This document shows positions 1 to 64,000 of a DNA stretch of 64,000 nt, one piece after another; positions within the stretch are counted from its first letter, which is position 1; each line of letters opens with the position of its first letter. The notes under the pieces are model-generated. The model saw only the letters and a program-made list of their open reading frames with translations, did no database searches and was not told the DNA's origin. This DNA is from a bacterium (GTDB taxonomy: Bacteria > Bacillota > Sulfobacillia > UBA995), in contig JAVHLP010000001.1 of the NCBI GenBank assembly GCA_031082145.1, positions 62,001 to 126,000 of the forward strand. The letters are read 5' to 3'. Made by a program: the position numbers and the translations under genes.

Positions 1-994
1 GGATGGTGGGCGCCAGATCGGTGGCGGCGACGACTCCCGGCCAGCGAGTCGCCGGCGAGATCAGCAGGCCGGGACCGAAGCCGGGCCCCTCCACAACTAC
101 GGCTGTCATGGCCTGCCGCGGCGGCTGTTCCTGACCGCCGGGGGGGGCGGGCACCACCAGCACCAAGAGGTCACGCCGGCTGTCGAGCAGGTCCAGCAAC
201 CCGCCCAGGAAGGCGTCGAACTCGAGTAAGGATCGCTTCTTGAGGGCGGCAGCCTGGGCGGGGGCGCAGAAGCGGGCATACTCATCGGCTCGCAGGGTCT
301 GTCCGGTGTCTACGACCACCAGCGACGCTCGCTCAAGGGCGCGGGCCGTGCTGTCGAGCAGGACCTCCCAGGCCGCGGTCACCCCGTAAGCCCCGTCCGG
401 CTGCGGAGACACGAAGTCCGGGCCGACACCGCCGTAGTCGATCAAACCACTGCCGTCGGCAGCGATCAGGCTGGCCCATCGCCTTACCTCGCCCGGCCGG
501 TCGGCATTGCCTACCAGTGCCGTGGCGAGCCCCAGAAGCTTGACCGCCGCGCCCAATCCCCCGGGCCGGGCGCCGGGAGAGCCGTGGCCGGCCGCCCGCA
601 GGATCTCCGGCCAGGACGGGATCACGATCCTCCCGTCAATGCCCTCCCCGCCCCACCTACGCCGGTACAAGCGCCCCGCCGGCGTACCGCCGCACAATTC
701 GTCCACCTCAAAGGCGGGACCGCCGCGGCCGCCGAGAGCCACGCGAGCTCCCGCACCCAGGGTGGCATAGGCGGAGGCCGCGTCACGATCGGCCGCCCCC
801 GCGCACATCAGCCCCAGCCCTCCCCGCCCCAGGAGGCCGGCCAGGTGGGGAGTGTCCTCACCCCTGAGCTCGGCGACGGATAGACGGTCGGCCACCAGGA
901 GAATAACCCTGGGTCCTGCGCCGGCCTGCGTCCCCCCCGGCGCCAGCAGGAGAGCACAGGCAAGCAAGGCGACGCGAACCCGCTTGTTCGACAA
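1..994 (-). CDS. Exported alkaline-phosphatase-superfamily-like protein, partial (3' end off window)
   Basis: A reading frame stays open from a TTG at 994 to the left window edge (about 331 codons), preceded by GGAGG at 1005-1001, 5-6 nt from the TTG. The N-terminus is basic then hydrophobic (LSNKRVRVALLACALLLAPG), a likely Sec signal peptide, so the product should be exported. The mature start contains RVILLVADRLSVAEL followed by DTPHLAGLL, which resembles the first metal-binding strand of alkaline phosphatase/sulfatase-fold enzymes. Further on, YATLGAGARVALGG and VVVDTGQTLRADEY occur. The C-terminal part with the remaining metal ligands is missing, so the family call is tentative. It is divergent from the CapA-like gene at 1199. 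Third positions are strongly GC-rich, as in neighbouring genes. Confidence 0.6.
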   Translation of the reverse strand, partial: MSNKRVRVALLACALLLAPGGTQAGAGPRVILLVADRLSVAELRGEDTPHLAGLLGRGGLGLMCAGAADRDAASAYATLGAGARVALGGRGGPAFEVDELCGGTPAGRLYRRRWGGEGIDGRIVIPSWPEILRAAGHGSPGARPGGLGAAVKLLGLATALVGNADRPGEVRRWASLIAADGSGLIDYGGVGPDFVSPQPDGAYGVTAAWEVLLDSTARALERASLVVVDTGQTLRADEYARFCAPAQAAALKKRSLLEFDAFLGGLLDLLDSRRDLLVLVVPAPPGGQEQPPRQAMTAVVVEGPGFGPGLLISPATRWPGVVAATDLAPTI

Positions 995-1198
995 AGTCAC
1001 CTCCCCGGCAGCTATTATGGCCGGGCAGAGGTTTGGCGCCCCATGCCCGCGGAGCCATAGCCACTTGTTCCCATCCGCGAGCTAAGAGGCGTCTAGCTGC
1101 CCTTTACCTTGATACCGGTGCAAGGACGCCGTCCGCTTGGGCCACGCTGGAGGAACCGGACGTTAACGGGGCGAACCGCGCTCCGGGAGGTGCCTGAG

Positions 1199-2629
1199 TT
1201 GAGGACAGGATGGTGTCACCCTCTGGCCGCAGCCCGAACGTGCCTCTTGGTGCTCATATCGTCGTCCGTCCTGGTGGGTGTCCCCGCATCGGCCGCCCCG
1301 CGCGTATACGTGGACGGGCGGCGGCTGTCGCTGGACTCCCCGGTGGTCACCGTCGACGACCGGGCCCTGGTGCCCGCCCGGGCAGTCTTCGAGGCCCTCG
1401 GAGCCAGGGTTGAGTGGGATCCCCGCGACCACCGGGTCACCATCACCGCCGACGAGCGTCGGATCGAGCTCTGGGTGGGTTTGAACCTGGCCCGGGTCAA
1501 CGGCGTGGGGATCCCCGTGCACCCGGCGCCCATCCTGGTGGGAGGCAGGGTCGCGGTGCCCGTCCGCTTCGTGCAGGAGAGCCTGGGCATGAGGGTGGAG
1601 TGGGACGACCGGGCGCGCGCCATTCGCCTCTACAGCGGTGGCCCAGTCGCGGAGGAAGCGCGGGCCACCCTGGCCTTCGCCGGAGACGTCCTCCTGGGCT
1701 ACGGGGCGGTGGCCGCCATGATCGAGAAATACGGTGTGCATCACCCCTGGGACCACGTGCGCGCCGTCCTCACCGGGGCCGACTACACCCTGGCGAACCT
1801 GGAGTGCGCCATCTCCACCCGGGGTCAGCCGCAGCCGGGAAAGCAGTGGACTTTCCGGGGCAAGCCGGAGACCCTGGAGGGAATGCGCGCCGGCGGCGTC
1901 GACCTTGTTAACCTGGCCAATAACCATGTGCTGGACTACGGGATGGACGCCTTTCTGGATACCCTGGATCATCTGGACGCCTACGGCATTGCCAGGGTGG
2001 GCGGGGGCAGGAACCTGGCCGAAGCCCTCGCCCCCCACATCTGGGAGAAGGACGGGCTCAGAGTCGGCTTCCTGGGAGCCGCCGCCCTGTATCCCATGGG
2101 TTGGGACGCAACTGCCTCGCGTCCCGGCGTGCTCGTCACGCACTACGAAACCACCGTCATGAAGGCGGTGCGCGACCTGAGGGAAGCCGTGGACGTTGTC
2201 GTGGTGACGGTACACTGGGGCGAGGAGCGAGCGACCACGCCCAACGCCTACCAGCGCCGGTACGCCCGGGCGCTGGTGGACAACGGGGCCCACCTTGTCA
2301 TCGGTCACCACCCTCATGTTCTACAGGGCATGGAGGTCTACCGGGGTTCGGTCATCGCCTACAGCCTGGCCAACTTCGTCTTCACTTTCAGCGGCTGGGA
2401 GGACTCCCGCGACAGCATTATCCTCCTGGCCACCGTTGACGCCGGCGGCGTGGCCTCGGTCAGGATCGTACCGGTCGCCGTGGCCTGGCCGGCAAAAGGA
2501 ACGGTGACCGAGGTGGGCCGCCCCCGCCCGCTGGAAGGCGAGGAAGCACGCCGGGTCATCGGCAAGGTGGCCGACCGTTCCCGGGCATGGGGCACCGTGT
2601 TCAACGAGGAGGGGTGGCTGCTGCCCTGA
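1199..2629 (+). CDS. Copper-amine-oxidase-type stalk domain + CapA family metallophosphatase
   Basis: A signal peptide (residues 1-33, ending near PASAA) is followed by a copper amine oxidase N-terminal-type domain with two repeats, VPARAVFEALGARVEWD and VPVRFVQESLGMRVEWD, usually a wall- or surface-associated module in Firmicutes. From about residue 155 comes a CapA/PGA_cap domain: FAGDVLLGYG, NLECAIS, NLANNHVLDYG, VTVHWGEE and GHHPHVLQGMEVY are the metal-binding and active-site blocks of this calcineurin-like family, often tied to poly-gamma-glutamate or other wall polymers. The TTG at 1199 is chosen because GGGAGGTG lies 6 nt upstream and the signal peptide then begins properly; an earlier TTG at 1109 would add 30 residues with no ribosome site. 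Substrate unknown. Confidence 0.88.
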   Translation: MRTGWCHPLAAARTCLLVLISSSVLVGVPASAAPRVYVDGRRLSLDSPVVTVDDRALVPARAVFEALGARVEWDPRDHRVTITADERRIELWVGLNLARVNGVGIPVHPAPILVGGRVAVPVRFVQESLGMRVEWDDRARAIRLYSGGPVAEEARATLAFAGDVLLGYGAVAAMIEKYGVHHPWDHVRAVLTGADYTLANLECAISTRGQPQPGKQWTFRGKPETLEGMRAGGVDLVNLANNHVLDYGMDAFLDTLDHLDAYGIARVGGGRNLAEALAPHIWEKDGLRVGFLGAAALYPMGWDATASRPGVLVTHYETTVMKAVRDLREAVDVVVVTVHWGEERATTPNAYQRRYARALVDNGAHLVIGHHPHVLQGMEVYRGSVIAYSLANFVFTFSGWEDSRDSIILLATVDAGGVASVRIVPVAVAWPAKGTVTEVGRPRPLEGEEARRVIGKVADRSRAWGTVFNEEGWLLP

Positions 2630-2687
2630 GCAGGATTCCTCCGCTCGAGCCCCGAAGCAGGACTTCTACCGGGGCGAGGTGACCAGC

Positions 2688-3209
2688 ATGACCCGCAAGG
2701 CGGTGGTGAGCCTAGTGCTGCTGGCCCTACTGGCCGGTGGCTGCCTGTGGCCCGGCCGGCCCGCCGGGCCAACTACCCCCGCCGGCGACCCGGCTCCAGA
2801 CTTCGAACTGGTGGACCTGGCCGGGAAGCGGGTCAGGCTGTCCGAGTTGGTCCGGCAGGGACCGGTGGTGCTCAACTTCTGGGCCACCTGGTGCGGTCCC
2901 TGCGTACGCGAACTCCCGGAGCTCGAAGACCTCCATCTTGAGTTCGTAGGCCAGGGTCTCATCGTCGTCGGGGTCAGTCTCGATGCCAACCCCGCTGCGG
3001 TCCGGCAGCACCTTGGGCGCGAACCGGTCTCCTTCCTGGTCCTCCTGGATAGCCAGGGCGAGGTGGCAGAGCGCTACGGGGTGTCGGGCATCCCCCACAA
3101 CTTCGTGATCGGCCCCGACATGACCATCCGCTGGAGCAAGGTGGGCTACTCTCCCGGGCTCGCCGACCTCCGGAAGGCGGCCGTGGCGGCCTTGAAGGAA
3201 GGCAAGTGA
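2688..3209 (+). CDS. TlpA/ResA-like thioredoxin-fold lipoprotein
   Basis: A lipobox (LLAGGC, Cys19) predicts lipid anchoring outside the membrane. The thioredoxin-fold domain carries NFWATWCGPCVRELPEL (redox Cys69 and Cys72), then VVGVSLDANPAAV and the cis-Pro segment GIPHNFVI. Such proteins reduce or form disulfides on extracytoplasmic targets, for example in cytochrome maturation. ATG 2688 is preferred because GAGGTGA sits 5 nt upstream; the GTG at 2679 lies inside that ribosome site. It is followed 1 nt after its stop by the CD1871A-like peptide and then a polyferredoxin-type membrane protein, suggesting a small redox operon passing electrons across the membrane. Confidence 0.92.
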   Translation: MTRKAVVSLVLLALLAGGCLWPGRPAGPTTPAGDPAPDFELVDLAGKRVRLSELVRQGPVVLNFWATWCGPCVRELPELEDLHLEFVGQGLIVVGVSLDANPAAVRQHLGREPVSFLVLLDSQGEVAERYGVSGIPHNFVIGPDMTIRWSKVGYSPGLADLRKAAVAALKEGK

Positions 3210-3210
3210 C

Positions 3211-3351
3211 GTGCGGCGGCTAGGACTGGGGCCCGCCCTGCTGTTGGCCGCCGCCGCCCTGTTCTTGGCCGGCCTTTTCCGGGGCGAAGCCAACTGGGTC
3301 TTGCGCTATGTCCAGACCCTCTGCTTGGCCTGCATGGGGCTGGTGCGCTAG
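3211..3351 (+). CDS. CD1871A-family CXXC-motif small membrane protein
   Basis: A 46-codon frame from GTG 3211 to TAG 3351 encodes one membrane segment (about residues 8-23) followed by VLRYVQTLCLACMGLVR, with C38-x-x-C41. This layout, one helix followed by a CLxCxG motif near the end, matches the small CD1871A-type CXXC family found beside TlpA-like thioredoxins and 4Fe-4S membrane proteins in Clostridia (family recognised from memory). It begins directly after the TlpA stop, and the ferredoxin gene starts right after its own stop. Role unknown; a redox relay or metal-handling partner of its neighbours is inferred. Confidence 0.75.
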   Translation: MRRLGLGPALLLAAAALFLAGLFRGEANWVLRYVQTLCLACMGLVR

Positions 3352-3352
3352 G

Positions 3353-4126
3353 GTGCGGCGGCGAGTCCAGATCCTGAGCGCGATGGCCGCCAACCTGCCG
3401 GCCCTATCCTTCCTGCGCTGCTGCCCCTACCCTTTCCTGCACTGTCACGCCTGCCCCCTGGCCATTGGCGCCTGCCCGGTCGGCGTTCTCCAGCATTTCG
3501 TGATCCTCCGGCGTCTCCCCCTTTACCTGGTGGGAGCCGGTGCGGCCGTGGCCGCGCTGTGGGGCCGCGCCTCCTGCGCCTTCCTCTGTCCTTTCGGCCT
3601 CCTGCAGGAGTGGCTACGCGAGCTGGGAGACCGCTTGGGCCTGGCCGAGCTGCCGATCTCCAACCGCGCCACTTGGACGCGCTGGATTGTGTTGGCCGTC
3701 CTGGTGCTGGGCCTCCCCGTCCTCCTGCGGGAGCCTTGGTTCTGTAAGCTCTGCCCCAACGGCACCCTGCTGGCCGGCATACCGCTGGTCATCACCGACC
3801 CCGGTCTGCGTTCCCTGGCGGGGACCATGTTCCTGGCGAAGGTGGGCCTGCTGGCGGCCGTCATCGGCCTGGCCCTGGTGGCCAAGCGCCCCTTCTGCCG
3901 GTTCGCCTGTCCCTTTGGCGCCCTGCTCGGTCTCGGTAACCGGGCCGCCCTGTTCCACCTGGAGGTTGACCGCGAGCGCTGCACCGGTTGCGATGAATGC
4001 CGGGATCGCTGCCCGATGGACCTGACCCTGCCCGGAGGGGCCGGCTCGCCCGGCTGCATCCAGTGCCGCCAGTGCACGGTCTGCCCGGCGGTTAGGGCGG
4101 TCCGGGGGTGGAAGCGGCCGGATTAG
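3353..4126 (+). CDS. NapH/polyferredoxin-like 4Fe-4S membrane protein
   Basis: About 257 residues with four hydrophobic segments and many cysteine clusters: CCPYPFLHCHACPLAIGACPVG near the start, CAFLCPFGLLQEWL, CKLCPNGTLL, CRFACPFGALLGLGN, then a ferredoxin-like CTGCDECRDRCPMDL and CIQCRQCTVCP. The CxxxCPxG motifs are typical of NapH/CcoG/RdxA-type membrane proteins that move electrons through 4Fe-4S clusters. GTG 3353 directly follows the preceding stop; ATG 3383 is an alternative giving a shorter N-terminus. Third gene of the TlpA-CD1871A-ferredoxin cluster. Its 3' end overlaps the end of the convergent pcp gene by 4 bp. Confidence 0.86.
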   Translation: MRRRVQILSAMAANLPALSFLRCCPYPFLHCHACPLAIGACPVGVLQHFVILRRLPLYLVGAGAAVAALWGRASCAFLCPFGLLQEWLRELGDRLGLAELPISNRATWTRWIVLAVLVLGLPVLLREPWFCKLCPNGTLLAGIPLVITDPGLRSLAGTMFLAKVGLLAAVIGLALVAKRPFCRFACPFGALLGLGNRAALFHLEVDRERCTGCDECRDRCPMDLTLPGGAGSPGCIQCRQCTVCPAVRAVRGWKRPD

Positions 4127-4728
4127 CCCGCCAGAATCGCGGCCAGGGCCAGTACTCCTCTTGCCTGGTCGTCAAGGCTCATACTGGCGGGCGGAGGATC
4201 CTTGGCCAAGGCCTGCTCTGGCAGGAGCGGCAGGTGGACGAAGCCGGCGGGGATGGCGAGGTCCCGCTGCTCCAGGAAGTGCATGGCCGCGTAGAAGACC
4301 GCGTTGCACAGGTACAGACCGGCGCTGCTGGACAGGGTGGCCGGCGAGGCCTGTTCCCGCAAGGCCCGCATCAGGTCCCCCAGCGGCAGGGTAGAGAAGT
4401 AAGCGGCGGGACCGCCTTCCACCACAGCAACATCATTGGCCTCACAGCCGGCGGCGTCCACACCGGAGCGGAGGTTGACCGCCACCCGTTCCAGGGTCAG
4501 GGCGGTCGAGCGAGCGCTCTGGCCCAGCATGAGAAGGGCCCGGGGACCGGCCTGGCCGAGTTCCGCCAGCAACCGCTGGGGACCGGTGTGCCAGTCCACG
4601 GGCAGGACTACCGCCCGTAGCCGGACACCCCTCACGTCGGTCCCGTTCAAGGTCCGGGCTACCTCCGCCGAAGGGTTGACCCGCTCGCCCCCGAAGGGCT
4701 CGAAACCGGAGATCAGGATGTGGTTCAC
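4123..4728 (-). CDS. pcp: Pyroglutamyl-peptidase I
   Basis: A cytosolic cysteine peptidase that removes N-terminal pyroglutamate from peptides. The 201-residue length is normal for the family. Signatures seen: ISGFEPFGGERVNPS at the N-terminus, Glu80 in TALTLERVAVNLR, Cys141 in SAGLYLCNAVFY and His165 in GFVHLPLLPEQ, forming the expected Glu-Cys-His triad. GTG 4728 overlaps the stop of the upstream HAD gene by 4 bp, indicating translational coupling. It converges with the ferredoxin gene on the plus strand. Confidence 0.95.
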   Translation of the reverse strand: MNHILISGFEPFGGERVNPSAEVARTLNGTDVRGVRLRAVVLPVDWHTGPQRLLAELGQAGPRALLMLGQSARSTALTLERVAVNLRSGVDAAGCEANDVAVVEGGPAAYFSTLPLGDLMRALREQASPATLSSSAGLYLCNAVFYAAMHFLEQRDLAIPAGFVHLPLLPEQALAKDPPPASMSLDDQARGVLALAAILAG

Positions 4729-5462
4729 CAGGGTCCTCCCTGCCCCGGGGCGTCGGGCGCTCGATTGGCCTCGGACTGCAGGGCCAGGATGGCCTCAACC
4801 AGTCCTTCCAGGTCCGGGAGGTCATGGTCGGGTACCTCGCCGGGAGTCCGAGGTTGCTGGTCCCGGTGGTCGCCCACCCGGATCCGGATGGCCCTCAGCC
4901 CCGCCTGGCGGGCCGGCACCACGTCACAGTCCAGCCGATCGCCAACCATCACCTTCAGACCCGGCCCCGGGTCCACCACTTCGACCAGCCACTGGTAGTA
5001 GCGCACGTCCGGTTTGGGGTAGGGTGGCTCCGGACTGGGAGCGAACAACCCGTCCAGGCGGTGCCGGCGGAGCAACTCCACCTGCCTCGCGGGGCCGTAC
5101 TTCGTGGCCAGACGGAGGGTGAAGCCGGCCTGGCGCAAGGCTCGGGCCGCTTCCCGGATCCCCTCTCGGAGGGGTGGTGTCGGCAGCGACTGGAAGTGCT
5201 CGCCGCACCTGGCGGAGAGCCGGACGAAGCGCTCGCCATCGGGCTGGACCAAGTGCCAGATCACAGCTGCGGCGAACGAAGGCGCAAAGCTGGCAACCGC
5301 CGCCCGTCGGGCCCGTTCCAGGTCCGCCGCGGTGACGTCCAGGCCGTCCTCCCGGAGCAACTCCAGGGGCACCTGATCATAACCGTCGGCCAGCGAGTCG
5401 CAGACGATGGGACCGCCCAGATCGAAGAAGACGGTTCCGGAGGCTATTGGCTGTCGGTCCAT
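4725..5462 (-). CDS. HAD-superfamily hydrolase
   Basis: 245 residues with haloacid-dehalogenase motifs: motif I FFDLGGPIV (Asp14; the usual second Asp is Gly, as in the DxGG subgroup), motif II around LATKYGP, a Lys in YPKPDVRYYQW, and motif IV VMVGDRLDCDVVPARQAG. The cap region sits between residues 25 and 100. Likely a phosphatase acting on a small phosphorylated metabolite; the substrate cannot be told. ATG 5462 is the only plausible start but has only a weak ribosome site. Downstream pcp overlaps by 4 bp. The loss of the second motif-I Asp could lower activity, but similar variants exist among active members. Confidence 0.8.
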   Translation of the reverse strand: MDRQPIASGTVFFDLGGPIVCDSLADGYDQVPLELLREDGLDVTAADLERARRAAVASFAPSFAAAVIWHLVQPDGERFVRLSARCGEHFQSLPTPPLREGIREAARALRQAGFTLRLATKYGPARQVELLRRHRLDGLFAPSPEPPYPKPDVRYYQWLVEVVDPGPGLKVMVGDRLDCDVVPARQAGLRAIRIRVGDHRDQQPRTPGEVPDHDLPDLEGLVEAILALQSEANRAPDAPGQGGPW

Positions 5463-5580
5463 TTGAGTCGCGTTCGCCGGCTCTGAACGGTTCTCCTCTA
5501 CCGAAGAGACTTCAGCCGCCCGCAAAGGAATATCCTTATCTGTCGCCGAAGGCTCCGGCCGTGGTAGCGGAGGTACGCAA

Positions 5581-6225
5581 GTGAGACGTCTCCGTCTCAA
5601 GGACCCGGCCAGCTCTCTGATCCACTTCATCGGGGCCCTGCTTTCAGTGGCTGCCCTGGTGTTGCTCGTAGTTAGGGCGGCTGTCCGGGGCACCCCCTGG
5701 CACGTGCTCTCCTTCGCCGTCTTCGGCGCCAGCCTCATCCTACTATACACGGCCAGCACCCTGTACCACTCCCTGGCTTTGTCGCCCAGGGCCACCCTGG
5801 TGCTGCGCAAGCTCGACCACATCATGATCTTCGTGCTCATCGCCGGCACGTACACGCCCTTCCTGCTGGTGCCCTTGCGGGGAGCATGGGGGTGGAGCCT
5901 CTTCGGAGTGGTCTGGGGCTGCGTCTTGGCGGGAATGGTATTGAAGCTCCTTTGGATGGGCGCTCCCCGCGGGCTGACGGCCGCCCTGTACCTGGTCATG
6001 GGCTGGTTGGTCCTCATCGCCATTTGCCCACTGGTCCGGGCGGTGCCACCCGCCACGTTGGGGTGGCTGTTCGCGGGAGGGGCCTTCTACACCGTGGGCG
6101 CCGTCTGCTATGCCACCCGATGGCCCAACCCCTGGCCCGGGAGGTTTGGCTTTCACGAACTCTGGCACCTGTTCGTCCTGGGCGGCAGCATCACCCATTT
6201 CAGCGCCGTGCTGCACCTGGTCTGA
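5581..6225 (+). CDS. Hemolysin III (PAQR family) membrane protein
   Basis: 214 residues with seven hydrophobic helices. The PAQR/HlyIII signatures are seen: SSLIHFIGALLS, LYTASTLYHSL (the Ser/His motif), KLDHIMIFVLIAGTYTPF and near the end FGFHELWHLFVLGGSITHF, which supply the conserved His and Asp residues thought to bind zinc. The family is annotated as hemolysin III or TrhA; in bacteria it has been linked to membrane energetics rather than true haemolysis. GTG 5581 follows a GGAGG 8 nt upstream. It stands alone, divergent from the HAD gene. Confidence 0.92.
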   Translation: MRRLRLKDPASSLIHFIGALLSVAALVLLVVRAAVRGTPWHVLSFAVFGASLILLYTASTLYHSLALSPRATLVLRKLDHIMIFVLIAGTYTPFLLVPLRGAWGWSLFGVVWGCVLAGMVLKLLWMGAPRGLTAALYLVMGWLVLIAICPLVRAVPPATLGWLFAGGAFYTVGAVCYATRWPNPWPGRFGFHELWHLFVLGGSITHFSAVLHLV

Positions 6226-6402
6226 GGATGGAGCCTGCGCTGGACGAAGGTGGCCCCGGTGATGAACGGAGCGCTCCGGCAGATGACCTTCGGTTCCGGT
6301 GTCTGCTGGGCGTTCTGATGTCCGCGCCCGGTTGCTCCCGGCGAACCCGCCAACGAGGGGGCATAGACTGCAGCAGACGCGCCGGCAGGGGGTCGGGCGG
6401 AC

Positions 6403-6633
6403 ATGGACCCTCTCTGGACCCTCGAGTTTCTCCTGGCTGAGGCCCGTCGCGCTGTTCGCCTGGCCACAAGCTGCCTGGACGGCGTACTCAGCCAGGCCAT
6501 ACCCCACGTCGATAGCCTCCGGCCGGGGAGCCATCCCGACACCGGTGAAGGCCAATCCGCCCAGGAAGACGAGGAAGACGCCATCCCCGAGTACGTGCCG
6601 CGGCGCCGTCGCCGCCGCAGGAGGCGGCGGTAG
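6403..6633 (+). CDS. Small hypothetical protein with acidic linker and C-terminal arginine run
   Basis: A 76-codon frame from ATG 6403. Its N-terminal half could form an amphipathic helix (LEFLLAEARRAVRLATS). It is followed by a polar linker, an acidic patch (QEDEEDAIPE) and a tail of ten consecutive arginines ending at the stop. Third codon positions are mostly G or C, as in real genes here, and the stop lies outside any neighbouring gene. The ribosome site is weak (GGGGGTCGGGCGG upstream). No family recognised. An Arg-rich tail might bind nucleic acid or anionic polymer; that is inference. It fills part of the otherwise empty 6226-6697 gap. Confidence 0.45.
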   Translation: MDPLWTLEFLLAEARRAVRLATSCLDGVLSQAIPHVDSLRPGSHPDTGEGQSAQEDEEDAIPEYVPRRRRRRRRRR

Positions 6634-6697
6634 GCCTCTGAGCAGGAATCATGGGGCGGGCCTGCGAATCGCCCGGAGGTAGAGAGGAGGCCACCCT

Positions 6698-7435
6698 GTA
6701 GAAACTGCCGATCGGATCGCCGGCAATGGCCCTGCCGGCGCCTCGCTGCGTCGCCATCGCCTGTACGGGCGCTGGCGTGAAGCCCAGGAACGGGAGAGAG
6801 AATGGTGGGAACGCAACCGGGCTTGGGCCACCAAGGTAGACTGGCCGGCCTTTCTGGGCCGTTTCGGTCTCACCCTGGATGACTTCACCGGCGGCCCGCT
6901 CCTGGACGTAGGCTGCGGCCCGGTGGGGCTGGTTCACTTCCTCCGCCAGCCAGAGCTCTACGGCGTCGATCCGCTGATGACCTCCTACCGGGAGAACGGA
7001 CTCGTATACCCTGTCAGCGCGGCCCGCTGCACCGACGGCTTTGGCGAGGCCTTGCCAATGGCCGACAACAGGTTCACGATCGCCGTAAGCCTGAACGCCC
7101 TCGACCACACTCTCGATCCGGCTCAATGCGTACGCGAGATGAGCCGCGTGCTGGCCCCCGGCGGCCGCCTCTACCTCTGGGTGAACGTGGTGCGGCCGGT
7201 GTACGCCTGGTTGCGGGGGCCGGCCAACTTGGTCGACCTGGAGCACCCCCACCACTTCACGGCCCGGGAGGTTTGGTCAATGATCGAGGAGGCCGGGCTG
7301 CGACTGGCGCGCGCGGAAACCCGCATTATAGACGAGCGGCTCACCCTGCGCCGGGCCCTGGCCGCCGGCAGGCCAAAGCTCTACCTAGCCAATGTCACCA
7401 TGGTCACCTGGTTCGGGCAGGCGGTCAAGCCGTGA
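6698..7435 (+). CDS. Class I SAM-dependent methyltransferase (non-standard start)
   Basis: The fold is a Rossmann methyltransferase: motif I LLDVGCGPVG (about residues 68-77), then NALDHTLDPAQCVREMSRVLAPGGRLYLWV, the usual motif IV-V block. No ATG, GTG or TTG exists in frame between the preceding in-frame stop (TAG 6680-6682) and motif I. The best initiation site is GTA at 6698, with GAGGAGG at 6684-6690 leaving 7 nt spacing; ATC 6716 and CTG 6746 are alternatives. The product would be 245 residues. Its stop overlaps the GTG of a second methyltransferase by 4 bp. The pair lies at the edge of the exopolysaccharide locus and may modify sugars or lipids, which is inference. Confidence 0.75.
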   Translation, partial: VETADRIAGNGPAGASLRRHRLYGRWREAQEREREWWERNRAWATKVDWPAFLGRFGLTLDDFTGGPLLDVGCGPVGLVHFLRQPELYGVDPLMTSYRENGLVYPVSAARCTDGFGEALPMADNRFTIAVSLNALDHTLDPAQCVREMSRVLAPGGRLYLWVNVVRPVYAWLRGPANLVDLEHPHHFTAREVWSMIEEAGLRLARAETRIIDERLTLRRALAAGRPKLYLANVTMVTWFGQAVKP

Positions 7436-8199
7436 CCTCGTGGGATGATCTCCACCGGCGCCGTGAACCGGCGGCCATCGCCGCCTACCGCGAGCTGGCC
7501 AGTCACCGCTTCCTCCGGGCTACCCTGGCCCGCCTCTTCGTGGCGGGGGACACCGTGCTCGATATCGGCTGCGGGCGGGGCGAGTTCGTGCTGGAACTCG
7601 CCGGACGGGGCGTCAACGCGGTCGGGCTGGACTCGTCCCCTCTGGCCGTGGAGACCCTGCGCCAGGATCTCAGGCAGTCCGGTCTCGACCCCCGGCGAGC
7701 GCTGACGGGCGACGGTCGCAGCCCTCCCTTCAGTGGCTCCAGCCTGGACGGCATCATCGCGCTGGGCCTGCTCGAACACTTCGCCGACCACCCGGCGGTG
7801 CTGGCCCGCTGGGTGGAGTTGCTCAAGCCGGGAGGCCGGATCCTGCTCCAAGTACCCAACGCGGAGCGGTGGGCCTGGTTTGCCTTCGACGTCCTGGCCA
7901 GGCACCTCTTGCTGCGGCGACGATGGGTCGCCCCCCGCCGGACGCCCCGTGGCCTGGTGAGCCGGATCCACGGCTACGAGGAGCGGTGGACAGCCTCCTA
8001 CCTAGCCGGGTTGTGCCGGCAGGCGGGTCTCGAGGAGCTGGAATCCTACAGCGTCTACCGGGCCTGCGCGGCCGAACTGGGCGCCGTCGCCTGCCGCGCC
8101 TGGCCCTGGCTGGAGCGGCAGGCGACGGAACTCCCCGCCCGCAGGGGACTGATCCTGGTCTACGCGGGGCGCAAGCTCACCGGCCCCAGATCTGCCTGA
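7432..8199 (+). CDS. Class I SAM-dependent methyltransferase
   Basis: 255 residues. Motif I VLDIGCGRGEFVLELA (residues 42-57), acidic motif II NAVGLDSSPLAV, motif IV region DGIIALGLLEHFADHP and motif VI LLKPGGRILLQVPN are all present, typical of methyltransferase type 11/12 enzymes. The C-terminal half (MTase core plus HGYEERWTASYLAGLCRQAGL) resembles sugar- or lipid-modifying methyltransferases. GTG 7432 overlaps the stop of the first methyltransferase (GTGA). It overlaps the convergent GT-C-like gene at its 3' end (8177-8199). The precise substrate is not evident. Confidence 0.85.
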   Translation: MTSWDDLHRRREPAAIAAYRELASHRFLRATLARLFVAGDTVLDIGCGRGEFVLELAGRGVNAVGLDSSPLAVETLRQDLRQSGLDPRRALTGDGRSPPFSGSSLDGIIALGLLEHFADHPAVLARWVELLKPGGRILLQVPNAERWAWFAFDVLARHLLLRRRWVAPRRTPRGLVSRIHGYEERWTASYLAGLCRQAGLEELESYSVYRACAAELGAVACRAWPWLERQATELPARRGLILVYAGRKLTGPRSA

Positions 8200-10123
8200 A
8201 GCGTTCGCTTTGCGGTATCGGCTGGCGGATCAGCCAGACTACAATGTCGTCGTCTTCGTAGTAGACCTCGATGTTCTGGTGCGCCGAGGCGTAGACGGCC
8301 ACCCACTCCAGCAGGCGCCGCTCCTCATCCAACCGCCGGGGAACGATCGCCTCGGCCTCGGGCAGCGGCACGTGATAGGGCACGCGCTCATGGAAAAGGA
8401 AGATCCACTCGTGGTCCAGCGGTTCGGATGCGCCGGGCCCCCGGTACACCAGTTCCTCGGCTGCGGGATCGACTCGCTCCAGGAAGTCGCCCACCATCAG
8501 GTGCCAGCCACGCCCATAGGCCAGGGCGTAGCCCTCCTCGTCGGAGACCATCAGCCAGGTCGCCGGGCGGTGCTCGCGGGAGATGCGCAGGTACTGCTCG
8601 ACCCCCGCGTTGTACTGCATCTTATAGGGATCCGCGGGCACCGGGGCGGCCCACCAGGCCCCGGCGACGATCACCGTCGCCGTTGTCACGGCCCACAGGG
8701 TGCGCCACCAGCCTCGCCCCAGACCGGCCAGAGCGCCCCAGGCCACCCCGGCGGACAGGGCCATGGCCAGCGCCAGGAACTCGCCCGAGCGGGTGATCAG
8801 GGCGGCTCTACTGACGCCAAAGCGGGGAGCCTGGTCGATGGCGAAAGAACCGAGGACGATGAAAGCGGTACAGAGCCCCGCGCTGACCGCCTCCCTGCCC
8901 CGCCGCGCCGCCAGTCCCAGCACGATGGCCAGAAACGGCAGAGCCGAGGCCACCACCATGGGGAGGGTGATAGGGCGGACCCACTGCATCTGCTCGGCCA
9001 TGAAGGCCGTTACACCTTCGTGGATGCGGCCACCGAGCGCGAGCCCGACCAGCACCGGCAGGGCCGCCACGACGGCGGCCGCCCCGGCTGCGCCGGCCAG
9101 GATAAGGAAACGCCCGAAGGGCCTGGGACGGGTGAGGAGCACGGCGGCGGCGGCCGCCGCCATCCCCAGCCCGGTGAAGAGCGCTATCAGGCTGTGGACC
9201 AATCCCGTGATGCTGAGGCTGGCGAAAGCGATGAGCAGAGGTCCACGCCTTCCCGTCTCAAGGTAGCGCCACGTGAACACCGTGGCCGGTAGCAGGAACA
9301 CCAGCGCGAATTCCTGCGAGTTCGTCGCCGCCTGGCGCACGAACTCACACGGCAGGAAGGAAGCCCCGATGCCGTAGACTGCCGCGGCGACCAGGCCTCC
9401 CGCCGGCTGGCCGCTGAGCACCCGGGCAGCGAAGTAAAGCCCGAAGACGGCCAGCAGGGAGTTCAGCGGGCCCGTGAACTTCAGCACGCCCAGGGGATCA
9501 ACGGCGGCGAACTTGGCCAGGGTTGAGAGGTAGATGTGGAACCCGTGAGGGTATATGCCGTCGTGGAACACGAGCCGGTTGGTTATGTACTTCATCCAGG
9601 CCAGGGTCACGTAGGAGTCCGCCAACGGCGGCGCGGCGTTCACGATGCCGTCATAGAAGCGCAGGTACGCGGCGAGACCAAACACGAACAGGAAGCTGAT
9701 GCTCATCACCCGGGTAGCCCCGTCGGTCCAGAACCCGGCCCAGAAGGCACGGGCCCGGCGGATCTCATCGCGGCAGAGCTTGAGGAACCGCCGGCCGGCG
9801 CGAGGACTTCGATCCAGGAGTTCGTAGAGATCGGGGGCTGTCGGGTCATCCTGAGGGGGGCGTGACCGGGGCCGCCGCCAGTACCAGACCAGCATGTAGA
9901 TAGCGGCGAGGGACAGGACCTCATATAGCCTGAGGGCCGCCAAGGGGTACACGGCCAGTATGTGGAGGACCACACTCAAGGTCCAGAAACCGTAGAAAGC
10001 TTCGAAACGGTCGTTCCACCAGCCGGCCCCGAGGAGAACGCGGGGGACGATCATGTAGAGCACCGCGAAGGACAGGATCAGGCGGAGAGTCCAGTAGACC
10101 GCAAGGGCCGGTCCAAAGACCAC
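8177..10123 (-). CDS. Polytopic GT-C-like membrane protein (paralogue of the 15545 gene)
   Basis: 648 residues with about 12 hydrophobic helices and a C-terminal extracytoplasmic domain of roughly 150 residues. The first large loop contains LADSYVTLAWMKY and IYPHGFHIYLSTLAKF, the position where GT-C glycosyltransferases and oligosaccharyltransferases carry acidic catalytic residues. The protein at 15545 shares this loop (YPYGFHAFLSML), the segment after it (VLKFTGPL versus VLRFAGPL) and the end domain (DDIVVWLIRQP versus RLRVYHIQHKP). GTG 10123 has AGGAGGG 7 nt upstream. It is divergent from pelF across a 330-bp gap. A lipid-linked sugar transferase or polymerase for the exopolysaccharide is inferred; no named family could be assigned with certainty. 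Confidence 0.7.
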   Translation of the reverse strand: MVFGPALAVYWTLRLILSFAVLYMIVPRVLLGAGWWNDRFEAFYGFWTLSVVLHILAVYPLAALRLYEVLSLAAIYMLVWYWRRPRSRPPQDDPTAPDLYELLDRSPRAGRRFLKLCRDEIRRARAFWAGFWTDGATRVMSISFLFVFGLAAYLRFYDGIVNAAPPLADSYVTLAWMKYITNRLVFHDGIYPHGFHIYLSTLAKFAAVDPLGVLKFTGPLNSLLAVFGLYFAARVLSGQPAGGLVAAAVYGIGASFLPCEFVRQAATNSQEFALVFLLPATVFTWRYLETGRRGPLLIAFASLSITGLVHSLIALFTGLGMAAAAAAVLLTRPRPFGRFLILAGAAGAAAVVAALPVLVGLALGGRIHEGVTAFMAEQMQWVRPITLPMVVASALPFLAIVLGLAARRGREAVSAGLCTAFIVLGSFAIDQAPRFGVSRAALITRSGEFLALAMALSAGVAWGALAGLGRGWWRTLWAVTTATVIVAGAWWAAPVPADPYKMQYNAGVEQYLRISREHRPATWLMVSDEEGYALAYGRGWHLMVGDFLERVDPAAEELVYRGPGASEPLDHEWIFLFHERVPYHVPLPEAEAIVPRRLDEERRLLEWVAVYASAHQNIEVYYEDDDIVVWLIRQPIPQSERFRQIWGR

Positions 10124-10452
10124 CTGTTTACCCTCCTGACGGCCCTTGATGGCGCCGTGACGCCGGGATCACATCCGTACGGGGGTGAGCTTCGGCAGCC
10201 GGACAGGCGACTCCTCTTCACCTGCGCCTCGCGCAGGCGGACGCCGTCCAATGGACGAGCTTTGAAAAAAATCTGGCTAGGCAGGAGGATTCTTGCAGGA
10301 TATGTAGAACAGAGGTTTGTCATTGCAGGTCCGGGTTGATTACCCCGGTGTCCAGGTGGCCCGAGATACCGTCATGGTGCGGGCGCGCCGCAGCTTGGCA
10401 GGCGTTCGCGGCATGGTGGTTGTCGCACTTAGAGAACGTGGAGGGTCCTGAA
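10124..10452 (+). other. Divergent intergenic region upstream of pelF
   Basis: About 330 bp with no convincing gene separate the two divergent transcription units. A perfect 7-bp inverted repeat (CCTGCGC-CTC-GCGCAGG) lies at 10221-10237, and a short A-rich patch occurs at 10264-10271. The region must hold promoters for both directions, but no clear -35/-10 pair could be assigned. It was checked for the c-di-GMP-I riboswitch signature, which was not found. Confidence 0.5.
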
Positions 10453-12201
10453 CTGAGTCGACTCCGGGTCATGCTCACAACCGAAGGGACCTACCCGTTC
10501 CACCGCGGCGGGGTGAGCACTTGGTGCGACGCCCTGGTCAGGCGGATGGAAGAGGTCGACTTTGTCGTATACGCTCTCCTCATGAACCCCTTCGTCCGGC
10601 AGAAGTACGAGCTGCCGGCCAATACCCTGCTTCGCACGACACCCCTCTGGGGAACCGAAGAACCTCTTGAGCACCTGGTTGAGGTTCCTTTCGCCCAGAT
10701 CTACGCGGCCAAGCGCCGTACCACTGATGATGTCATCCGGGCGGAGTTCCTGCCGCTGCTCGAGCCCCTGCTGGAGGCCATCCTTGAGGGAGGCGAGGGC
10801 AGCGGGCTGCAGCTGGGTAAGACGCTTCACTCCTTGTACCAGTACTTCCGCGAGTACGACTACAAGGCCACCTTCAAATCGGCGGCGGCATGGCATCTCT
10901 TTCGGGAGAGGCTAGCCCGGCGCCCGTCTCGCAACGGTAGGCTGCCAGCCAGCGTCTTCGACGCCGCGCAGGCCCTGGGGTGGGTGTACCGGTTCCTGCT
11001 GACGGTGGCCAACCCGGTTCCCGAGGTCGAGGTGACCCACTCCGCCGCGGCGGCGATCTGCGGTCTGCCGTGTGTAATATCAAAGCTGGAGCGGGGTACG
11101 CCCTACCTCCTGACCGAGCACGGCGTGTACCTCAGGGAGCAGTACATAGCGCTGAACCGGCGGCGGGACATGTCCTCGTACTCCAAGGACTTCTTGCTCA
11201 GTCTGGTAACTGCCGTTGCCCGCACGAGCTACGAGAACGCCGACCAGATCTCCCCGGTGTGCGCTTTCAACACCCGGTGGGAACGAGCGTTCGGTGTCCG
11301 GCCGGACAAGATCCGGGTTATCTACAACGGGGTGGACCCGGCCGTGTTCGCCCGCACCCCGGTGGTTCCCGAGGTCCGGAGCACCCCCACGGTGGTCATG
11401 GTGGCCCGCATCGACCCCATCAAGGACGTTGAGAGTGTGATCCGGGCCGCCCGCACGGTACGCGAACACATGCCGGAGGTCAAGTTCCTCATTTACGGCG
11501 GAGTGGCCGTGCCCGAGTACTACCAGCGGTGCTTGGAGTTGCGGGCCGAACTCGGCCTGGATAGCACGGTCATCTTCGCCGGGCATACCGAAGACGTGGC
11601 GGCGGCTTACCGTTCGGGTGACGTCGTCGTGCTGGCCAGTATATCCGAGGGATTCCCGTACTCGGTGGTCGAGGCCATGATGTCAGGCAAGGCGGTGGTC
11701 GCCACCGACGTCGGTGGGGTGAAGGAAGCCCTCTCCGATTGCGGCCTACTTGTCCCGCCACGACGGCCGGACCAACTGGCGTCGGGGATTCTCCGGTTGC
11801 TGAAGGACAGCTCGCTCCGGCAGAGCCTCGGGCAGGAGGCCAGGGAGCGAGCCCTGACCTATTTCACGGTCGCCAGGTTCCTCGAGCAGTATCTGGAGAG
11901 CTACATAGACCTCTACGAGCTGAGCGGGAAGCGCCCGGCCGCCGAACTGGCTAGAGACCGCCAGTACCTGCTGTCCGAGCGCGGCTACGCCCTCCTCGAA
12001 CTCGGCCTCCGGCAGGAAGCCTTGGAGCAGTTCCAGCTGGCGGTGGAGGCTGATCCGGGCAGCGTAGCGACGCCGGTGCTGCTACTGGAGAAAGCTCGCA
12101 TATACCTGGCCATCGGGCAGTTGAACGAAGCGGTGAATGAGATGGAGAAGGCGGAGGTCTTGACTGCCGTGCTGGAGAACCCGGAGAGCGCGGTAGCCTG
12201 A
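10453..12201 (+). CDS. pelF: GT4 glycosyltransferase PelF-like, with C-terminal TPR-like extension
   Basis: The N-terminus RVMLTTEGTYPFHRGGVSTWC and the following block EVPFAQIY are hallmarks of PelF, the cytosolic glycosyltransferase that builds the Pel polysaccharide from UDP-GalNAc-type donors. The GT4 half has VARIDPIKDVESVI (about residue 317) and the SEGFPYSVVEA EX7E motif with VVATDVGG (about residue 397). About 75 residues at the end (ALLELGLRQEALEQFQLAVEADP and following) look like TPR repeats, an addition that may dock partners. The start is uncertain: CTG 10453 has GGAGGG 7 nt upstream and gives a family-like N-terminus; ATG 10471 and GTG 10438 have no good ribosome site. First gene of a long co-directional run. 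Confidence 0.88.
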   Translation: MSRLRVMLTTEGTYPFHRGGVSTWCDALVRRMEEVDFVVYALLMNPFVRQKYELPANTLLRTTPLWGTEEPLEHLVEVPFAQIYAAKRRTTDDVIRAEFLPLLEPLLEAILEGGEGSGLQLGKTLHSLYQYFREYDYKATFKSAAAWHLFRERLARRPSRNGRLPASVFDAAQALGWVYRFLLTVANPVPEVEVTHSAAAAICGLPCVISKLERGTPYLLTEHGVYLREQYIALNRRRDMSSYSKDFLLSLVTAVARTSYENADQISPVCAFNTRWERAFGVRPDKIRVIYNGVDPAVFARTPVVPEVRSTPTVVMVARIDPIKDVESVIRAARTVREHMPEVKFLIYGGVAVPEYYQRCLELRAELGLDSTVIFAGHTEDVAAAYRSGDVVVLASISEGFPYSVVEAMMSGKAVVATDVGGVKEALSDCGLLVPPRRPDQLASGILRLLKDSSLRQSLGQEARERALTYFTVARFLEQYLESYIDLYELSGKRPAAELARDRQYLLSERGYALLELGLRQEALEQFQLAVEADPGSVATPVLLLEKARIYLAIGQLNEAVNEMEKAEVLTAVLENPESAVA

Positions 12202-12223
12202 CGTCGCCGGGAGATGGGAAGCT

Positions 12224-12694
12224 ATGGTTGAGACAGCCAGGCCACAATTCGGGACCGCCTTCCGGGGCTACCGCCCGGCGGAAGTCCACGCTTACATCGA
12301 GAGCATGCTCGTGCGGTTCCGGCAGGAGCAGCAGGAGCTGGCGGCGAAGCTTGACGGTCTTCAGGGGGAGAGGGAGAGCGTCCTCCGGGATCTTGAGGCG
12401 ACCCGGAGCGCTCTTGCCGATCGCGAGAGGTCCGAGAAGATGATCGCCGAAGTACTGATCGAAGCCCAGCAACGGGCGCAGGAGATCTTGGTACAGGCCG
12501 AGGCTCAGGCCGAAGAGGCAAGGCGAAAGGTGGCGGCCGATGTGGCCGCGAGCCGTGCCGAGCTAAACCGTATCCGGGTCGAGATCACGCAGTTCCACCG
12601 TGATTTCTCAAAGATGGTTGAGAGCTACCAGGGTTCGGCCGGGCCGCCGGATCTGCAGGCGACTCTGGAGAAGCTTCGCCGGGTGGCCGATTGA
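12224..12694 (+). CDS. DivIVA-like coiled-coil protein
   Basis: 156 residues. The start, FGTAFRGYRPAEVHAYIESM, matches the DivIVA N-terminal pattern (F..xxRGYxxxEVxxF), which binds curved membrane at poles and septa. Residues 30-125 are a long coiled coil rich in Glu, Gln, Ala and Arg, followed by a short polar tail. DivIVA relatives recruit partners to poles; here it lies between pelF and pelG homologues, so it may place the polymer machine at a cell pole or septum (inference). The ATG lies 22 bp after the pelF stop with GGGAGATGGGAAG upstream. Length is close to that of small GpsB/DivIVA relatives. Confidence 0.75.
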   Translation: MVETARPQFGTAFRGYRPAEVHAYIESMLVRFRQEQQELAAKLDGLQGERESVLRDLEATRSALADRERSEKMIAEVLIEAQQRAQEILVQAEAQAEEARRKVAADVAASRAELNRIRVEITQFHRDFSKMVESYQGSAGPPDLQATLEKLRRVAD

Positions 12695-12710
12695 GGGGTA
12701 GCAGGAGACG

Positions 12711-13820
12711 ATGAGGGCTGGCGCCGAGCCAATCTATGCCGGTGGGCGACACATGAGCCGCCGCCTGGAGCGGAGCGGTCGGCGCTTGGGCTTTGGCTAC
12801 CGCCGGGATGCCGTGGAGCGGTACCTGGCCGAACTGGATGCACACCATGACTCCAGCATCGCCCATCTCCGGTCCGTCCTCAAGCAGACCGCCCAGGCGT
12901 TGACGGCGACAGCCAAGGAGTTGCGGGCCGAACGGGCCCAGCTCAAGGCCAAGGAAGGCCGCCAGCAAGCGGTGGCCGCGGCGCTCACTGAAGCGCAGCG
13001 CCTCGCGGCCGACATCGTGAGCCGGGCCGAGCGTACAGCGGCTATGCGGCTGGCTCAACTCCCCAATCTCCTCGCCGAGGACCGCCGCACACTGGCCCTG
13101 CTCAAGACGGAGACGTTGTCCGCCCGGGAAGAGCTCAAGCGCCTCCTGGACAGCGCGCTGACGGCGGTCGCCACGTCCGGACCGGCTACCGAAGACTTGA
13201 TCGATTCCCGGCTCGCGGCGCGGATCTTGCCCGAGCACGAGAAGACCCGCGCGCTGGTCGCCCTGGGAGCCGACGGGCTGCTCAGGATCGGCCTGCTCGG
13301 GCCAAGCTTGAAGGCCACCACCCAGTCCGGCGCGGTTGTCGGCTGGATAACCCGGTACGTCATCGAGCGCGACTCGGGCGTGCTGATCGGGTACGAAGTG
13401 GGACGCACGGAGATGCCCGGTGTTGTGCCGGCGGGGTCGGTCATCCCGGCCACCAAGGTCCTGGCCGTGACACCGGAGTCACTGCTGGTTCCCAACGACG
13501 TAGGGAACAGCCTGGTTGCCACCTCTCTTGTCGCCGGCGAGCCGTTGCCGGTTAGCCAGGCGCCGTCCCCGGCTCCTCTCCCCAGGGACGAGCGGCAGTT
13601 GACTGCCGAGTCGCGCCAGCGCCAGATGACGTACATCGTGGGCAAGGTCGCGGGACGCGATTTGGTAACGCCTGACGGTGCCGTCATCGTGGGCAAGGGC
13701 GCCCGCATAACGCCGGAGATAGTCGAGGCGGCGCGCGAGGCCGCGCTCCTGCCCGAACTGATCGTGCACATGACCCTTCCCACCCTTCCCGCCACCGGAG
13801 AAGCCCGGGAGACCGGCTGA
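12711..13820 (+). CDS. DivIVA-like coiled coil fused to PRC-barrel-like region
   Basis: 369 residues. An N-terminal GFGYRRDAVERYLAELD again looks like a DivIVA membrane-binding motif, then a coiled coil to about residue 150. Residues 200-265 (GAVVGWITRYVIERDSGVLI, VVPAGSVIPATKVLAVTPESL) resemble a PRC barrel. Residues 305-350 (IVGKVAGRDLVTPDGAVIVGKGARIT) form a second small beta-rich module with a glycine/valine rhythm. The combination with a DivIVA-like head appears unusual. ATG 12711 has AGGAG 4 nt upstream; ATG 12753 (MSRRLERSG) is an alternative. It is tightly linked to pelG, whose ATG starts 2 bp after its stop. A scaffold role is inferred. Confidence 0.65.
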   Translation: MRAGAEPIYAGGRHMSRRLERSGRRLGFGYRRDAVERYLAELDAHHDSSIAHLRSVLKQTAQALTATAKELRAERAQLKAKEGRQQAVAAALTEAQRLAADIVSRAERTAAMRLAQLPNLLAEDRRTLALLKTETLSAREELKRLLDSALTAVATSGPATEDLIDSRLAARILPEHEKTRALVALGADGLLRIGLLGPSLKATTQSGAVVGWITRYVIERDSGVLIGYEVGRTEMPGVVPAGSVIPATKVLAVTPESLLVPNDVGNSLVATSLVAGEPLPVSQAPSPAPLPRDERQLTAESRQRQMTYIVGKVAGRDLVTPDGAVIVGKGARITPEIVEAAREAALLPELIVHMTLPTLPATGEARETG

Positions 13821-13822
13821 AC

Positions 13823-15388
13823 ATGAGCGTCCGCTCTGACGCTGGCCTCGACGCAATCCTCAGCGAACTGGCCGCGACGAGCCACAGCGCCCGGGACCAC
13901 CTCGAGATAGCCGCCGTTCTGGAGAGCATGGGCTGGACCGATCAGCAAGCCGCCGACATGGGATATGATTCTGTCTTCCACCTGGCCGACGTGGTCTACG
14001 GGCTCACCCGGGCCCCGGCACAGGTCAGCACCTTCATCCCGTTGCCCCAGCGATCCCGCCTCGAGGCGGCCATGGTCACCCTTCGCAGCTTCCTCCGGGG
14101 CAGCATGTTCGCCCTGCCCATGCTCATCTCGGTCGGCGCTTTCTTCATGCTCGGATACTCTCTGTGGGCCTCTCTGTACCTCTCGGTGGAGTTGACCACG
14201 GCGGCGGTCCTGGGAACGATATTGAGCTTCGTGGTCACCGGAGGTTTCACCCAGGCCATCGCCAGGCGCGGGATGATGTACCTGGCGCAGGACGAGTACA
14301 ACCTCGCTCGCCGCGTCTCTTTCAGCCTGGTGCGGATGGGCCTGATCGTGGCATTGCTGGCAGGTGTGGCGGTCTGCTTCATAAGCATTGCCTTTGACAT
14401 CTTCCCGATCCGGATGCTGAGCGTTCTCCTGATCTACTACTTCTTCCTCTCCGCCGTGTGGCTCTCCGTCACCATCTTCTACATGCTGCAGCAGGAGCGC
14501 ATGTATACCTTCATCATGACCGCCGGCATCGTGGCGGTGGTCCTGCTGCACGAGGTGGCCCGCCTGGACATCATCCGGGCCCAGATGGTCGCCCTCGGCT
14601 CGGTGGCCCTGGTCTCCTTCCTGGTGGCCCTGAGGCTTTTCATCAAGGCCGAACGCCGGCACGCGGGGGAGTCGGAGGTCGCCCTCCCCCGGTGGTCCAT
14701 AGTGGTATATACTTCCCTCCCCTTCTTTGGCTACGGGTTCCTCCTGTTCAGCTTCCTCTTCATCGATCGCCTGATCGCCTGGTCGGCAGTCTCGGAGTAC
14801 ATGCCTTACTTCATCTGGTTCCGCGGCGAGTACGAGCTTGGACACGACTTCGGCCTGGTCACTCTGGTACTGCCCCTGGGCATGGTGGAGACCATCATCG
14901 TCAGCTCGGTGGAACGGTTGCGCTATCTGCAGTCGCGCTACGACGTGGAACAGCCCCAGGCTTTCCGGGCCGCTTTTCTCGGCCACTACCGCGCCCAGCT
15001 GCGCAACTATCTGGTGGCGGTTGGGGTAAACGGCCTACTGGTTGTGGTGATTGCCGGGTTGGTGTTCGCCCGTTACCCGGCGACCCGCCTCTCACCGGCA
15101 GGTTCCTTCGTCTTCCATTGCACCGTGGTAGGCTACGCCTTGATTGCCGGAGGCCTCATCAACGCTCTCTTCATGTTCTGCCTCTCGCAGCCCCTGCCCG
15201 TCTTGCGCTGCTTCACCACCGCAACGTTAGTCAATATCAGCGTTGCCTTCGTCCTGAGTCGCATGATCAGCTACGAGTGGGCCGTTCTCGGCATGGTCGC
15301 GGGAGCGGGGGTCTTCCTGGTGACGTCCACCCGGGCAGCCCTGGGGCTCCTGTCGGAACTCGACTACTACGTGTACTACCCGGTGTAG
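13823..15388 (+). CDS. pelG: PelG-like polysaccharide transporter
   Basis: 521 residues. A cytosolic N-terminal region of about 75 residues precedes roughly 12 transmembrane helices. The opening of the membrane part, SFLRGSMFALPMLISVGAFFMLGYSLW, and the blocks GGFTQAIARRGMMYLAQDEYN and AVWLSVTIFYMLQQERMYTFI match PelG, the MOP/MATE-superfamily inner-membrane protein that moves Pel polymer across the cytoplasmic membrane with PelF. Usual PelG length is near 450-490; the extra residues are at the N-terminus. It is followed at once by a 41-residue membrane peptide with its own strong ribosome site. Confidence 0.85.
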   Translation: MSVRSDAGLDAILSELAATSHSARDHLEIAAVLESMGWTDQQAADMGYDSVFHLADVVYGLTRAPAQVSTFIPLPQRSRLEAAMVTLRSFLRGSMFALPMLISVGAFFMLGYSLWASLYLSVELTTAAVLGTILSFVVTGGFTQAIARRGMMYLAQDEYNLARRVSFSLVRMGLIVALLAGVAVCFISIAFDIFPIRMLSVLLIYYFFLSAVWLSVTIFYMLQQERMYTFIMTAGIVAVVLLHEVARLDIIRAQMVALGSVALVSFLVALRLFIKAERRHAGESEVALPRWSIVVYTSLPFFGYGFLLFSFLFIDRLIAWSAVSEYMPYFIWFRGEYELGHDFGLVTLVLPLGMVETIIVSSVERLRYLQSRYDVEQPQAFRAAFLGHYRAQLRNYLVAVGVNGLLVVVIAGLVFARYPATRLSPAGSFVFHCTVVGYALIAGGLINALFMFCLSQPLPVLRCFTTATLVNISVAFVLSRMISYEWAVLGMVAGAGVFLVTSTRAALGLLSELDYYVYYPV

Positions 15389-15400
15389 GAGGTGCGGCGG

Positions 15401-15526
15401 GTGCCGGGTTCGTCGCCGCCGGAGGGGCCGCCTCCGGGGAGCAACAACACCGGATGTCTTCTGCTGCTGGCTCTGCTGTTCTTGCTGAACCTGGCTCTCG
15501 TGCTCTTGGCAAGGAGTTCGCGTTAA
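15401..15526 (+). CDS. 41-aa single-pass membrane peptide
   Basis: GTG 15401 to TAA 15526 encodes 41 residues: a Pro/Gly/Ser-rich start (VPGSSPPEGPPPGSNN), one hydrophobic helix (about residues 19-36, very Leu-rich) and a basic end (ARSSR). AGGAGG sits 8 nt upstream of the GTG, overlapping the end of pelG, so it is well placed for coupled translation. The next gene begins 18 bp downstream with another strong site. No known family is recognised. Small subunits of this kind often stabilise large membrane synthases; a role beside PelG or the GT-C-like protein is inferred from position only. Confidence 0.6.
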   Translation: MPGSSPPEGPPPGSNNTGCLLLLALLFLLNLALVLLARSSR

Positions 15527-15544
15527 CCAGGGAGGAAGGCTTTA

Positions 15545-17605
15545 GTGGGTCTTGCCTGGACGGTGATCTCCGGCCTGAAAGTAATCGTTTTCTTCTTCGC
15601 CGTCTATGTCTACCTGCCCTGGCGGAGCCTATCCTTCAGGACCGACGAGAGTTGGCCGGACCGCTTCTTCATATCGCTGACGGTGATGGTCGCACTGGTG
15701 ATCGCGGGCGTACACGCATTCGTGTTTCTGCGCATCTACGATCCGATATCAGCGCTCGGAATGGTGGTAGCCCTCTGCCTCGCGTTGATTCACAACAATC
15801 GGACCCGGTTCACCCGCGACAAGGCCGTTGACGCCTTCGATAGTCTCCTGATCGCCCTGTTCAATGCCAGTGAGGATCCCCGAGGGCTGTATACCCGCCT
15901 CACTTACGTTGTGAGACAGGGGCTATCCGCTGTCTGGACACGCGTCAAGCACTCCGCCAGCTCTCTGGCCTCCCCTCACAACGCCGTTGTTGTGGCTGCT
16001 CTGGTCGTACCCGTCTACCTTCGTGGCTATCACGCGCTCACCAGGGCTTGGCTGGGTGAAGGCGACCCCTACGTCCACCTCGCCTGGACGAAGTACCTGG
16101 GAATGGGCCGTATCTACCAGGATGGCGTCTACCCTTACGGTTTCCATGCCTTTCTCTCGATGCTGGACAAGATCACCTTCCTTGACCCCTACTGGGTTCT
16201 GCGCTTCGCTGGGCCTCTAGCCGGCATCCTGATGGTCGCCTCCGTCGGTTATCTGGTGTACCGGGCCAGCGGTAGTGCCGCCGCAGCCGCCCTGGGGGTG
16301 TTCTTCTACGGCGTCGGCTTCGGGCTGCCCACCGGCCAGTGGCGCCAGTTGAGCGCGTTCCCGCAGGAGTTCGCATCGATCTTCTTCCTGCCCGGCTTGG
16401 TCTTCTTCATCGACTACATCGCGAGACGCGACCCTCGTTATCTGTACGTCTTCCTTTGCTGCTACTTCATCGCCCTGTCCAGCCACCCCTACGTGGCCCT
16501 GCCTATCGTGCTGGGAGCCCTTTTCGCCTGGCTGGTTGCCCTGTCCATGCGACAGGTTACCTTACGGGATGTCGTGCCGGTGCTGACAGGAGGATTGCTG
16601 GCCACCGCCGCAGGCCTGTTGCCACTCGCCATTGGCCGGCTGTTCACCCCGCGATTCCATTCCCTCGGGTGGGCGGCATCAGTGGTCAGCGTCACCTTCA
16701 CGCCCGGCTTGGACGCGTTCACCCGTCTCGTCGCGAAGCAGGCGCCCGCGGTGAAGCTCAGCCTCTACGGGGCCTTTGCCGCCGCGTCGATGGGACTGGG
16801 CGCCATACTACTCAGGCGTCGTTTGCGCTGGTGGCCTCTGGCCGCCTGGGGCCTGCTCTCGCTCGTCCTATTCGTCGCCGCCGAAGCCGGCAGTCTGGGG
16901 CTGCCACGGCTCATGGAGGCCATACGCACCCGGGCGCTCTTCTCCATGATAGCCGCCGCTATGCCGGCGGCCGTTCTGGGCCTTGTTAGCGTGCGGGCCG
17001 AGCGCCAGGATGGCTGGGCCGGGAAGGTGCCAGCCATCCTGGCGGCGGGCTTGATGGTCTTCCTGGTGGTCTGGGCACAGCCGGCACCCCCCTCCGGCTA
17101 TCAAGTGGAGTATGATGAGGCCGTCGAGTGCTACCTCCGGATCCGTCACCAGTTTCCTGCCCTGGAGTGGACCCTGGTCGCCCCGGTTGAGCAGTACCAG
17201 CAGGCTCTCCTGCGCGGGTACCACTACGAGATCGTGCGCTTCGTCGAGGACTTCACGGTCGAAGAGGTGGGCAACCCCAGGTTCAAACTGCCCATCCCCA
17301 CCCCCCACGTCTTTGTCTACATCGAGAAGATCCCCTTCGGCCGCAATACCGCGTTCGGCCCCCTCGTACTCGCGCCTCTTCTCCCGGAGGACGCTGAGCA
17401 GTACCTCCCGCCGGTGGACGACATCCAGGATCCCACCGAGTACTTCTACCGCAATCGTGACCGGCGGGCCACCGTCATGGCCCGCGCGCTCCAACTGGTC
17501 GAAGCCTACGCGGCGACCCATCCGGGGGTGTCCATCTTCTTCGAGAACGAGCGCCTGCGGGTGTACCACATCCAGCACAAGCCCGTGATCACCGGGGAGA
17601 GATGA
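15545..17605 (+). CDS. Polytopic GT-C-like membrane protein (paralogue of the 8177 gene)
   Basis: 686 residues with about 12 membrane helices and an extracytoplasmic C-terminal domain of about 160 residues. The loop after the third or fourth helix reads GEGDPYVHLAWTKYLGMGRIY and then YPYGFHAFLSMLDKITFLDPYW, equivalent to the acidic loop in GT-C enzymes that use lipid-phosphate sugars. This suits a dolichyl/undecaprenyl-phosphate-sugar donor made by the GT2 gene immediately downstream. GTG 15545 has GGGAGGAAGG upstream. Related to the protein at 8177-10123 over its whole length but clearly diverged. No named family assigned with certainty. Confidence 0.7.
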   Translation: MGLAWTVISGLKVIVFFFAVYVYLPWRSLSFRTDESWPDRFFISLTVMVALVIAGVHAFVFLRIYDPISALGMVVALCLALIHNNRTRFTRDKAVDAFDSLLIALFNASEDPRGLYTRLTYVVRQGLSAVWTRVKHSASSLASPHNAVVVAALVVPVYLRGYHALTRAWLGEGDPYVHLAWTKYLGMGRIYQDGVYPYGFHAFLSMLDKITFLDPYWVLRFAGPLAGILMVASVGYLVYRASGSAAAAALGVFFYGVGFGLPTGQWRQLSAFPQEFASIFFLPGLVFFIDYIARRDPRYLYVFLCCYFIALSSHPYVALPIVLGALFAWLVALSMRQVTLRDVVPVLTGGLLATAAGLLPLAIGRLFTPRFHSLGWAASVVSVTFTPGLDAFTRLVAKQAPAVKLSLYGAFAAASMGLGAILLRRRLRWWPLAAWGLLSLVLFVAAEAGSLGLPRLMEAIRTRALFSMIAAAMPAAVLGLVSVRAERQDGWAGKVPAILAAGLMVFLVVWAQPAPPSGYQVEYDEAVECYLRIRHQFPALEWTLVAPVEQYQQALLRGYHYEIVRFVEDFTVEEVGNPRFKLPIPTPHVFVYIEKIPFGRNTAFGPLVLAPLLPEDAEQYLPPVDDIQDPTEYFYRNRDRRATVMARALQLVEAYAATHPGVSIFFENERLRVYHIQHKPVITGER

Positions 17606-17609
17606 AGCT

Positions 17610-18425
17610 ATGAAGAGGGTTCTGATCATGCCGCAGTTCAACGAGGCCCATAACATCCTGGCCGTGCTGGAGGGCGCCATGGCCCACGTCGACCACATCG
17701 TGGTGGTCGACGACGGCTCGACGGACGGGTCGGGAGCCCTGCTACGGCAATGGCAGTCCGTCCACCCCCACGCGTTCACCCTGATCACCCTGGAGCAGAA
17801 CCGCGGCATGTCGGGCGCCCTGCTGGTGGGTTTCAGCCATGTCAACCGCCTGCTGCGGCTGGGTCTCCTCAGGGGGGAGGACGTCATCGTCAACATAGAC
17901 GCCGATGGCCAGCATCGCCCGGAGGAGATCGGGAGCGCCGTCGACCTGCTGGTCACAGGTGGTTACGATGTGGCCCTGGGCCGTCGCGATCTCTCCGGTT
18001 ATCCCCGCCTTAAACAGTTGGGCAACCGGTTCTTGTCCTGGTGGGCCTCGTTTCTCACCGGATTCGCCTATCACGACGTGGAGTGCGGCTTCCGCTTGAT
18101 GCGGGCGAGGGTGGTACCGCAGTTCCTCAGGTATTTCTCGGGGCGCAAGTACGGCTGTGCCCAGGAGATCGGCGTGATCACGGCCCTCTTGCGGCTGTCG
18201 GTCAGCAACGACTTGCCCACCAAGATCAACTACTACCGGCACGGCGCCAGGATAACGGACGGGTTCGTGAACATGTCCATGGGTGCCCTGGCCTGGGCCA
18301 GGGTCAAGCTGGGAATGGCCAGTGACCTCGAGCACTTGGAGCAACGAGTGTTGACCGGTGCCAGGGTCCTCTGCGCGGTAGGGGGTGAACTGTCTGCCCC
18401 CTCGGGGACGGGTACTGGTCACTGA
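17610..18425 (+). CDS. GT2 glycosyltransferase, polyprenyl-phosphate sugar synthase type
   Basis: 271 residues, GT-A fold. Donor-binding motifs: VVVDDGSTDGSGALL (about residue 33), NRGMSGALLVGF, and the DxD-like VNIDADGQH (about residue 96). GFAYHDVECGFRLMRA follows, as in DPM1/ArnC-type enzymes that load sugars onto polyprenyl phosphate. There are no added C-terminal membrane helices. It stands between the GT-C-like membrane protein and the ATP-grasp gene, whose start overlaps its last 41 bp. It likely makes the lipid-linked donor for the membrane glycosyltransferase (inference). Confidence 0.85.
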   Translation: MKRVLIMPQFNEAHNILAVLEGAMAHVDHIVVVDDGSTDGSGALLRQWQSVHPHAFTLITLEQNRGMSGALLVGFSHVNRLLRLGLLRGEDVIVNIDADGQHRPEEIGSAVDLLVTGGYDVALGRRDLSGYPRLKQLGNRFLSWWASFLTGFAYHDVECGFRLMRARVVPQFLRYFSGRKYGCAQEIGVITALLRLSVSNDLPTKINYYRHGARITDGFVNMSMGALAWARVKLGMASDLEHLEQRVLTGARVLCAVGGELSAPSGTGTGH

Positions 18426-19605
18426 CGGGCAGCAACGCAAGGCCCTGGCCGTGGTCCGGTCACTGGGCAGGCGGGGCTTGGCCTGTGACTGCGGCGAGGA
18501 GACCTTTTTCTCCACCACGCGGTTCTCGCGCCACGTGGCGATGGGCCTCGTCTACCCGTCGCCGACCGGCACGCCGGAGCGTTTCTACGCCTGGCTGCGG
18601 GAGCGTCTCAAGGGCGGGCGCTACGCCGTGCTCTACCCCATGGATGACGGGACGACGGCGGTGGTTAGCCGCCATCTCGAAGAGATCCGGGCATTGGTCC
18701 GAGTACCCTTTCCCCCACCCCCGTCGTTTGACCGCGCCGCCGACAAGGGCCTGGCCGTGGAGGCGGCTGCGGCCGCCGGCCTGCGTGTCCCCCGGAGCGC
18801 GGTCGTGGCCGCAGCGGAAGAACTCGTCCCTGCGGCGGCAAGCATCGGTTATCCACTGGTGATGAGGCCCAGACGCGGCTCCGGCGGGCGGGGAGTTGTC
18901 GTCGTACAGGATGAGGAGGAACTGCGGCTGTCCTATTGCCAGTTGGCCGCTCTGGATGCCAGTCCCCTGCTACAGGAATTCCTAGCCACCGGCGAGAAGT
19001 ACGACGTATGCGTACTCATGAACGAGCGGTCGCAGCCAAGGGCGGTTTTTGTCCAGAAGGAACTGAGGCACTTCCCCCTCTTTGCGGGCACCAGCACCCT
19101 ACAGGAGAGTGTGGCGCCCCGACCGGACCTGGTCGACATGAGCATTGCCCTCCTGGAGAAGCTCCACTGGCAGGGTGTGGCCGAGGTGGAATTCATGGTT
19201 GACCGCGACGGCAGGCCCTGGTTCATGGAGATCAACCCCCGCTTCTGGGCTTCACTACAGACGGCGATCAGCGCGGGAGTGGACTTCCCCTACCTCTACT
19301 ACCAGTTGGCCACCGCCGGCGACTGCCCCACCGTGAGGGAGTACCGCACAGGCTTGCGCTGCCGCTGGCTGCTGCCCGGCGACATCTTCCACTTCGCCGC
19401 CAACCCTTCCCGATCGCGGCTCGACCCACCCTTCTGGTCGTTTCGAGCTCCAGACACGGTTGACGATATCATCTCCGCCGAGGATCCCGGACCGATCCTG
19501 GGCTTTGGGCTGGCCGCCCTACGGTACCTGTTCAGCATTCGCATGTGGCGCATGCTGCTGAGGAGGCAAGTCCGTGTCCGCCGTCGTAAACGCCCTGACG
19601 GTTGA
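18385..19605 (+). CDS. ATP-grasp domain ligase
   Basis: 406 residues. ATP-grasp features are visible: PLVMRPRRGSGGRGVVVVQ (ATP-binding glycine loop), LLQEFLATGEKYDVCVLM, and MVDRDGRPWFMEINPRFW with the metal-binding Glu and Asn. The N-terminal part (RVLVTDGQQRKALAVVRSLGRRG) is the pre-ATP-grasp Rossmann segment seen in CarB-like carboxylate-amine ligases. It probably joins a carboxylate to an amine, for example an amino acid to an amino sugar or uronic acid of the polymer (inference). GTG 18385 lies within the end of the GT2 gene, and its own last 32 bp overlap the deacetylase gene, so the three are translationally linked. Confidence 0.82.
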   Translation: MNCLPPRGRVLVTDGQQRKALAVVRSLGRRGLACDCGEETFFSTTRFSRHVAMGLVYPSPTGTPERFYAWLRERLKGGRYAVLYPMDDGTTAVVSRHLEEIRALVRVPFPPPPSFDRAADKGLAVEAAAAAGLRVPRSAVVAAAEELVPAAASIGYPLVMRPRRGSGGRGVVVVQDEEELRLSYCQLAALDASPLLQEFLATGEKYDVCVLMNERSQPRAVFVQKELRHFPLFAGTSTLQESVAPRPDLVDMSIALLEKLHWQGVAEVEFMVDRDGRPWFMEINPRFWASLQTAISAGVDFPYLYYQLATAGDCPTVREYRTGLRCRWLLPGDIFHFAANPSRSRLDPPFWSFRAPDTVDDIISAEDPGPILGFGLAALRYLFSIRMWRMLLRRQVRVRRRKRPDG

Positions 19606-20437
19606 CGTCGAGGACTGGTACCACGTCCACACAATCGACATCCCCGTCTCCCGGTGGCAGGGGTGTGCCGACCGGGTGGGCGACACCACCCGCGAACTGC
19701 TGGCCGTCCTCTCCCGCCACGGGGTCAAGGGCACCTTCTTCGTCCTCGGGCACGTGGCCGACCGGCACCCGGCGCTGGTGCGGGAGATAGCCGGCGAGGG
19801 CCATGAGCTCGGTTCCCATGGTTACTGGCACCGGCTGGTCTACCGCCAGACGCCGGCCGAGTTCCGGGCTGACGTCCGCAAGGCCCGAGCCTGCCTGGAG
19901 GACGTCATAGCGGCGCCGGTCTTCTGGTACCGCGCCCCTTCGTGGTCCATCGGGCCTAAGAGCCTGTGGGCCTTGGAGATCCTCGAGGATGAGGGGTTCA
20001 AGTACGACTCCAGCATCTTCCCCGTCAAGACTCCCCTGTTTGGCGTCTCGGGAGTTCCCCACCACCCCTTCCGGCCCCGGGTCGGGGCCCGGGAACTGGC
20101 GCTCTGGGAGTTGCCTCCCCCCCCGCTACGCCTCGGAGGCATCAACATCCCTTTCACCGGCGGCATGTTCATGAGGCTCTGCCCGCACCGGTTGCTTCTG
20201 TCAGGCATTCGCCGGCTCAATGCCACCGGCAGGCCGGCCCTTGTCTACGTGCATCCCTGGGAACTTCAGCGGCTACCGGTCAGCAGCGGAGCCAAGTGGC
20301 GCCGCTGGTTGCAGGAAGTCAACGTTCATTCGGTTGAGGCCAAGCTGAACTCCGTTCTGCGGGAGTTTCTCTTCGCCCCCGCCGGCGAGGTCCTGGAGGC
20401 TCATCGACGGCAATGGCCCACCCGGGGACAGGAGTGA
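19574..20437 (+). CDS. Polysaccharide deacetylase (XrtA-associated/DUF3473 type)
   Basis: 287 residues of the CE4 NodB fold. LTVDVEDWYHVH supplies the catalytic and metal Asp; ELGSHGYWHRLVYR gives the HxxxH zinc motif; FWYRAPSWSIGPKSLWAL and ALVYVHPWEL are later motifs, the last with the catalytic His. The exact pattern matches deacetylases of exopolysaccharide loci rather than wall PgdA. In Pel systems the PelA protein carries separate hydrolase and deacetylase domains; here the deacetylase is a stand-alone gene and the hydrolase lies at 23732. No signal peptide is seen, so it may act inside the cell on precursors, or be exported another way. GTG 19574 start. Confidence 0.9.
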   Translation: MSAVVNALTVDVEDWYHVHTIDIPVSRWQGCADRVGDTTRELLAVLSRHGVKGTFFVLGHVADRHPALVREIAGEGHELGSHGYWHRLVYRQTPAEFRADVRKARACLEDVIAAPVFWYRAPSWSIGPKSLWALEILEDEGFKYDSSIFPVKTPLFGVSGVPHHPFRPRVGARELALWELPPPPLRLGGINIPFTGGMFMRLCPHRLLLSGIRRLNATGRPALVYVHPWELQRLPVSSGAKWRRWLQEVNVHSVEAKLNSVLREFLFAPAGEVLEAHRRQWPTRGQE

Positions 20438-22023
20438 TCGAGCGCGTTCCCGCCCGGTACGGGCGGCATGTCGGCACGGTGATCCTGGCCAACGCTGTGC
20501 TGGGTGTCGCCGCCGTCGCGCGGGAGGTTGTGCTGGCCGCCAACTGGGGCACTTCCCCCCTGGCCGACGCGTACCTTCTCGCGATGTACCTGCCCGACTT
20601 CGTGGGCCACCTGCTGGTTGGCTCGGTACTGCATCTGGCCGCCGTGCCCTTCCTGGCCCGGGCCGCTCACCAGTCCCTCGAGCACCTGGACCGGGCCTCC
20701 CGCCGCCTTATGGTGGAGGTTGCGGTGGTGATGGGCGTCTTCGCGGTGGCCTGTGGGATCGCCGCTCCGAGCCTGATCCGGCTGCTGGGGCCAGGCCTGA
20801 CGCCAGCCATGCAGGGGCAGGCCGTCGCGTTCCTGCGCTGGATGCTCCCCGCACTCGTCTTCTACCCCCTCTACGGGCTGGGTTCGGGCCGGCACCTGGC
20901 CCGCGGTAGCTTCTGGCAGCCCGCCTGTGGCCCTGTCGTTCTGGCCACGACGGTGGTGGTAAGCCTGGCCGTGGCCGCCCGCACCGGCCGGTTGGAGTTG
21001 ATGGGGCTGGGGCACGCCCTCGGCACTGCCGCCATGTGCGCCCTGCAGCTCGGCCGCTGGGTGGTCAGGCCCGGCCCGGCGATGGCCACCGCCGGCTTCC
21101 ATCCCGCGCCGGTCTACCGCGCCGCCCTGCCCCTGGGGCTGGCCGTGGTGGCCGGGCAGTTCGCGGTCGGCGTGGAACGGGCTGTTGCCTCGGGGCTGGG
21201 AGCGGGGACTATCGCCGCCCTCAACTACGCCGTGAAGGTGGTCAACTTCCCCCTCTGGATCTTCGTGACCGCCATCACCACGGTAACCTTTGCGGAGCTC
21301 TCACAGCATGCGGCCGACGGTGATCGTCCCGGCGCTATCCGGCGAACGCTCGCCGCTCTCAGATTGGTGCTCTTCGTCTCCACTCCCCTGGCCGTGGCCA
21401 CCTTCTTCCTCCGCCGCCAGGTACTCGCCGTGCTGTTCGGCTACGGAGCCTTTGACGCGGCCGCCGTGGCCATCTCGGCGAGGGTCCTGGCGGGATACGC
21501 CCTCTTCGTCCCCGCCGGAGCGATCGTCTTCATCCTCTCACGCTCGTTCCACGCCCGCAGCGAGTTCCGGGTGCCCTTGCGGGCAGCCGTCGCGGGGGCG
21601 GGACTAATGGCCGCCCTGCTCGTGACGATGCCTGCCCGCCTGGGCCCCGCCGCCCTGGGATGGGCCGCGACCGGCGGCGCCTGGCTCCACGCGGGCGTGC
21701 TGGGCCTGGTTGCCCGTTCCCAGTTGGATGTCACCTGGCAGCGGCTAGGGCGGGGCTCGGCGCAACTCCTGGTGGCCGTTCTGCCGCCGGCGCTGGTGGC
21801 CTGGCTGGCCGCCCGGTTCGTCGGCGACGCCTGGCTGGTGGCGCCGGTTCTGGCCCGGGCGATGGGAGCAGGGCTGGTTGCAGTCACGGTATCCGCGGCC
21901 TACATAGCCGGTTGCGCGTTGAGCGGGATACGCTGGCCAGAGGAGTTCTCGCTGCTGGGGAAGTCTGCCCTACAGCCCGGGCAGGCACACCGCAGCCACC
22001 CCGTGGGGAGGGCGGGTTCATGA
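20413..22023 (+). CDS. MurJ/MviN-family flippase
   Basis: 536 residues with about 13-14 membrane helices. AREVVLAANWGTSPLADAYLLAMYLPD matches the start of MviN/MurJ lipid II flippases. Later RAALPLGLAVVAGQFAVGVERAVASGLGAGTIAALNYAVKVVNFPLWIF is the usual second half. Because it sits inside the polymer locus rather than with cell-wall genes, it could flip a lipid-linked repeat of this polysaccharide instead of lipid II (inference). It overlaps the deacetylase gene by 25 bp and its TGA overlaps the ATG of the HD-GYP gene. Confidence 0.87.
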   Translation: MAHPGTGVIERVPARYGRHVGTVILANAVLGVAAVAREVVLAANWGTSPLADAYLLAMYLPDFVGHLLVGSVLHLAAVPFLARAAHQSLEHLDRASRRLMVEVAVVMGVFAVACGIAAPSLIRLLGPGLTPAMQGQAVAFLRWMLPALVFYPLYGLGSGRHLARGSFWQPACGPVVLATTVVVSLAVAARTGRLELMGLGHALGTAAMCALQLGRWVVRPGPAMATAGFHPAPVYRAALPLGLAVVAGQFAVGVERAVASGLGAGTIAALNYAVKVVNFPLWIFVTAITTVTFAELSQHAADGDRPGAIRRTLAALRLVLFVSTPLAVATFFLRRQVLAVLFGYGAFDAAAVAISARVLAGYALFVPAGAIVFILSRSFHARSEFRVPLRAAVAGAGLMAALLVTMPARLGPAALGWAATGGAWLHAGVLGLVARSQLDVTWQRLGRGSAQLLVAVLPPALVAWLAARFVGDAWLVAPVLARAMGAGLVAVTVSAAYIAGCALSGIRWPEEFSLLGKSALQPGQAHRSHPVGRAGS

Positions 22024-23771
22024 GCTACGTCACGGTACCGGCACTCCTGGCGGGAGGGCTTCTGATCGCCCTGATCATGTGTGTCGTGCTGCGCCACCAG
22101 GCTCAAGCTGCTCGCCGCCGTACCGAACTACACCGCCGCTGTCTCGACCTTCTTGATCCTGACCTCCGCTCGGAGGCGGTGGCCACCGGGATCCTGGAGG
22201 TGGTGGCCGGGATCGTGCAGGCCCCCGGTTACTATCTGTACCTGGCCGACGATTCCGGCGATTTCCTGCTGGCAGGAGCCAAGGTATCCGCCAAGGGCAT
22301 ACCGGTGGGCCCCGATTATAGCGGCCTGGTGCAAGGTTTCCCCGACTACGAGCCACCCCTGAGCCTGCAGCCGGGCCGGCTGGCGGTCACCGGACCCCAC
22401 CTGCTGACGATCACTCTGGCCCGAAAGACAGGCCAGACCGACGGGCTTATTCGATTGGGTCCTTTTCTCCGCCGGGGCCGCCCTTCATCGCTCGGGTTGC
22501 TCGAGGAGCTTGCCCCCGTCCTGGCCGGGGTTATCGCGGTTCCCCGCGCAGCCGCAACCGTGCGCCAGGAGATTGCGGTCTCCTCCAGCCGGGCCCGTGC
22601 CCACGGTGCCGCGGCCCGGCTGGCTTTCAGTATCGAGGAGGTCATGGCCACTCTGGTTCGGCTGGGCCTGCGACTGCTCAGGGCTGATACCGGGTTGCTG
22701 GTCAGCCTCGCCGGCCCCACTCTCAAGGCCAGCGTGGGCACATCGGGCGAGCCAACCGAGGCAGCCCTCCGTCAACTGCTGACCCTGACTCCCGGTTCCG
22801 CCCCGACCACCCTTGCCCCCGGGGTTCAGCTAGCCCTCGGCCTGTCCGGACATGTGGTGGCCTTCGGTGTCGGGGACGACGCCAGGCTCTTCTACGCCCT
22901 TCCCAACCCGGGGCCGGTTGGCGCCCATCTCCGGGCGGGGCTGGCCACGGTGACCCAGCACCTCTCGCTTGTGATGCGGCACGACGAGCTCTACTCCCGT
23001 GTCAGCCAGTCCTACCTGCACGCCCTGCAGGGGTTGGTGGACGTACTCGACTCGCGGGAGCCACATATGGTCGGGCACTCCCGCCTGGTAGCCAAGTGGG
23101 CGCGGGAGATCGCCCTGGAGCTAGACCTGCCGGCCGCAGAGGCCGCCCGCATTCACCAGGCGGGGCTCCTGCACGATGTGGGCATGCTCGCTCTGGACGA
23201 GGGTATTCTCTTCAAGGAAGGACAACTCTCCGACCAGGAACGCAAGGCAGTTCAGGCTCACCCGGACACGGGAGCGGCGATGCTCGAGGGAGTGCCTGAC
23301 GGGGCCCTCCTGGCCCCCATGGTCCGGTTCCATCACGAACGCTGGGACGGCTGGGGATACCCGGATCGGCTGCGGGGCGAGGCCATACCGCTAGCGGCGA
23401 GGATCATAGCCCTGGCTGAGGTCTTCGTGGCCAAGTTCTCCCGCCGCCCTTACCGGCCGCCACTTCCCTTCGGCCGGGTGCTATCAGACATGGCGAATTC
23501 CGGCGGCAGCCACTTCGACCCCCAGGTGGTCCAGGCACTGCTGCGCCGGATCGAGCTTAAGCAGCGCCTGGCCCCGGAAGGTCGTTCGCTGGAGCCTTGC
23601 TGGGAGCTCAAGCAATGCCCTGTTTCGGTCAAGGAGGCGTGCCCCGCCGCCGCTTCCACCACCAATTGCTGGAGGGTGGCCCGCGTTCTGTGCCGAGCCC
23701 ATGGCGACGAGGACTGCAGCGAGTGCATGGTATGGACGGAGCTGAAGACCCGCCCCCCCGGGGCGCGCTAG
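22020..23771 (+). CDS. Membrane HD-GYP protein with C-terminal two-CW-like cysteine domain
   Basis: 583 residues. One N-terminal membrane helix (residues 7-25), a GAF-like middle region (about 165-320), then an HD-GYP domain. This includes DSREPHMVGHSRLVAKWA, HDVGML (His385-Asp386), HHERWDGWGYPDRLRG and an EVF in place of the usual DVYDA-like end. HD-GYP enzymes hydrolyse c-di-GMP. The last 55 residues hold nine cysteines (CWELKQCP, CPAA, NCW, LCRA, DCSECMVW), like the two-CW domain seen in bacterial signalling proteins, and might sense metal or redox state. No GGDEF or PelD is nearby. ATG 22020 overlaps the flippase stop; longer upstream frames would run through the flippase gene. Confidence 0.88.
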   Translation: MSYVTVPALLAGGLLIALIMCVVLRHQAQAARRRTELHRRCLDLLDPDLRSEAVATGILEVVAGIVQAPGYYLYLADDSGDFLLAGAKVSAKGIPVGPDYSGLVQGFPDYEPPLSLQPGRLAVTGPHLLTITLARKTGQTDGLIRLGPFLRRGRPSSLGLLEELAPVLAGVIAVPRAAATVRQEIAVSSSRARAHGAAARLAFSIEEVMATLVRLGLRLLRADTGLLVSLAGPTLKASVGTSGEPTEAALRQLLTLTPGSAPTTLAPGVQLALGLSGHVVAFGVGDDARLFYALPNPGPVGAHLRAGLATVTQHLSLVMRHDELYSRVSQSYLHALQGLVDVLDSREPHMVGHSRLVAKWAREIALELDLPAAEAARIHQAGLLHDVGMLALDEGILFKEGQLSDQERKAVQAHPDTGAAMLEGVPDGALLAPMVRFHHERWDGWGYPDRLRGEAIPLAARIIALAEVFVAKFSRRPYRPPLPFGRVLSDMANSGGSHFDPQVVQALLRRIELKQRLAPEGRSLEPCWELKQCPVSVKEACPAAASTTNCWRVARVLCRAHGDEDCSECMVWTELKTRPPGAR

Positions 23772-24529
23772 CCGGGATCGGCAGTTACGCCCTGTACTAC
23801 GGGCGCGGCTACCTGGACTCCCTGGCCGCGTTCGACCTCGCCGTCTTGGAGCCACGGGCATGGATACCGGAGGACATTCACCTGCTGAGAGAACGCGGGA
23901 CGAGGGTGCTCGCTTACATGAGCACCCTGGAGGTCGGCGTTGACGAGTTCAATCCCTCCGGCGGTTACGAACTCCTTCATGTCGAAGGTCAACCCCTCCT
24001 GAACCACGTCTACAACAACTTGCTTCTCGTGCCTTCCCGCCACCGCAGCGAAACCCTCGCCGCCCAAGCCCAGCGGTTGATCCGTGACTACGACGGGGTG
24101 TTCCTCGACACCCTGGGAGCGGTGGAAGACGAACGGATCCCGCCTGACCGGCGCCTGGAACTGGCCATCGGTGCCGGTCACCTGGTCCGGCAACTCCGGA
24201 GTGCTTGTCCAGGCGCCGTGATCGTGCAGAACATGGGGATCTGGGGAGTGCACCGCTTTACCCGGAACTACGTGGACGGACTCTGCTGGGAGTCGTTCCC
24301 GGCGTCCCTCAGTTCGGCGCCGGCGTGGCTGGACGCAAAGGCCGGAGAGCTGGCGGCCTGGTCCGCCGGGACCGCCCGGCGTATCCTGCTCCTAGTTCAG
24401 GATGGCCCCCTGGCCGACGACGAGTGGTTGAGTTCCTGGGCTAGCTCCCGGGGCTGGCCGGTATACCTGGCACCGGGAGACTACACTACCGGGATCGGCC
24501 GTAGTCTACCGGCCCGCGGCCAGCAGTGA
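23732..24529 (+). CDS. GH114 endo-alpha-1,4-polygalactosaminidase-like hydrolase (PelA-like)
   Basis: 266 residues. AGIGSYALYYGRGYLDSLAAFDLAVLEPRA, GTRVLAYMSTLEVG, YDGVFLDTLG (a likely catalytic Asp) and AVIVQNMGIWG follow the GH114 barrel of PelA, which cleaves partially deacetylated GalNAc polymer. No signal peptide is evident; the protein begins almost directly with the domain, which is odd for an enzyme expected outside. ATG 23732 overlaps the HD-GYP gene by 40 bp. It is the last gene of the co-directional polymer locus. The DUF297/TM1410-type subset of this fold would be an alternative name. Confidence 0.82.
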   Translation: MDGAEDPPPRGALAGIGSYALYYGRGYLDSLAAFDLAVLEPRAWIPEDIHLLRERGTRVLAYMSTLEVGVDEFNPSGGYELLHVEGQPLLNHVYNNLLLVPSRHRSETLAAQAQRLIRDYDGVFLDTLGAVEDERIPPDRRLELAIGAGHLVRQLRSACPGAVIVQNMGIWGVHRFTRNYVDGLCWESFPASLSSAPAWLDAKAGELAAWSAGTARRILLLVQDGPLADDEWLSSWASSRGWPVYLAPGDYTTGIGRSLPARGQQ

Positions 24530-24545
24530 GGCTGAGCCCAAGCCG

Positions 24546-25562
24546 TCAGAGCGTCGCCCTCAGGTCCCTCAGGCGGTCCTCCCCCTCCCCGCCGGTCAAG
24601 TCTAGCCAGGTGGTTACCTCCCCTGTCTCGCCATCAACGCGGTAGATCGCTTTCGGAGGCTGCCCGCTCTCGACCCCACCCACCAGGAAAACGTGGCGGC
24701 CGCCGGCCGACCAGGCTACCTGGTTGCCCGCCACCGGGTCAACCCAGGCGATCTCTCCTGTGCCCGCGACAAGGACACCGCTCCCGGCTTCGTAGACACT
24801 GACCGCCGCCAGGTCCGAACCGTGCCGCCGGTGCACGACGGCCAGGCGCCCGCCGTCGGGCGACCAGAGGGCAGCGGTCACGCCAGCCCCGTACCGCCCG
24901 ACCTCCACCCGCTCCCCCGTCGCCAGATCGGCGATCTCGACCCGCCAGGGCCTGATCGCCGTGGAATACGCCACCCGCCGACCCTCCGGGTGTACCGCCA
25001 GGCCATCCGCCAGGACCCCGGGAACCGCCAACCACTCCTCTCCCGATGTTACCCAGTGCAGGTAGATGTCCCAGGTCATGGGCCGGCAGCTGCCGACAAA
25101 GGCCAGGGGGCCCCCAGGCAGCCAGGCAACCCTCCCCGGCCCATAGCTGAACCTGGCCACCGTGGCCAGGTGACCGCAGTAGCTGCCGTCCACGGCCGCC
25201 AGGGCGATCCGCCCCTCAAGCCCCCCACCCGTCTCGACCAGGCAGGGAATGGCCAGGAAAGTGGCGTCCAGCGACCACACCGCCCCACCGGCGGCGGCGA
25301 ACGGCGGCAAGGCAAGCCTGACCGCCGTGCTCTGACCGAGGTCGTGCACCCAGTAGCGCGGCTCCCCTCCATCACCGAGCCTGCGAGTCACCAGCCGATT
25401 GCCGTCCGGTGAGAGCGCCAGGTGAGTATCGCGTCCGGCGACGGCGAACTCGCCACTCAAGCGCAAGGGGCCTTCCGGGGCTGCGGCGTGGACCAGCATG
25501 GGGGGACTCCCTCGGGATCCAGCCTCGGCGACAGGGGCTCGCAGCGCACTCAATGCCGCCAT
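24546..25562 (-). CDS. Beta-propeller (TolB/WD40-like) protein
   Basis: 338 residues built of repeated blades: HLALSPDGNRLV, VWSLDATFLAIP, GLAVHPEGRRVAYST, ALWSPDGGRLAVVH and VAWSAGGRHVFLV recur at spacings of about 45 residues. This resembles TolB/WD40-type propellers that bind other proteins or ligands. No signal peptide or catalytic motif was found. ATG 25562 follows an in-frame stop 30 nt upstream; the ribosome site is poor, and ATG 25500 is possible. It converges with the GH114 gene, so its link to the polymer locus is unclear. Confidence 0.7.
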   Translation of the reverse strand: MAALSALRAPVAEAGSRGSPPMLVHAAAPEGPLRLSGEFAVAGRDTHLALSPDGNRLVTRRLGDGGEPRYWVHDLGQSTAVRLALPPFAAAGGAVWSLDATFLAIPCLVETGGGLEGRIALAAVDGSYCGHLATVARFSYGPGRVAWLPGGPLAFVGSCRPMTWDIYLHWVTSGEEWLAVPGVLADGLAVHPEGRRVAYSTAIRPWRVEIADLATGERVEVGRYGAGVTAALWSPDGGRLAVVHRRHGSDLAAVSVYEAGSGVLVAGTGEIAWVDPVAGNQVAWSAGGRHVFLVGGVESGQPPKAIYRVDGETGEVTTWLDLTGGEGEDRLRDLRATL

Positions 25563-25643
25563 CCTGCACCCGTCTAGGGTATGCGGGGTCAGGGTGGGGA
25601 AATGACGCGGGATCTGCGGAAAGCGGTACTCCTGGCGACTCCT

Positions 25644-27347
25644 CTAGGGCCGCCCCATTTCCTCCCTGATTACATCCAGTATCCTCTGCACCGCGTCATC
25701 GGAGTGATAGGGCATCACCTGGGCCAAGTACGCGGCCCGGTTGGGGCACCCCTCAAGTCGCAGCGCATCCTCCAGCGCCTGCTCCAGTCGATCCAGGTCT
25801 CGGAGTTCATAGGCCACCCCCAGGGACGCCGCAGGCACGTCTTCGGGCAGCAACCCCAGGGAGGGGCCGACGATGGGGCGGTTCATAGCCACCGCCTCCA
25901 GGACCACCGTGGTGTTCCAGGCCATGACCACACTGGCGGCTTCGAGAAGGGGGCTCAGGGGCTCGCGCTGCAGTACGCGTAGGTTGGGGAGGGTCTTCGC
26001 CGTTCGGAAGTGTGCTCGGCGCGCGTAGGGATGTAGTTTCACGGTGAAAGTCCAAGAGGGCTTTCGTTCTGCAAGCTCCTGTAAAGTCTGAAAGACGCGG
26101 GCGTTGACCGACTCCAATAGAACGCCTTGGCGGCTGGTCGGGACGCCAGGCGCCCACAGAATGTGGGGAGGTCCACCGGGCTGACCCCGGCGGCGAGGGA
26201 GGCTCGCTCGCGGGTTTCCGGTCACCACAAAACGGGTCCGTGGCTGACCCTGGGAGAGCACCATCCGTACGAAGTGATCTCCCCAAGCCGCCAAGACATC
26301 GGCGCTGACGTTCTTCACCTGATGCGGGTCCACGAATGCCCCATGCTGCACATGGACACTACGTGTGCCGTGTTGCCGACCTACCGAAATAGCCGCATAC
26401 GGCTCGGGGGCCTGATCTTCGGCAACCAGCACCAATCTGTATTCCGACGCGGCGAACAGAGAGTCGAACCATTCTACCAGCGCAGCACGGCGCGGGAATT
26501 CCCATCGCACCTGGGCAGTGAGAAACCCCGCGAGGTGTTGGTACGGGTCGAATTCTCCGGGTGGCGCTTGCAGGCTCCTGACCCGCCCCCCACGGCGGCG
26601 GAACTCCGTTGCAAGGTAACGCCATTTGTCCATGCTGACGCCCGGATGATCTCCTAGGCCTGAGTGGTGCAGGCGGGCCAACCTTAGCTCAGACCGGCTC
26701 TCTGGTCCCACAGCTACTATGTCGAATGCCACTCCGCTGTCCTTGGCGGCACGCAAGACAGGGACTAGGGTGCGGGCATGGTTGACATGCGAGACCACTG
26801 CCAGAATGGGTACGTTCTTCCTGAGGGGGGAAGTGCCTCGGCTGCAGAATTCCAGCACCGACCAGCGCCACATGGTCCTCCACAAGTCCTGCCTCAATAT
26901 GCGCCCCCACACTGGTCCTGGGTCTAGGCGAAAGCCCGGGAGCCGGTGCACGGGAGTCGAGTCCCCCAGTGCCAGCCGTGCGCTCTTGACCCATGGGCCC
27001 TGCGCGACCACGACGCTTGGGCGCCAGCGCCTGACTGCAGCGTGAACCACTTCAACTCTCCTTAGGGCCTGGTAGAACTCCTCATAGAACGTCGACCAGA
27101 AGTCCCCCAGCTCGTACTGGCCATATCGCCCGATCCCTTCAGGCCGATACCAGGTGCGGGACAAGTCATGGGCCCTCGCTCTCAGGCCGGCCCGGTCAGT
27201 CGTCAGTTCATCGACATAGTAGCTGCTGAGCCCACGCTGGGCACAGAGATCGTGGACCAAGTAATGGTCAGAGATGACGGCTGCTGGGTGCAGACGGCCA
27301 CGGATCAAGGGCGACGGACTAGCGATGATAGCGATCACCTTGGCCAC
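25644..27347 (-). CDS. Capsule-type GT-B fold transferase (CDP-glycerol/KpsC-like)
   Basis: About 567 residues. The second half shows a GT-B donor domain: TFTVKLHPYARR, LLEAASVVMAWNTTVVLEAVAMNRPIVGPSLG and a final EALRLEGCPN. This arrangement occurs in capsule polysaccharide and CDP-glycerol glycerophosphotransferase-like proteins. The N-terminal half (AVVSHVNHARTLVPVLRAAKDSGVAFDIVAVG) is the acceptor Rossmann part. GTG 27347 is preferred, giving VAKVIAIIASPSP, over ATG 27386. It is not PseG: the length is double and the PseG pattern is absent. It lies divergently beside the pseudaminic-acid genes, and may transfer that sugar or a phosphopolyol (inference). Base composition is slightly less GC-rich than the core. 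Confidence 0.65.
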   Translation of the reverse strand: MAKVIAIIASPSPLIRGRLHPAAVISDHYLVHDLCAQRGLSSYYVDELTTDRAGLRARAHDLSRTWYRPEGIGRYGQYELGDFWSTFYEEFYQALRRVEVVHAAVRRWRPSVVVAQGPWVKSARLALGDSTPVHRLPGFRLDPGPVWGRILRQDLWRTMWRWSVLEFCSRGTSPLRKNVPILAVVSHVNHARTLVPVLRAAKDSGVAFDIVAVGPESRSELRLARLHHSGLGDHPGVSMDKWRYLATEFRRRGGRVRSLQAPPGEFDPYQHLAGFLTAQVRWEFPRRAALVEWFDSLFAASEYRLVLVAEDQAPEPYAAISVGRQHGTRSVHVQHGAFVDPHQVKNVSADVLAAWGDHFVRMVLSQGQPRTRFVVTGNPRASLPRRRGQPGGPPHILWAPGVPTSRQGVLLESVNARVFQTLQELAERKPSWTFTVKLHPYARRAHFRTAKTLPNLRVLQREPLSPLLEAASVVMAWNTTVVLEAVAMNRPIVGPSLGLLPEDVPAASLGVAYELRDLDRLEQALEDALRLEGCPNRAAYLAQVMPYHSDDAVQRILDVIREEMGRP

Positions 27348-27524
27348 CGTCCTATCCGCTCTGGTTGCCGTGGCAGGTTTCCACACTCATGGTACCTGCA
27401 CCTGCGCGCTGGTATGCTCCGTGGAGTCCGCATGACGCGCGAAGTGCAACTGCGCGCCGTTGTCCCCCAGTCCTCCGACTGCAATCAAGGATCTGCAACT
27501 CCGCGCCCTTTGCAGAGAGGAGGA

Positions 27525-27593
27525 ATGGAACTGGTTGGAGAAAGAACCTCGCACCCCGCTAGAGCATGTCTTGGCCTAGACGGACACTTGTGA
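27525..27593 (+). CDS. Possible 22-codon leader ORF before pseB
   Basis: ATG 27525 to TGA 27593 encodes 22 residues beginning MELVGERTSHPARACLGLDG, ending 12 bp before the pseB start. An AGAGAGGAGGA purine tract immediately precedes it, although the spacing to the ATG is short and the in-frame CTG at 27531 is better spaced. It may be a leader peptide coupling translation into pseB, or simply an unused ribosome site. No conserved peptide family recognised. Confidence 0.25.
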   Translation: MELVGERTSHPARACLGLDGHL

Positions 27594-27605
27594 GTGGGTG
27601 AAGAG

Positions 27606-28583
27606 ATGAACCTGAACGGGGCTAATGTGCTGATCACAGGCGGTACGGGGTCCTTTGGGAGGAGATTCGTGGCTGTCCTACTCCGCGATCACCTGCCGAA
27701 CAAGATCATCATCTTCAGCCGTGACGAGATGAAGCAGCAGGAGATGCGGGGAGACGGGTTTGATCAACCGCATCTGCGCTATTTCATCGGCGATGTCCGT
27801 GATAGAGACCGATTGCGGCGCGCAATGCAAGGGACAGATGTCGTGGTCCACGCAGCTGCGCTGAAACAAGTTCCCGCATGTGAGTACAACCCAGTTGAAG
27901 CAGTGCTGACTAATGTCATGGGAGCTAGGAACGTGATTGAGTCGGCCCTTGATGCCGGAGTCCAGAGGGTTGTCACCATCAGCACTGACAAGGCCGTCAA
28001 CCCGGTCAACCTCTACGGAGCTACCAAGTTGGTGGCCGAGAAGCTGTTTGTCCAAGCGAATGCTTATAGCGGTGCTGGTCCGACACGTTTCAGCTGTGTG
28101 CGTTATGGGAATGTTGTGGGAAGCCGTGGAAGTGTGATCCCGCTCTTCATGGAGCAGCGGCGGAATGGCCTGATCACGGTTACGGATCCGCGCATGACCC
28201 GGTTCTGGATAACTCTAGAGCAAGGAGTGCGCTTCGTTATTGCCTGCCTCCAAAAAATGCACGGTGGAGAGGTGTTCGTGCCCAAGATCCCGAGCATGAA
28301 GATGATGGACTTGGCAAGCGCCGTAGCCCCGGATTGTGACGTGCAGTATGTTGGCATTCGGTCGGGGGAGAAGCTACATGAGGCGTTGATCTCGGAGGAC
28401 GAAGCGCGACACACGGTCGAACTCGAGGGCATGTACGTCATCCAGCCGGTCCACCACTGGTGGCAAGTCAAGAACTGGGCTGACGGCAAGCCACTCCCCG
28501 ACGGTTTTCGGTACTCGAGCGACGACAACACCCAGTGGCTTTCAGTCGCGGAACTGGGTTCCCTGGTGGAGGAGCTCACGTGA
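27606..28583 (+). CDS. pseB: PseB-like UDP-GlcNAc 4,6-dehydratase (inverting)
   Basis: 325 residues, extended SDR fold. NAD(P) loop VLITGGTGSFGRRFV, then FSRDEMKQQEM, FIGDVRDRDRL, VVHAAALKQVPACEYNP, STDKAVNPVNLYGATKLVAEK with the Tyr and Lys pair, and YGNVVGSRGSVIPLF. All are diagnostic of the PseB/FlaA1 subgroup that makes UDP-4-keto-6-deoxy-AltNAc, first step of pseudaminic acid synthesis. ATG 27606 is used because it gives the standard short lead; GTG 27594 would add four residues. Its stop overlaps the pseC GTG. Confidence 0.93.
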   Translation: MNLNGANVLITGGTGSFGRRFVAVLLRDHLPNKIIIFSRDEMKQQEMRGDGFDQPHLRYFIGDVRDRDRLRRAMQGTDVVVHAAALKQVPACEYNPVEAVLTNVMGARNVIESALDAGVQRVVTISTDKAVNPVNLYGATKLVAEKLFVQANAYSGAGPTRFSCVRYGNVVGSRGSVIPLFMEQRRNGLITVTDPRMTRFWITLEQGVRFVIACLQKMHGGEVFVPKIPSMKMMDLASAVAPDCDVQYVGIRSGEKLHEALISEDEARHTVELEGMYVIQPVHHWWQVKNWADGKPLPDGFRYSSDDNTQWLSVAELGSLVEELT

Positions 28584-29824
28584 ACAAACCTGGAGAGAGG
28601 TTGGCACTGCATGGCGGCCTGCCGACCCGGGAAGCTGCCTTGCCATATGGCAGGCAGTGTCTGGACGATGACGACATTGCTGCTGTCGTCAACGTCCTGC
28701 GCTCGGACTGGCTGACCTGCGGACCGAAAGTGGCAGAATTCGAACGGGGCTTTGCCGACTTCGTGGGAGCTGACGAGGCTGTCTCAGTAAGCAGTGGTAC
28801 GGCCGCGCTACACGCAGCCATGTACGGGATGAGCATCGGACCTGGTGATGAGGTCATCGTTCCGGCCATGACTTTTGCTGCGAGTGCTAACGCCGTCGTA
28901 TTCCAAGGCGCCACGCCGGTGTTTGCTGATGTAGACCCGGACACCTTGCTGCTCGGCCCCACTCAAGTCCTAGGGAAGATCACGCCTCGTACCAAGGCAA
29001 TAATGGCCGTAGACTACGCCGGTCAGCCGTGCGAATATGATGCTTTGCGGGCCGTCGCGGACCGCTACGGCCTAGCTTTGATCGCCGACTCCTGCCATTC
29101 GCTTGGCGGTAGCTACAAGGGCCGCCCGGTCGGATCGCTGGCCGACGTGAGCGTCTTCAGTTTCCACCCGGTGAAGCATATTACGACCGGCGAAGGTGGC
29201 ATGGTGACAACCAACGATGCTGCCTTAGCCAATCGTATGCGCTGCTTCCGCAATCACGGTATTACCGCAGACTTTCGTCAGCGTGAGCAGCAGGGCTCGT
29301 GGTTCTACGAGATCGTCGATCTCGGGTATAACTACCGTCTCACCGACTTCCAGTGCGTGCTAGGAATGAGCCAGCTGAGGAAGCTACCCGGCTGGGTTCG
29401 ACGCCGCCAGCAGATCGCCCGGCAGTATGACGCAGCGTTTTCGGCCTGTCCTGTGATAAACCCACTGGGTGGACGTCAGGAGGTCTCTCATGCGTACCAC
29501 CTCTATGTTGTCAGGCTCGATCTCTCCCGGCTGAACGCGACACGAGCCGAAGTCTTCGCTGCGCTCCGGGCCGAAGGTGTGGGCGTCAACGTCCACTACA
29601 TCCCGGTGCATCTGCATCCGTTCTACCGCAACCGGTTCGGCACCGGCCCGGGGCTGTGTGAGGTGGCGGAGTCAGCCTACGAGCAGATCGTCACCCTACC
29701 TGTGTTCCCGGGCATGACCAACGCTGACGTGGCTGACGTGGTTTCCGGCCTTTGCAAGGTTGTCAGAGCTTGGGCGGCGGAAGAGCGAAGAGCCTGTCAA
29801 CAGGGATGCAGCAGGTGTAACTGA
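28580..29824 (+). CDS. pseC: PseC-like UDP-4-keto sugar aminotransferase
   Basis: 414 residues of the DegT/DnrJ/EryC1 PLP family. YGRQCLDDDDIAAVVNVLRSDWLTCGP is the PseC-like start; SVSSGTAALHAAMYG, IADSCHSLGG and FHPVKHITTGEGG (PLP-binding Lys) follow; the acceptor region is NYRLTDFQCVLGMSQLRKL. It aminates the PseB product at C4, the second step to pseudaminic acid. GTG 28580 overlaps the pseB stop by 4 bp. Next gene SpsF-like starts 2 bp after its TGA. Confidence 0.92.
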   Translation: MNKPGERLALHGGLPTREAALPYGRQCLDDDDIAAVVNVLRSDWLTCGPKVAEFERGFADFVGADEAVSVSSGTAALHAAMYGMSIGPGDEVIVPAMTFAASANAVVFQGATPVFADVDPDTLLLGPTQVLGKITPRTKAIMAVDYAGQPCEYDALRAVADRYGLALIADSCHSLGGSYKGRPVGSLADVSVFSFHPVKHITTGEGGMVTTNDAALANRMRCFRNHGITADFRQREQQGSWFYEIVDLGYNYRLTDFQCVLGMSQLRKLPGWVRRRQQIARQYDAAFSACPVINPLGGRQEVSHAYHLYVVRLDLSRLNATRAEVFAALRAEGVGVNVHYIPVHLHPFYRNRFGTGPGLCEVAESAYEQIVTLPVFPGMTNADVADVVSGLCKVVRAWAAEERRACQQGCSRCN

Positions 29825-29825
29825 G

Positions 29826-30575
29826 TTGAGGATCGTGGCGATCATCCAAGCACGAATGGGTAGCACCCGGCTGCCAGGCAAAGTGCTATTGGATCTGGCG
29901 GGGGAAACCGTTCTTGAGCGAGCCGTGAGCCGCACCCTTCGGACTCAAGACGTTGACGACGTAGTAGTTGCAACTTCCTTACACCCCAGTGACGACGTCA
30001 TTGAGAGCTTGTGTGCCCACAACGGGTGGCATTGGTTTCGAGGCAGTCTAGAAGATGTGCTGGACCGTTATTACCACGCGGCGATGGCGTACAAAGCCGA
30101 TGCCGTTGTTCGTGTCACATCGGACTGCCCGCTGATAGAGCCTGAGATCATCGGGCAAATAGTGAGGGAATTCCTTCACCTGCAGCCTGATGTTCACTAT
30201 GCCTGCAATATCCTGCCCCGTCGCACGTTCCCCAGAGGACTGGACGCTGAGATCATGCGCTCAGACGTATTAGAGCGCGCTTGGCTTGACGATTCTAACC
30301 CGGCGTGGCGGGAGCATGTTACCCCGTATATTCAGAACCATACTGATCTCTTCCGGATCCACGGTGTCACGAATGAGGTGGATTACTCGCACATGCGCTG
30401 GACCGTGGATACACCTGAAGACTTGATCTTTGTGCGCCGGGTCTTCCAAGAGTTTGGCCATGCCGACTTCTCCTGGCGCGAGGTGTTGGCTCTCCTGGAG
30501 CAACACCCCGATTGGGCGGAGGTCAACCGCCACGTCCGACAGAAGCTCACCGACAGCCGAGAACTCGGCAGCTAG
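29826..30575 (+). CDS. SpsF-like sugar-nucleotide cytidylyltransferase (PseF role)
   Basis: 249 residues. VAIIQARMGSTRLPGKVLLDLAGETVLERAV is the nucleotide-binding start of SpsF/KdsB-like cytidylyltransferases; VVRVTSDCPLIEPEII carries the metal-binding Asp; PRGLDAEIM and MRWTVDTPEDLIFVRRVF are further family blocks. In Bacillus-type clusters SpsF-like proteins stand where Campylobacter has PseF, so it probably activates pseudaminic acid to the CMP form. TTG 29826 is chosen, with GCAGGTG upstream; the frame could be extended to 29760 without support. Confidence 0.82.
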   Translation: MRIVAIIQARMGSTRLPGKVLLDLAGETVLERAVSRTLRTQDVDDVVVATSLHPSDDVIESLCAHNGWHWFRGSLEDVLDRYYHAAMAYKADAVVRVTSDCPLIEPEIIGQIVREFLHLQPDVHYACNILPRRTFPRGLDAEIMRSDVLERAWLDDSNPAWREHVTPYIQNHTDLFRIHGVTNEVDYSHMRWTVDTPEDLIFVRRVFQEFGHADFSWREVLALLEQHPDWAEVNRHVRQKLTDSRELGS

Positions 30576-30622
30576 TTGCCGGGCGATTCGATGGAGTCGA
30601 GGATCATGGGGGCTGATGGCAG

Positions 30623-31150
30623 ATGACGGCCGACAGGATCTCACTGACTGCTATGACCCTGGAGTACGCTGAAACCGTCCGCCAATGGCGGAACCAGGAC
30701 TTACGGCCCTACCGGACCCCCTACCTGCTCACCAGGGAGATGCAGGAGCATTGGTATCTGAATTGCGTTTGCCGCCGCCAGAGCGATGATCGGTACTGGG
30801 CCGTACTGGACGGGGACCGGTTTGTAGGCATGGTCGGTCTAACGCGAATCGAGTGGGAAAATGCCTTGGCCGAGATCGCCCTCATAGTCGACCCCGACGC
30901 GGCCAGGCGGGGCTACGGGACGGAGGCCGTCAAGGCCATTCTCGCGCAGGCGTTTGATAACCTGGGGCTCCAAACGGTGTACGGCGAGTGCTACGAGTGC
31001 AATCCGGCCATTGAGTTCTGGCGGCGGGTGTGTCAGGAGCTCGGCGCCTATTCAACTGTGCTCCCGGCGCGGAAGCGGTGGGGAGGTCGGCTCTGGAACT
31101 CTCTCTACTTCAGCATCTCCTGCTGCAACCGAGCGCGGGCCGATGGCTGA
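30623..31150 (+). CDS. GNAT acetyltransferase (PseH-like)
   Basis: 175 residues. A GNAT fold: RQWRNQDLRPYRTP near the start, ALIVDPDAARRGYGTEAVKAIL (acetyl-CoA pyrophosphate loop RRGYG), then VYGECYECNPAIEFWRRV. In this operon position the role expected is acetylation of the C4 amino group of the altrosamine intermediate, as PseH does. The start is ATG 30623; it ends overlapping pseI by 8 bp. Confidence 0.82.
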   Translation: MTADRISLTAMTLEYAETVRQWRNQDLRPYRTPYLLTREMQEHWYLNCVCRRQSDDRYWAVLDGDRFVGMVGLTRIEWENALAEIALIVDPDAARRGYGTEAVKAILAQAFDNLGLQTVYGECYECNPAIEFWRRVCQELGAYSTVLPARKRWGGRLWNSLYFSISCCNRARADG

Positions 31151-32213
31151 GCCAGGGATCGGCAGGTTCATCGAGATCAACCGTAGACCGGTTGGACCTG
31201 ACCATCCAGTCTATATAGTCGCTGAGATGTCAGCCAACCACAGGCAGGACTTCGAACAAGCTGTCCGCATTCTACATGCTGCCAAGAGAGCAGGAGCGGA
31301 CGCCGTCAAGCTGCAGACCTATACGCCAGACACGCTTACTGTACAGGCCAGTCAGGAGCACTTCCGCATCACCGGAGGGACTCCGTGGGACGGTCGTACG
31401 CTTCATGAGCTTTACGGCGAGGCGTATACTCCATGGGAGTGGCACCCCCGTCTCAAGGCCATTGCCGCAGACCTGCGCCTTGACCTCTTCGCTACCGCGT
31501 TTGATATCACCGCAGTAGACTTCTTGGAGGAACAAGTGGGGGTCCCTGTACACAAGGTCTCGTCCTTCGAGATCGTTGACATCCCTCTCATAGAGCGTAT
31601 GGCCCGCACGGGCAAGCCTCTCATCATCTCGACCGGGATGGCGACGCTCGCCGAAATAGAGGAGGCGGTTCGGGCGGCCCGCAAGTCCGGAACCGATCAA
31701 GTTGCCTTGTTGAAGTGCACCAGTGCCTATCCGGCCCCGCCCGAGGAGATGCACCTGCGCACGATCCCTCACCTGGGGGAGTCCTTCAGCGTTCCCGTGG
31801 GCGTTTCCGACCACACGCTGGACATCTCCGTACCGGTGGCCGCTGTGGCTCTGGGAGCCTGCATCGTCGAGAAACACTTCACACTATCACGGGACATTCC
31901 CGGCCCCGATAGTGCGTTTTCCCTGGAACCTCACGAGTTCCATGCAATGGTACAAGCTGTCCGAACCGTCGAGAAGGCGATAGGAGAGGTCCGCTATGGT
32001 GCAAGCGGGAGCGAAACAGGCAGTCGCGTTCTCCGCAAGTCCCTGTTCGTAGTCAGAGATACCCGGGCAGGGGAGAGATTTACCGGGACGAATGTACGCA
32101 GCATCCGACCGGGCTTCGGGCTTCACCCCCGCCATCTGGAAGAAGTGCTGGGGAGACGGGCGGCGCGGGACGTTCCTGCGGGGACCCCTCTGGCGTGGGA
32201 CTTGCTGGACTGA
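31143..32213 (+). CDS. pseI: Pseudaminic acid synthase (NeuB/PseI family)
   Basis: 356 residues. TIM-barrel NeuB domain: VAEMSANHRQDFEQAVRILHAAK, ADAVKLQTYTPDTLT, KVSSFEIVDIPLIERMA, ISTGMATLAEIEEAV, LLKCTSAYPAPPEEMHL and VGVSDHTLD, IVEKHFTLSRDIPGPDSAFSLEP. A C-terminal SAF/antifreeze-like domain (about 290-350) follows. It condenses phosphoenolpyruvate with the 6-deoxy-diacetamido-altrose to give pseudaminic acid. ATG 31143 overlaps the GNAT gene end. PEP-binding Lys and metal His residues are present. Confidence 0.93.
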   Translation: MAEPGIGRFIEINRRPVGPDHPVYIVAEMSANHRQDFEQAVRILHAAKRAGADAVKLQTYTPDTLTVQASQEHFRITGGTPWDGRTLHELYGEAYTPWEWHPRLKAIAADLRLDLFATAFDITAVDFLEEQVGVPVHKVSSFEIVDIPLIERMARTGKPLIISTGMATLAEIEEAVRAARKSGTDQVALLKCTSAYPAPPEEMHLRTIPHLGESFSVPVGVSDHTLDISVPVAAVALGACIVEKHFTLSRDIPGPDSAFSLEPHEFHAMVQAVRTVEKAIGEVRYGASGSETGSRVLRKSLFVVRDTRAGERFTGTNVRSIRPGFGLHPRHLEEVLGRRAARDVPAGTPLAWDLLD

Positions 32214-32226
32214 TCCGGTAATGCAA

Positions 32227-32268
32227 CGCGGAACACCCCAGGCCCCCCCCTGGTCGCGTGGTTCCGCG
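32227..32268 (+). terminator. Hairpin after pseI
   Basis: A stem of GCGGAAC paired with GTTCCGC encloses a second CCAGG/CCTGG stem around a C-run, starting 14 bp after the pseI stop. It lacks a T-tract, so rho-independent action is uncertain, but the position fits the end of the pseudaminic-acid operon. Confidence 0.5.
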
Positions 32269-32405
32269 GGACGGCACTCCTGCAGCCTCATGGAAGCCCA
32301 CCGGACTCGGATGGGCACTGGTCGGAGACCGTGTGCGCCAGGAGGAAAACGGACCCAACCCGCGAACGAACGAAGGGCTTACCCAGGCGGAAAGAGGTGT
32401 CCCCC

Positions 32406-33482
32406 GTGAGCGATGACCTGTACCGCAGGCTGGCCCAAGCTCTGGACCACCTTCCGTACGGCTTCCCCGGCACCGACTCGGGCGTGGAGCTGGAAATCTT
32501 GAGGGTCATGTTCGCGCCCGACGAGGCGGAGATCGCCGGCCGCTTGTCCGAGGAATGGGAGACGGCTGCCCAGGTAGCCGCCCGGGCCGGTCTTGACGGG
32601 CGTGACGCCGAGGCCAAGCTCCGCCTGATGGCCATGAAGGGGCTGGTCAAGGCGGAGAAGCGTGAGGGCGAGCGCATGTTCTCGCTGAACCAGTTCATCG
32701 TGGGCAGTTGGGAAGCCACCATGTTCCGCCTCGAGGGCGACGTCGCCCACCGCATGGCCCATCTGACCGAGGAGTACGTGGCCGCTACCGGGGGGCTGGC
32801 CGGCATCATGACCCCGGCCCCGTCCATCCATCGCGTCGTGCCGGCCCGGGGTACGGTCAAGTCGGAGTGGATCCTCCCCTATGACGACGTCCGGGCTTTC
32901 CTGACCGACGCGCGGAGCTTCGTCCTCCGCGACTGCGTGTGCCGCAAACAGCACGACCTGCTGGAATCCCGCCGCTGCTCCTTCCCTCGCCGGTCGTGCC
33001 TGAGCTTCTCGCCCGCCGACAGGCCGGCCGGTCCGGATAGCATCTCCCGCGACGAGGCGCTGGCCTTCCTGGACGAAGCTCGTTCCATCGGCCTGGTGCA
33101 CACTGTCAGCAACGTGGCCAAGGGCATCAACTATGTCTGCAACTGCTGCGGGTGCTGCTGCGGAATCCTCCGGGGGGTCGTTGAGTACGGCTTGAAGGAC
33201 TCCGTCGCCCAGGCCAACTACTACTGCAGCGTGGACAAGGACGCCTGCGCGGGCTGCGGGGTGTGCGTGGATCGCTGCCAGGTCGGGGCCATCAGGTTGG
33301 AAGAGGAGTATGCGGTAGCGGATAAGGACAAGTGCGTCGGGTGCGGGCTCTGCGTGCCCACCTGCGCCACGGGGGCCGCCCAGCTAAGACTCAGACCGGA
33401 TGCAGAACTGGTCAGGCCGCCGGAGGACCTCGGCGCCTGGGCCGCGCTGAGGAGGGCGAACCGGAACCTGGCGAAAGGTTAG
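32406..33482 (+). CDS. Winged-helix/4Fe-4S ferredoxin-type protein
   Basis: 358 residues. The N-terminal 100 residues include a helix-turn-helix-like part (AQVAARAGLDGRDAEAKLRLMAMKGLVKAEK). A middle part has a CVCRKQ cluster (residues 180 on) and CNCCGCCCG. The C-terminus has two 4Fe-4S motifs, CAGCGVCVDRCQVG and CVGCGLCVPTCATG. Similar proteins are widespread in anaerobes next to redox genes, function undefined. GTG 32406 has AGAGGTG 7 nt upstream. It is a single gene with no clear operon partner. Confidence 0.82.
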   Translation: MSDDLYRRLAQALDHLPYGFPGTDSGVELEILRVMFAPDEAEIAGRLSEEWETAAQVAARAGLDGRDAEAKLRLMAMKGLVKAEKREGERMFSLNQFIVGSWEATMFRLEGDVAHRMAHLTEEYVAATGGLAGIMTPAPSIHRVVPARGTVKSEWILPYDDVRAFLTDARSFVLRDCVCRKQHDLLESRRCSFPRRSCLSFSPADRPAGPDSISRDEALAFLDEARSIGLVHTVSNVAKGINYVCNCCGCCCGILRGVVEYGLKDSVAQANYYCSVDKDACAGCGVCVDRCQVGAIRLEEEYAVADKDKCVGCGLCVPTCATGAAQLRLRPDAELVRPPEDLGAWAALRRANRNLAKG

Positions 33483-33623
33483 CCGTCGACGCTTTCAGTC
33501 CGGAACATGATGTGCTGACCGGCCCCGGAGGCAGAAAGCCGTGATCCGTGAGAGATAGATGCTCCAGCGATCCATATCCGCCGAACAGAGAACAACCGCA
33601 CACGACGCTTCCCCAAGACGAAA

Positions 33624-33670
33624 CCGCTCCGGCGGCTCCATCCCCTGCCATGAGCCTGCTGCCGGAGCGG
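33624..33670 (-). terminator. Inverted repeat downstream of tRNA-Pro
   Basis: A perfect 10-bp inverted repeat (CCGCTCCGGC at 33624-33633 and GCCGGAGCGG at 33661-33670, 27-nt loop) lies 10 bp past the 3' end of the tRNA on its transcribed strand. It likely ends the tRNA transcript, although no T-run follows. Confidence 0.45.
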
Positions 33671-33680
33671 CATCTCCCTC

Positions 33681-33757
33681 TGGTCGGAGCGGTGGGATTT
33701 GAACCCACGGCCTCTTGAACCCCATTCAAGCGCGCTACCAAGCTGCGCCACGCCCCG
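33681..33757 (-). tRNA. tRNA-Pro(GGG)
   Basis: Read on the minus strand the 77-nt segment folds as a cloverleaf: acceptor CGGGGCG paired with the CGCTCCG end, D-loop GCAGCTTGGTAGCGC, anticodon arm CTTGA/TCAAG around ATGGGGT (anticodon GGG), T-arm GTGGGTTCAAATCCCAC and an encoded CCA. The T-loop TTCAAAT and D-stem are standard. GGG reads CCC/CCT proline codons. Confidence 0.95.
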
Positions 33758-33772
33758 AAACTCTCGCGACTC

Positions 33773-33801
33773 ATTATAGCGCATTCGTGCGCCGGCTTCA
33801 A
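33773..33801 (-). promoter_or_regulatory. SigA-type promoter of tRNA-Pro
   Basis: On the minus strand TTGAAG (33801-33796) and a perfect TATAAT (33778-33773) are 17 bp apart, ending 15 bp before the tRNA 5' end. This is one of the best housekeeping promoters seen in the window. Confidence 0.85.
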
Positions 33802-33826
33802 CAAACCCCGGCGGCCGTGTTCGTCT

Positions 33827-34906
33827 TCAGGCTGTCTCCTCGCACGGCAGCAGGTGCAGCGCGTCGGGGTAGAAACTGGCCGTCAGTTTATCCCCGACGG
33901 TCAGCGACCAAGCCCGGACAACATGAGCCGTCAGGTAAGCGCTCACGGTGAGCGGCCCGGCCAAGGTCACCCGGTACAGTTGCCCCTCGAGAGCGACCGC
34001 CGTGACCTTGCCTCGAAACGAGTTCATGCCGTCGCCGGCCTCGTCGCCGCGGTGCAGGAGGACGTCTTCTGAGCGCAGGATGATGTCGACCAACCCCGAC
34101 CGCTCGCGAACAGGCTCAAGGGCCAGAGTAATGCCGTTGACGGCCACGCAAGTTGCGCTGACGACCCTTCCCCTGCCAGCGCACTGGGCACCAAGGAAGC
34201 CGGCCAGCGACAGCGAGGCCGGCCGGCGGAGGACCTGTTCCGCCGGTCCCTCCTGCCGCAGGTAGCCTCCTTCAAGCACGGCGATACGGCCACCCAGGGA
34301 TCGTGCTTCGCTCTGATCGTGGGTCACGAAGACCGCGGTCAAGCCTAGGCGCTCCAGGAGCCCCCCCAGGTCGCTCAGGAAAGCCTGCTTGGCGGGAGCA
34401 TCCAGGTGTGTCGTGGGTTCGTCCAGGAACAGCACTTCCGGTTCTACGGCCAGGCACCGTGCCAACGCGACCTTCTGGGCCTCCCCGCCGGACAGCGCGG
34501 TGGCCGGCCGGTGCTTGAGGTCGGCTATGCCCAGCATGGCGAGTGACCGCTCGACGCGTCCGGCCACCTCGGCGGCTGGGAGGCCGCGGAGGCGAAGGCC
34601 GTAGGCCACGTTACGGTAGACCGTCCCCGCGAAAAGGAGGGGATCCTGGAACACCATGGTCATACTGCGCCTCTGTGCCAGCCGCTGCCCGGGTGTGGCG
34701 GGGAGTTCGCCGCTGAAGGCCACTTGGCCCCGGCCAGGCAGCTCCAGGAGAGCCATGATCCTGAGCAGGGTGCTCTTGCCCGAGCCATTCGGGCCCAGCA
34801 AGGTCACGGTGCCGCCGCGGGGAACGGCCAGATAAGGGATCTGGACGGCGAGCTTGGCCCCATAGCGGTGTTCGACGTCCTTCACTGCAATGGCCGCAGG
34901 CTCCAA
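33827..34906 (-). CDS. tupC: Tungstate/molybdate ABC transporter ATP-binding protein
   Basis: 359 residues. Walker A LLGPNGSGKSTLLRIM, Q-loop MVFQDPLLF, signature ALSGGEAQKVALARCLA, Walker B EVLFLDEPTTHLDA and H-loop VFVTHDQSEA are all present. The C-terminal 130 residues contain TOBE-like strands (ILRSEDVLLHR, GKVTAVALEGQLYRVTLAG), where oxyanion binding may regulate the ATPase. It overlaps the permease gene upstream by 25 bp. Together with TupB and TupA it forms an importer; tungstate rather than molybdate is inferred from the binding protein motif. Confidence 0.9.
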   Translation of the reverse strand: MEPAAIAVKDVEHRYGAKLAVQIPYLAVPRGGTVTLLGPNGSGKSTLLRIMALLELPGRGQVAFSGELPATPGQRLAQRRSMTMVFQDPLLFAGTVYRNVAYGLRLRGLPAAEVAGRVERSLAMLGIADLKHRPATALSGGEAQKVALARCLAVEPEVLFLDEPTTHLDAPAKQAFLSDLGGLLERLGLTAVFVTHDQSEARSLGGRIAVLEGGYLRQEGPAEQVLRRPASLSLAGFLGAQCAGRGRVVSATCVAVNGITLALEPVRERSGLVDIILRSEDVLLHRGDEAGDGMNSFRGKVTAVALEGQLYRVTLAGPLTVSAYLTAHVVRAWSLTVGDKLTASFYPDALHLLPCEETA

Positions 34907-35601
34907 CGTCCAGTCCCCCCTTGCTGTAACATGGTGAGCAGCAGGTTGACGGCAAAGGAGAGACCCAGGAGGATCAGGCCCAGCGCGATGGCCGTCTCGA
35001 AACGTCCCATGCGGACCTCCATCACCGTTGCCGTGGTCAGCACCCGGGTGAGGCCTTTCAGATTGCCGCCCACGATCATCACGGCGCCGACCTCGGACAG
35101 GGCACCGCCGAAGCCGGCCATCACGGCGGCCAGCAGCGGCAGCCGAGCCTCTCCCAGCATGGTCCAGAGCGCCTGGGAGCCGGAGGCGCCTAGCGCCAGG
35201 GATTGCAGGCGGATGCGAGGATCCAGTTGCTGCATCGCGGCGGCGGTCAGCCCGGCGATGATAGGGAAGGCGATGACGAACTGGGCGAGGATCATCGCCG
35301 GAGGGCTATACATGAGCCCGAGCGAGCCCAGGGGGCCGGTGCGCCAGAGCAGGAGGGCCACGAAGAGGCCCACCACCACCGGCGGCAGCCCCATGCCCGT
35401 GTTGACCAGCCCCAGGAGCAAGTTCCGGCCGGGGAACTGCCTCAAGCCAAGCGCAAGGCCTACTGGCAGGCCCAGGGCCAGGGCGAACAGGGTCGCGGTG
35501 CCCGAGACTCTCAGGGTGAGCAGGGTGATCCCTGCCACTTCGGGATCCCGGGTCACTATCAGCAACACGGCCTGCCTGAAGCCGTCAACAAGAAGATCCA
35601 C
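34882..35601 (-). CDS. tupB: Tungstate ABC transporter permease
   Basis: 239 residues with about 5-6 membrane helices. The inner-membrane coupling loop is visible (GASGSQALWTMLGEARLPLLAAVMAGFGGALSEVGAVMIVGGN) with the EAA-like pattern. GLPVGLALGLRQFPGRN near the start matches TupB/WtpB. It lies between tupA and tupC genes, with the tupA stop 9 bp upstream of its ATG 35601. Confidence 0.9.
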   Translation of the reverse strand: MDLLVDGFRQAVLLIVTRDPEVAGITLLTLRVSGTATLFALALGLPVGLALGLRQFPGRNLLLGLVNTGMGLPPVVVGLFVALLLWRTGPLGSLGLMYSPPAMILAQFVIAFPIIAGLTAAAMQQLDPRIRLQSLALGASGSQALWTMLGEARLPLLAAVMAGFGGALSEVGAVMIVGGNLKGLTRVLTTATVMEVRMGRFETAIALGLILLGLSFAVNLLLTMLQQGGTGRWSLRPLQ

Positions 35602-35610
35602 GGTGTCACC

Positions 35611-36405
35611 TCACCTGGCGTTGGGAAAGAACAGCGGCTGGCCGTATCTGTCCACCCCGAACTCGTTGATGATGGCCTGGCCCTGGGGGGAGGTGATGAA
35701 GTCGCAGTAGGCTTCCGCTCCCGCCGCGTCGGCAGCCCCGGTGACCTGGATGACCCCGTAGAAGTTGAGCAGTGCCGCATACTTCTCCACCAGCACCACT
35801 AAGTCGAGGTTGGCGGTGGCCAGGAAGGTCCCCCGGTCGGCCAGGGTGTACGCCTGCTTCTCGGAGGCGATGAGCAGCGTTGAGCCCATTCCCTGGCCGG
35901 TCTCCAGGTACCAGGCCCCGGCGGGACTGACCCCGGCCTCGGCCCAGAGCGCGAGTTCCTTCTGGTGCGTGCCCGAGCGGTCACCGCGGGACACGAAGGT
36001 CGCCTCGCCGGCGATCGCGGCCAGGGCCGCCCGCGGGGCAAGTCCCCGGGTTCCGGCCGGGTCGGTCGGGGGTCCCACCAACACGAAGTCGTTGTACATC
36101 ACATCTCGACGGTCAAACCCATAGCCGGCGGCCACAAAGACATCCTCGGCGGCGCGAGCATGGACGAGAACCACGTCGGCTTCCTTTCGCTCCCCCATCT
36201 TCAGGGCTTCACCGGTCCCGACGGCAATGGTCTTGACCCTGTACTGCGGGTACTCCTCCTCAAAGGCGGCGTTGATCACGTCTAGCAGCCCCGTGTCTGC
36301 AGTGCTGGTGGTGCTGGCAAGGATCAGTGTCGCGGGTTGGGGTTTGCACCCGCCGACCAGGAGAAGAAGGACTGTAAGGCAGACTACTGCCGCGCGACAT
36401 CGCAT
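35611..36405 (-). CDS. tupA: Tungstate-binding lipoprotein
   Basis: 264 residues. A lipoprotein signal with LLLLVGGC, then LILASTTSTADTGLLDVINAAFEEEY, where the TTSTxDTGLL motif is typical of TupA tungstate-binding proteins. VGTGEALKMGERKEADVVLVHARAAEDVFV and RGDRSGTHQKELALW complete the anion site. ATG 36405 has GGGAGGA 7-8 nt upstream; TTG 36423 lies before that site. Preceded by a structured leader (36465-36545). Tungsten supply suggests W-dependent enzymes such as formate dehydrogenase or aldehyde oxidoreductase elsewhere. Confidence 0.92.
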   Translation of the reverse strand: MRCRAAVVCLTVLLLLVGGCKPQPATLILASTTSTADTGLLDVINAAFEEEYPQYRVKTIAVGTGEALKMGERKEADVVLVHARAAEDVFVAAGYGFDRRDVMYNDFVLVGPPTDPAGTRGLAPRAALAAIAGEATFVSRGDRSGTHQKELALWAEAGVSPAGAWYLETGQGMGSTLLIASEKQAYTLADRGTFLATANLDLVVLVEKYAALLNFYGVIQVTGAADAAGAEAYCDFITSPQGQAIINEFGVDRYGQPLFFPNAR

Positions 36406-36464
36406 GCCGTCTTCCTCCCGCAACGAAATTGGCCAGAACCATCGCCGGCTCTGGCACGTGACGG

Positions 36465-36545
36465 ACAGAGCGCCTCCTTTCCGCGATGGGGGGCGAGCCG
36501 GTTTCCCGACTCACCGTTTGCCGGCCTGGACCGGCACGGTTCGCT
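36465..36545 (-). ncRNA. Candidate Moco/Tuco-type riboswitch leader of tupABC
   Basis: In the minus-strand leader about 60-140 nt before the tupA ATG several stems are stacked. ACCGT (36540-36536) pairs with ACGGT (36517-36513) around a GCCGG/CCGGC hairpin at 36535-36520. GAGTCGG-GAAA-CCGGCTC forms a GNRA-capped hairpin at 36512-36495. Then CGCCCCCC pairs with GGAGGCG around a GGAAA element at 36493-36469. This order recalls the molybdenum/tungsten cofactor riboswitch. It fits a tungstate importer. The match was made from memory, without a covariance model. Confidence 0.55.
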
Positions 36546-36645
36546 CCCTTGGGGCGTCCTTTAGGGATGGCGAACTCGGAAGCACAGTATTGAGTTGTGA
36601 GTTGGGTTTTCGACCGGGGAGGCCGAGGATCCTGCCGGCAGGCGA

Positions 36646-36670
36646 AAGGATCACCTGAAAGGTGATCCTT
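36646..36670 (-). terminator. Hairpin after the HU gene
   Basis: A perfect 10-bp stem, AAGGATCACC/GGTGATCCTT with a 5-nt loop, begins 26 bp past the HU stop on the minus strand. It is followed by TTTCGCC rather than a long T-run. It probably terminates HU transcription ahead of the tup leader. Confidence 0.65.
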
Positions 36671-36695
36671 GTCGCCCTATAGACCCGCCACAATG

Positions 36696-36971
36696 CTACC
36701 CGGCGACGGCCTCCTTGAGCCCCTTGCCGGCCTTGAAGGCGGGGACTTTCCGACCGGCAATCTTGATCGGCTTGCCGGTCTGGGGGTTGCGCCCGCTCCT
36801 AGCGGCGCGGGCTCTGACTTCGAACGTTCCGAAGCCAACCAACGATACCTTCTCGCCCTTGCTCAACGCTTCCGTGATCGCGGCGAGAGCTGCCTCAACG
36901 GCTTGAGTCGCGTCTTTCTTCCTGAGCCCGGTCCTCTCCGCGACCATCGCAATGACGTCTGCCTTGGTCAA
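36696..36971 (-). CDS. hup: HU-family DNA-binding protein
   Basis: 91 residues, standard HU length. [21 protein letters not shown] is the helical dimerisation part; [31 protein letters not shown] contains the conserved GFGTFE strand and the RNPxTG arm that intercalates in the DNA minor groove. It compacts the nucleoid and, next to spoIVA, is the usual order in many Firmicutes. TTG 36971 follows GGAAGGAGGTGA. Confidence 0.96.
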
Positions 36972-37130
36972 GCAGCGTCACCTCCTTCCCCACCTGCTCT
37001 TAACTGGCACAACGACTTCTGCTTTTCTCTCCGGGAGGGGAAACTCCTTCCTGAACAGCAGAAAAAGTGAGGAGGTAGAGGGAGAAGACGTGACGCCGCC
37101 CTGCAGCGCTGGAGACCGCCGGACGGGGAC

Positions 37131-37171
37131 GACGGCTCCCCGGGGAGGCTCCGCCTCCCTCGGGGGCCGTC
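37131..37171 (-). terminator. GC-rich hairpin after spoIVA
   Basis: Two nt past the spoIVA stop on the minus strand an imperfect stem of about 18 bp (ACGGCCCCCGAGGGAGGC against GCCTCCCCGGGGAGCCGT, 3-nt loop) is seen. There is no T-tract. Probable transcription end or pause structure. Confidence 0.5.
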
Positions 37172-37173
37172 TC

Positions 37174-38655
37174 CTAGATGATGATGCAGATCAGCCCTCC
37201 GCTGCCCTCGTTGATGATCCGGGTCAAGGTCTCCTGGAGCTTGTGCTGGGCATTCTCGGGCATGCGGTACAGCTTGTTGGTCACTCCCTCTAGGACCAGC
37301 TCGTGCAGTGACTTGCCGAAGATGTCGGAGTCCCATATCTTCTTGGGGTCGTCCTCGAACTTGTCCATAAGGTAGCGGACCAGTTCCTCGCACTGTTTCT
37401 CGCTGCCAATGATGGGGGTCAACTCGGCCTCAATGTCGGCGCGGAGCAGGTGCAGGGACGGTGCGCTGGCCTTCAGACGAACGCCGTACTGGCTCCCCCG
37501 CCGCATCAACTCCGGTTCCTCGAAGCTCATGTCGCTCTGGGTGGGCGCCACGATGCCGTAGCCCGTCTCGCGGGCATCCTTCAGGGCTTCGGCGATGACA
37601 TCGTAGTCCCGCTTGGCGCGAGCCAGTTCCCTCATGTGGGTGAGGAGGTCGTGCTTGCCCTCGATGGTGATCCCGCTAACCTCCTGAAGCACCTGCCAGA
37701 ACAGATCCTCGCCGGCGGCCAGTTCCACCGTGGCCACCCCGGTGCCCATCTCCATGCGTCGCAAGGAGGCGGACTCGACGCAGTCGTATGTCCGGAGGTG
37801 CTCCACCGCGCCGTCCACATCGCGCAGGCGGCGGATCCTCCCCATGGCTTCCTCCACCGCCTGCTCGAACCGGCGGCGGAGCCAGTGCCCACGGTCGAGG
37901 GTTTCCACCCACGGTGAGAGATCAACGGTGACCTCTTTGACGGGGAACTCGTAGAGGGCCTGCTCCAAGAGTGCCTCGATGTCCTCGTGGTTGAGGTCGG
38001 CGATGTTGGTCGGGAGGACCGGCACATCGTACTCGGCTTCGAGCTCCCGGGCGAGGTCGAGAGTCTCCCGGCTGAACGGGTTCAGCGTGTTGAGCACGAC
38101 CACGAAGGGCTTTCCCAGCGCCCTCAGTTCTTGAACCACCCGGTGTTCCGCATCCAGGTAGTTCTTGCGGGGCAGGTCGGTGGCCGTGCCGTCGCTGGTG
38201 ACGACGACCCCAAAGGTGGAATGCTCGGTGATGACCTTGGCCGTTCCCATCTCCGCCGCTTCCTGAAACGGGATGTCCTCCTCGTCCCAGGGAGTGCGGA
38301 CCATCCGGGGAGTCCCGTCGTCGTCCTCATACCCGAGGGCCCCGGGCACCGTATAGCCGACGCAGTCCACCAACCGGACCCGCAGGTTGAGGTTGTCACG
38401 GATGGTGATCTCGACCCCGTCGTCGGGGACGAACTTGGGCTCCGTGGTCATGACCCGGCGGCCCGCGCCCGCCTGCGGCATGGCGTCGATCGCGCGCTCC
38501 CGATCGTTGGGATCGACGATGTTAGGCAGCACGAGGAGCTCCATGACCCTCTTGATGAAGGTCGACTTGCCGGTGCGGACGGGGCCGACCACGCCGAAGT
38601 AGATGTCACCTCCGGTGCGCTCGGCGATGTCGCGGAAGACATCGAACTTCTCCAC
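37174..38655 (-). CDS. spoIVA: Stage IV sporulation protein A
   Basis: 493 residues, the usual length. It is the ATP-driven morphogenetic protein that assembles the base layer of the spore coat. An N-terminal TRAFAC-like NTPase has Walker A GVVGPVRTGKSTFIKR, the region RVRLVDCVGYTVPGA with the Walker B Asp, and VTSDGTATDLPR; middle and C-terminal SpoIVA domains follow, ending GSGGLICIII. The C-terminus is the membrane/SpoVM-interacting part in Bacillus. The start is ATG 38655 with AGGAGGG upstream. The upstream minus-strand DNA has TATACATT near 38700, a partial match to a SigE -10, but without a properly spaced -35. Confidence 0.97.
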   Translation of the reverse strand: MEKFDVFRDIAERTGGDIYFGVVGPVRTGKSTFIKRVMELLVLPNIVDPNDRERAIDAMPQAGAGRRVMTTEPKFVPDDGVEITIRDNLNLRVRLVDCVGYTVPGALGYEDDDGTPRMVRTPWDEEDIPFQEAAEMGTAKVITEHSTFGVVVTSDGTATDLPRKNYLDAEHRVVQELRALGKPFVVVLNTLNPFSRETLDLARELEAEYDVPVLPTNIADLNHEDIEALLEQALYEFPVKEVTVDLSPWVETLDRGHWLRRRFEQAVEEAMGRIRRLRDVDGAVEHLRTYDCVESASLRRMEMGTGVATVELAAGEDLFWQVLQEVSGITIEGKHDLLTHMRELARAKRDYDVIAEALKDARETGYGIVAPTQSDMSFEEPELMRRGSQYGVRLKASAPSLHLLRADIEAELTPIIGSEKQCEELVRYLMDKFEDDPKKIWDSDIFGKSLHELVLEGVTNKLYRMPENAQHKLQETLTRIINEGSGGLICIII

Positions 38656-38671
38656 CGCCCACCCTCCTCCC

Positions 38672-38700
38672 TTGGCGAATAGGTCCCAAACCGATAGAAT
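38672..38700 (+). promoter_or_regulatory. SigA-type promoter of the phosphoribosyltransferase gene
   Basis: TTGGCG (38672-38677) and TAGAAT (38695-38700) lie 17 bp apart on the plus strand. Transcription would then begin near 38707, which rules out ATG 38699 as the translation start and favours GTG 38777. Confidence 0.6.
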
Positions 38701-38776
38701 GTATATGGACGCGCACTTGCGGTTATTACCAGATTCGCCAACCGGGAAGGAAACATCGGCTGGAGGGGGCAGGTCT

Positions 38777-39319
38777 GTGGGCTTGGACGACTCCTACGAT
38801 CACCGTCACGATGACGTGGTCAAGCTGTCCTGGGATGACGTCATGCGGCTCTGCCGGGACCTCGCCGTCGGCATCCAGGCCGAATTCGACCCCGACCAGA
38901 TCGTGGGCATCGCCAAGGCGGGGGTTATCCCCGCCGCCATCCTCGCGTCGATGCTGCGAAAGGACTTCTATCCCATACGGCTTTCCCGGAGAGAGAAGGA
39001 TCGTGTGGTCCGGGGGAAACCCCGCCTGCTGGTGCCTCTGACCGAGGACGTCCGGGGCAAGAAGGTGCTGATCGTTGATGAGATCAGCGCCACCGGCGAG
39101 ACGCTCAAACTGGCCGTGCAGGAGGCCAAGAAGAAGGGCGCCCGGACGGTGAAGACGGCTACTCTCTACGTGCACTCCGACAGTTTTCGACCCAACTGGT
39201 ACGGTCTGGTCAGCGATGCCCTCATCATCCAGCCCTGGGATTTCGAGGTCCTCCAGCAAGGCAAGTTCATAATCCACCCCGAGTACCAGGAGGAGTTCGA
39301 CCGGCTGGCCCGGGAGTGA
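38777..39319 (+). CDS. Type I phosphoribosyltransferase
   Basis: 180 residues. The PRPP-binding motif VLIVDEISATGETLKLAV is clear, with IVGIAKAGVIPAAILASML as the first PRPP loop. The overall layout is that of xanthine-guanine (Gpt-like) phosphoribosyltransferases, with a FRPNWYGL hood region. It likely salvages a purine base or another nucleobase. GTG 38777 is preceded by GGAGGGGGCAGG. The gene converges on gpsA with only 3 bp between stops, leaving no room for a separate terminator. Confidence 0.88.
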   Translation: MGLDDSYDHRHDDVVKLSWDDVMRLCRDLAVGIQAEFDPDQIVGIAKAGVIPAAILASMLRKDFYPIRLSRREKDRVVRGKPRLLVPLTEDVRGKKVLIVDEISATGETLKLAVQEAKKKGARTVKTATLYVHSDSFRPNWYGLVSDALIIQPWDFEVLQQGKFIIHPEYQEEFDRLARE

Positions 39320-39322
39320 TGA

Positions 39323-40378
39323 TCACCAGTCGGGGGCCCGGAGATCCATCGGGCCCAGTTCTCGGGTGGGCTCGCGGGACATGAGTGCCCTCGCCACCTC
39401 GGCGGGAGCCTTGCCGGCGAAGAAGACCGCGTGGAGTTCCTCCGCGATGGGCATCGCAACTCCTTGCTGGGCCGCCATCCGGCAGGCGGCCCGGGTGGTG
39501 GTGACTCCCTCGACCACCATGCGGAGACTGGCCAGGACCTCCTCCAACGGGAGACCCCGGCCGAGTTCGATGCCTGCCTGCCGGTTACGGCTGTAGCGGC
39601 CGGTGCAGGTGAGTACGAGATCACCGACACCTGACAGCCCGGCGAAGGTCAGCGGGTTGGCGCCCAGGGTCACCCCCAGGCGGGCGATCTCGGCCAGGCC
39701 GCGCGTGATCAGGGCCGCCTGGGCGTTCAGGCCCAGACCCAGCCCTTCCGCCATGCCCACGGCTATGGCGATGATGTTCTTCAGCGCGCCACCCAGTTCG
39801 ACCCCCACGACATCGGGGCTCACGTAGACCCGGAAGGCCTTGCCCGTCAGCAGGCTCTGCCAGGCCTCGGCCACCTCCCGGGACGGGCAGGCCACCACCG
39901 TGGTGGTAGGCAGCCCTCTTGCCACCTCAATGGTGAAGTTCGGGCCCGAGAGCGCGGCCACCGGGAGCCCAGAGGCCAGTTCCTCGCCGATCACCTGGGT
40001 CATCCGGAGCCCGGTGTCGACTTCCAGTCCCTTGCTGCCGGACAGCAGTCTAACACCCGGATGGCAGCGGCCGAGGTGAGGCGCCAGCAGGCGACAGGCC
40101 TCCCTCATGCCGTGGGAAGCGGGCGCCAGGATCACCGCTTCCGCTCCACTCAAGGCCAGGGCCGGGTCGGAGGTGATGGCAATAGCCTCGGGGAGGGTGA
40201 TGCCGGGGAGGCGGTGCGGGTCTAGCCTTGTCATCTCCAGGACCTGGGCATGCTCGGGGCTCCTGGTCCAGAGGGTGACCCGGCAGCCCTGCCGCTCCAG
40301 TAGACAAGCCAGTCCCAATCCCCAGGCCCCAGCGGAGGCGATCGCTACCTTGGGCGGTCTACTTTCGCCTTCGATCAC
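39323..40378 (-). CDS. gpsA: NAD(P)-dependent glycerol-3-phosphate dehydrogenase
   Basis: 351 residues. The dinucleotide loop is ASAGAWGLGLACLLERQG (with A in place of the first Gly of the typical GxGxxG). GSKGLEV, SGPNFTIEVARGLPTTTVVA, ELGGALKNIIAIAVGMAEGLGLG (catalytic Lys) and GLSGVGDLVLTCTGRYSRNRQAG are diagnostic. It makes sn-glycerol 3-phosphate for phospholipids. GTG 40378 overlaps plsY, so plsY and gpsA are coupled for membrane lipid synthesis. Confidence 0.96.
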   Translation of the reverse strand: MIEGESRPPKVAIASAGAWGLGLACLLERQGCRVTLWTRSPEHAQVLEMTRLDPHRLPGITLPEAIAITSDPALALSGAEAVILAPASHGMREACRLLAPHLGRCHPGVRLLSGSKGLEVDTGLRMTQVIGEELASGLPVAALSGPNFTIEVARGLPTTTVVACPSREVAEAWQSLLTGKAFRVYVSPDVVGVELGGALKNIIAIAVGMAEGLGLGLNAQAALITRGLAEIARLGVTLGANPLTFAGLSGVGDLVLTCTGRYSRNRQAGIELGRGLPLEEVLASLRMVVEGVTTTRAACRMAAQQGVAMPIAEELHAVFFAGKAPAEVARALMSREPTRELGPMDLRAPDW

Positions 40379-40961
40379 CCAGCCTCAACTCCTGTCCGGC
40401 CAAGAGGCGCCTTATGTTGGGGAGGTGTCGCAGGTAGATGAACCCGACCGCCAGCACCGCCAGGACCTTGTAGGGAAACGGGCCCGGGGTGGCGAGGACC
40501 AGGAGTCCCCCTACCGCCGACCCCAGTAGGGAACCCAGGGAGGCGTAGCGGGTGATGAGGATCACGGTTGCCGTAACCAGCAGGCCCAGCAGGGCCGCCC
40601 CGGGAACCAGGTAGAAGACGACCCCGGCGGCGGTGGCGACGCCCCTTCCGCCCCGGAAGCCCAGCAGGAACGACCAGTTGTGGCCGGCAATGGCGGCCAG
40701 GCCCGCCAGGCTGGCCCCCCAAGCCCCCGATGCCCCCCCGTAAGTCAAGCCGAGATGGGCCGAGAGGGCACCCTTGCCCACGTCCAGAGCCAGGACAAGC
40801 AGCCCGGGAACCACCCCCAGCACCCTGAAGACGTTGGTGGCGCCGATATTCCCGCTCCCCGAGCGGCGAATGTCCACGCCCAGCAGGCTGCCCGTCCAGT
40901 AGCCGAATGGCAACGACCCGATGCCGTAGCCCACTAACGCCAACAGAAGAACCTTACCCAA
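40359..40961 (-). CDS. plsY: Glycerol-3-phosphate acyltransferase PlsY
   Basis: 200 residues, about five membrane helices. GYGIGSLPFGYWTG, RSGSGNIGATNVFRVLG, GHNWSFLLGFRGGRGVATAAG are the three conserved PlsY motifs. It uses acyl-phosphate to acylate glycerol 3-phosphate, the first step of phospholipid synthesis. TTG 40961 begins beside the Der stop and has GGAGGG 6 nt upstream. Followed by gpsA, whose product it uses. Confidence 0.96.
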   Translation of the reverse strand: MGKVLLLALVGYGIGSLPFGYWTGSLLGVDIRRSGSGNIGATNVFRVLGVVPGLLVLALDVGKGALSAHLGLTYGGASGAWGASLAGLAAIAGHNWSFLLGFRGGRGVATAAGVVFYLVPGAALLGLLVTATVILITRYASLGSLLGSAVGGLLVLATPGPFPYKVLAVLAVGFIYLRHLPNIRRLLAGQELRLGDRRRK

Positions 40962-42287
40962 TCACGTCCCTCCTCGCCGGCCGGCCCGGCGCCGCCTGGC
41001 CCTGAACACAAGGCGCAGAGGCGTCCCCGGGAAGCCGAAAGCGCTCCGGATGCGGTTCTCGAGATAGCGCCGGTAGGAGTCACCCACGCCCTCGGGATCG
41101 TTTACGAACAGGACGAAACGGGGCGGGTGAACTCCCACTTGCGCGGCATAGCTCACCTTCAGATCACGGGGTGGCGGGTTCACGGCCAACGACTCCCGCA
41201 CCAACTCGTTCAGACTGTGGGTGGAGACCCGGCGGCCGTGTTCGGCGGCGGCCGCCAGCGCCGCCGGTATCACCCTGGCGATGCCCTCGCCGGTCAGGGC
41301 GGAGACGGCGAGGGCCGGCGCGTACTCCACGACCGGCAACTCCCGCCTCAGTTCAGCGAGGTACGCGTCCCGGCTGGCGTAGCTCGGGCCGGCCAGGTCC
41401 CACTTGTTGGCCAGGAGTACCGAGGCCCTTCCCATGTCGTGAACCAGCCCGGCAACACGGCGGTCCTGCTCGGTCAAAGGTTGGCTGGCGTCCAACACGA
41501 CCAGGGCGACCTGTGCCCGCTGGATGGCGCGAGCGGTCCGCAGCCCGCTGAAGTACTCGACAGCCTGGCCCCGGCGGGCCCGGCGTCTCAGCCCGGCAGT
41601 GTCGATGAGCGTAACCGGCTCCCCCTCCCAGCTCAGGCTCACGTCCACCGCGTCCCGGGTGGTGCCCGGCCGGGCGTCCACGATAACCCGCTCCTGACCC
41701 AGCATGGCATTCACCAGCGAGGACTTGCCGACGTTGGGCTTACCCACCACCGCCACCGCCGCGGCCAGCACCGGGGGCTCGCCGTCCTCCTCCGGGGGCA
41801 GCAGCTCCACTACCCGGTCCAGCAGTTCCCCCGTTCCCAGGCCGTGTACGGCGGAGACGGGAAGGGGATCGCCCAGACCCAACCCAAGGAAGTCGATCAG
41901 GGACGCGGTGTCCCCGGGGCGGTCGATCTTGTTCACCACCAGGAGCACCGGCTTGCGGGCTTGACGGAGGATCTGGGCAACCTCACGGTCCGCAGGCGTC
42001 AGGCCCTCCCGGCCGTCAACCAGGAACAGCAGTACGTCCGCCTCCTCCACCGCCGCCCGGGCCTGGCGCCCCACCAGTTGGGTCATGTCATCGCCGCTGA
42101 ACGGGTCCAGGCCGCCCGTGTCCACCAGCGTGAACTCCCTCCCGCCCCAGTCAGCGAGGCCATGGAGGCGGTCGCGGGTCACCCCCGGCTCCGCCTCCAC
42201 AATGCTCCGCCTCTCCTGGAGGATCCGGTTGAAGAGGGCCGACTTGCCCACGTTGGGGCGACCGACGATGGCCACGACCGCCTTCAT
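40962..42287 (-). CDS. der: Ribosome-associated GTPase Der (EngA)
   Basis: 441 residues with two G domains. The first has [20 protein letters not shown] and NKID; the second [21 protein letters not shown] and NKWD. A C-terminal KH-like domain (residues 350-430) binds rRNA. It assists maturation of the 50S subunit. ATG 42287 overlaps the stop of the DUF512 gene (ATGA), the usual neighbour in Clostridia. Confidence 0.97.
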
Positions 42288-43618
42288 CCCGGCCTATCCC
42301 CTCCCAGCACGGAGGCAGCCAGATCCCTGGGGCCGGTGCCGCCTGCCCGCACCGGAAGGCCCAGCTCTCTCTCCAGGGCGGCCGGGGTCATGCCGTCGAT
42401 GAAAGCAGGTGGATCGCCGCCCAGGGCCACCGATGGCACCAACACCTGATCCCAATCGCCTCGTGTCCTCTCCCCCAGCTCGGCCACGATGTCTTTGCCC
42501 GCCAGCAGCCCGGCCACGGTCACCGTATCCCCCAGCAGGCGGTTTGGAACCGGCACCAGATCAAAGCATACCCCCTGGACGAGGTTGAGGCGCCGCACCA
42601 GTGGGGCCAGCACCGGCACCGCCAACCGCCCGGTGACGGCCAGGACCCGCCGGACCGGCGCTATCTTCTCTGGCAAGCCTGCCAGGACCTCCCCGCTCTC
42701 CACCAGGAAGCGCCGGGCCAGGCCGATCCCGTTCTCGAGTTGGGCGAAATCGTCATAGCGACCGGCGGGCGGAAGGGGCTTGCCCGCTATCAGGTACAGC
42801 TCGTCGGCCGCGTGCACCAGCGATATCCCGCGCTCCCGCCGGAAGACCCGCTGCCAGGTCTCCACGTGCTGCAGAACGGTCTTGGCCTGAGCCGGCTCGA
42901 CCGCGCTCAGGCCGGATCGGTACCGGGTCAGGCCCACCGGCACCAGGCCGATCGAACTCACCGCCTCGCCCAGGCCGGCCAGGTCTTCCACCGTCCGCTG
43001 CAACACCGGCCCGTCATTCAGTCCAGGGCAGATGACGATCTGCGCATGTACTCGCACCCCGCCCTCCCCAAGCCGGGCCAGGAGCGGCAGAACCGGCTTG
43101 CGGCGGTCGCTTCCCAGCATGGCTCCCCTCACCAGGGGATCGGTGCTGTGCACGGAGACATACAGGGGGCTCAGGCGGTACTCCAGGATGCGGAGGATGT
43201 CGCCCTCGGTCAGGTTAGTGAGGGTGACGAAGTTGCCCTGCAGGATGGACAGGCGGTAGTCATCGTCTCTCAGGTAGAGGCCGGTGCGCAGGCCCGGCGG
43301 CAGCTGGTCGAGAAAACAGAAGACGCACCGGTTGGTGCAGGTCATGACCCCGTCGAAGACGGGCGAGGTGAAGGTGAGCCCGAGCTCCTCCTCTTCCGGC
43401 TTCTCGATGTCGTAGACGATGTCCTCGCCGGACGGGCGGACCACGCGCAGCCGGACGCCGGTAGTCGCCAGTATCCACTTGTAGTCGAGGAGGTCGCGAG
43501 GCCGGAGGCCGTTGAGGGTGAGGAGGCGGTCGCCGGGTTCCAGGCCGATGGCGGCGGCGATGCTGTCCGGGCGGACGTCGGCGATGACCGCTCCAGCCGG
43601 GTCGGGTGAGAGGTGCAT
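42284..43618 (-). CDS. DUF512 radical-SAM/PDZ protein
   Basis: 444 residues. A PDZ-like start ([28 protein letters not shown]) is followed by a radical-SAM-like cysteine cluster, [17 protein letters not shown], then [23 protein letters not shown], and the DUF512 C-terminal half with [11 protein letters not shown] and [10 protein letters not shown]. The family sits next to Der in many Firmicutes, but its reaction is unknown. ATG 43618 gives the family-like N-terminus, preceded by GGGAGCG; upstream codons to 43741 lack support. Probably first gene of the minus-strand operon with der, plsY and gpsA. Confidence 0.9.
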
Positions 43619-43971
43619 GCTACGCGCTCCCCCGGGGGACTTATGGTCTTCATTGTGACGGGGGAGTGGCCGGGAGTCAAGGGGGGGGCGGCCGTCAGAT
43701 CCCTCCGTGAATGCAGACCCGATCCCTCTGCTCCCGAGCAACTACTTGAGGAAGCTGACGCGGACATAGACTCAACGGGAGCCTACTGCTGCCGGGTTCC
43801 GAGCGGGTGATCCGGTCCCCTCTTGTCTGAAGGAATTCCTGAACTGCCGGTAGAACCTGGCACTCAAGAAACGCTGTGGGGACAAGCCTGAAGGCTTCGG
43901 CACTTCATCATACAGGTGGGGAGTAAGACCCCTTCTTCTCAGTAGCTGTTGGAGAGAGGAGGAGGACGGAC
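43619..43971. other. Intergenic region with possible leader, no gene seen
   Basis: About 350 bp between the DUF512 gene and the kinase cassette. A poly-purine tract at 43951-43966 is the ribosome site of the next gene. A short hairpin (AAGCC-TGAA-GGCTT) lies near 43890. Base composition drops to the right, marking the edge of the AT-richer insert. No promoter could be assigned. Confidence 0.5.
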
Positions 43972-44424
43972 ATTTCCTCGTACAAGCTGGAGTCCGATCT
44001 CCTTGCCGATTTTGTGCGCCACGTTGGGAGTTTGCACTCGCCTTTTTCGGTTCGGAAAGTGGGGTACGAGTTTGACTATGTCAATGGACGGGTTGACGTG
44101 GTAGCCCTCGATAGCCAGTCACGGGTGATGGCCTTTGAGGCAAAACTCAGCCGCTGGAGGATAGCCCTGCAGCAAGCTTACCGAGCTACGACCTTTGTGA
44201 ATGTGTCGTATGTTGTGCTTCCATGCGAAGTGGCTGTCACTGCCCATAGACATGAACAGGAATTCCGGCGACGGGGAGTAGGTCTTATGTCCGTGGACAG
44301 CCAATCCGTGCAGGTTCTCATCGAGCCGACAGTTGCCGTCTGCCTTCAGCCCTGGTTGACCCATCAGCTAGTTGCTTCTCTAGCCGAAGACGGAGAAAGC
44401 AATGGGCCCTGTGACCGGACCTGA
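43972..44424 (+). CDS. PD-(D/E)XK-nuclease-like protein (non-standard start)
   Basis: 150 residues if started at ATT 43972, which has the very strong purine tract GGAGAGAGGAGGAGG 6 nt upstream; GTG 44014 would remove 14 residues and has no ribosome site. The pattern GRVDVVALD followed by VMAFEAKLSRWRIALQQAY resembles the Asp ... Glu-x-Lys core of restriction-endonuclease-fold proteins, with VSYVVLP the following strand. Function uncertain. It is distinctly less GC-rich than neighbours and overlaps the kinase gene by 23 bp, so they form one transcription unit. Confidence 0.6.
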   Translation: MSSYKLESDLLADFVRHVGSLHSPFSVRKVGYEFDYVNGRVDVVALDSQSRVMAFEAKLSRWRIALQQAYRATTFVNVSYVVLPCEVAVTAHRHEQEFRRRGVGLMSVDSQSVQVLIEPTVAVCLQPWLTHQLVASLAEDGESNGPCDRT

Positions 44425-45268
44425 ACTGGAGTGGGTTGCAGCGAAGATCTGCAGGCTAAGAAGCTATGAGTACATATCGTTCATCGGAAAGGGAGCCTTC
44501 AAGGAGGCCTTCTGGGTAGCACGAGGTTCAGACAACCTCGCTCTGAAGATAATCGATCCGCTCAAGCAAGAACACCTTCGCACTGAACGCGAGATTGCTG
44601 CGATCACTCGCTGCGATTGTCCAAGCATCGCCAGACTCTACGATCATGGATCCATCGAGTCCGGTGACGGGCGGCAGTGTTTCTTCTTCACTGTGGAGGA
44701 GTTACTGCGCGGAGGCACCCTTACTGACAAGCTTGCCAGGGCTGGTGGGACGCTTACGGTCCCCGAAATCCTCAAGCTCGGGTCTGATCTGTCGAAGGCG
44801 ATACACCATCTCCAGCAGTTACGCCTCGTGCACCGAGATATCAAACCGGACAATATCCTGTTTCGCGCGAATGACGACGGACCGGTGCTGGTGGATTTGG
44901 GTTTGGTGCGAGATCTTTCCCTCTCATCCCTAACTGTGAGCTGGGCTATGAGAGGACCCTGTACCCCTTTCTTTGCGTGCCCAGAACAGCTGAATAACGA
45001 CAAGTACCTGATCTCATGGAAGTCGGACCAGTACTCACTTGGTGTCGTATTGTGGTTCTGCCTTACAGGGGAGCACCCATACCAGCGGGTCGGCATCTCT
45101 AATGAGGACACCATTAACGCGGTAGTAGAACGTCAGCCAGTGCCAGCCACAGTAGTAGAACAATCCCGAGAGCTTGGCCTATGGGGCGTCCCGATCATGC
45201 TGGAACCGTGGCCGATTCGGCGCTTCCAAGAGCCGAGTGAGATGTTGACTGCGTTCGAGATGAGGTGA
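44402..45268 (+). CDS. Hanks-type Ser/Thr protein kinase
   Basis: 288 residues, a lone kinase domain. Glycine loop FIGKGAFKEAFWVA, ATP Lys49 in LALKII, Glu in the C-helix (TEREIAAI), catalytic loop LVHRDIKPDNILF, metal motif DLGLVRD (DLG in place of DFG), a peptide-positioning CPEQL and SDQYSLGVVLW. No membrane helix or PASTA repeats, so it is cytosolic, unlike PrkC. ATG 44402 overlaps the nuclease-like gene; the third gene starts 4 bp before its TGA. Phosphorylation of one of its neighbours is a reasonable inference. Confidence 0.9.
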   Translation: MGPVTGPELEWVAAKICRLRSYEYISFIGKGAFKEAFWVARGSDNLALKIIDPLKQEHLRTEREIAAITRCDCPSIARLYDHGSIESGDGRQCFFFTVEELLRGGTLTDKLARAGGTLTVPEILKLGSDLSKAIHHLQQLRLVHRDIKPDNILFRANDDGPVLVDLGLVRDLSLSSLTVSWAMRGPCTPFFACPEQLNNDKYLISWKSDQYSLGVVLWFCLTGEHPYQRVGISNEDTINAVVERQPVPATVVEQSRELGLWGVPIMLEPWPIRRFQEPSEMLTAFEMR

Positions 45269-45708
45269 ACGCGATGGGTGCGTACATGCAGATGGGTCAC
45301 CACACAGAGAATCTGGTTGGCGAACGGGGGCTCGAGGAGTTTGTCGGCATTGTTCTCAGCCCCATCAATCGTGAGTACGGCAGTCTTCAGGGAGACGTTC
45401 AAGTGTTTCGAAACAAAGGTATTGCTGACATTGTGCTCGACCCGCAACTCTACTTCCCACGGACTGAGCGTGAGAGAATCCGAGCTCTTCCATACTTCCC
45501 CGACAACTATGATAGTGCTAACAGCCATAACCTTGGGTGGTGGAAGAGAATCAACACGAAGCTGGCTCAATGCGCCAAAGACCTCGGTGTCAACACTGTT
45601 GCCTCACCTGCAGTAGTACCTAGGGCTTGGAGTGATGGTTACTACGCTGTATCCGTAGAGACAGCAAATCTCCGCGGCCTGAAGAAGATCTATTCTTCCA
45701 GTCGGTAG
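45265..45708 (+). CDS. Hypothetical protein of kinase cassette
   Basis: 147 residues from GTG 45265, overlapping the kinase stop. No family recognised. It is mainly polar, with charged patches (FPRTERERIRALPYF, WWKRINTKLAQCAKDLG) and an even mix of strands and helices suggested. No membrane or signal segment. Features such as GDVQVFRNKGIADIVLDPQLYF could form a nuclease- or ligand-like core but are not enough to name one. It shares the lower GC of the two genes before it, so the three look like a unit gained together. Confidence 0.6.
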   Translation: MNAMGAYMQMGHHTENLVGERGLEEFVGIVLSPINREYGSLQGDVQVFRNKGIADIVLDPQLYFPRTERERIRALPYFPDNYDSANSHNLGWWKRINTKLAQCAKDLGVNTVASPAVVPRAWSDGYYAVSVETANLRGLKKIYSSSR

Positions 45709-45818
45709 CGATGATCGTCACCGTGTGTCGCAACGCACTCTGAGATGCTCGGGTCGTGACCACAGATACCGGAGGAAGTAGTCAACCGGACGGGGCACAC
45801 GTCTGGGAATGGGAACTA

Positions 45819-45836
45819 CTCCCTGACGACAGGGAG
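45819..45836. terminator. Hairpin between convergent genes
   Basis: A perfect 7-bp stem, CTCCCTG/CAGGGAG with ACGA loop, lies between the stop of the unknown cassette gene and the YIEGIA capping gene. No T-tract on either strand; may end transcription from both sides. Confidence 0.4.
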
Positions 45837-45843
45837 GTTGCCC

Positions 45844-46035
45844 CTAATGCTTGACGATGATGTAGGTCCCATTCTCCAGGTCGTGGGCCATGGCGTCCAG
45901 GATCCGGCTGAGGTAGAGCGCGATCTTCTCCCGCTCTTCCTCATCCTTGGCGTAGAAGATGGGCGCGCCGCCCCCTACCGTCTCTCGGTGCAGGGTCACC
46001 ACGGCCAGGATGGTCTCCAGGGGGGCGGTCTTCAT
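45844..46035 (-). CDS. Capping complex subunit for YIEGIA
   Basis: 63 residues. ILAVVTLHRETVGGGAPIFYAKDEEEREKIALYLSRILDAMAHDL and a final YIIVKH match the small proteins found directly after YIEGIA-domain proteins in spore formers, named as its capping subunit. ATG 46035 overlaps the YIEGIA stop by 4 bp. Likely part of a sporulation-linked membrane complex. Confidence 0.85.
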   Translation of the reverse strand: MKTAPLETILAVVTLHRETVGGGAPIFYAKDEEEREKIALYLSRILDAMAHDLENGTYIIVKH

Positions 46036-46904
46036 CGTCCGCCGCCGAGAAGCCGCCGGCGGGCGCTCTCCAGCAGGGGAACCTGCCGGACCGCCTCCAC
46101 CACGGCCTCCGGATCGGGGTTGATGGGGACGATCACCAGACCCGCCTTGCCGGTATCGAGGTCCACCCGTACCAGGGGAGTGTACTCGGGCGTGCCAAAG
46201 TCCTTGCGGAGGCCCACGGCGGCGGCAGCGTCGTGGGCGATGGCCTGGCGCTGGCCCAGGGTGGCGAGGGTGGCCCGGGCGGACGGGTCGCGCGGCTCCA
46301 GGACGACCCCTCGGCCGTGCTGGAGCAGGTAATCCCGGGCCTCGCGGAGGCCCACGGCCATGATCATGACGTCGCCCACGTGAAGCAAGGTCCGCTCGAA
46401 GCGGAGCCCGGCCGGGCGGACCACCGCTATGTCGCCCACCTGCCGCCCGCGCCGGAGCCCGCCGGTGAGCAGGAGGGCGGCCCCACCCGCGAGAAGCCCG
46501 GGCGCCAGACCCACCCAATGGGTTACCGCGCTGGTCACCAAGGCGGTGAGCATGGCCAGGTAATTGCGGGCCTCGAAGACCCGGGCGATCCCCTCCACGT
46601 AGTCGGCGCCCCGGGGAACCCGCTCGTTGGCCTCCAGGGCAGCCAGGCTCTCCCTCTCGGCGCTGCGGACTTCGCGGAACTGCTGGGCGGCGAGAGCCAG
46701 GAAGGTGACGGCGGTGAACTCCCGGGCGGCGAGGGCGGGCACCGCCACCGCGCCGAGGAACGCCGCGACCAGACCGAGCGAGAGATGGGTCACCCAGCCG
46801 TGAGGATAGGTGGGGTAGAAGCGATAGTCATTGCGAAGCAGGTAGGCCCGGGTGAGGGCGCCTACCCCCACACCGGCCACGATGGGAGCCCAGGGTGCCG
46901 GCAG
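46032..46904 (-). CDS. YIEGIA-family membrane protein (CTG start proposed)
   Basis: 290 residues. Motif RGADYVEGIARVFEARNYLAMLTALVT is the eponymous YIEGIA region; RNDYRFYPTYPHGWVTHLSLGLVAAFLGAVAVPALAAREF is also characteristic. Three or four membrane helices, then a cytosolic domain. GTG 46880 would cut into the first helix. CTG 46904 has GGAGG 9 nt upstream, starts right after an in-frame stop, and gives LPAPWAPIVAGVGVGALTR, a full first helix like other family members. It lies between spoIIP and the capping gene. Confidence 0.85.
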   Translation of the reverse strand: MPAPWAPIVAGVGVGALTRAYLLRNDYRFYPTYPHGWVTHLSLGLVAAFLGAVAVPALAAREFTAVTFLALAAQQFREVRSAERESLAALEANERVPRGADYVEGIARVFEARNYLAMLTALVTSAVTHWVGLAPGLLAGGAALLLTGGLRRGRQVGDIAVVRPAGLRFERTLLHVGDVMIMAVGLREARDYLLQHGRGVVLEPRDPSARATLATLGQRQAIAHDAAAAVGLRKDFGTPEYTPLVRVDLDTGKAGLVIVPINPDPEAVVEAVRQVPLLESARRRLLGGGR

Positions 46905-46923
46905 GGCCCGTCACCTCCCGGGA

Positions 46924-48066
46924 TCAGGCTCCTCCCCTACCCTTGCGTCCCCGGTCGCCGCGGGGCCCTAGTCTGAGGGGCCGGAGGAAGTCGCCGAACT
47001 CGGTCCGCACGAACTGCCGCGCCTTGTCCAGGGCCGCCTGCCAACTCCCGGTAGCCACGTACAGGTAGAGAGCGCCTCCCCCAACCGCCAGGAGCAGGAC
47101 TAACCCCAGGGCCCGCCAGGCCCCGCCCGCCTCGGCGCCGGCCGCCCCCATGACGCCGGGGAGCACCTCCGCGAAGAGGGCGGCCCCCCGCTCGGCTTCC
47201 TCGCGGCGAACGGTGTGGGAGCCGATCTCGAGCAGGATGGTCCGGTTACCGATGTCCTGGTTGTAGGACCCGCGGCCGATGAAGATGCCGCGCAGCAAGC
47301 CGGGGTGGTCCCGGTCGGCCGCCGCCTTGACGCGGCGAGCCCAGGCGACGTTGGCGTCACGGGCGGGATTCTGCCTGCCCACGACAAGCATGACCTGGGC
47401 TACCGGCTGGCCGGCCACCTCGTTACGGTAGACGTCGGGAGGAGTGGTATCGCGGTGGACGTCGAGGAGCACGGTGGCGCCCTGCCGCAGCAAGCCAACG
47501 GCGGTGCGCCGGGACCGGTTGTAGGCGCCCGCGTCATGGGGGACGTGCAGGGTACGGTCGTGAAGAGTGCGGATCCCTTGCCGCTCCAGGGCTCGGGCCA
47601 GGCTGTCCCCCACTTCAAGGATGCCTCCGCCTTCGTCGCGGGAATCGGTCCCGTCGGTGGGCTCGTATGACTCGGCTCCGTGGGTGTGGTAGATACCGAC
47701 CACCGGCGCCCGCTCCTGGGCCAGGAAGCCGAAGATAGGCAAGGCCTGGCTGAGACGGGCCAGGACAGATGGTCTCACCTCGAGACCGGCCGCCAGGTCA
47801 ACCCGCTCCAGGAAGACGGCATAGCCGATGTCGCCGTCCACCCGGACGATGCGGTAGAGGCGGTTGTCCCCGGCCAGGTACTCGTCGCCGGGGTTCACCT
47901 CCAGGCCGGTCACCAGGAGTACCTCCCCCGTCGCCTCCAATACCACGTAGCAAGGTGAATCAAGAGGGTGCTCGTTGTGGCCAGCCGAAACCACGCCGGT
48001 GCCGGCTAGCAGGGCGACCAGGACCAGGATGACGGCTATTCGCGGTCTAGACGGGACCACGCTCAT
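46924..48066 (-). CDS. spoIIP: Stage II sporulation protein P
   Basis: About 380 residues. An N-terminal membrane anchor, then an amidase/endopeptidase domain: VVGIYHTHGAESYEPTDG has the first zinc His; LLDVHRDTTPP the second catalytic part; NQDIGNRTILLEIGSHTVRREEAERG the conserved Glu. SpoIIP with SpoIID and SpoIIM thins septal peptidoglycan so the forespore is engulfed. It has an unusual extra C-terminal membrane helix (ALGLVLLLAVGGGALYLYVA) and basic tail. Starts: ATG 48066 or GTG 48060, depending on the ribosome site GGAGGGGG, which is only 3 nt from the ATG. Confidence 0.9.
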   Translation of the reverse strand: MSVVPSRPRIAVILVLVALLAGTGVVSAGHNEHPLDSPCYVVLEATGEVLLVTGLEVNPGDEYLAGDNRLYRIVRVDGDIGYAVFLERVDLAAGLEVRPSVLARLSQALPIFGFLAQERAPVVGIYHTHGAESYEPTDGTDSRDEGGGILEVGDSLARALERQGIRTLHDRTLHVPHDAGAYNRSRRTAVGLLRQGATVLLDVHRDTTPPDVYRNEVAGQPVAQVMLVVGRQNPARDANVAWARRVKAAADRDHPGLLRGIFIGRGSYNQDIGNRTILLEIGSHTVRREEAERGAALFAEVLPGVMGAAGAEAGGAWRALGLVLLLAVGGGALYLYVATGSWQAALDKARQFVRTEFGDFLRPLRLGPRGDRGRKGRGGA

Positions 48067-48763
48067 CCCCCTCCGGCTTCCGGTCATGCCCGACCTCCTC
48101 GCCGCGCAGGCGCGTCTGTCCAGGAGCCCGGGGGCCGGGGGCGGGCCCGCCCTGCAAGCGCTCCCGGGTTTCCCCCACCACCTCGGCCAGGATCACGGCC
48201 AGGATGCCGGCCACCACCAAGGCATCGAAGGCTCCCCCACCGCCAATCCAGGTCCGTCCGGTGAGTCCGCGAACACTGAGCTCGGTGAAGTGGGCCAGAT
48301 CGGCCAGGACTATACCCAGGATGCCGCCGATGAACGCGGCCCGGCGAGATCGGCCGGCCAGATAGCCGACGACGCCGGCGACGGCGCCAAACAGGTAAGT
48401 CGGCTCCAGCAGCATCGTCTCTGGTTCGGCACGGAGCCCGCTCATGATGATTCGCCCCAGCACAAAGATGGCCAGACCGCTGACGAGAGCCGCCAGGACG
48501 CCTCGGACTCGTTCGGCGGCGGTGTCGGCCGTCGCTATGAGCCAGATCGCCACGCCGAGGGGAACCAGGCCGCCGCCCACGTTTACAGTGAGGTTGACCG
48601 GGCGGCGAACCAGGAGGAGGTTGAAGAAGCTGCCGGCCAGGAGCAGGCCGATAATGACCAGCGCGGCACGATCGGTCAGGCGCATGCGATCGAGGACCCG
48701 ATGGGCGACTCCGAAGTAGACGAGGATACCCGCTGCTAGCAAGAGCAAGGTGCCAACCGGCAT
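48047..48763 (-). CDS. DUF1614 membrane protein
   Basis: 238 residues with about seven membrane helices. VNLTVNVGGGLVPLGVAIWL, FLLGR-like segments, and GRTWIGGGGAFDALVVAGILAVILAEV match DUF1614 proteins usually encoded just upstream of spoIIP and YIEGIA in Clostridia. Function unknown. ATG 48763 begins the four-gene sporulation unit; it overlaps spoIIP by 20 bp. Confidence 0.85.
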   Translation of the reverse strand: MPVGTLLLLAAGILVYFGVAHRVLDRMRLTDRAALVIIGLLLAGSFFNLLLVRRPVNLTVNVGGGLVPLGVAIWLIATADTAAERVRGVLAALVSGLAIFVLGRIIMSGLRAEPETMLLEPTYLFGAVAGVVGYLAGRSRRAAFIGGILGIVLADLAHFTELSVRGLTGRTWIGGGGAFDALVVAGILAVILAEVVGETRERLQGGPAPGPRAPGQTRLRGEEVGHDRKPEGDERGPV

Positions 48764-48791
48764 CTGGCTTCCTCCCCGGGTCTGCTGCCGG

Positions 48792-50996
48792 TTAGCCTTT
48801 CCCCCGCGCCGGGCGCTTAGTCCGGCGCGCAGCCGGACGGGAGGGGAACTCGAAGGTCACCCGCCCGTCCGCCTCGAGCTTCAGGTAAGCGGCGAAACGG
48901 CGGCCGGCCCGGGACCTGAACCCCCGGAGCAGCGCCGTCTTCCCCCGTGTCAGGAGCTGCGCGGCCTGGCGGGAGGTGATCTTCCGGCCCGCGATGGTCC
49001 GGGCAATACGAAAGGGGCACGCCGCCGTGCAGCCGAAAGCTCGCCAACTTTCGGCCACCGGGGCGCCGCAGCGGGGGCAGGCGCCAACGGTCGTCACCAG
49101 CTTGCCGGCGAGGGCGGCCTGGTCCAGCTGGCGGATCTGCTCCACCGCGCCTGCCGTGAAGTGGCGAATGTCTTCCATGAAGCGTTCCCTCGGGTACCGG
49201 CCCTCCTCCACCTCGCGCAGGCGCTTCTCCCATCGCCCGGTGAGTGCCACCGAGGCGAGCTCGCGCACCGGAAGTCGGGCTACCAACTCCATCCCCTTGG
49301 GCGTCGGGACCAGAGCTCTGTTTTCGCGCTCGACGTAGCCGACCTCGATCAGCCGCTCGATGATGGCGGCCCGGGTCGCCGGCGTACCGAGTCCCTCCTC
49401 ACGCATCGCCTCGGCCAGATCCTCGTCTTCAACCAGGGAACCAGCGGTCTCCATGGCCCGGAGCAGGCTGGCATCGGTATAGCGGGCCGGCGGGCGGGTC
49501 TGGCCCTCCTCCAGGGCCACGCCGGCCACCTCGACGGGCATGCCGGCCGCCAGCGGGGGGAGTTCCGAATCGCCGTCCTCGCCGGGGTATAGGACGCGCC
49601 AGCCCCGTTCCAGGAAGACCTGCCCTTCGCTCCTGAACCGGTCGTCGCCGGCGACCGTCTCCACGCGGGTAGTCTCGGTCACGCAGGCAGGCAAGAAGCA
49701 GGCCACGAAGCGGCGGACTACCGCCTGGTACACCTCACCCTTGTCGCCCGCGAGTTGCCCGGGTTCCGGAGGGCGGGGGGTGGGGATGATGGCATGGTGG
49801 TCCTTCACCCGGCCGGGGTTGATGATCCTCCCCGAGACAGGGAGCTTGGGGCCCGCGAGCACCTGAGCCGCCTGATGGGCTCCGGGCAGCCCGCTACCGG
49901 CCACGACGGCGAGGATACGGGGCAAGGAAGGGCTGAGATCGGGCGTAAGATAGCGGCTGCCGGTCCGGGGGTAGGTAAGCAGCTTGTCGTCTTCGTAAAG
50001 CGCCTGGGCCAGCCTCAAAGTCTTGGCGGCACTGAACCCGCGCTTGCGGTTCATCTCCCCCTGCAGGTCCGTGAGGTCGTGGAGCAGACGCGGCGGTTGA
50101 GCCCGGCGGGTCCGTTCCACGCCGTCCACTCGCCCTGAGGCTCGTTCTACCCGGCTCGCAACCTGGCGGGCGTCGGCTTCCGACCAGAGGCGGTCTTCCT
50201 CGCCCTGGAACCACTGCCCCTGGTACTCCCCTGAATCGCAACGGAACGTCGCCAGCACCTTCCAGAAGGGGCGTACGACGAAACTCGCGATCTCCTTCTC
50301 CCGCTCCACCATCAGGGCGAGGGTGGGCGTCTGCACCCGCCCCACCGACAGCAAGGTACCGGCCACCTTGGTCATCCCGCGGGTGGCGTTGATACCCACC
50401 AGCCAGTCGCTCTCGCTCCGGCAGCGGGCCGCGGCCGCCAGCAGGTCGAACTCCTGGCCGGGGCGAAGCCGGCGGAATCCATCCCGAATGGCCTCCGCGG
50501 TCAGCGAGGACACCCACAGTCGCTGGACCGGTAGCCTGCAGCCGGCAACCTCGTACAGGTAGCGGAAGATCAGCTCGCCCTCACGCCCGGCATCACAGGC
50601 GTTCACGACCGCCGTGAAGTCGGGCCGCTGCAAGAGGGCCACTACCCGGGCAAGGTGGGCCTTAGTGCGGGCAACCGCCCGCAGGCGAAAGCTGTCCGGG
50701 AGGATGGGCAAGGTGGAGAGTCTCCAGGGCTTCCAGGCCGGATCGTAATCCTCCGGCTCGGCCAGTTCCACCAAGTGGCCGATAGCCCAAGTGACAACCA
50801 TGGACTCGCTCTCCCAGGCGGCGGCCCGCGCGAAGCCACCCATGGCCCGGGCGAAGTCCCGAGCCATGCTGGGCTTCTCCGCCACCACCAGGAGCTTGCC
50901 GCCGGGGAGGGCCGCCTCCCGGTCCGCCGCGGGCCCGGCCGGATCAGCCTTCCTGCGGCTCCTCTTCGGTCTTGGCCGGCTCGGGCTGTCCTGCAT
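48792..50996 (-). CDS. topB: DNA topoisomerase III
   Basis: 734 residues. Toprim domain: LLVVAEKPSMARDFARAMGG, NACDAGREGELIFRYL; active Tyr in KLLTYPRTGSRYL; VGRVQTPTLALMVERE and EGLGTPATRAAIIERL. A C-terminal Cys-containing module (CPRCGAPVAESWRAFGCTAACPF) could bind zinc. Type IA enzyme that separates single-strand-linked DNA. The N-terminal 30 residues are Arg/Ala-rich before the Toprim domain. It overlaps the IspH-S1 gene by 53 bp. Confidence 0.95.
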   Translation of the reverse strand: MQDSPSRPRPKRSRRKADPAGPAADREAALPGGKLLVVAEKPSMARDFARAMGGFARAAAWESESMVVTWAIGHLVELAEPEDYDPAWKPWRLSTLPILPDSFRLRAVARTKAHLARVVALLQRPDFTAVVNACDAGREGELIFRYLYEVAGCRLPVQRLWVSSLTAEAIRDGFRRLRPGQEFDLLAAAARCRSESDWLVGINATRGMTKVAGTLLSVGRVQTPTLALMVEREKEIASFVVRPFWKVLATFRCDSGEYQGQWFQGEEDRLWSEADARQVASRVERASGRVDGVERTRRAQPPRLLHDLTDLQGEMNRKRGFSAAKTLRLAQALYEDDKLLTYPRTGSRYLTPDLSPSLPRILAVVAGSGLPGAHQAAQVLAGPKLPVSGRIINPGRVKDHHAIIPTPRPPEPGQLAGDKGEVYQAVVRRFVACFLPACVTETTRVETVAGDDRFRSEGQVFLERGWRVLYPGEDGDSELPPLAAGMPVEVAGVALEEGQTRPPARYTDASLLRAMETAGSLVEDEDLAEAMREEGLGTPATRAAIIERLIEVGYVERENRALVPTPKGMELVARLPVRELASVALTGRWEKRLREVEEGRYPRERFMEDIRHFTAGAVEQIRQLDQAALAGKLVTTVGACPRCGAPVAESWRAFGCTAACPFRIARTIAGRKITSRQAAQLLTRGKTALLRGFRSRAGRRFAAYLKLEADGRVTFEFPSRPAARRTKRPARGKG

Positions 50997-53223
50997 CCGA
51001 CTTCTCCTTCCCCGTGAAGAGGTCGCCGAAGACCTCGCCCAGGGTCACCCGAGATCCTTCCTGCTCGGCCATGTACTTGCGAAGAGTGGCGCGCTCTGCG
51101 TCCTGTTCCGCTTCCTTGAGGCTAAGGCTCAGGCGTTTTTGCCGCGCGCTGAGCTTGAGGACCTTGACCCGGACCCGGTCATCCACCTTGACCACCTGGT
51201 CCGCCCGCTCGACCCGGCGATCCGACAACTGGGACAGGTGCACCAGTCCTTCCACCCCGGGCTCCAGCTCCACAAAGGCCCCGAAGGAAGCCAGGCTAAC
51301 GACCTTCCCGTCGACCAGGGTGCCTGGCGGGTACTTGCTCTCGATGCTCTCCCACGGATCGGCTTCTAGCTGCTTGAGCCCGAGAGATATGCGCCTGCGT
51401 TCCCGGTCCAGCTTCAGCACCTTGCACTGGACGCTCTGGCCCTCCTGCACAACCTCGCGGGGATGGCCGACCCGCTTCCAGGAGAGCTCGGACACGTGGA
51501 GGAGTCCGTCCACGCCCCCGAGGTCAACAAAAGCCCCGAAGTCCGCTAGGCGCTTCACCGTCCCCGTCACCAACCGGCCTTCCTCCAGGCTGTCCCACAC
51601 CTCTTCCTCGCGGCCGGCCTGCTCTTCTTCCAGCACCGAACGCTCGGACAGGATGACCCGGCGCTCGTCGCGATCGAGTTCGATGACCCTGACCCGCAAG
51701 GTCTGGCCCACATAGGGCTTGAGATCGCGCACAAAGGAGCGCCCGACGTGGGAAGCGGGGATGAAACCACGGACCCCCACGTCGGCGATCAGGCCTCCCT
51801 TGACCTGGGCGGTAACGGGGGCCTCGATGACCGATCCGGCCGCGCACGCCTCCTGCAGCCGGTCCCAGGCCGCCACGGCATCGGCCCGGCGCTTGGAGAG
51901 CCGGACGGTACCGTCCTTCTCGTCCACGCCGAGGACGCAGACGGTGATCTCGTCGCCCACCGCCACCACCGTGCCGGGATCGACGACCGGGCGGCCTGAC
52001 AGCTCGCTGGCGGGCAACACTCCCTCCGACTTGCCGCCGATGTCCACCAGCACGTCGCCGCCCTCAATGGCGACAACCCGCCCCTGGATCACCTCCCCGC
52101 GGGCCAGGGTCACCGGCTCGTCTTCCGGCATCCCCGGTCCCGGGGCGGTCTGCGCTTCCGGTGCCGCCCCGGCCGCGTCACCGACAGCCTCCCCGGGGAT
52201 CTCCTGCGGGGCAGGCTCGGTCGGGGCCTGGGTTTCCCCTTTCTTCTTGCCGGGCGCCCGGCGCCGGACAGTCTTCTTCTCTGGCTCCGCAGGTCTGGCG
52301 GCGTCGTTCCCGGAGTCCGCCCCCGCCTCTTCCCGGCCGGCTTCGGCTCCCTCCGTGTTCTCGCTCTCCGCGCGCTCTGCCGCCGCTTCCTCGATGTCCT
52401 TCATGCCCGCCAATACCTCCTCGATCGCCCGGTCGGGGGTTGAGGCCCCGGCCGTAACCCCTACCGTCTCGACGCCTACAAACCAGCGTGGGTCAAGTTG
52501 GTTCCGGTTCTCGATGTGCCGGACTCTGGCTCCTGCCTGGACGGCAACCTCCGCCAGCCGGCGGGTGTTGGCACTCTCCCGCCCTCCGACCACCAGCATG
52601 AGGTCGACCTTCTTCGCCAGGTCATGGGCTTCCTGCTGGCGGCGCCGGGTGGTGGGGCAGAGGGTATCCTCGACCTTCACGTCCTCAGCCGCAGCCTTGA
52701 GTTCGGTCACGACCTCCTCGACTACTTCCGGGCGTTGGGTCGTCTGGGCCACCACGCCCACTCGCCCCCTGATGGAGAGCAGCGCGGCTTCGGCCCCATT
52801 GCCGACTACCACGGCCCGGCCTCCGGTCCAGGCGGCTACGGCCACCACCTCGGCATGGCCCGGATCGCCCACGATCACGACCTGGTAGCCCTGTGCCGCG
52901 AGATCCCTCGCGGCCACCTGGGCCCGCCGTACCAGGGAGCAAGTGGCGTCTATCACCCGTATGCCCCGGGCTTGAGCCGCGGCGGCCGTCTCCGGCGGTA
53001 CGCCGTGGGACGGGAGCACCAGGGTGCCTCCGGCTACCTGGGAGGGATCAGACACCAGGCGCACCCCCCTCTCTTCCAGGTCGCGCACCACCCGCTGGTT
53101 GTGAATGAGAGAGCCAAGAACGTGAATGGGGCCGGGGGCGCTTGAGAGAGCCTGCTCAACCGCGTCCACCGCCAGCCGCACGCCGAGACAGAAACCGGTC
53201 TCCCGCGCCACCGTGATCCTCAA
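50944..53223 (-). CDS. ispH-rpsA: IspH-ribosomal protein S1 fusion
   Basis: 759 residues. N-terminal 4-hydroxy-3-methylbut-2-enyl diphosphate reductase (residues 1-285): RETGFCLGVRLAVDAV, VIDATCSLVRRAQ and VEDTLCPTTRRRQQEAHDLAKKVDLMLVVGGRESANT give the three cluster cysteines; last enzyme of the MEP isoprenoid pathway. A charged linker (about 285-395, Glu/Ala/Lys-rich) leads to four S1 RNA-binding domains. These include GEVIQGRVVAIEGGDVLVD, a weaker second, VTGTVKRLADFGAFVDLGG and VDGKVVSLASFGAFVELEP. This fusion is characteristic of Clostridia. TTG 53223 overlaps the plsC stop by 4 bp and has GGGGGAGA upstream. Confidence 0.93.
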   Translation of the reverse strand: MRITVARETGFCLGVRLAVDAVEQALSSAPGPIHVLGSLIHNQRVVRDLEERGVRLVSDPSQVAGGTLVLPSHGVPPETAAAAQARGIRVIDATCSLVRRAQVAARDLAAQGYQVVIVGDPGHAEVVAVAAWTGGRAVVVGNGAEAALLSIRGRVGVVAQTTQRPEVVEEVVTELKAAAEDVKVEDTLCPTTRRRQQEAHDLAKKVDLMLVVGGRESANTRRLAEVAVQAGARVRHIENRNQLDPRWFVGVETVGVTAGASTPDRAIEEVLAGMKDIEEAAAERAESENTEGAEAGREEAGADSGNDAARPAEPEKKTVRRRAPGKKKGETQAPTEPAPQEIPGEAVGDAAGAAPEAQTAPGPGMPEDEPVTLARGEVIQGRVVAIEGGDVLVDIGGKSEGVLPASELSGRPVVDPGTVVAVGDEITVCVLGVDEKDGTVRLSKRRADAVAAWDRLQEACAAGSVIEAPVTAQVKGGLIADVGVRGFIPASHVGRSFVRDLKPYVGQTLRVRVIELDRDERRVILSERSVLEEEQAGREEEVWDSLEEGRLVTGTVKRLADFGAFVDLGGVDGLLHVSELSWKRVGHPREVVQEGQSVQCKVLKLDRERRRISLGLKQLEADPWESIESKYPPGTLVDGKVVSLASFGAFVELEPGVEGLVHLSQLSDRRVERADQVVKVDDRVRVKVLKLSARQKRLSLSLKEAEQDAERATLRKYMAEQEGSRVTLGEVFGDLFTGKEKSDAGQPEPAKTEEEPQEG

Positions 53224-53822
53224 CCGGTCTCCCCCTCCTGGCCCTCCGCCATGAGGTTCGCGATGTGTTCCATGATGATCTGGCTCTGCCGGCTGAGCCA
53301 CTCCGAGTTGATCCGGCCGTCCGCCGGCGGTACGAGAGTGAAGGGGGATCCGACGCGGACGGCCAGGGGCCGGCCGATCCGGTAGTCGCCGACGATGGCG
53401 GCCGGCACGACCGGCGCCCCTGACCTGGCGGCCAGGAGAGCAGCCCCGGGTTCTCCCGGCCCGAGCTGCCCCGTGCGGTTGCGGGTCCCTTCGGGGAATA
53501 TGCCCAGCACCTTGCCTTCGTCGAGCAAGCGAAAGCTGTGCCGCAGCGCGGCCCGATCGGGCCGGCCGCGGCGGACGGGAAATGCTCCCAGCTCGCGGAA
53601 CAGCCACGCCAGGGGCCGCCAGCGAAACAGCTCCTCCTTGGCCATGAAGTGGACCCGGCGGCGGGACACAACACCGAGGGTTATGCCGTCGGCCCAGGCC
53701 CGGTGGTTGGCGCAGAAAAGGGCCGGTCCCTGCAGGGGCAAGTGCTCGGACCCGGTGCAACGCCACCGGAAGAGAACCGCCCAGGCCAGCCGGAACACCC
53801 GCACGGCAAGAGCGTACAGCAC
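53220..53822 (-). CDS. plsC: 1-acyl-sn-glycerol-3-phosphate acyltransferase
   Basis: 200 residues. CANHRAWADGITLG (HxxxxD acyltransferase motif), ELGAFPVRRG and GIFPEGTRNRTG mark motifs I-III; an N-terminal membrane helix precedes. It adds the second acyl chain to make phosphatidic acid, complementing PlsY at 40359. GTG 53822 is selected because GGGAGG lies 7 nt before; frames to 53903 have no ribosome site. Overlaps cmk and ispH-rpsA genes in the classic cmk-plsC-ispH-rpsA order. Confidence 0.93.
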   Translation of the reverse strand: MLYALAVRVFRLAWAVLFRWRCTGSEHLPLQGPALFCANHRAWADGITLGVVSRRRVHFMAKEELFRWRPLAWLFRELGAFPVRRGRPDRAALRHSFRLLDEGKVLGIFPEGTRNRTGQLGPGEPGAALLAARSGAPVVPAAIVGDYRIGRPLAVRVGSPFTLVPPADGRINSEWLSRQSQIIMEHIANLMAEGQEGETG

Positions 53823-53823
53823 G

Positions 53824-54498
53824 TCACCGCCTCCCATCGCCAGGCCGGCAGAGGTCGAGGAGCTCCCCGACCACTTGCTCAATGCCCTTACCGGTGGTGT
53901 CAACCTGAACCGCGTCCCCGGCCGGGGTCAACGGATCGGCCTCCCGCTCGCTGTCCAGGCGGTCACGCAGGGCCATTTCAGCCTCCAGGGCGGCGAGATC
54001 CACCCGGTATCCTCGATCCTGGAGTTCCCGGTGGCGCCGCGCCGCCCGCTCCCGCGACGAGGCGGTGAGGAAGAACTTGCGGTCCGCCAGCGGCAGCACA
54101 ACCGTGCCGATGTCCCGTCCTTCCATGACCACTCCTCCCCCGGCCGCCAGCGACCGCTGCGCCTCGACCATCCGGCGGCGCACCCCAGGCGCCATGGCCA
54201 CCAGGGAGACGGCGCGGCTCACCTCCGGGCTGCGGATGGCTTCACTCACGTCCCGGCCGTCCATCACCGTGCGAAGACCCGCCTCCACCGCGATCACGGT
54301 GGAGCGGGCCAGAGCCTCCAGGGCGGGGGGATCATCGGGGGCGACGCCGCACTCCAGGGCCTTCAGCGTCAACGCCCGGTACATGGCCCCGGTGTCGACG
54401 TAGCGGTAACCCAGCCGCTCCGCCAGCAGGCGGGCGACGGTGCTCTTGCCGGCCGCGGCGGGGCCGTCCACCGCTATGCTCAGGCCGGAGGTCATCAC
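53824..54498 (-). CDS. cmk: Cytidylate kinase
   Basis: 224 residues. P-loop AVDGPAAAGKSTVARLLAERLG, YVDTGAMYRALTLKAL, VVMEGRDIGTVVLPLADRKFFLTAS and SSRERAARRHRELQ, all typical of bacterial CMP kinase. It phosphorylates CMP/dCMP. Its TGA is adjacent to the plsC start. ATG 54498. Confidence 0.96.
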   Translation of the reverse strand: MMTSGLSIAVDGPAAAGKSTVARLLAERLGYRYVDTGAMYRALTLKALECGVAPDDPPALEALARSTVIAVEAGLRTVMDGRDVSEAIRSPEVSRAVSLVAMAPGVRRRMVEAQRSLAAGGGVVMEGRDIGTVVLPLADRKFFLTASSRERAARRHRELQDRGYRVDLAALEAEMALRDRLDSEREADPLTPAGDAVQVDTTGKGIEQVVGELLDLCRPGDGRR

Positions 54499-54527
54499 GG
54501 CTGCCTCTCTTCGACGATGATCCGAGT

Positions 54528-55706
54528 TTATCCTGGTATCCCGGCCAGGGCTTGCTCCAGGTCCTGCTTGAGGTCTTCGGCAGCCTCAATCCCCACCGAC
54601 AGGCGGATCAGCCCGGGGGTGATGCCGAGAGCCTCAAGGTCGGCCGGGGGCGTGTTGCGATGCGACGTGCGCAAGGGATAGGAGACAGTCGTGCCGATCC
54701 CCCCCAGGCTGGGCGCGAGGCTGATCAGATGGAGCCGCCGCACCAGGGCGGCGGCCGCCGCCGAGCCGCCGGCGAGTTCGAAGCTAAGCATGCCGCCGAA
54801 GCGTCCCCCCATCAGCGTCCGGGCGAGCCCGTGGCCGGGATGATCCGGCAGGCCGGGGTAGTACACCCTGGTCACCCGGGCGTGGCCCTGGAGCCAGCAG
54901 GCGAGTTCCAGGGCATTGTCGGACTGACGCTCCACCCGCAGTGGGAGGGTGCGCAGACCTCGCAAGGCCAGCCAGGCGGCAAACGGGTCCAGGGACGCTC
55001 CCAGCCGAGCGGTGAGCCGGGCCGCCCGCGCCGCCAGATCCTCCGGGCCACAGACCACGCCGCAAGTAACATCCTCATGACCGCTCAGGTACTTGGTCCC
55101 GCTGTGCAGCGAGAAGCCGGCGCCGGCGGCCGCCGGCCGCAGGAGGACAGGAGTGCTGAATGTGTTGTCCACGCAGAGCAAGAGCCCCCGCCGCCGGGCG
55201 ATGTCCACCAGGTCGGGGAGCGGGGCCACCTCCAGCGTGGGATTGCTCAGGCTCTCCACGAAGATCACGCGGGTCCGGGAGGTGACGGCCTCCTCCATCC
55301 GGCCCGGATCGCCCATCGGCACGAAGGTGGTGGCGATCCCCAGGCGGGCGAGTTCTTCGGCCAGCAGCACGCGCGTCCCCCCGTACACCTCGCGGGCGGA
55401 GACCACGTGCTCGCCGGCCCCAACGGCGGCCAGGATTGCGGCCAGGATCGCGGCCATCCCCGACCCGCAGGCGACGCCGGCAGCCGTGCCCTCCAGGGCC
55501 GCGACCACCCTGGCCAGAGCCTCGGTGTTGGGGTTGCCCTCGCGGGAGTAATAGTGGCCGGGCGCCTGGCCGGCGAACACTTCCTCCATCCGCTCGAGGT
55601 CGGGAAAGGCGAACACGGAGGCCTGCACCAGCGGCGGGGCCAGGGGGCTCCCTGTCTGCGGGCAGACCCGGCGGTCGGCATGCAGGGCGGCGGTGGACGG
55701 TCGCAT
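54528..55706 (-). CDS. Trans-sulfuration PLP enzyme (cystathionine gamma-synthase/Met gamma-lyase family)
   Basis: 392 residues. YYSREGNPNTEALARVVAALEG, VACGSGMAAILAA, VFVESLSNPTLEVAPLPD, VDNTFSTPVLLRP and FSLHSGTKYLSGHEDVTCG (PLP Lys) and TLPLRVERQSDNA are family blocks. SLGGIGTTVSYPLRTSH near the end is common to methionine gamma-lyase and cystathionine enzymes, so the exact reaction cannot be fixed. ATG 55706 has GGGGAGGA 7 nt upstream. Between cmk and a radical-SAM gene. Confidence 0.9.
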   Translation of the reverse strand: MRPSTAALHADRRVCPQTGSPLAPPLVQASVFAFPDLERMEEVFAGQAPGHYYSREGNPNTEALARVVAALEGTAAGVACGSGMAAILAAILAAVGAGEHVVSAREVYGGTRVLLAEELARLGIATTFVPMGDPGRMEEAVTSRTRVIFVESLSNPTLEVAPLPDLVDIARRRGLLLCVDNTFSTPVLLRPAAAGAGFSLHSGTKYLSGHEDVTCGVVCGPEDLAARAARLTARLGASLDPFAAWLALRGLRTLPLRVERQSDNALELACWLQGHARVTRVYYPGLPDHPGHGLARTLMGGRFGGMLSFELAGGSAAAAALVRRLHLISLAPSLGGIGTTVSYPLRTSHRNTPPADLEALGITPGLIRLSVGIEAAEDLKQDLEQALAGIPG

Positions 55707-55722
55707 CAGTGTTCCTCCCCGG

Positions 55723-56655
55723 TCAGCGGACGTCAAAGCGGTGCAATCCGGCGTCCCGGGCCAGGGTTACGGCCTCCCGGAACTCCCCGGCGCCGATCAT
55801 CCGGTCCAAGGGAGGGAATCGGCGCGCGCGATGAATCGGCCGGTACTGGGCCATTATGTTCACGTAGGTGTCGGCCGAGATCTCCTCGGCGAGAAACCGG
55901 GCTATCTCACCGGTCCCCGCCAGGCCTCCTGGTAACACCAGGTGCCGCACCAGCAAGCCGCGGTAGGCCACGCCGTCCTCATCGAGGGCCAGGTCGCCCA
56001 CCTGGCGGTGCATCTCCCGGATAGCTGCCCGGTTGCGGCGGGGGTAGTCGGCCGCCCGGGACAGCCTTTGGGCGGTGCCGGAGTCCGCGTACTTCATGTC
56101 CGGCATGTATATGTCGACCACCCCGTCCAGCAGCCCCAGGACCTCCAGCTCCTCGTAGCCGCCGCAGTTGTAGACCAGCGGGAGTTCCAGCCCGTCGCCG
56201 GCGGCTATCGCCAGCCCTTCGAGGATCATGGGCGTTACGTGGGTTGGCGTCACCAGGTTGATGTTGTGGCAGCCTTGATCTTGCAGCTCAAGCATGATCC
56301 GGGCGAGCTGCGGGGGTTCGACGGGACGGCCTCCCTCGCCCAGCACGCTGATCTCGTAGTTCTGGCAGAACACACAACGCAGGACGCAGTTGGCGAAGAA
56401 GATGGTGCCCGATCCCCCCGTGCCGACCAGGGGCGCCTCCTCGCCAAAGTGGGGTCCGTAGCTCGCCACCAGGGCCCGATCGGCCGTGCGGCAGACCCCC
56501 AACTGGCCCTCTCGCCGGTCGACCCGGCAGTGGCGAGGACAGAGCCGGCAGGGCTTGCCCAGCATGGCTCGGAGTAGCCGGGCCCGCCCGGCCAGTTCTC
56601 CCTTGCCGGCCAGATCCAGGTAGGCAGCGCGCCGCTTCTCAGCCATGGATCGCAC
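55723..56655 (-). CDS. Radical SAM protein (PFL-activase/AmmeMemoRadiSam-like)
   Basis: 310 residues. An N-terminal cluster CRLCPRHCRVDRREGQLGVC precedes the radical-SAM motif NCVLRCVFCQNYEIS (CxxxCxxC). GGSGTIFFANC and MPDMKYADS are also typical of the PflA-like proteins found in anaerobes. It likely binds a [4Fe-4S] cluster and activates a glycyl-radical enzyme or modifies a protein; the partner is not here. Start GTG 56655 or ATG 56646. Confidence 0.88.
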   Translation of the reverse strand: MRSMAEKRRAAYLDLAGKGELAGRARLLRAMLGKPCRLCPRHCRVDRREGQLGVCRTADRALVASYGPHFGEEAPLVGTGGSGTIFFANCVLRCVFCQNYEISVLGEGGRPVEPPQLARIMLELQDQGCHNINLVTPTHVTPMILEGLAIAAGDGLELPLVYNCGGYEELEVLGLLDGVVDIYMPDMKYADSGTAQRLSRAADYPRRNRAAIREMHRQVGDLALDEDGVAYRGLLVRHLVLPGGLAGTGEIARFLAEEISADTYVNIMAQYRPIHRARRFPPLDRMIGAGEFREAVTLARDAGLHRFDVR

Positions 56656-56661
56656 GCATCC

Positions 56662-57954
56662 TCAGGGTACCATTCTCCCCGGCCCGAGCGCTCCCCTCTC
56701 CACCAGCCAGCGCAAGGCATCGAGGTCGCTCTGGGCCACCTCGGCGGCGCGGTTAATCACCTCCGCGTATACGGCTGTGGCTGCCCCTCCGGTGAAGTCC
56801 CGCTCCGCCGGCGGGGTTGCCTCGATCACCACGCCCCGGCCGCCGGCGACCAGCGCGTCGCGCACATCCTCCAGGTTGGCCAGGTTACCCCGGCCGAAGG
56901 GGATGTCGGCCAGGACGATCCAGTCCGCCTCGCGCATGAGGTGGGCGTTCCGGCGCCGCGCAGCCGCGTCCACGGCCGAGAACGGGGGTGCTTCCACCAC
57001 CTCGATCCCCAGGGACCTTGCCACCACCCAGTCGCTGTCGCCCCGGTTCAGGACGCCCGCGGTGAGCCGGAAGCCGGCCGCCGCCAGAGCTTCCAGCAAC
57101 CAGGTGGCACTGCCCCCCCCGCCCACCACGTGGACCAGGTGAGAGAGGCGATCGGCACGCTCCTCAGGCGGGGCCTCCCGGCCGGACACCAGCGTGACCT
57201 GCGGCACGCCCTGAAGCGGGTGCCGGGAGATCACCGTCCGGCTGCCGTACACCTCCTCCAGGTGAGAGGACAGCAGAACCTGTTCGGGAGTGCCCCGGGA
57301 ATGAAGTCGCCCCCGATGGATCAGGGCCAGTTCATCGCAGTACAGGGCGGCCAGGTTGAGATCGTGCAGGACCACCAGCACGGCCAGACCCTCCCGCCGG
57401 TTCAGCCGGCGGAGGAGGTCCATGATCTCGACCTGGAAGTTGATGTCCAGGTGGGCCGTAGGTTCGTCGAGCAGCAGGTAGGCAGGTTGCTGGGCCAAGG
57501 CCCGAGCGATCAGTACCCGCTGCCTCTCACCGGCCGACAGGTCGGCGAAATTGCGCCCCGCCAGCGGAAGGGTTCCCGTCAGGGCCAGGGCGCGACGCAC
57601 GGCCGCCAGGTCACGGGGGCCTTCGGAGCGGAAGCGCCCCAGGTGGGGAAAGCGCCCCATCAAGACGAGATCCTGGACCGCCAGCGGGAACAAGGGAGGC
57701 GTCTCCTGGCCGACGGCGGCCACCCGCCTGGCGACGGCCAGCGGCGAGAGCTCCCCGAGATCCCGCCCCTCGAGGATAACCCGGCCCCGTGCCGGCGGTA
57801 GGACCCTGGTCATCACCTTGAGCAGGGTAGACTTACCCGCCGCGTTGGGGCCGATGAGGCCGGCGAAGGCCCCTGGCGCCAGTTCGAAGTCGAGGTCCCG
57901 GAGCACCTCTCGGCGTCCGTAGGCCGCCGTGATGCCTTCCAAGCTGAGAGCCAC
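56662..57954 (-). CDS. btuD: Cobalamin/iron-siderophore ABC ATPase with C-terminal extension
   Basis: 430 residues. ABC domain to about residue 255: IGPNAAGKSTLLKVM, ADLSAGERQRVLIARALA, YLLLDEPTAHLD and VVLHDLNLAALYCDEL. Another 175 residues follow, a Rossmann-like domain (HLVHVVGGGGSATWLLEALAAAGFRL, DWIVLADIPFGRGNLANLEDV) seen in some Firmicutes corrinoid ATPases, function unknown. Part of the btuFCD unit behind a cobalamin riboswitch. Confidence 0.88.
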   Translation of the reverse strand: MALSLEGITAAYGRREVLRDLDFELAPGAFAGLIGPNAAGKSTLLKVMTRVLPPARGRVILEGRDLGELSPLAVARRVAAVGQETPPLFPLAVQDLVLMGRFPHLGRFRSEGPRDLAAVRRALALTGTLPLAGRNFADLSAGERQRVLIARALAQQPAYLLLDEPTAHLDINFQVEIMDLLRRLNRREGLAVLVVLHDLNLAALYCDELALIHRGRLHSRGTPEQVLLSSHLEEVYGSRTVISRHPLQGVPQVTLVSGREAPPEERADRLSHLVHVVGGGGSATWLLEALAAAGFRLTAGVLNRGDSDWVVARSLGIEVVEAPPFSAVDAAARRRNAHLMREADWIVLADIPFGRGNLANLEDVRDALVAGGRGVVIEATPPAERDFTGGAATAVYAEVINRAAEVAQSDLDALRWLVERGALGPGRMVP

Positions 57955-57965
57955 CGGGTCACCTC

Positions 57966-59024
57966 CTACCAGAAGCGCGAATGCGCCCTGCGCAGCAGGT
58001 ACAGAAAGAAGGGCCCGCCGACCAGGGCCGTGACTATTCCGACGGGTATCTCCGCCGGGGGCAAGGCGATCCGGGCGACCGTGTCCGCCATCACCAGCAG
58101 CGCCGCGCCGGCCAGGGCCGAGCCGGGGAGCAGGATGCGGTGGTCCGCTCCCACGACCAGCCGGGTGATGTGGGGTACCACCAACCCCACGAAGCCGATG
58201 ATGCCGCTGACCGAAACCGCCGCGGCGGTCGCCAACGAGGCCGCCCCGACGAGGACCAGTTTGGCCCGCTCCACATCCACACCCAGCTGCCGGGCGCTAT
58301 CCTCGCCCAGCAGGAGGGCGTTCAGTTCGCGGGCGGAGGCGAGTACAACCAGGCCTCCCGCCAGCATGTAGGGATAGGCCGCCAGTACGTGGAACCAGCC
58401 TCGCCCGCCGAAGCCCCCCATGAGCCAGAACAGCACCGGCCTGACGTCACGGTGGGTGAAGACCATCAGCGCGGAGACCAAGGCCGACAGGAAGGAGCTG
58501 ACGGCAATGCCCGCCAGCAGGAGGTTCAGTAGCGGCACCCGTCCCCCGCTGCGGGCCAGCGAATATACTGCGGCAATGCTGGCCAGAGCGCCGCCAAAAG
58601 CGGCTACCGGTACCAGTCCCCGGGCCAAGCCTCCCCCCAAGCTCATGGCCACCGTGGCTCCCAGGGCGGCGCCGGATGAAACGCCGATCACATAGGGATC
58701 GGCCATCGGGTTTCGCAAGAGCCCCTGGAAGGCCGCCCCGCTCAGGCCCAGCGTCGCCCCTACCCCCGCCGCCAGAACGACTCGGGGGGCCCGGACCACC
58801 AACACGATCTGCTCGTGCCCGGCCGCCCAGGCGGTGAGAAGGCGATCTCCCACCAGGGGCAACCGGGCGACCAGGATCCGGGCAACGTCCCCGACCGGTA
58901 CCGCAACTGCCCCCCGGCCCAGGGCGACCAGGCAGAAGGCCGCGAGCAGGGTGGCGAGGGCGAGCAGCATGGCCCGCCCTCGCCTCGCCCGCAGGCCAAG
59001 GTCAAGCGGGTCGCCACTCCTCAC
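57966..59024 (-). CDS. btuC: Cobalamin ABC transporter permease (FecCD/BtuC)
   Basis: 352 residues, about ten membrane helices. RAPRVVLAAGVGATLGLSGAAFQGLLRNPMADPYVIGVSSGAALGA and GFVGLVVPHITRLVVGADHRILLPGSALAGA are the FecCD signatures that contact the ATPase and substrate path. Overlaps the binding-protein gene by 4 bp. Corrinoid import is inferred from the riboswitch. Confidence 0.93.
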   Translation of the reverse strand: MRSGDPLDLGLRARRGRAMLLALATLLAAFCLVALGRGAVAVPVGDVARILVARLPLVGDRLLTAWAAGHEQIVLVVRAPRVVLAAGVGATLGLSGAAFQGLLRNPMADPYVIGVSSGAALGATVAMSLGGGLARGLVPVAAFGGALASIAAVYSLARSGGRVPLLNLLLAGIAVSSFLSALVSALMVFTHRDVRPVLFWLMGGFGGRGWFHVLAAYPYMLAGGLVVLASARELNALLLGEDSARQLGVDVERAKLVLVGAASLATAAAVSVSGIIGFVGLVVPHITRLVVGADHRILLPGSALAGAALLVMADTVARIALPPAEIPVGIVTALVGGPFFLYLLRRAHSRFW

Positions 59025-59908
59025 CGGAAGATCTCGGGGTACAGGAGGCGGGCGACCGTCTCCACCCCCTCGGCCACCCGGGGACCCGGCCGGCTGACCA
59101 GGTCACCATCCACCCGGTAGACCCTACCCTCCCGGACCGCTTTCAGGCTGTTCCAGCCGGGCAGATCGGCGAGGCCAGGGCCGAAGGAGGGGTCCAGGGT
59201 GGCGGCGATGATGACATCCGGATCCTGCTCGATCAGCACTTCCAGGCTGTACTGAGCATAGGGTAACCCCAGTCCTTCGGCCAGGTTTCGCCCACCGGCC
59301 AGGGTGATCAGGTCATGCACGAAGGATCCCGGACCCACGGTCCACAGGAACTCATCCAAGACCCAGAACACGCTCGGCCGCTCACCGCCGGCCGCCATGA
59401 CCCGGCCCCGCACGTCGTCAAGCCGCCGGCCGATCCCGGCGGCAATGTCCCCGGCCTCGATAGAGGCACCCGTCACCTCGCCGATCAGCAGGATCTGTTG
59501 CCCCACGGCCTCAATGGTCGGGGCGTCGACCACGAACACGGGAATGCCGAGCGCTTCCAGCCGGGTGACGATCTCACTCTCGGCGGTACCCGCCGCCAGC
59601 ACCAGGTCGGGCTCGAGGCCGACGATGAGCTCGTAGTTGGGTGCCCACGCATCGCCCACCTTCTCCGTCCCGGCCGCCTCCGGGGGGTAGTTGCACCAGG
59701 TGGTGACACCCACCACCCGGGACCCCAGACCCAGGGCGAACAGGATCTCCGTATTGGCCGGCGCCATGCTGACGATCCGCCGCGGGATCTCCCCCAGTAT
59801 CAGCTGCCGCCCCGCTCCATCAGTGAAGCTCCTCCCCGCCGGTGCCGCGCCGCCACGGCAGCCCGCGACCATCAGAAGCGCGACCAGGAACGTTACCAGC
59901 TTGCGCAA
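59021..59908 (-). CDS. btuF: Cobalamin-binding lipoprotein
   Basis: 295 residues. Signal with lipobox LLMVAGC. Substrate-binding fold of class III: RIVSMAPANTEILFALGLGSRVVGVTTWCNYPPEA, EPDLVLAAGT, VFVVDAPTIEAV, and a closing GWNSLKAVREGRVYRVDGDLV. TTG 59908 is chosen because GGAGG is 8 nt upstream and the signal peptide then starts with RK; the frame to 59974 lies in the riboswitch leader. Confidence 0.9.
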   Translation of the reverse strand: MRKLVTFLVALLMVAGCRGGAAPAGRSFTDGAGRQLILGEIPRRIVSMAPANTEILFALGLGSRVVGVTTWCNYPPEAAGTEKVGDAWAPNYELIVGLEPDLVLAAGTAESEIVTRLEALGIPVFVVDAPTIEAVGQQILLIGEVTGASIEAGDIAAGIGRRLDDVRGRVMAAGGERPSVFWVLDEFLWTVGPGSFVHDLITLAGGRNLAEGLGLPYAQYSLEVLIEQDPDVIIAATLDPSFGPGLADLPGWNSLKAVREGRVYRVDGDLVSRPGPRVAEGVETVARLLYPEIFR

Positions 59909-59934
59909 ACCGATCTCCTCCCCTGCCGGGAAAC

Positions 59935-59971
59935 TTAAAGAACCCCCGGTCCCGTAGGATGGGGGCTCGCT
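59935..59971 (-). terminator. Expression-platform terminator of the cobalamin riboswitch
   Basis: On the minus strand AGCCCCC pairs with GGGGGTT around a 13-nt loop and is followed by CTTTAAGTTT, between the aptamer and the btuF start. It fits transcription termination in the presence of cobalamin. Confidence 0.6.
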
Positions 59972-60007
59972 CACCTGCCAAGCCGCGTCCCCCCTTGCCG
60001 ACGAGGG

Positions 60008-60226
60008 CCGGTACGCTGGCGGGCAGGCAGGTCTCCTGGCTACCGGTTCATCCTCACCTGCGCCTTCCCGCCTGTCGAGTTCAAGGCAGTGGCTTTCCTG
60101 CAGGCATCGTCGCCGGTCACAGTGGCGCGGACCGCGCCGGTCAGCGGGCCCCTGGGGACCCGCCCCGGACTTCCCTATTCTCCCCCGCTCGGTGATGGGG
60201 GAACCTACCCGCGGCTCTATTCGGTT
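60008..60226 (-). ncRNA. Cobalamin (B12) riboswitch
   Basis: The minus-strand leader of btuFCD contains the B12 box AGCCAGGAGACCTGCC (60041-60026), GCCACTGCCTTGAACTCG before it, GGGAAGGCGCAGG and a GGTTCCCCCA...GAATAGGGAAGTCCGGGGCG start. These elements in this order are diagnostic of the AdoCbl-type riboswitch. Downstream is a terminator-like stem and the corrinoid importer genes. 3' and 5' limits are approximate. Confidence 0.93.
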
Positions 60227-60232
60227 GTCCCT

Positions 60233-60261
60233 ATTATACCCCTTGGGGGGAAAGGGCTCAA
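60233..60261 (-). promoter_or_regulatory. SigA-type promoter of btuFCD
   Basis: TTGAGC (60261-60256) and a perfect TATAAT (60238-60233) lie 17 bp apart on the minus strand, placing the transcription start near 60226 at the beginning of the riboswitch. Confidence 0.85.
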
Positions 60262-60286
60262 GGGGTCTCCCGGTTCGCCTCCGGTC

Positions 60287-60601
60287 TTACTCCGCTTCCT
60301 CCGCCGGGGCGGCGTCGCCGGCCTGCTTGACGAAGTTGAGCCGCAGGTCGGCCAGTAACGGTTGAATCTCCCGTACCCTCGCCGGCCCCACCAGGCCGGC
60401 CAGTACTTCCACGGCTTCGATGGCCCGCCGGGACTCATCCAGGTCGCGATCCACCTCGCCGGTCTCCGGGTTGACGACCAGACCCATACTCTGCCAGGCC
60501 CGGCTGGCCAGGAGCACGAGGGCCAAGTCCAGGATGGCCGTCACCGGCGGGGGACCGGGGAGTCTGCCGGCCACAGGGGTGCCCTCCTCGCCACCGGTCA
60601 C
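60287..60601 (-). CDS. DUF1844-like protein
   Basis: 104 residues. AILDLALVLLASRAWQSMGLVVNPETGEVDRDLDESRRAIEAVEVLAGLV follows the DUF1844 pattern (short helix, NPxTGE, DLxxAxxxI). Soluble, no catalytic motif. GTG 60601 overlaps the HD-domain stop (GTGA) and has GGAGGAGGG 7 nt upstream; the longer frame from 61048 is a shadow of the HD gene. Function unknown. Confidence 0.75.
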   Translation of the reverse strand: MTGGEEGTPVAGRLPGPPPVTAILDLALVLLASRAWQSMGLVVNPETGEVDRDLDESRRAIEAVEVLAGLVGPARVREIQPLLADLRLNFVKQAGDAAPAEEAE

Positions 60602-61203
60602 CGGCCTTCCCTCCTCCCCGTTGCCAGTGTGACCCGGTCCAGGAAGTCGAGACACGCCTCGTAGTCGGCCTGTACCGCTTCCCGGGCCCGCTCCGTGTAG
60701 AGGCTCTCGAAGAGCCCCACATACAGCTCGCGGGCAGAAGGGAGATGAGCGAGCCAGTGACCTCCCTCCCCGGCCACCCGGGTCCCCACCGTGACCAGGA
60801 GTTCGGCCAGGTAGTAGCCTCGCACGCGGTCCATCTTGTCCGCGTCGTAGAGGATGCGGGCTTCGAGGGGAAGCTCGCCGCGCTCCGGACCGTACACCGG
60901 GTCCGTGTGGTGGAGGATGGCCCAAGCCACCAGGTTGGCTCGGGCCGGGGGATAACCCGCGGCGGCCAGGAACTCCCTCGCCAGCTCGGCACCACGGGTG
61001 GCATGTCCATCGGCCTCCCCCTCGACCCGGGCCAGATCGTGCAGCCACGCCGCGACCACCACCACCTCGCGGTCAGCCTGGGGGTAGTGGGTGGCCAGAT
61101 CCCCGGCGTGGGCGACCACCGCCTCGACATGAGGCAGGATGGGGCCATACTTACCGGCCACGGCCTCCCTGGCTCGCCGGACCCAGTCGACGGCCATGTT
61201 CAA
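60598..61203 (-). CDS. HD-domain phosphohydrolase-like protein
   Basis: 201 residues. Metal motif VVVAAWLHDLARVEG (HD), with an earlier His at LPHVEAVVAHAGD and a later AILHHTD and ILYDADKMDRV that complete the HD set. Similar proteins hydrolyse nucleotides or phosphate esters. ATG 61203 overlaps the aminotransferase stop by 4 bp; its own TGA overlaps the DUF1844 start. Confidence 0.88.
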   Translation of the reverse strand: MNMAVDWVRRAREAVAGKYGPILPHVEAVVAHAGDLATHYPQADREVVVVAAWLHDLARVEGEADGHATRGAELAREFLAAAGYPPARANLVAWAILHHTDPVYGPERGELPLEARILYDADKMDRVRGYYLAELLVTVGTRVAGEGGHWLAHLPSARELYVGLFESLYTERAREAVQADYEACLDFLDRVTLATGRREGR

Positions 61204-62393
61204 GCCTCCCCCCCGGCTGCGTACGCTACGGCGGCCGCCGCCGGGCCCGCGCCCGGTCCCACGGGCAACCCCTGGCGGCTGAGGACGCTCTCCAATGCAG
61301 TCAGGAGCAGGAACACATTCTTCCGCTGGCAGGAGTAGCCCATGGTACCGATCCGCCAGATCTTCCCCTTCAGCGGGCCCAACCCGCCGCCGATCTCGAT
61401 CCCGAACTCCCGGAGCAGTGCGCGCCGGGTACCGGCGTCATCGGCCCCGGCGGGAATCTTCACCGCGGTCAGCGTAGGCAGCCGGCGGGCCACCGGCACG
61501 TGGGCCTCCAGCCCCATGGCTTCGAGGCCGGCCACCAGGGCCGCTGAGGCCAGCCGGTGGCGGCGCAGGCGATTATCGAGACCCTCCTCCAGGATCAGGC
61601 GCAAGGCCTCGCGCAGGGCGTACATCATAGAGATGGGCGCGGTATGGTGGTAGAATCGTTCCTGGCCCCAGTAGCTGGTGATCATCGTCAGATCAAGATA
61701 CCAACTCTGCACCGGGTGCCTGCGGGCACGGAGGATCTCCTCGGCGCGGCGGTTCAGGGTCACCGGGGCCAAGCCGGGCGGGCAGGACAGGCACTTCTGG
61801 GTACCGCTGTAGGCCGCGTCGACATCCCAGGCGTCAACCGCCACCTCGCAACCACCCAGGGAGGTCACGCAGTCCACCACCAGCAGGGCTCCCGCACGGT
61901 GGGCGACTTCGGCCAGGGGCTCGATGGGCTGGAGAGCGCCGGTGGAAGTCTCCGCATGCACCACCGCCACCAGCTTCACGGGTCCACCGGAGCGCTCCAG
62001 GGCTTCCTCCACCGCCTCGGGGGCGATGACGTCTCCCCAGGCGGCTTCCACCACAATGACCTCCGCCCCGCAGCGACCGGCGATATCGGCCATGCGCTGG
62101 CCGAAGAGGCCGTTCACCCCCACTACCGCCCGGTCGCCCGGCTCCAGGAGGTTCACCAGAACCGTCTCCATACCGGCGCTGCCCGTCCCCGACACGGGGA
62201 AGGTGACCCGGTTGCCGGTCCTGAAGACGTGCCGCAGGAGTTCCATGACCTCGTTCATGATCTCCAGGAAGGCGGGATCGAGATGCCCCAGCAAGGGGGC
62301 GGAGAGGGCCCTGAGCACCCGGGGATCAACGTCACTGGGCCCGGGGCCCATCAGGATCCGCGGCGGAGGGCTCAGGTCGGTCAGCTGAGACAT
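61200..62393 (-). CDS. Alanine-glyoxylate/serine-pyruvate-type aminotransferase
   Basis: 397 residues. Class V PLP fold: LMGPGPSDVDPRVLRAL, PVSGTGSAGMETVLVNLLEPGD, VHAETSTGALQP, VVDCVTSLGGCEV, YSGTQKCLSCPPGLAPV (PLP Lys), and RIGTMGYSCQRKNV. It transfers amino groups from alanine or serine to glyoxylate or pyruvate. ATG 62393 has TTGGAGG 6 nt upstream. In an operon with NAD-salvage genes, though the link is unclear. Confidence 0.9.
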   Translation of the reverse strand: MSQLTDLSPPPRILMGPGPSDVDPRVLRALSAPLLGHLDPAFLEIMNEVMELLRHVFRTGNRVTFPVSGTGSAGMETVLVNLLEPGDRAVVGVNGLFGQRMADIAGRCGAEVIVVEAAWGDVIAPEAVEEALERSGGPVKLVAVVHAETSTGALQPIEPLAEVAHRAGALLVVDCVTSLGGCEVAVDAWDVDAAYSGTQKCLSCPPGLAPVTLNRRAEEILRARRHPVQSWYLDLTMITSYWGQERFYHHTAPISMMYALREALRLILEEGLDNRLRRHRLASAALVAGLEAMGLEAHVPVARRLPTLTAVKIPAGADDAGTRRALLREFGIEIGGGLGPLKGKIWRIGTMGYSCQRKNVFLLLTALESVLSRQGLPVGPGAGPAAAAVAYAAGGEA

Positions 62394-62413
62394 GGCAGCC
62401 TCCAATCCCCGCA

Positions 62414-63445
62414 TCAGATCACCTTGACCAGGCGGGGGGTTGGGGTCCGGCCGGGGATGCGGCCGCGCTTGGCCACCGGCCGGCCGTCGATCTCCTTGAG
62501 GTCCATGGTCATGTCAATGGGACGGGCCCGCGAGATATAGCTGCCGACGCCGAAGGCGTCGGCGCCCGCCCGCACCAAGGCGGGCATACGCTCGGGAGTG
62601 ATCCCGCCTGACACAAAGATCTTGACTTGCTTGTGGCCTGCGGCGTCGAGACGAGCGCGGACCTCCGCGACGAGCTCGGGGGTAACGCCCCCCCGTTCCC
62701 AGGGGGTATCCAGGCGCACCGCGTCCAGCCGGTCACCCAGGGCGGCGGCCACCCGCAGCGATTCCTCGGCCTCATCCTTGAAGGTGTCCACCAGGATCAC
62801 CCGCGGCTGGCCAGGGGGCATGATCCGATCATAAGCTTGGGCTACCGCCAGCGTGTCGCCGGCGATGAGGATGGCGGCGTGGGGTATGGTGCCGGACGGC
62901 TCGCGGCCGCCCAGCCAGGCGCCCAGCAGGCAGCTGGCCCCAGCGGCGCCACCGGCGATGGCCGCTCTCTCCATCGCCGGGGCCACGGCGGGGTGCACGT
63001 GTCTGGCCCCAAAGCTCAGAAACGGCTTCCCCTGAGCCGCTTCGCGGCATTCCCGGGCCGCGGTAGCCCAGCCCGCGCTCGAGGCCAGGATCCCCAATAG
63101 AGCCGTCTCGAAGACGCCGAAGCGGTCGTAGGCTCCTTCCACCCGCAAGACCACCTCGCGCTCGGCGAAGCTCTCGCCGTCGGGCACCGCTTCCATGGTT
63201 ACCCCCCGCCCCAAGAGGAGCTGCCGGCATTCCTCACCGCCGCACATGATCCCCGATCGGCTGGGGAAGACCTCGGCCGTGACCGGGGTCTCCAGCAGGC
63301 CGAGTTCCTGGAGGACTTCCCTGGTCTTCACAAAGTAGACGTCTGTGGTCGCCCCCGCCAGGATGTCTTCGTGATTGGCGGAGTGGAAACGCCGGCCGGT
63401 CACATCCATGGCCCTGACTTCGGCCAAAGTCCTTATCTCGGTCAA
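62414..63445 (-). CDS. pncB: Nicotinate phosphoribosyltransferase
   Basis: 343 residues. ATTDVYFVKTREVL, SRSGIMCGGEEC, FLSFGARHVHPAVAPAMERAAIAGGA, ILVDTFKDEAEESLRVA and FVSGGITPERMPALVRAGADAFGVGSYI match the shorter archaeal/anaerobe-type NaPRT. It makes nicotinate mononucleotide for NAD. Overlaps nicotinamidase by 4 bp (ATGA), so the two salvage steps are coupled. Confidence 0.9.
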   Translation of the reverse strand: MTEIRTLAEVRAMDVTGRRFHSANHEDILAGATTDVYFVKTREVLQELGLLETPVTAEVFPSRSGIMCGGEECRQLLLGRGVTMEAVPDGESFAEREVVLRVEGAYDRFGVFETALLGILASSAGWATAARECREAAQGKPFLSFGARHVHPAVAPAMERAAIAGGAAGASCLLGAWLGGREPSGTIPHAAILIAGDTLAVAQAYDRIMPPGQPRVILVDTFKDEAEESLRVAAALGDRLDAVRLDTPWERGGVTPELVAEVRARLDAAGHKQVKIFVSGGITPERMPALVRAGADAFGVGSYISRARPIDMTMDLKEIDGRPVAKRGRIPGRTPTPRLVKVI

Positions 63446-63990
63446 CCCTTCCGGCCTCCCGCGCGCTCAGGTATCACCTGGACCCCCAGCGTCCTTCCAA
63501 GTTCCTTAAGGGCGAAGCGATGGGCCTCCTCGTCGAAGGACGCCACCGCGTCCGCCGGTACCGTGACGGCATAGTTGAGCATGTGGGCGTCGGCCGCCGT
63601 GTAGAGCACGCAGATGTTAGTGCAGACACCGACCAGCCGGATCTCCTCTACCCCGGCCTCGCGCAAGGTGGCGTCCAGATCGGTACCCGAAAAGCCACTG
63701 AACTTCCGCTTGGCGATGATCCTGTCCGACGGCCGGGGCTTGAGCTCGGGGCAGATCTCCGCTCCGGGAGTCCCCTCAACGCAGTGGGGCGGGAACATCC
63801 GGAACTCCAGATCGTCCGGGCGGTGACGGTCACACAGGTAGACAATGGTTTCACCCTTCGCCCGGGCCTCGTCCAGTTCCTCCCTGACGCGAGGGACTAT
63901 GGCCCTGGCCGCGTCGCCGCAGTAGAGCGTGCCGCCGGGGGCCATGAAGTCCACCAGCATGTCGACGATCACCAGTGCTCTTTTCGCCAC
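63442..63990 (-). CDS. pncA: Nicotinamidase/isochorismatase family hydrolase
   Basis: 182 residues. Catalytic triad visible: Asp in VIVDMLVDFMAPGGTLYC, Lys in IIAKRKFSGFSGTDLD and Cys in LVGVCTNICVLYTAADA. It converts nicotinamide to nicotinate, the substrate of the next gene. GTG 63990 is close to the window edge with AGGGGACAAG upstream, so the start is complete. First gene of the operon seen here. Confidence 0.92.
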   Translation of the reverse strand: MAKRALVIVDMLVDFMAPGGTLYCGDAARAIVPRVREELDEARAKGETIVYLCDRHRPDDLEFRMFPPHCVEGTPGAEICPELKPRPSDRIIAKRKFSGFSGTDLDATLREAGVEEIRLVGVCTNICVLYTAADAHMLNYAVTVPADAVASFDEEAHRFALKELGRTLGVQVIPERAGGRKG

Positions 63991-64000
63991 CTTGTCCCCT

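Follow-up and report, generated by a model that had tools for sequence, protein, structure and literature searches.

An apparently undescribed Pel-type gene cluster conserved in Bacillota, with predicted GT-C-fold enzymes and a mostly degenerate HD-GYP protein

The window, that is, the whole stretch of 64,000 nucleotides of DNA analyzed here, contains at 10.3–24.5 kb a gene cluster that is conserved in many spore-forming bacteria and is apparently undescribed so far; no paper describing this neighborhood was found in a search limited to a collection of open-access papers. We interpret it as a synthase-dependent exopolysaccharide system of the Pel type in Bacillota and assign a probability of roughly 0.55 to this reading, including the mechanism proposed for it as a whole. 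The conserved family appears to keep PelF, the exporter and a PelA-type hydrolase, with the sensor and the scaffold swapped and oligosaccharyltransferase-like enzymes added.

All the genes named in the first-pass annotation, which had described a Pel-type locus of unusual makeup, were recovered in the window by Pfam and NCBIfam profile searches and family alignments (Table 1). The GT2, ATP-grasp, deacetylase, MurJ-like and HD-GYP assignments agree with the Pfam matches listed. The genes are co-directional and overlapping, as had been noted, with the exception of the divergent first GT-C gene. The coordinates given earlier hold overall but not for the start codons of the PelF, HD-GYP and hydrolase genes, which probably lie near 10.44 kb, at 22020 and near 23768, respectively. 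Nonulosonate-type genes are located downstream of the cluster, at 27.6–32.2 kb.

Table 1. Genes of the Pel-type cluster, in window coordinates, with the basis of each assignment.
Predicted product	Position	Strand	Basis
GT-C-type membrane glycosyltransferase 1	8177..10123	-	paralogue of GT-C 2, transcribed divergently
PelF-like GT4 polymerase, C-terminal TPR extension	10336..12201	+	DUF3492, GT4, NCBIfam PelF equivalog
DivIVA-like protein A	12224..12694	+	PF05103
DivIVA-like protein B	12711..13820	+	family alignment; PRC PF05239 in one relative
PelG-like MOP-superfamily exporter, ~85 aa N-terminal extension	13823..15388	+	PF16933 below cut-off, profile-profile
GT-C-fold membrane glycosyltransferase 2, STT3/PglB/ArnT-like fold	15545..17605	+	AF2 model, Foldseek
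GT2, polyprenyl-phosphate-sugar synthase type	17610..18425	+	PF00535, E 3.5e-22
ATP-grasp ligase	18385..19605	+	PF02786, E 2.6e-14
CE4 polysaccharide deacetylase with DUF3473	19574..20437	+	PF01522, PF11959
MurJ-like flippase	20413..22023	+	PF03023, E 2e-56
TM-GAF-GAF-HD-GYP regulator, altered active site, Cys-rich tail	22020..23771	+	PF13487, E 7.5e-37
PelA-hydrolase-type (GH166-like) endo-galactosaminidase	23768..24529	+	family profile vs PelA structures

The order PelF-DivIVA-DivIVA-PelG-GT-C-...-HD-GYP-hydrolase is repeated in 67 named loci, essentially all from Bacillota, and the five genes from PelF through GT-C are conserved as neighbors. Carriers include Paenibacillus, Desulfosporosinus, Alicyclobacillus and Sulfobacillus; culturable ones are found in Paenibacillus, Tumebacillus, Psychrobacillus and Alicyclobacillus. 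Occurrence was counted over 53 long loci, comprising the window locus and 52 others. At least one GT-C gene is present in all 53, DivIVA-like A in 37, DivIVA-like B in 48 and the hydrolase in 41. The ATP-grasp (37/53), MurJ (26/53) and deacetylase (24/53) genes look accessory, since each occurs in no more than roughly one half to two thirds of these loci. No PelG-like gene was found in the other seven genomes of the window's order, as might be expected if unrelated envelope genes had come together by chance in a single genome. The neighborhood survey refutes such a mosaic, to which we give next to no credence: the same gene set recurs in the 52 other long loci, and an order that is repeated across dozens of genomes is not accidental.

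The PelF-like protein contains DUF3492 (E 1e-43), a GT4 domain and TPR repeats according to Pfam, and its earlier assignment is upheld by a score of 162 bits against the NCBIfam PelF equivalog NF038011, whose cut-off is 100. A canonical PelF profile matches PelF-family proteins throughout the loci, with up to 263 bits at full length. An ordinary GT4 was rejected on account of the equivalog score and of the distribution of DUF3492, which is confined to genomes with PelG: it occurs in 10 of 249 Bacillota genomes, the same ones that encode canonical or new-type PelG, and the two genes adjoin in those loci that were inspected. Judged by its sequence, the window protein is a bona fide PelF. The PelF proteins of the cluster form a clade apart from canonical Gram-positive PelF, which is missing their TPR-bearing C-terminal extension.

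The exporter is related to PelG more distantly. The PelG-like gene reported earlier is present, and 17 of its 55 family members match PF16933 (best E 1.4e-7), but the window copy remains below the cut-off of that model (18.3 bits against 29), with an alignment collinear over positions 34–452 of 452. Profile-profile comparison with canonical PelG gave an E-value of 2.5e-4 over 389 columns at an hhalign probability of 43%. An HMM from seven canonical PelG sequences failed to recover the new PelG with a usable E-value, the sequence retrieved nothing useful from the PDB, and the N-terminal extension has no significant match elsewhere in the loci. These alignments point to a remote relationship with PelG.

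The hydrolase had been annotated as GH114. A hydrolase is indeed encoded, and 29 of 31 family members match the GH114 model PF03537; the window protein alone, however, has no passing GH114 match, and the best matches of the family profile are PelA hydrolase structures (E 1.7e-24 and 1.1e-23). GH114 proper was consequently rejected, and the protein is assigned by profile as closest to the PelA hydrolase (GH166). The catalytic residues D114 and E175 are invariant in all 31 aligned hydrolases. The deacetylase, with 265 bits against a cut-off of 276 for TIGR03006, is classified from its domains as CE4/DUF3473 of the XrtA type rather than the PelADA type. A link to an exosortase was dropped for the window, whose genome encodes none. 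A PelADA (CE26-type) deacetylase was not found in the loci, where two marginal local matches were the only ones obtained. The PelA functions are divided between two genes, as first described; this split is not unusual, since Gram-positive Pel systems as a rule encode the hydrolase and the deacetylase separately (PMC7112168).

The polymer might instead be another chain, such as a wall-attached or S-layer-type glycan, made by a general surface-glycan island that the downstream nonulosonate-type genes feed. The remote PelG similarity is in keeping with this, as are the MurJ, GT2, GT-C and ATP-grasp proteins, which are typical of lipid-linked glycans. Nevertheless, the survey of relatives' loci placed the nonulosonate genes outside the conserved neighborhood, and the frequent PelA-type hydrolase with its intact catalytic pair speaks against such a chain as well; we regard a non-Pel polymer as quite improbable.

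Two GT-C-like membrane proteins had been proposed. The two polytopic proteins are paralogues with 28% identity (E 5e-37). The GT-C fold was read from an AF2 model of the second (pLDDT 89.9), and the first is assigned to GT-C by paralogy. A Foldseek search of the model against the PDB retrieved oligosaccharyltransferase (OST; E 3.4e-7), PglB (3e-5) and ArnT (3e-4), and the predicted multi-TM fold is that of the oligosaccharyltransferase/ArnT type. Asp174, a candidate for the catalytic acidic residue that GT-C enzymes carry in the first external loop, is kept in 91% of the family. Cluster GT-C proteins share their predicted fold with STT3/PglB, ArnT and AftA, but their sequences have no useful match in the PDB and none in NCBIfam; among 57 GT-C proteins, Pfam returned a single relevant weak match, DUF6541. 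The nearest NCBIfam models of the GT2 are the ArnC/PpgS types (polyprenyl-phosphate-sugar synthases), below cut-off, and a DUF2304 partner is present in relatives.

To our knowledge, PelD and PelE are core parts of the Pel systems described to date. Both had been reported missing, and the searches agree for the loci and, in the case of PelD, also for the window's own genome. The sensory part of PelD was not found in either, as judged from an alignment of canonical PelD, whose profile has its best matches in the N-terminal epimerase part only (the Pfam PelD-GGDEF model was silent on the control). A profile from four canonical PelE sequences yielded no matches in the loci, a result that a fast-evolving protein could escape. 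These absences bear on whether the cluster is an ordinary Pel system with extra neighbors, which would make the B. cereus Pel polymer while GT-C, GT2, ATP-grasp and MurJ serve another, co-located glycan. The PelF equivalog, the PelA-type hydrolase and the deacetylase are shared with described Gram-positive Pel, as are the GalE-like epimerases, a cluster of which occurs in 24 loci, and CotH-VTC-DUF4956, an accessory module of canonical Gram-positive Pel (PMC7112168) found in three loci. Yet a GT-C gene immediately follows PelG in 57 adjacent pairs and no long locus is without one, and we consider an ordinary Pel system unlikely. With PelE, PelADA and the PelD sensory part undetected in the loci, the machine differs even if the backbone is the same.

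The HD-GYP protein has a TM-GAF-GAF-HD-GYP architecture, and its N-terminal fold matches GAF-PHY and tandem GAF domains. We compared the metal ligands H189, H221, D222 and D305, as well as K225 (PmGH numbering, PMC4159591), positions at which PmGH mutants have lost or lowered activity (PMC4159591). Among 36 relatives, the lysine of HDxGK is retained in none, the last metal aspartate in 7 and the HD histidine in 17; the full set of four ligands is present in 6, and 30 are without at least one. HHE, GYP and RxYR are retained by nearly all, and most copies from Bacilli have SN in place of HD. The window protein keeps the HD pair, HHE, GYP and three ligands, with D305 replaced by Glu and K225 by Met, so that the ligand and lysine pattern of an active phosphodiesterase is altered. 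Its architecture and the loss of catalytic-site residues in most relatives make this protein a candidate substitute for PelD. PelD, a c-di-GMP receptor of TM-GAF-degenerate GGDEF type, likewise joins TM, GAF and a c-di-GMP-type module, which in most copies of the cluster protein has lost catalytic residues; it has a GGDEF domain where the cluster protein has HD-GYP, and the likeness is one of analogy, not homology. With its HD pair intact, the window's own copy may be enzymatically active, and an active phosphodiesterase that lowers local c-di-GMP would otherwise be compatible with the Pel-type reading. The six relatives with complete ligands are consistent with this, but the substitutions in the remainder and the behavior of the PmGH mutants render it rather doubtful.

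Both DivIVA-like proteins recognized earlier were confirmed, A by Pfam (PF05103, 32 bits, cut-off 28) and B, which has no Pfam DivIVA match, by family alignment. Protein B consists of an N-terminal DivIVA-like segment, a coiled coil, a PRC-barrel-like region and a conserved C-terminal motif of ~55 aa. Both resemble DivIVA in the N-terminus and coiled coil, and the same genome encodes a separate true DivIVA (154 bits), of which they look like specialized paralogues. Polar placement of the machinery, proposed previously, is an extrapolation from this sequence resemblance.

We infer the polymer chemistry, the target of sugar transfer, the regulation and the localization as follows. In the cytosol, PelF would assemble a chain of the alpha-1,4-GalNAc/GalN type, which would cross the membrane through the PelG-like exporter. 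A sugar loaded onto polyprenyl phosphate by the GT2 would be transferred on the outer side by the STT3/ArnT-like GT-C enzymes, probably decorating the polymer with side chains or modifying its end. Trimming of the product would fall to the CE4 deacetylase and the PelA-type hydrolase. DivIVA-like A and B might take the scaffold role of PelE/PelD, PelF having its own TPR tail, and may put the complex at curved membrane. The HD-GYP protein would take over the regulatory role of PelD, most likely by serving as a receptor for c-di-GMP and not as a normal phosphodiesterase. We tentatively raise the possibility that the cluster represents a second monoderm Pel-type lineage, making a side-chain-decorated galactosaminoglycan via lipid-linked sugars, with DivIVA-like scaffolds and a pseudo-enzyme HD-GYP c-di-GMP receptor in place of PelD. 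With this family, three questions become accessible to experiment: which parts make up the minimal Pel core, whether a polysaccharide synthase can be gated by a degenerate HD-GYP domain, and whether DivIVA-type proteins can place exopolysaccharide synthesis in firmicutes.

A comparison with pelABCDEFG of P. aeruginosa reveals that PelF, a PelG-like exporter and the PelA hydrolase function are common to both. The cluster has its PelA functions on two genes and is without PelD/E and the outer-membrane PelB/C, the absence of the latter being expected in a monoderm and not unusual. With pelDEADAFG of Bacillus cereus ATCC 10987 (PMC7112168, PMC13254593) the cluster shares PelF, a PelG-type exporter, a GalE neighbor, a separate deacetylase and PelA-type hydrolase and, in some loci, CotH-VTC-DUF4956. 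By contrast, PelE, the PelD GAF-GGDEF part and PelADA were not detected in the cluster, which adds two DivIVA-like proteins, GT-C, GT2 and HD-GYP; its PelF belongs to the separate TPR-tailed clade and its PelG is very divergent. The earlier view of a distinct polymer system is supported insofar as the cluster appears to be of Pel type, stands apart from pelDEADAFG as known so far and has parts for lipid-linked glycosylation (GT-C fold, GT2 type, DUF2304 partner). The GT-C fold, the PelA-type hydrolase, the HD-GYP protein with its mostly degenerate active site, the PelF TPR tail and the three loci with CotH-VTC-DUF4956 are new here.

The source genome is a draft of 2.34 Mb in 34 contigs with a G+C content of 67%, and the organism is probably a spore-forming member of the Bacillota, because SpoIVA and SpoIIP homologues were recognised by eye. 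All genes that the first-pass annotation had named in the cluster (8177-24529) were borne out by translation and Pfam, including PelF, which clears the 100-bit cut-off of the curated PelF equivalog model with a score of 162 bits. The window PelG, at 18 bits, is below the Pfam cut-off of 29 and collinear across nearly the entire model; judged by sequence, it is recognisable but remote. The PelG-like family has an N-terminal extension of approximately 85 residues, with the conserved motif AAxLESxGWNDxRA...FG..DVF.LA, that has no counterpart among the other proteins of the loci.

The distribution is patchy, since the PelG-like gene occurs in one of eight genomes of the order (the source genome alone) and in 8 of 398 genomes of the phylum. 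An alignment of eight PelG-like proteins was scanned against approximately 85,000 species genomes, which yielded 67 loci around a PelG-like gene, all but one labelled Bacillota. The single exception (L062), a Smithella MAG contig whose cluster copy resembles a Pelotomaculum copy (L028), may be misbinned. The gene counts refer to the window and 52 relatives, 53 stretches that each exceed 19 kb. PelG, trivially as the survey seed, PelF and the GT-C membrane glycosyltransferase are each present in 53/53; counts other than that of PelG are lower bounds, because the 10 kb flank cuts many relatives. HD-GYP and the DivIVA-like protein DivB were each found in 48, GT2 in 47, the hydrolase in 41, DivA (the other DivIVA-like protein) and ATP-grasp in 37 each, at least two GT-C genes in 30, MurJ in 26 and the deacetylase in 24. 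The most frequent direct adjacencies are PelG-GT-C, DivB-PelG, DivA-DivB, PelF-DivA and HD-GYP-hydrolase. DivA passes the DivIVA Pfam model; DivB combines a DivIVA-like start, a coiled coil and a conserved C-terminal motif, with a PRC-barrel-like part in some members, and a separate true DivIVA is encoded elsewhere in the source genome. DivA and DivB are thus candidates for a scaffold, which might be placed at the cell poles. The GT2 group is loose: in many relatives GT2 is followed by DUF2304 (the single tested GT2 of this kind is nearest to PpgS and AglJ), and the window GT2 has no adjoining DUF2304.

The hydrolase family profile (31 members) is much closer to PelA structures (E 1.7e-24 and 1.1e-23) than to those of GH114/GH191 (5.5e-9 and weaker). 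Asp114 and Glu175 of the window hydrolase are invariant in the family and align with positions 135 and 193 of the 5tcb chain, which by construct numbering and our own arithmetic correspond to PelA Asp160 and Glu218, the latter being the catalytic glutamate (PMC9894940). This match is the best evidence for the predicted galactosamine-based polymer. The AlphaFold2 model of the GT-C protein is confident (pLDDT 89.9, pTM 0.91), and Foldseek matched it to STT3, PglB, AglB, DPY19, AftA and ArnT (E 3e-7 to 8e-4) with TM-scores of about 0.4, so that the modelled fold class is clear and the specificity is not. Asp174 is conserved in 91% of the family. Fold and gene order suggest that these enzymes would pass a lipid-linked sugar to the polymer.

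The N-terminal part of the HD-GYP protein was modelled (pLDDT 87.6) as a long hydrophobic helix, read as a transmembrane anchor, and two GAF-like domains; its structural matches are GAF-PHY and tandem-GAF proteins. Across 36 family members, HHE, GYP and the substrate-site arginine are near-invariant. The HD pair is missing from about half, most Bacilli having SN instead, the HDxGK lysine is found in none and an aspartate at the final metal position in seven; all four of the variable metal ligands checked are kept in only six. The characterised phosphodiesterase PmGH becomes inactive when H189, H221 or D222 is replaced by alanine; K225A has a similar effect and D305A lowers activity (PMC4159591). 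The six other HD-GYP proteins of the source genome all retain the HD pair, five the final aspartate, and two lack the lysine. The window protein may retain activity, as its HD pair is kept, though Glu and Met occupy the final-Asp and Lys sites.

In several Sulfobacillus/Alicyclobacillus-type loci, an exosortase-family gene (in L087, PF09721 at E 2.6e-18; members of the same sequence cluster in L064, L070, L074, L077 and L083) shares the locus with a gene for a small secreted protein of low complexity, whose C-terminal end consists of PE(T/V)PYA, a transmembrane stretch and a basic tail. Their sequences make a dedicated exosortase-substrate pair likely; it is absent from the source genome. The nonulosonate-type genes of the window lie outside the conserved cluster.

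Features of the window and of related loci
Feature	Locus	Position	Strand	Remark
PelG N-terminal extension	window	13823-14090		
Nonulosonate-type run	window	27594-32213		Polysacc_synt_2, DegT aminotransferase, CTP_transf_3, GNAT, NeuB; directly downstream of cluster
Moco/tungsten riboswitch	window	36458-36593	-	upstream of apparent ABC-type oxyanion (tungstate-like) transporter
Cobalamin riboswitch	window	60009-60223	-	upstream of apparent cobalamin-type ABC transporter
Exosortase/small secreted protein	L064	16500-16814		
Exosortase/small secreted protein	L070	5414-5746		
Exosortase/small secreted protein	L074	18838-19137		
Exosortase/small secreted protein	L077	17609-17956		
Exosortase/small secreted protein	L087	18680-19114		with 19226-20230

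The operon described by Whitfield 2020, in the companion paper and in later work on Gram-positive Pel is pelDEADAFG. The companion paper also mentions some Gram-positive loci with pelF and pelG alone, which may include the present type. No published description of the DivIVA/GT-C/HD-GYP set was found in the open-access papers searched. Of 249 Bacillota genomes, 10 encode DUF3492, the domain at the N-terminus of PelF; all ten also have a canonical or new-type PelG, and the pelF and pelG genes adjoin in the loci inspected. In the PelF tree the new family forms one clade (98/91) apart from canonical Gram-positive PelF (100/99), with long branches between them. Canonical profiles gave no match for PelE and none of any weight for the deacetylase PelADA in the loci. 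The PelD profile matched through its N-terminal epimerase domain to a stand-alone epimerase, often near PelF, and in the source genome the PelD match is confined to the epimerase part; the HD-GYP protein could be a c-di-GMP receptor standing in for PelD. New-family PelF has a median of 92 additional C-terminal residues, against 3-15 in canonical PelF, with TPR repeats in both proteins tested. As PelE is itself a TPR protein, this tail may replace it. In the canonical complex, PelE has been described as the hub on which the interactions converge (PMC13254593). Three loci (L031, L034 and L057) contain CotH, VTC and DUF4956 genes, one representative of each being confirmed by Pfam, and thereby resemble the streptococcal and clostridial pel operons, for which the same accessory module has been published.
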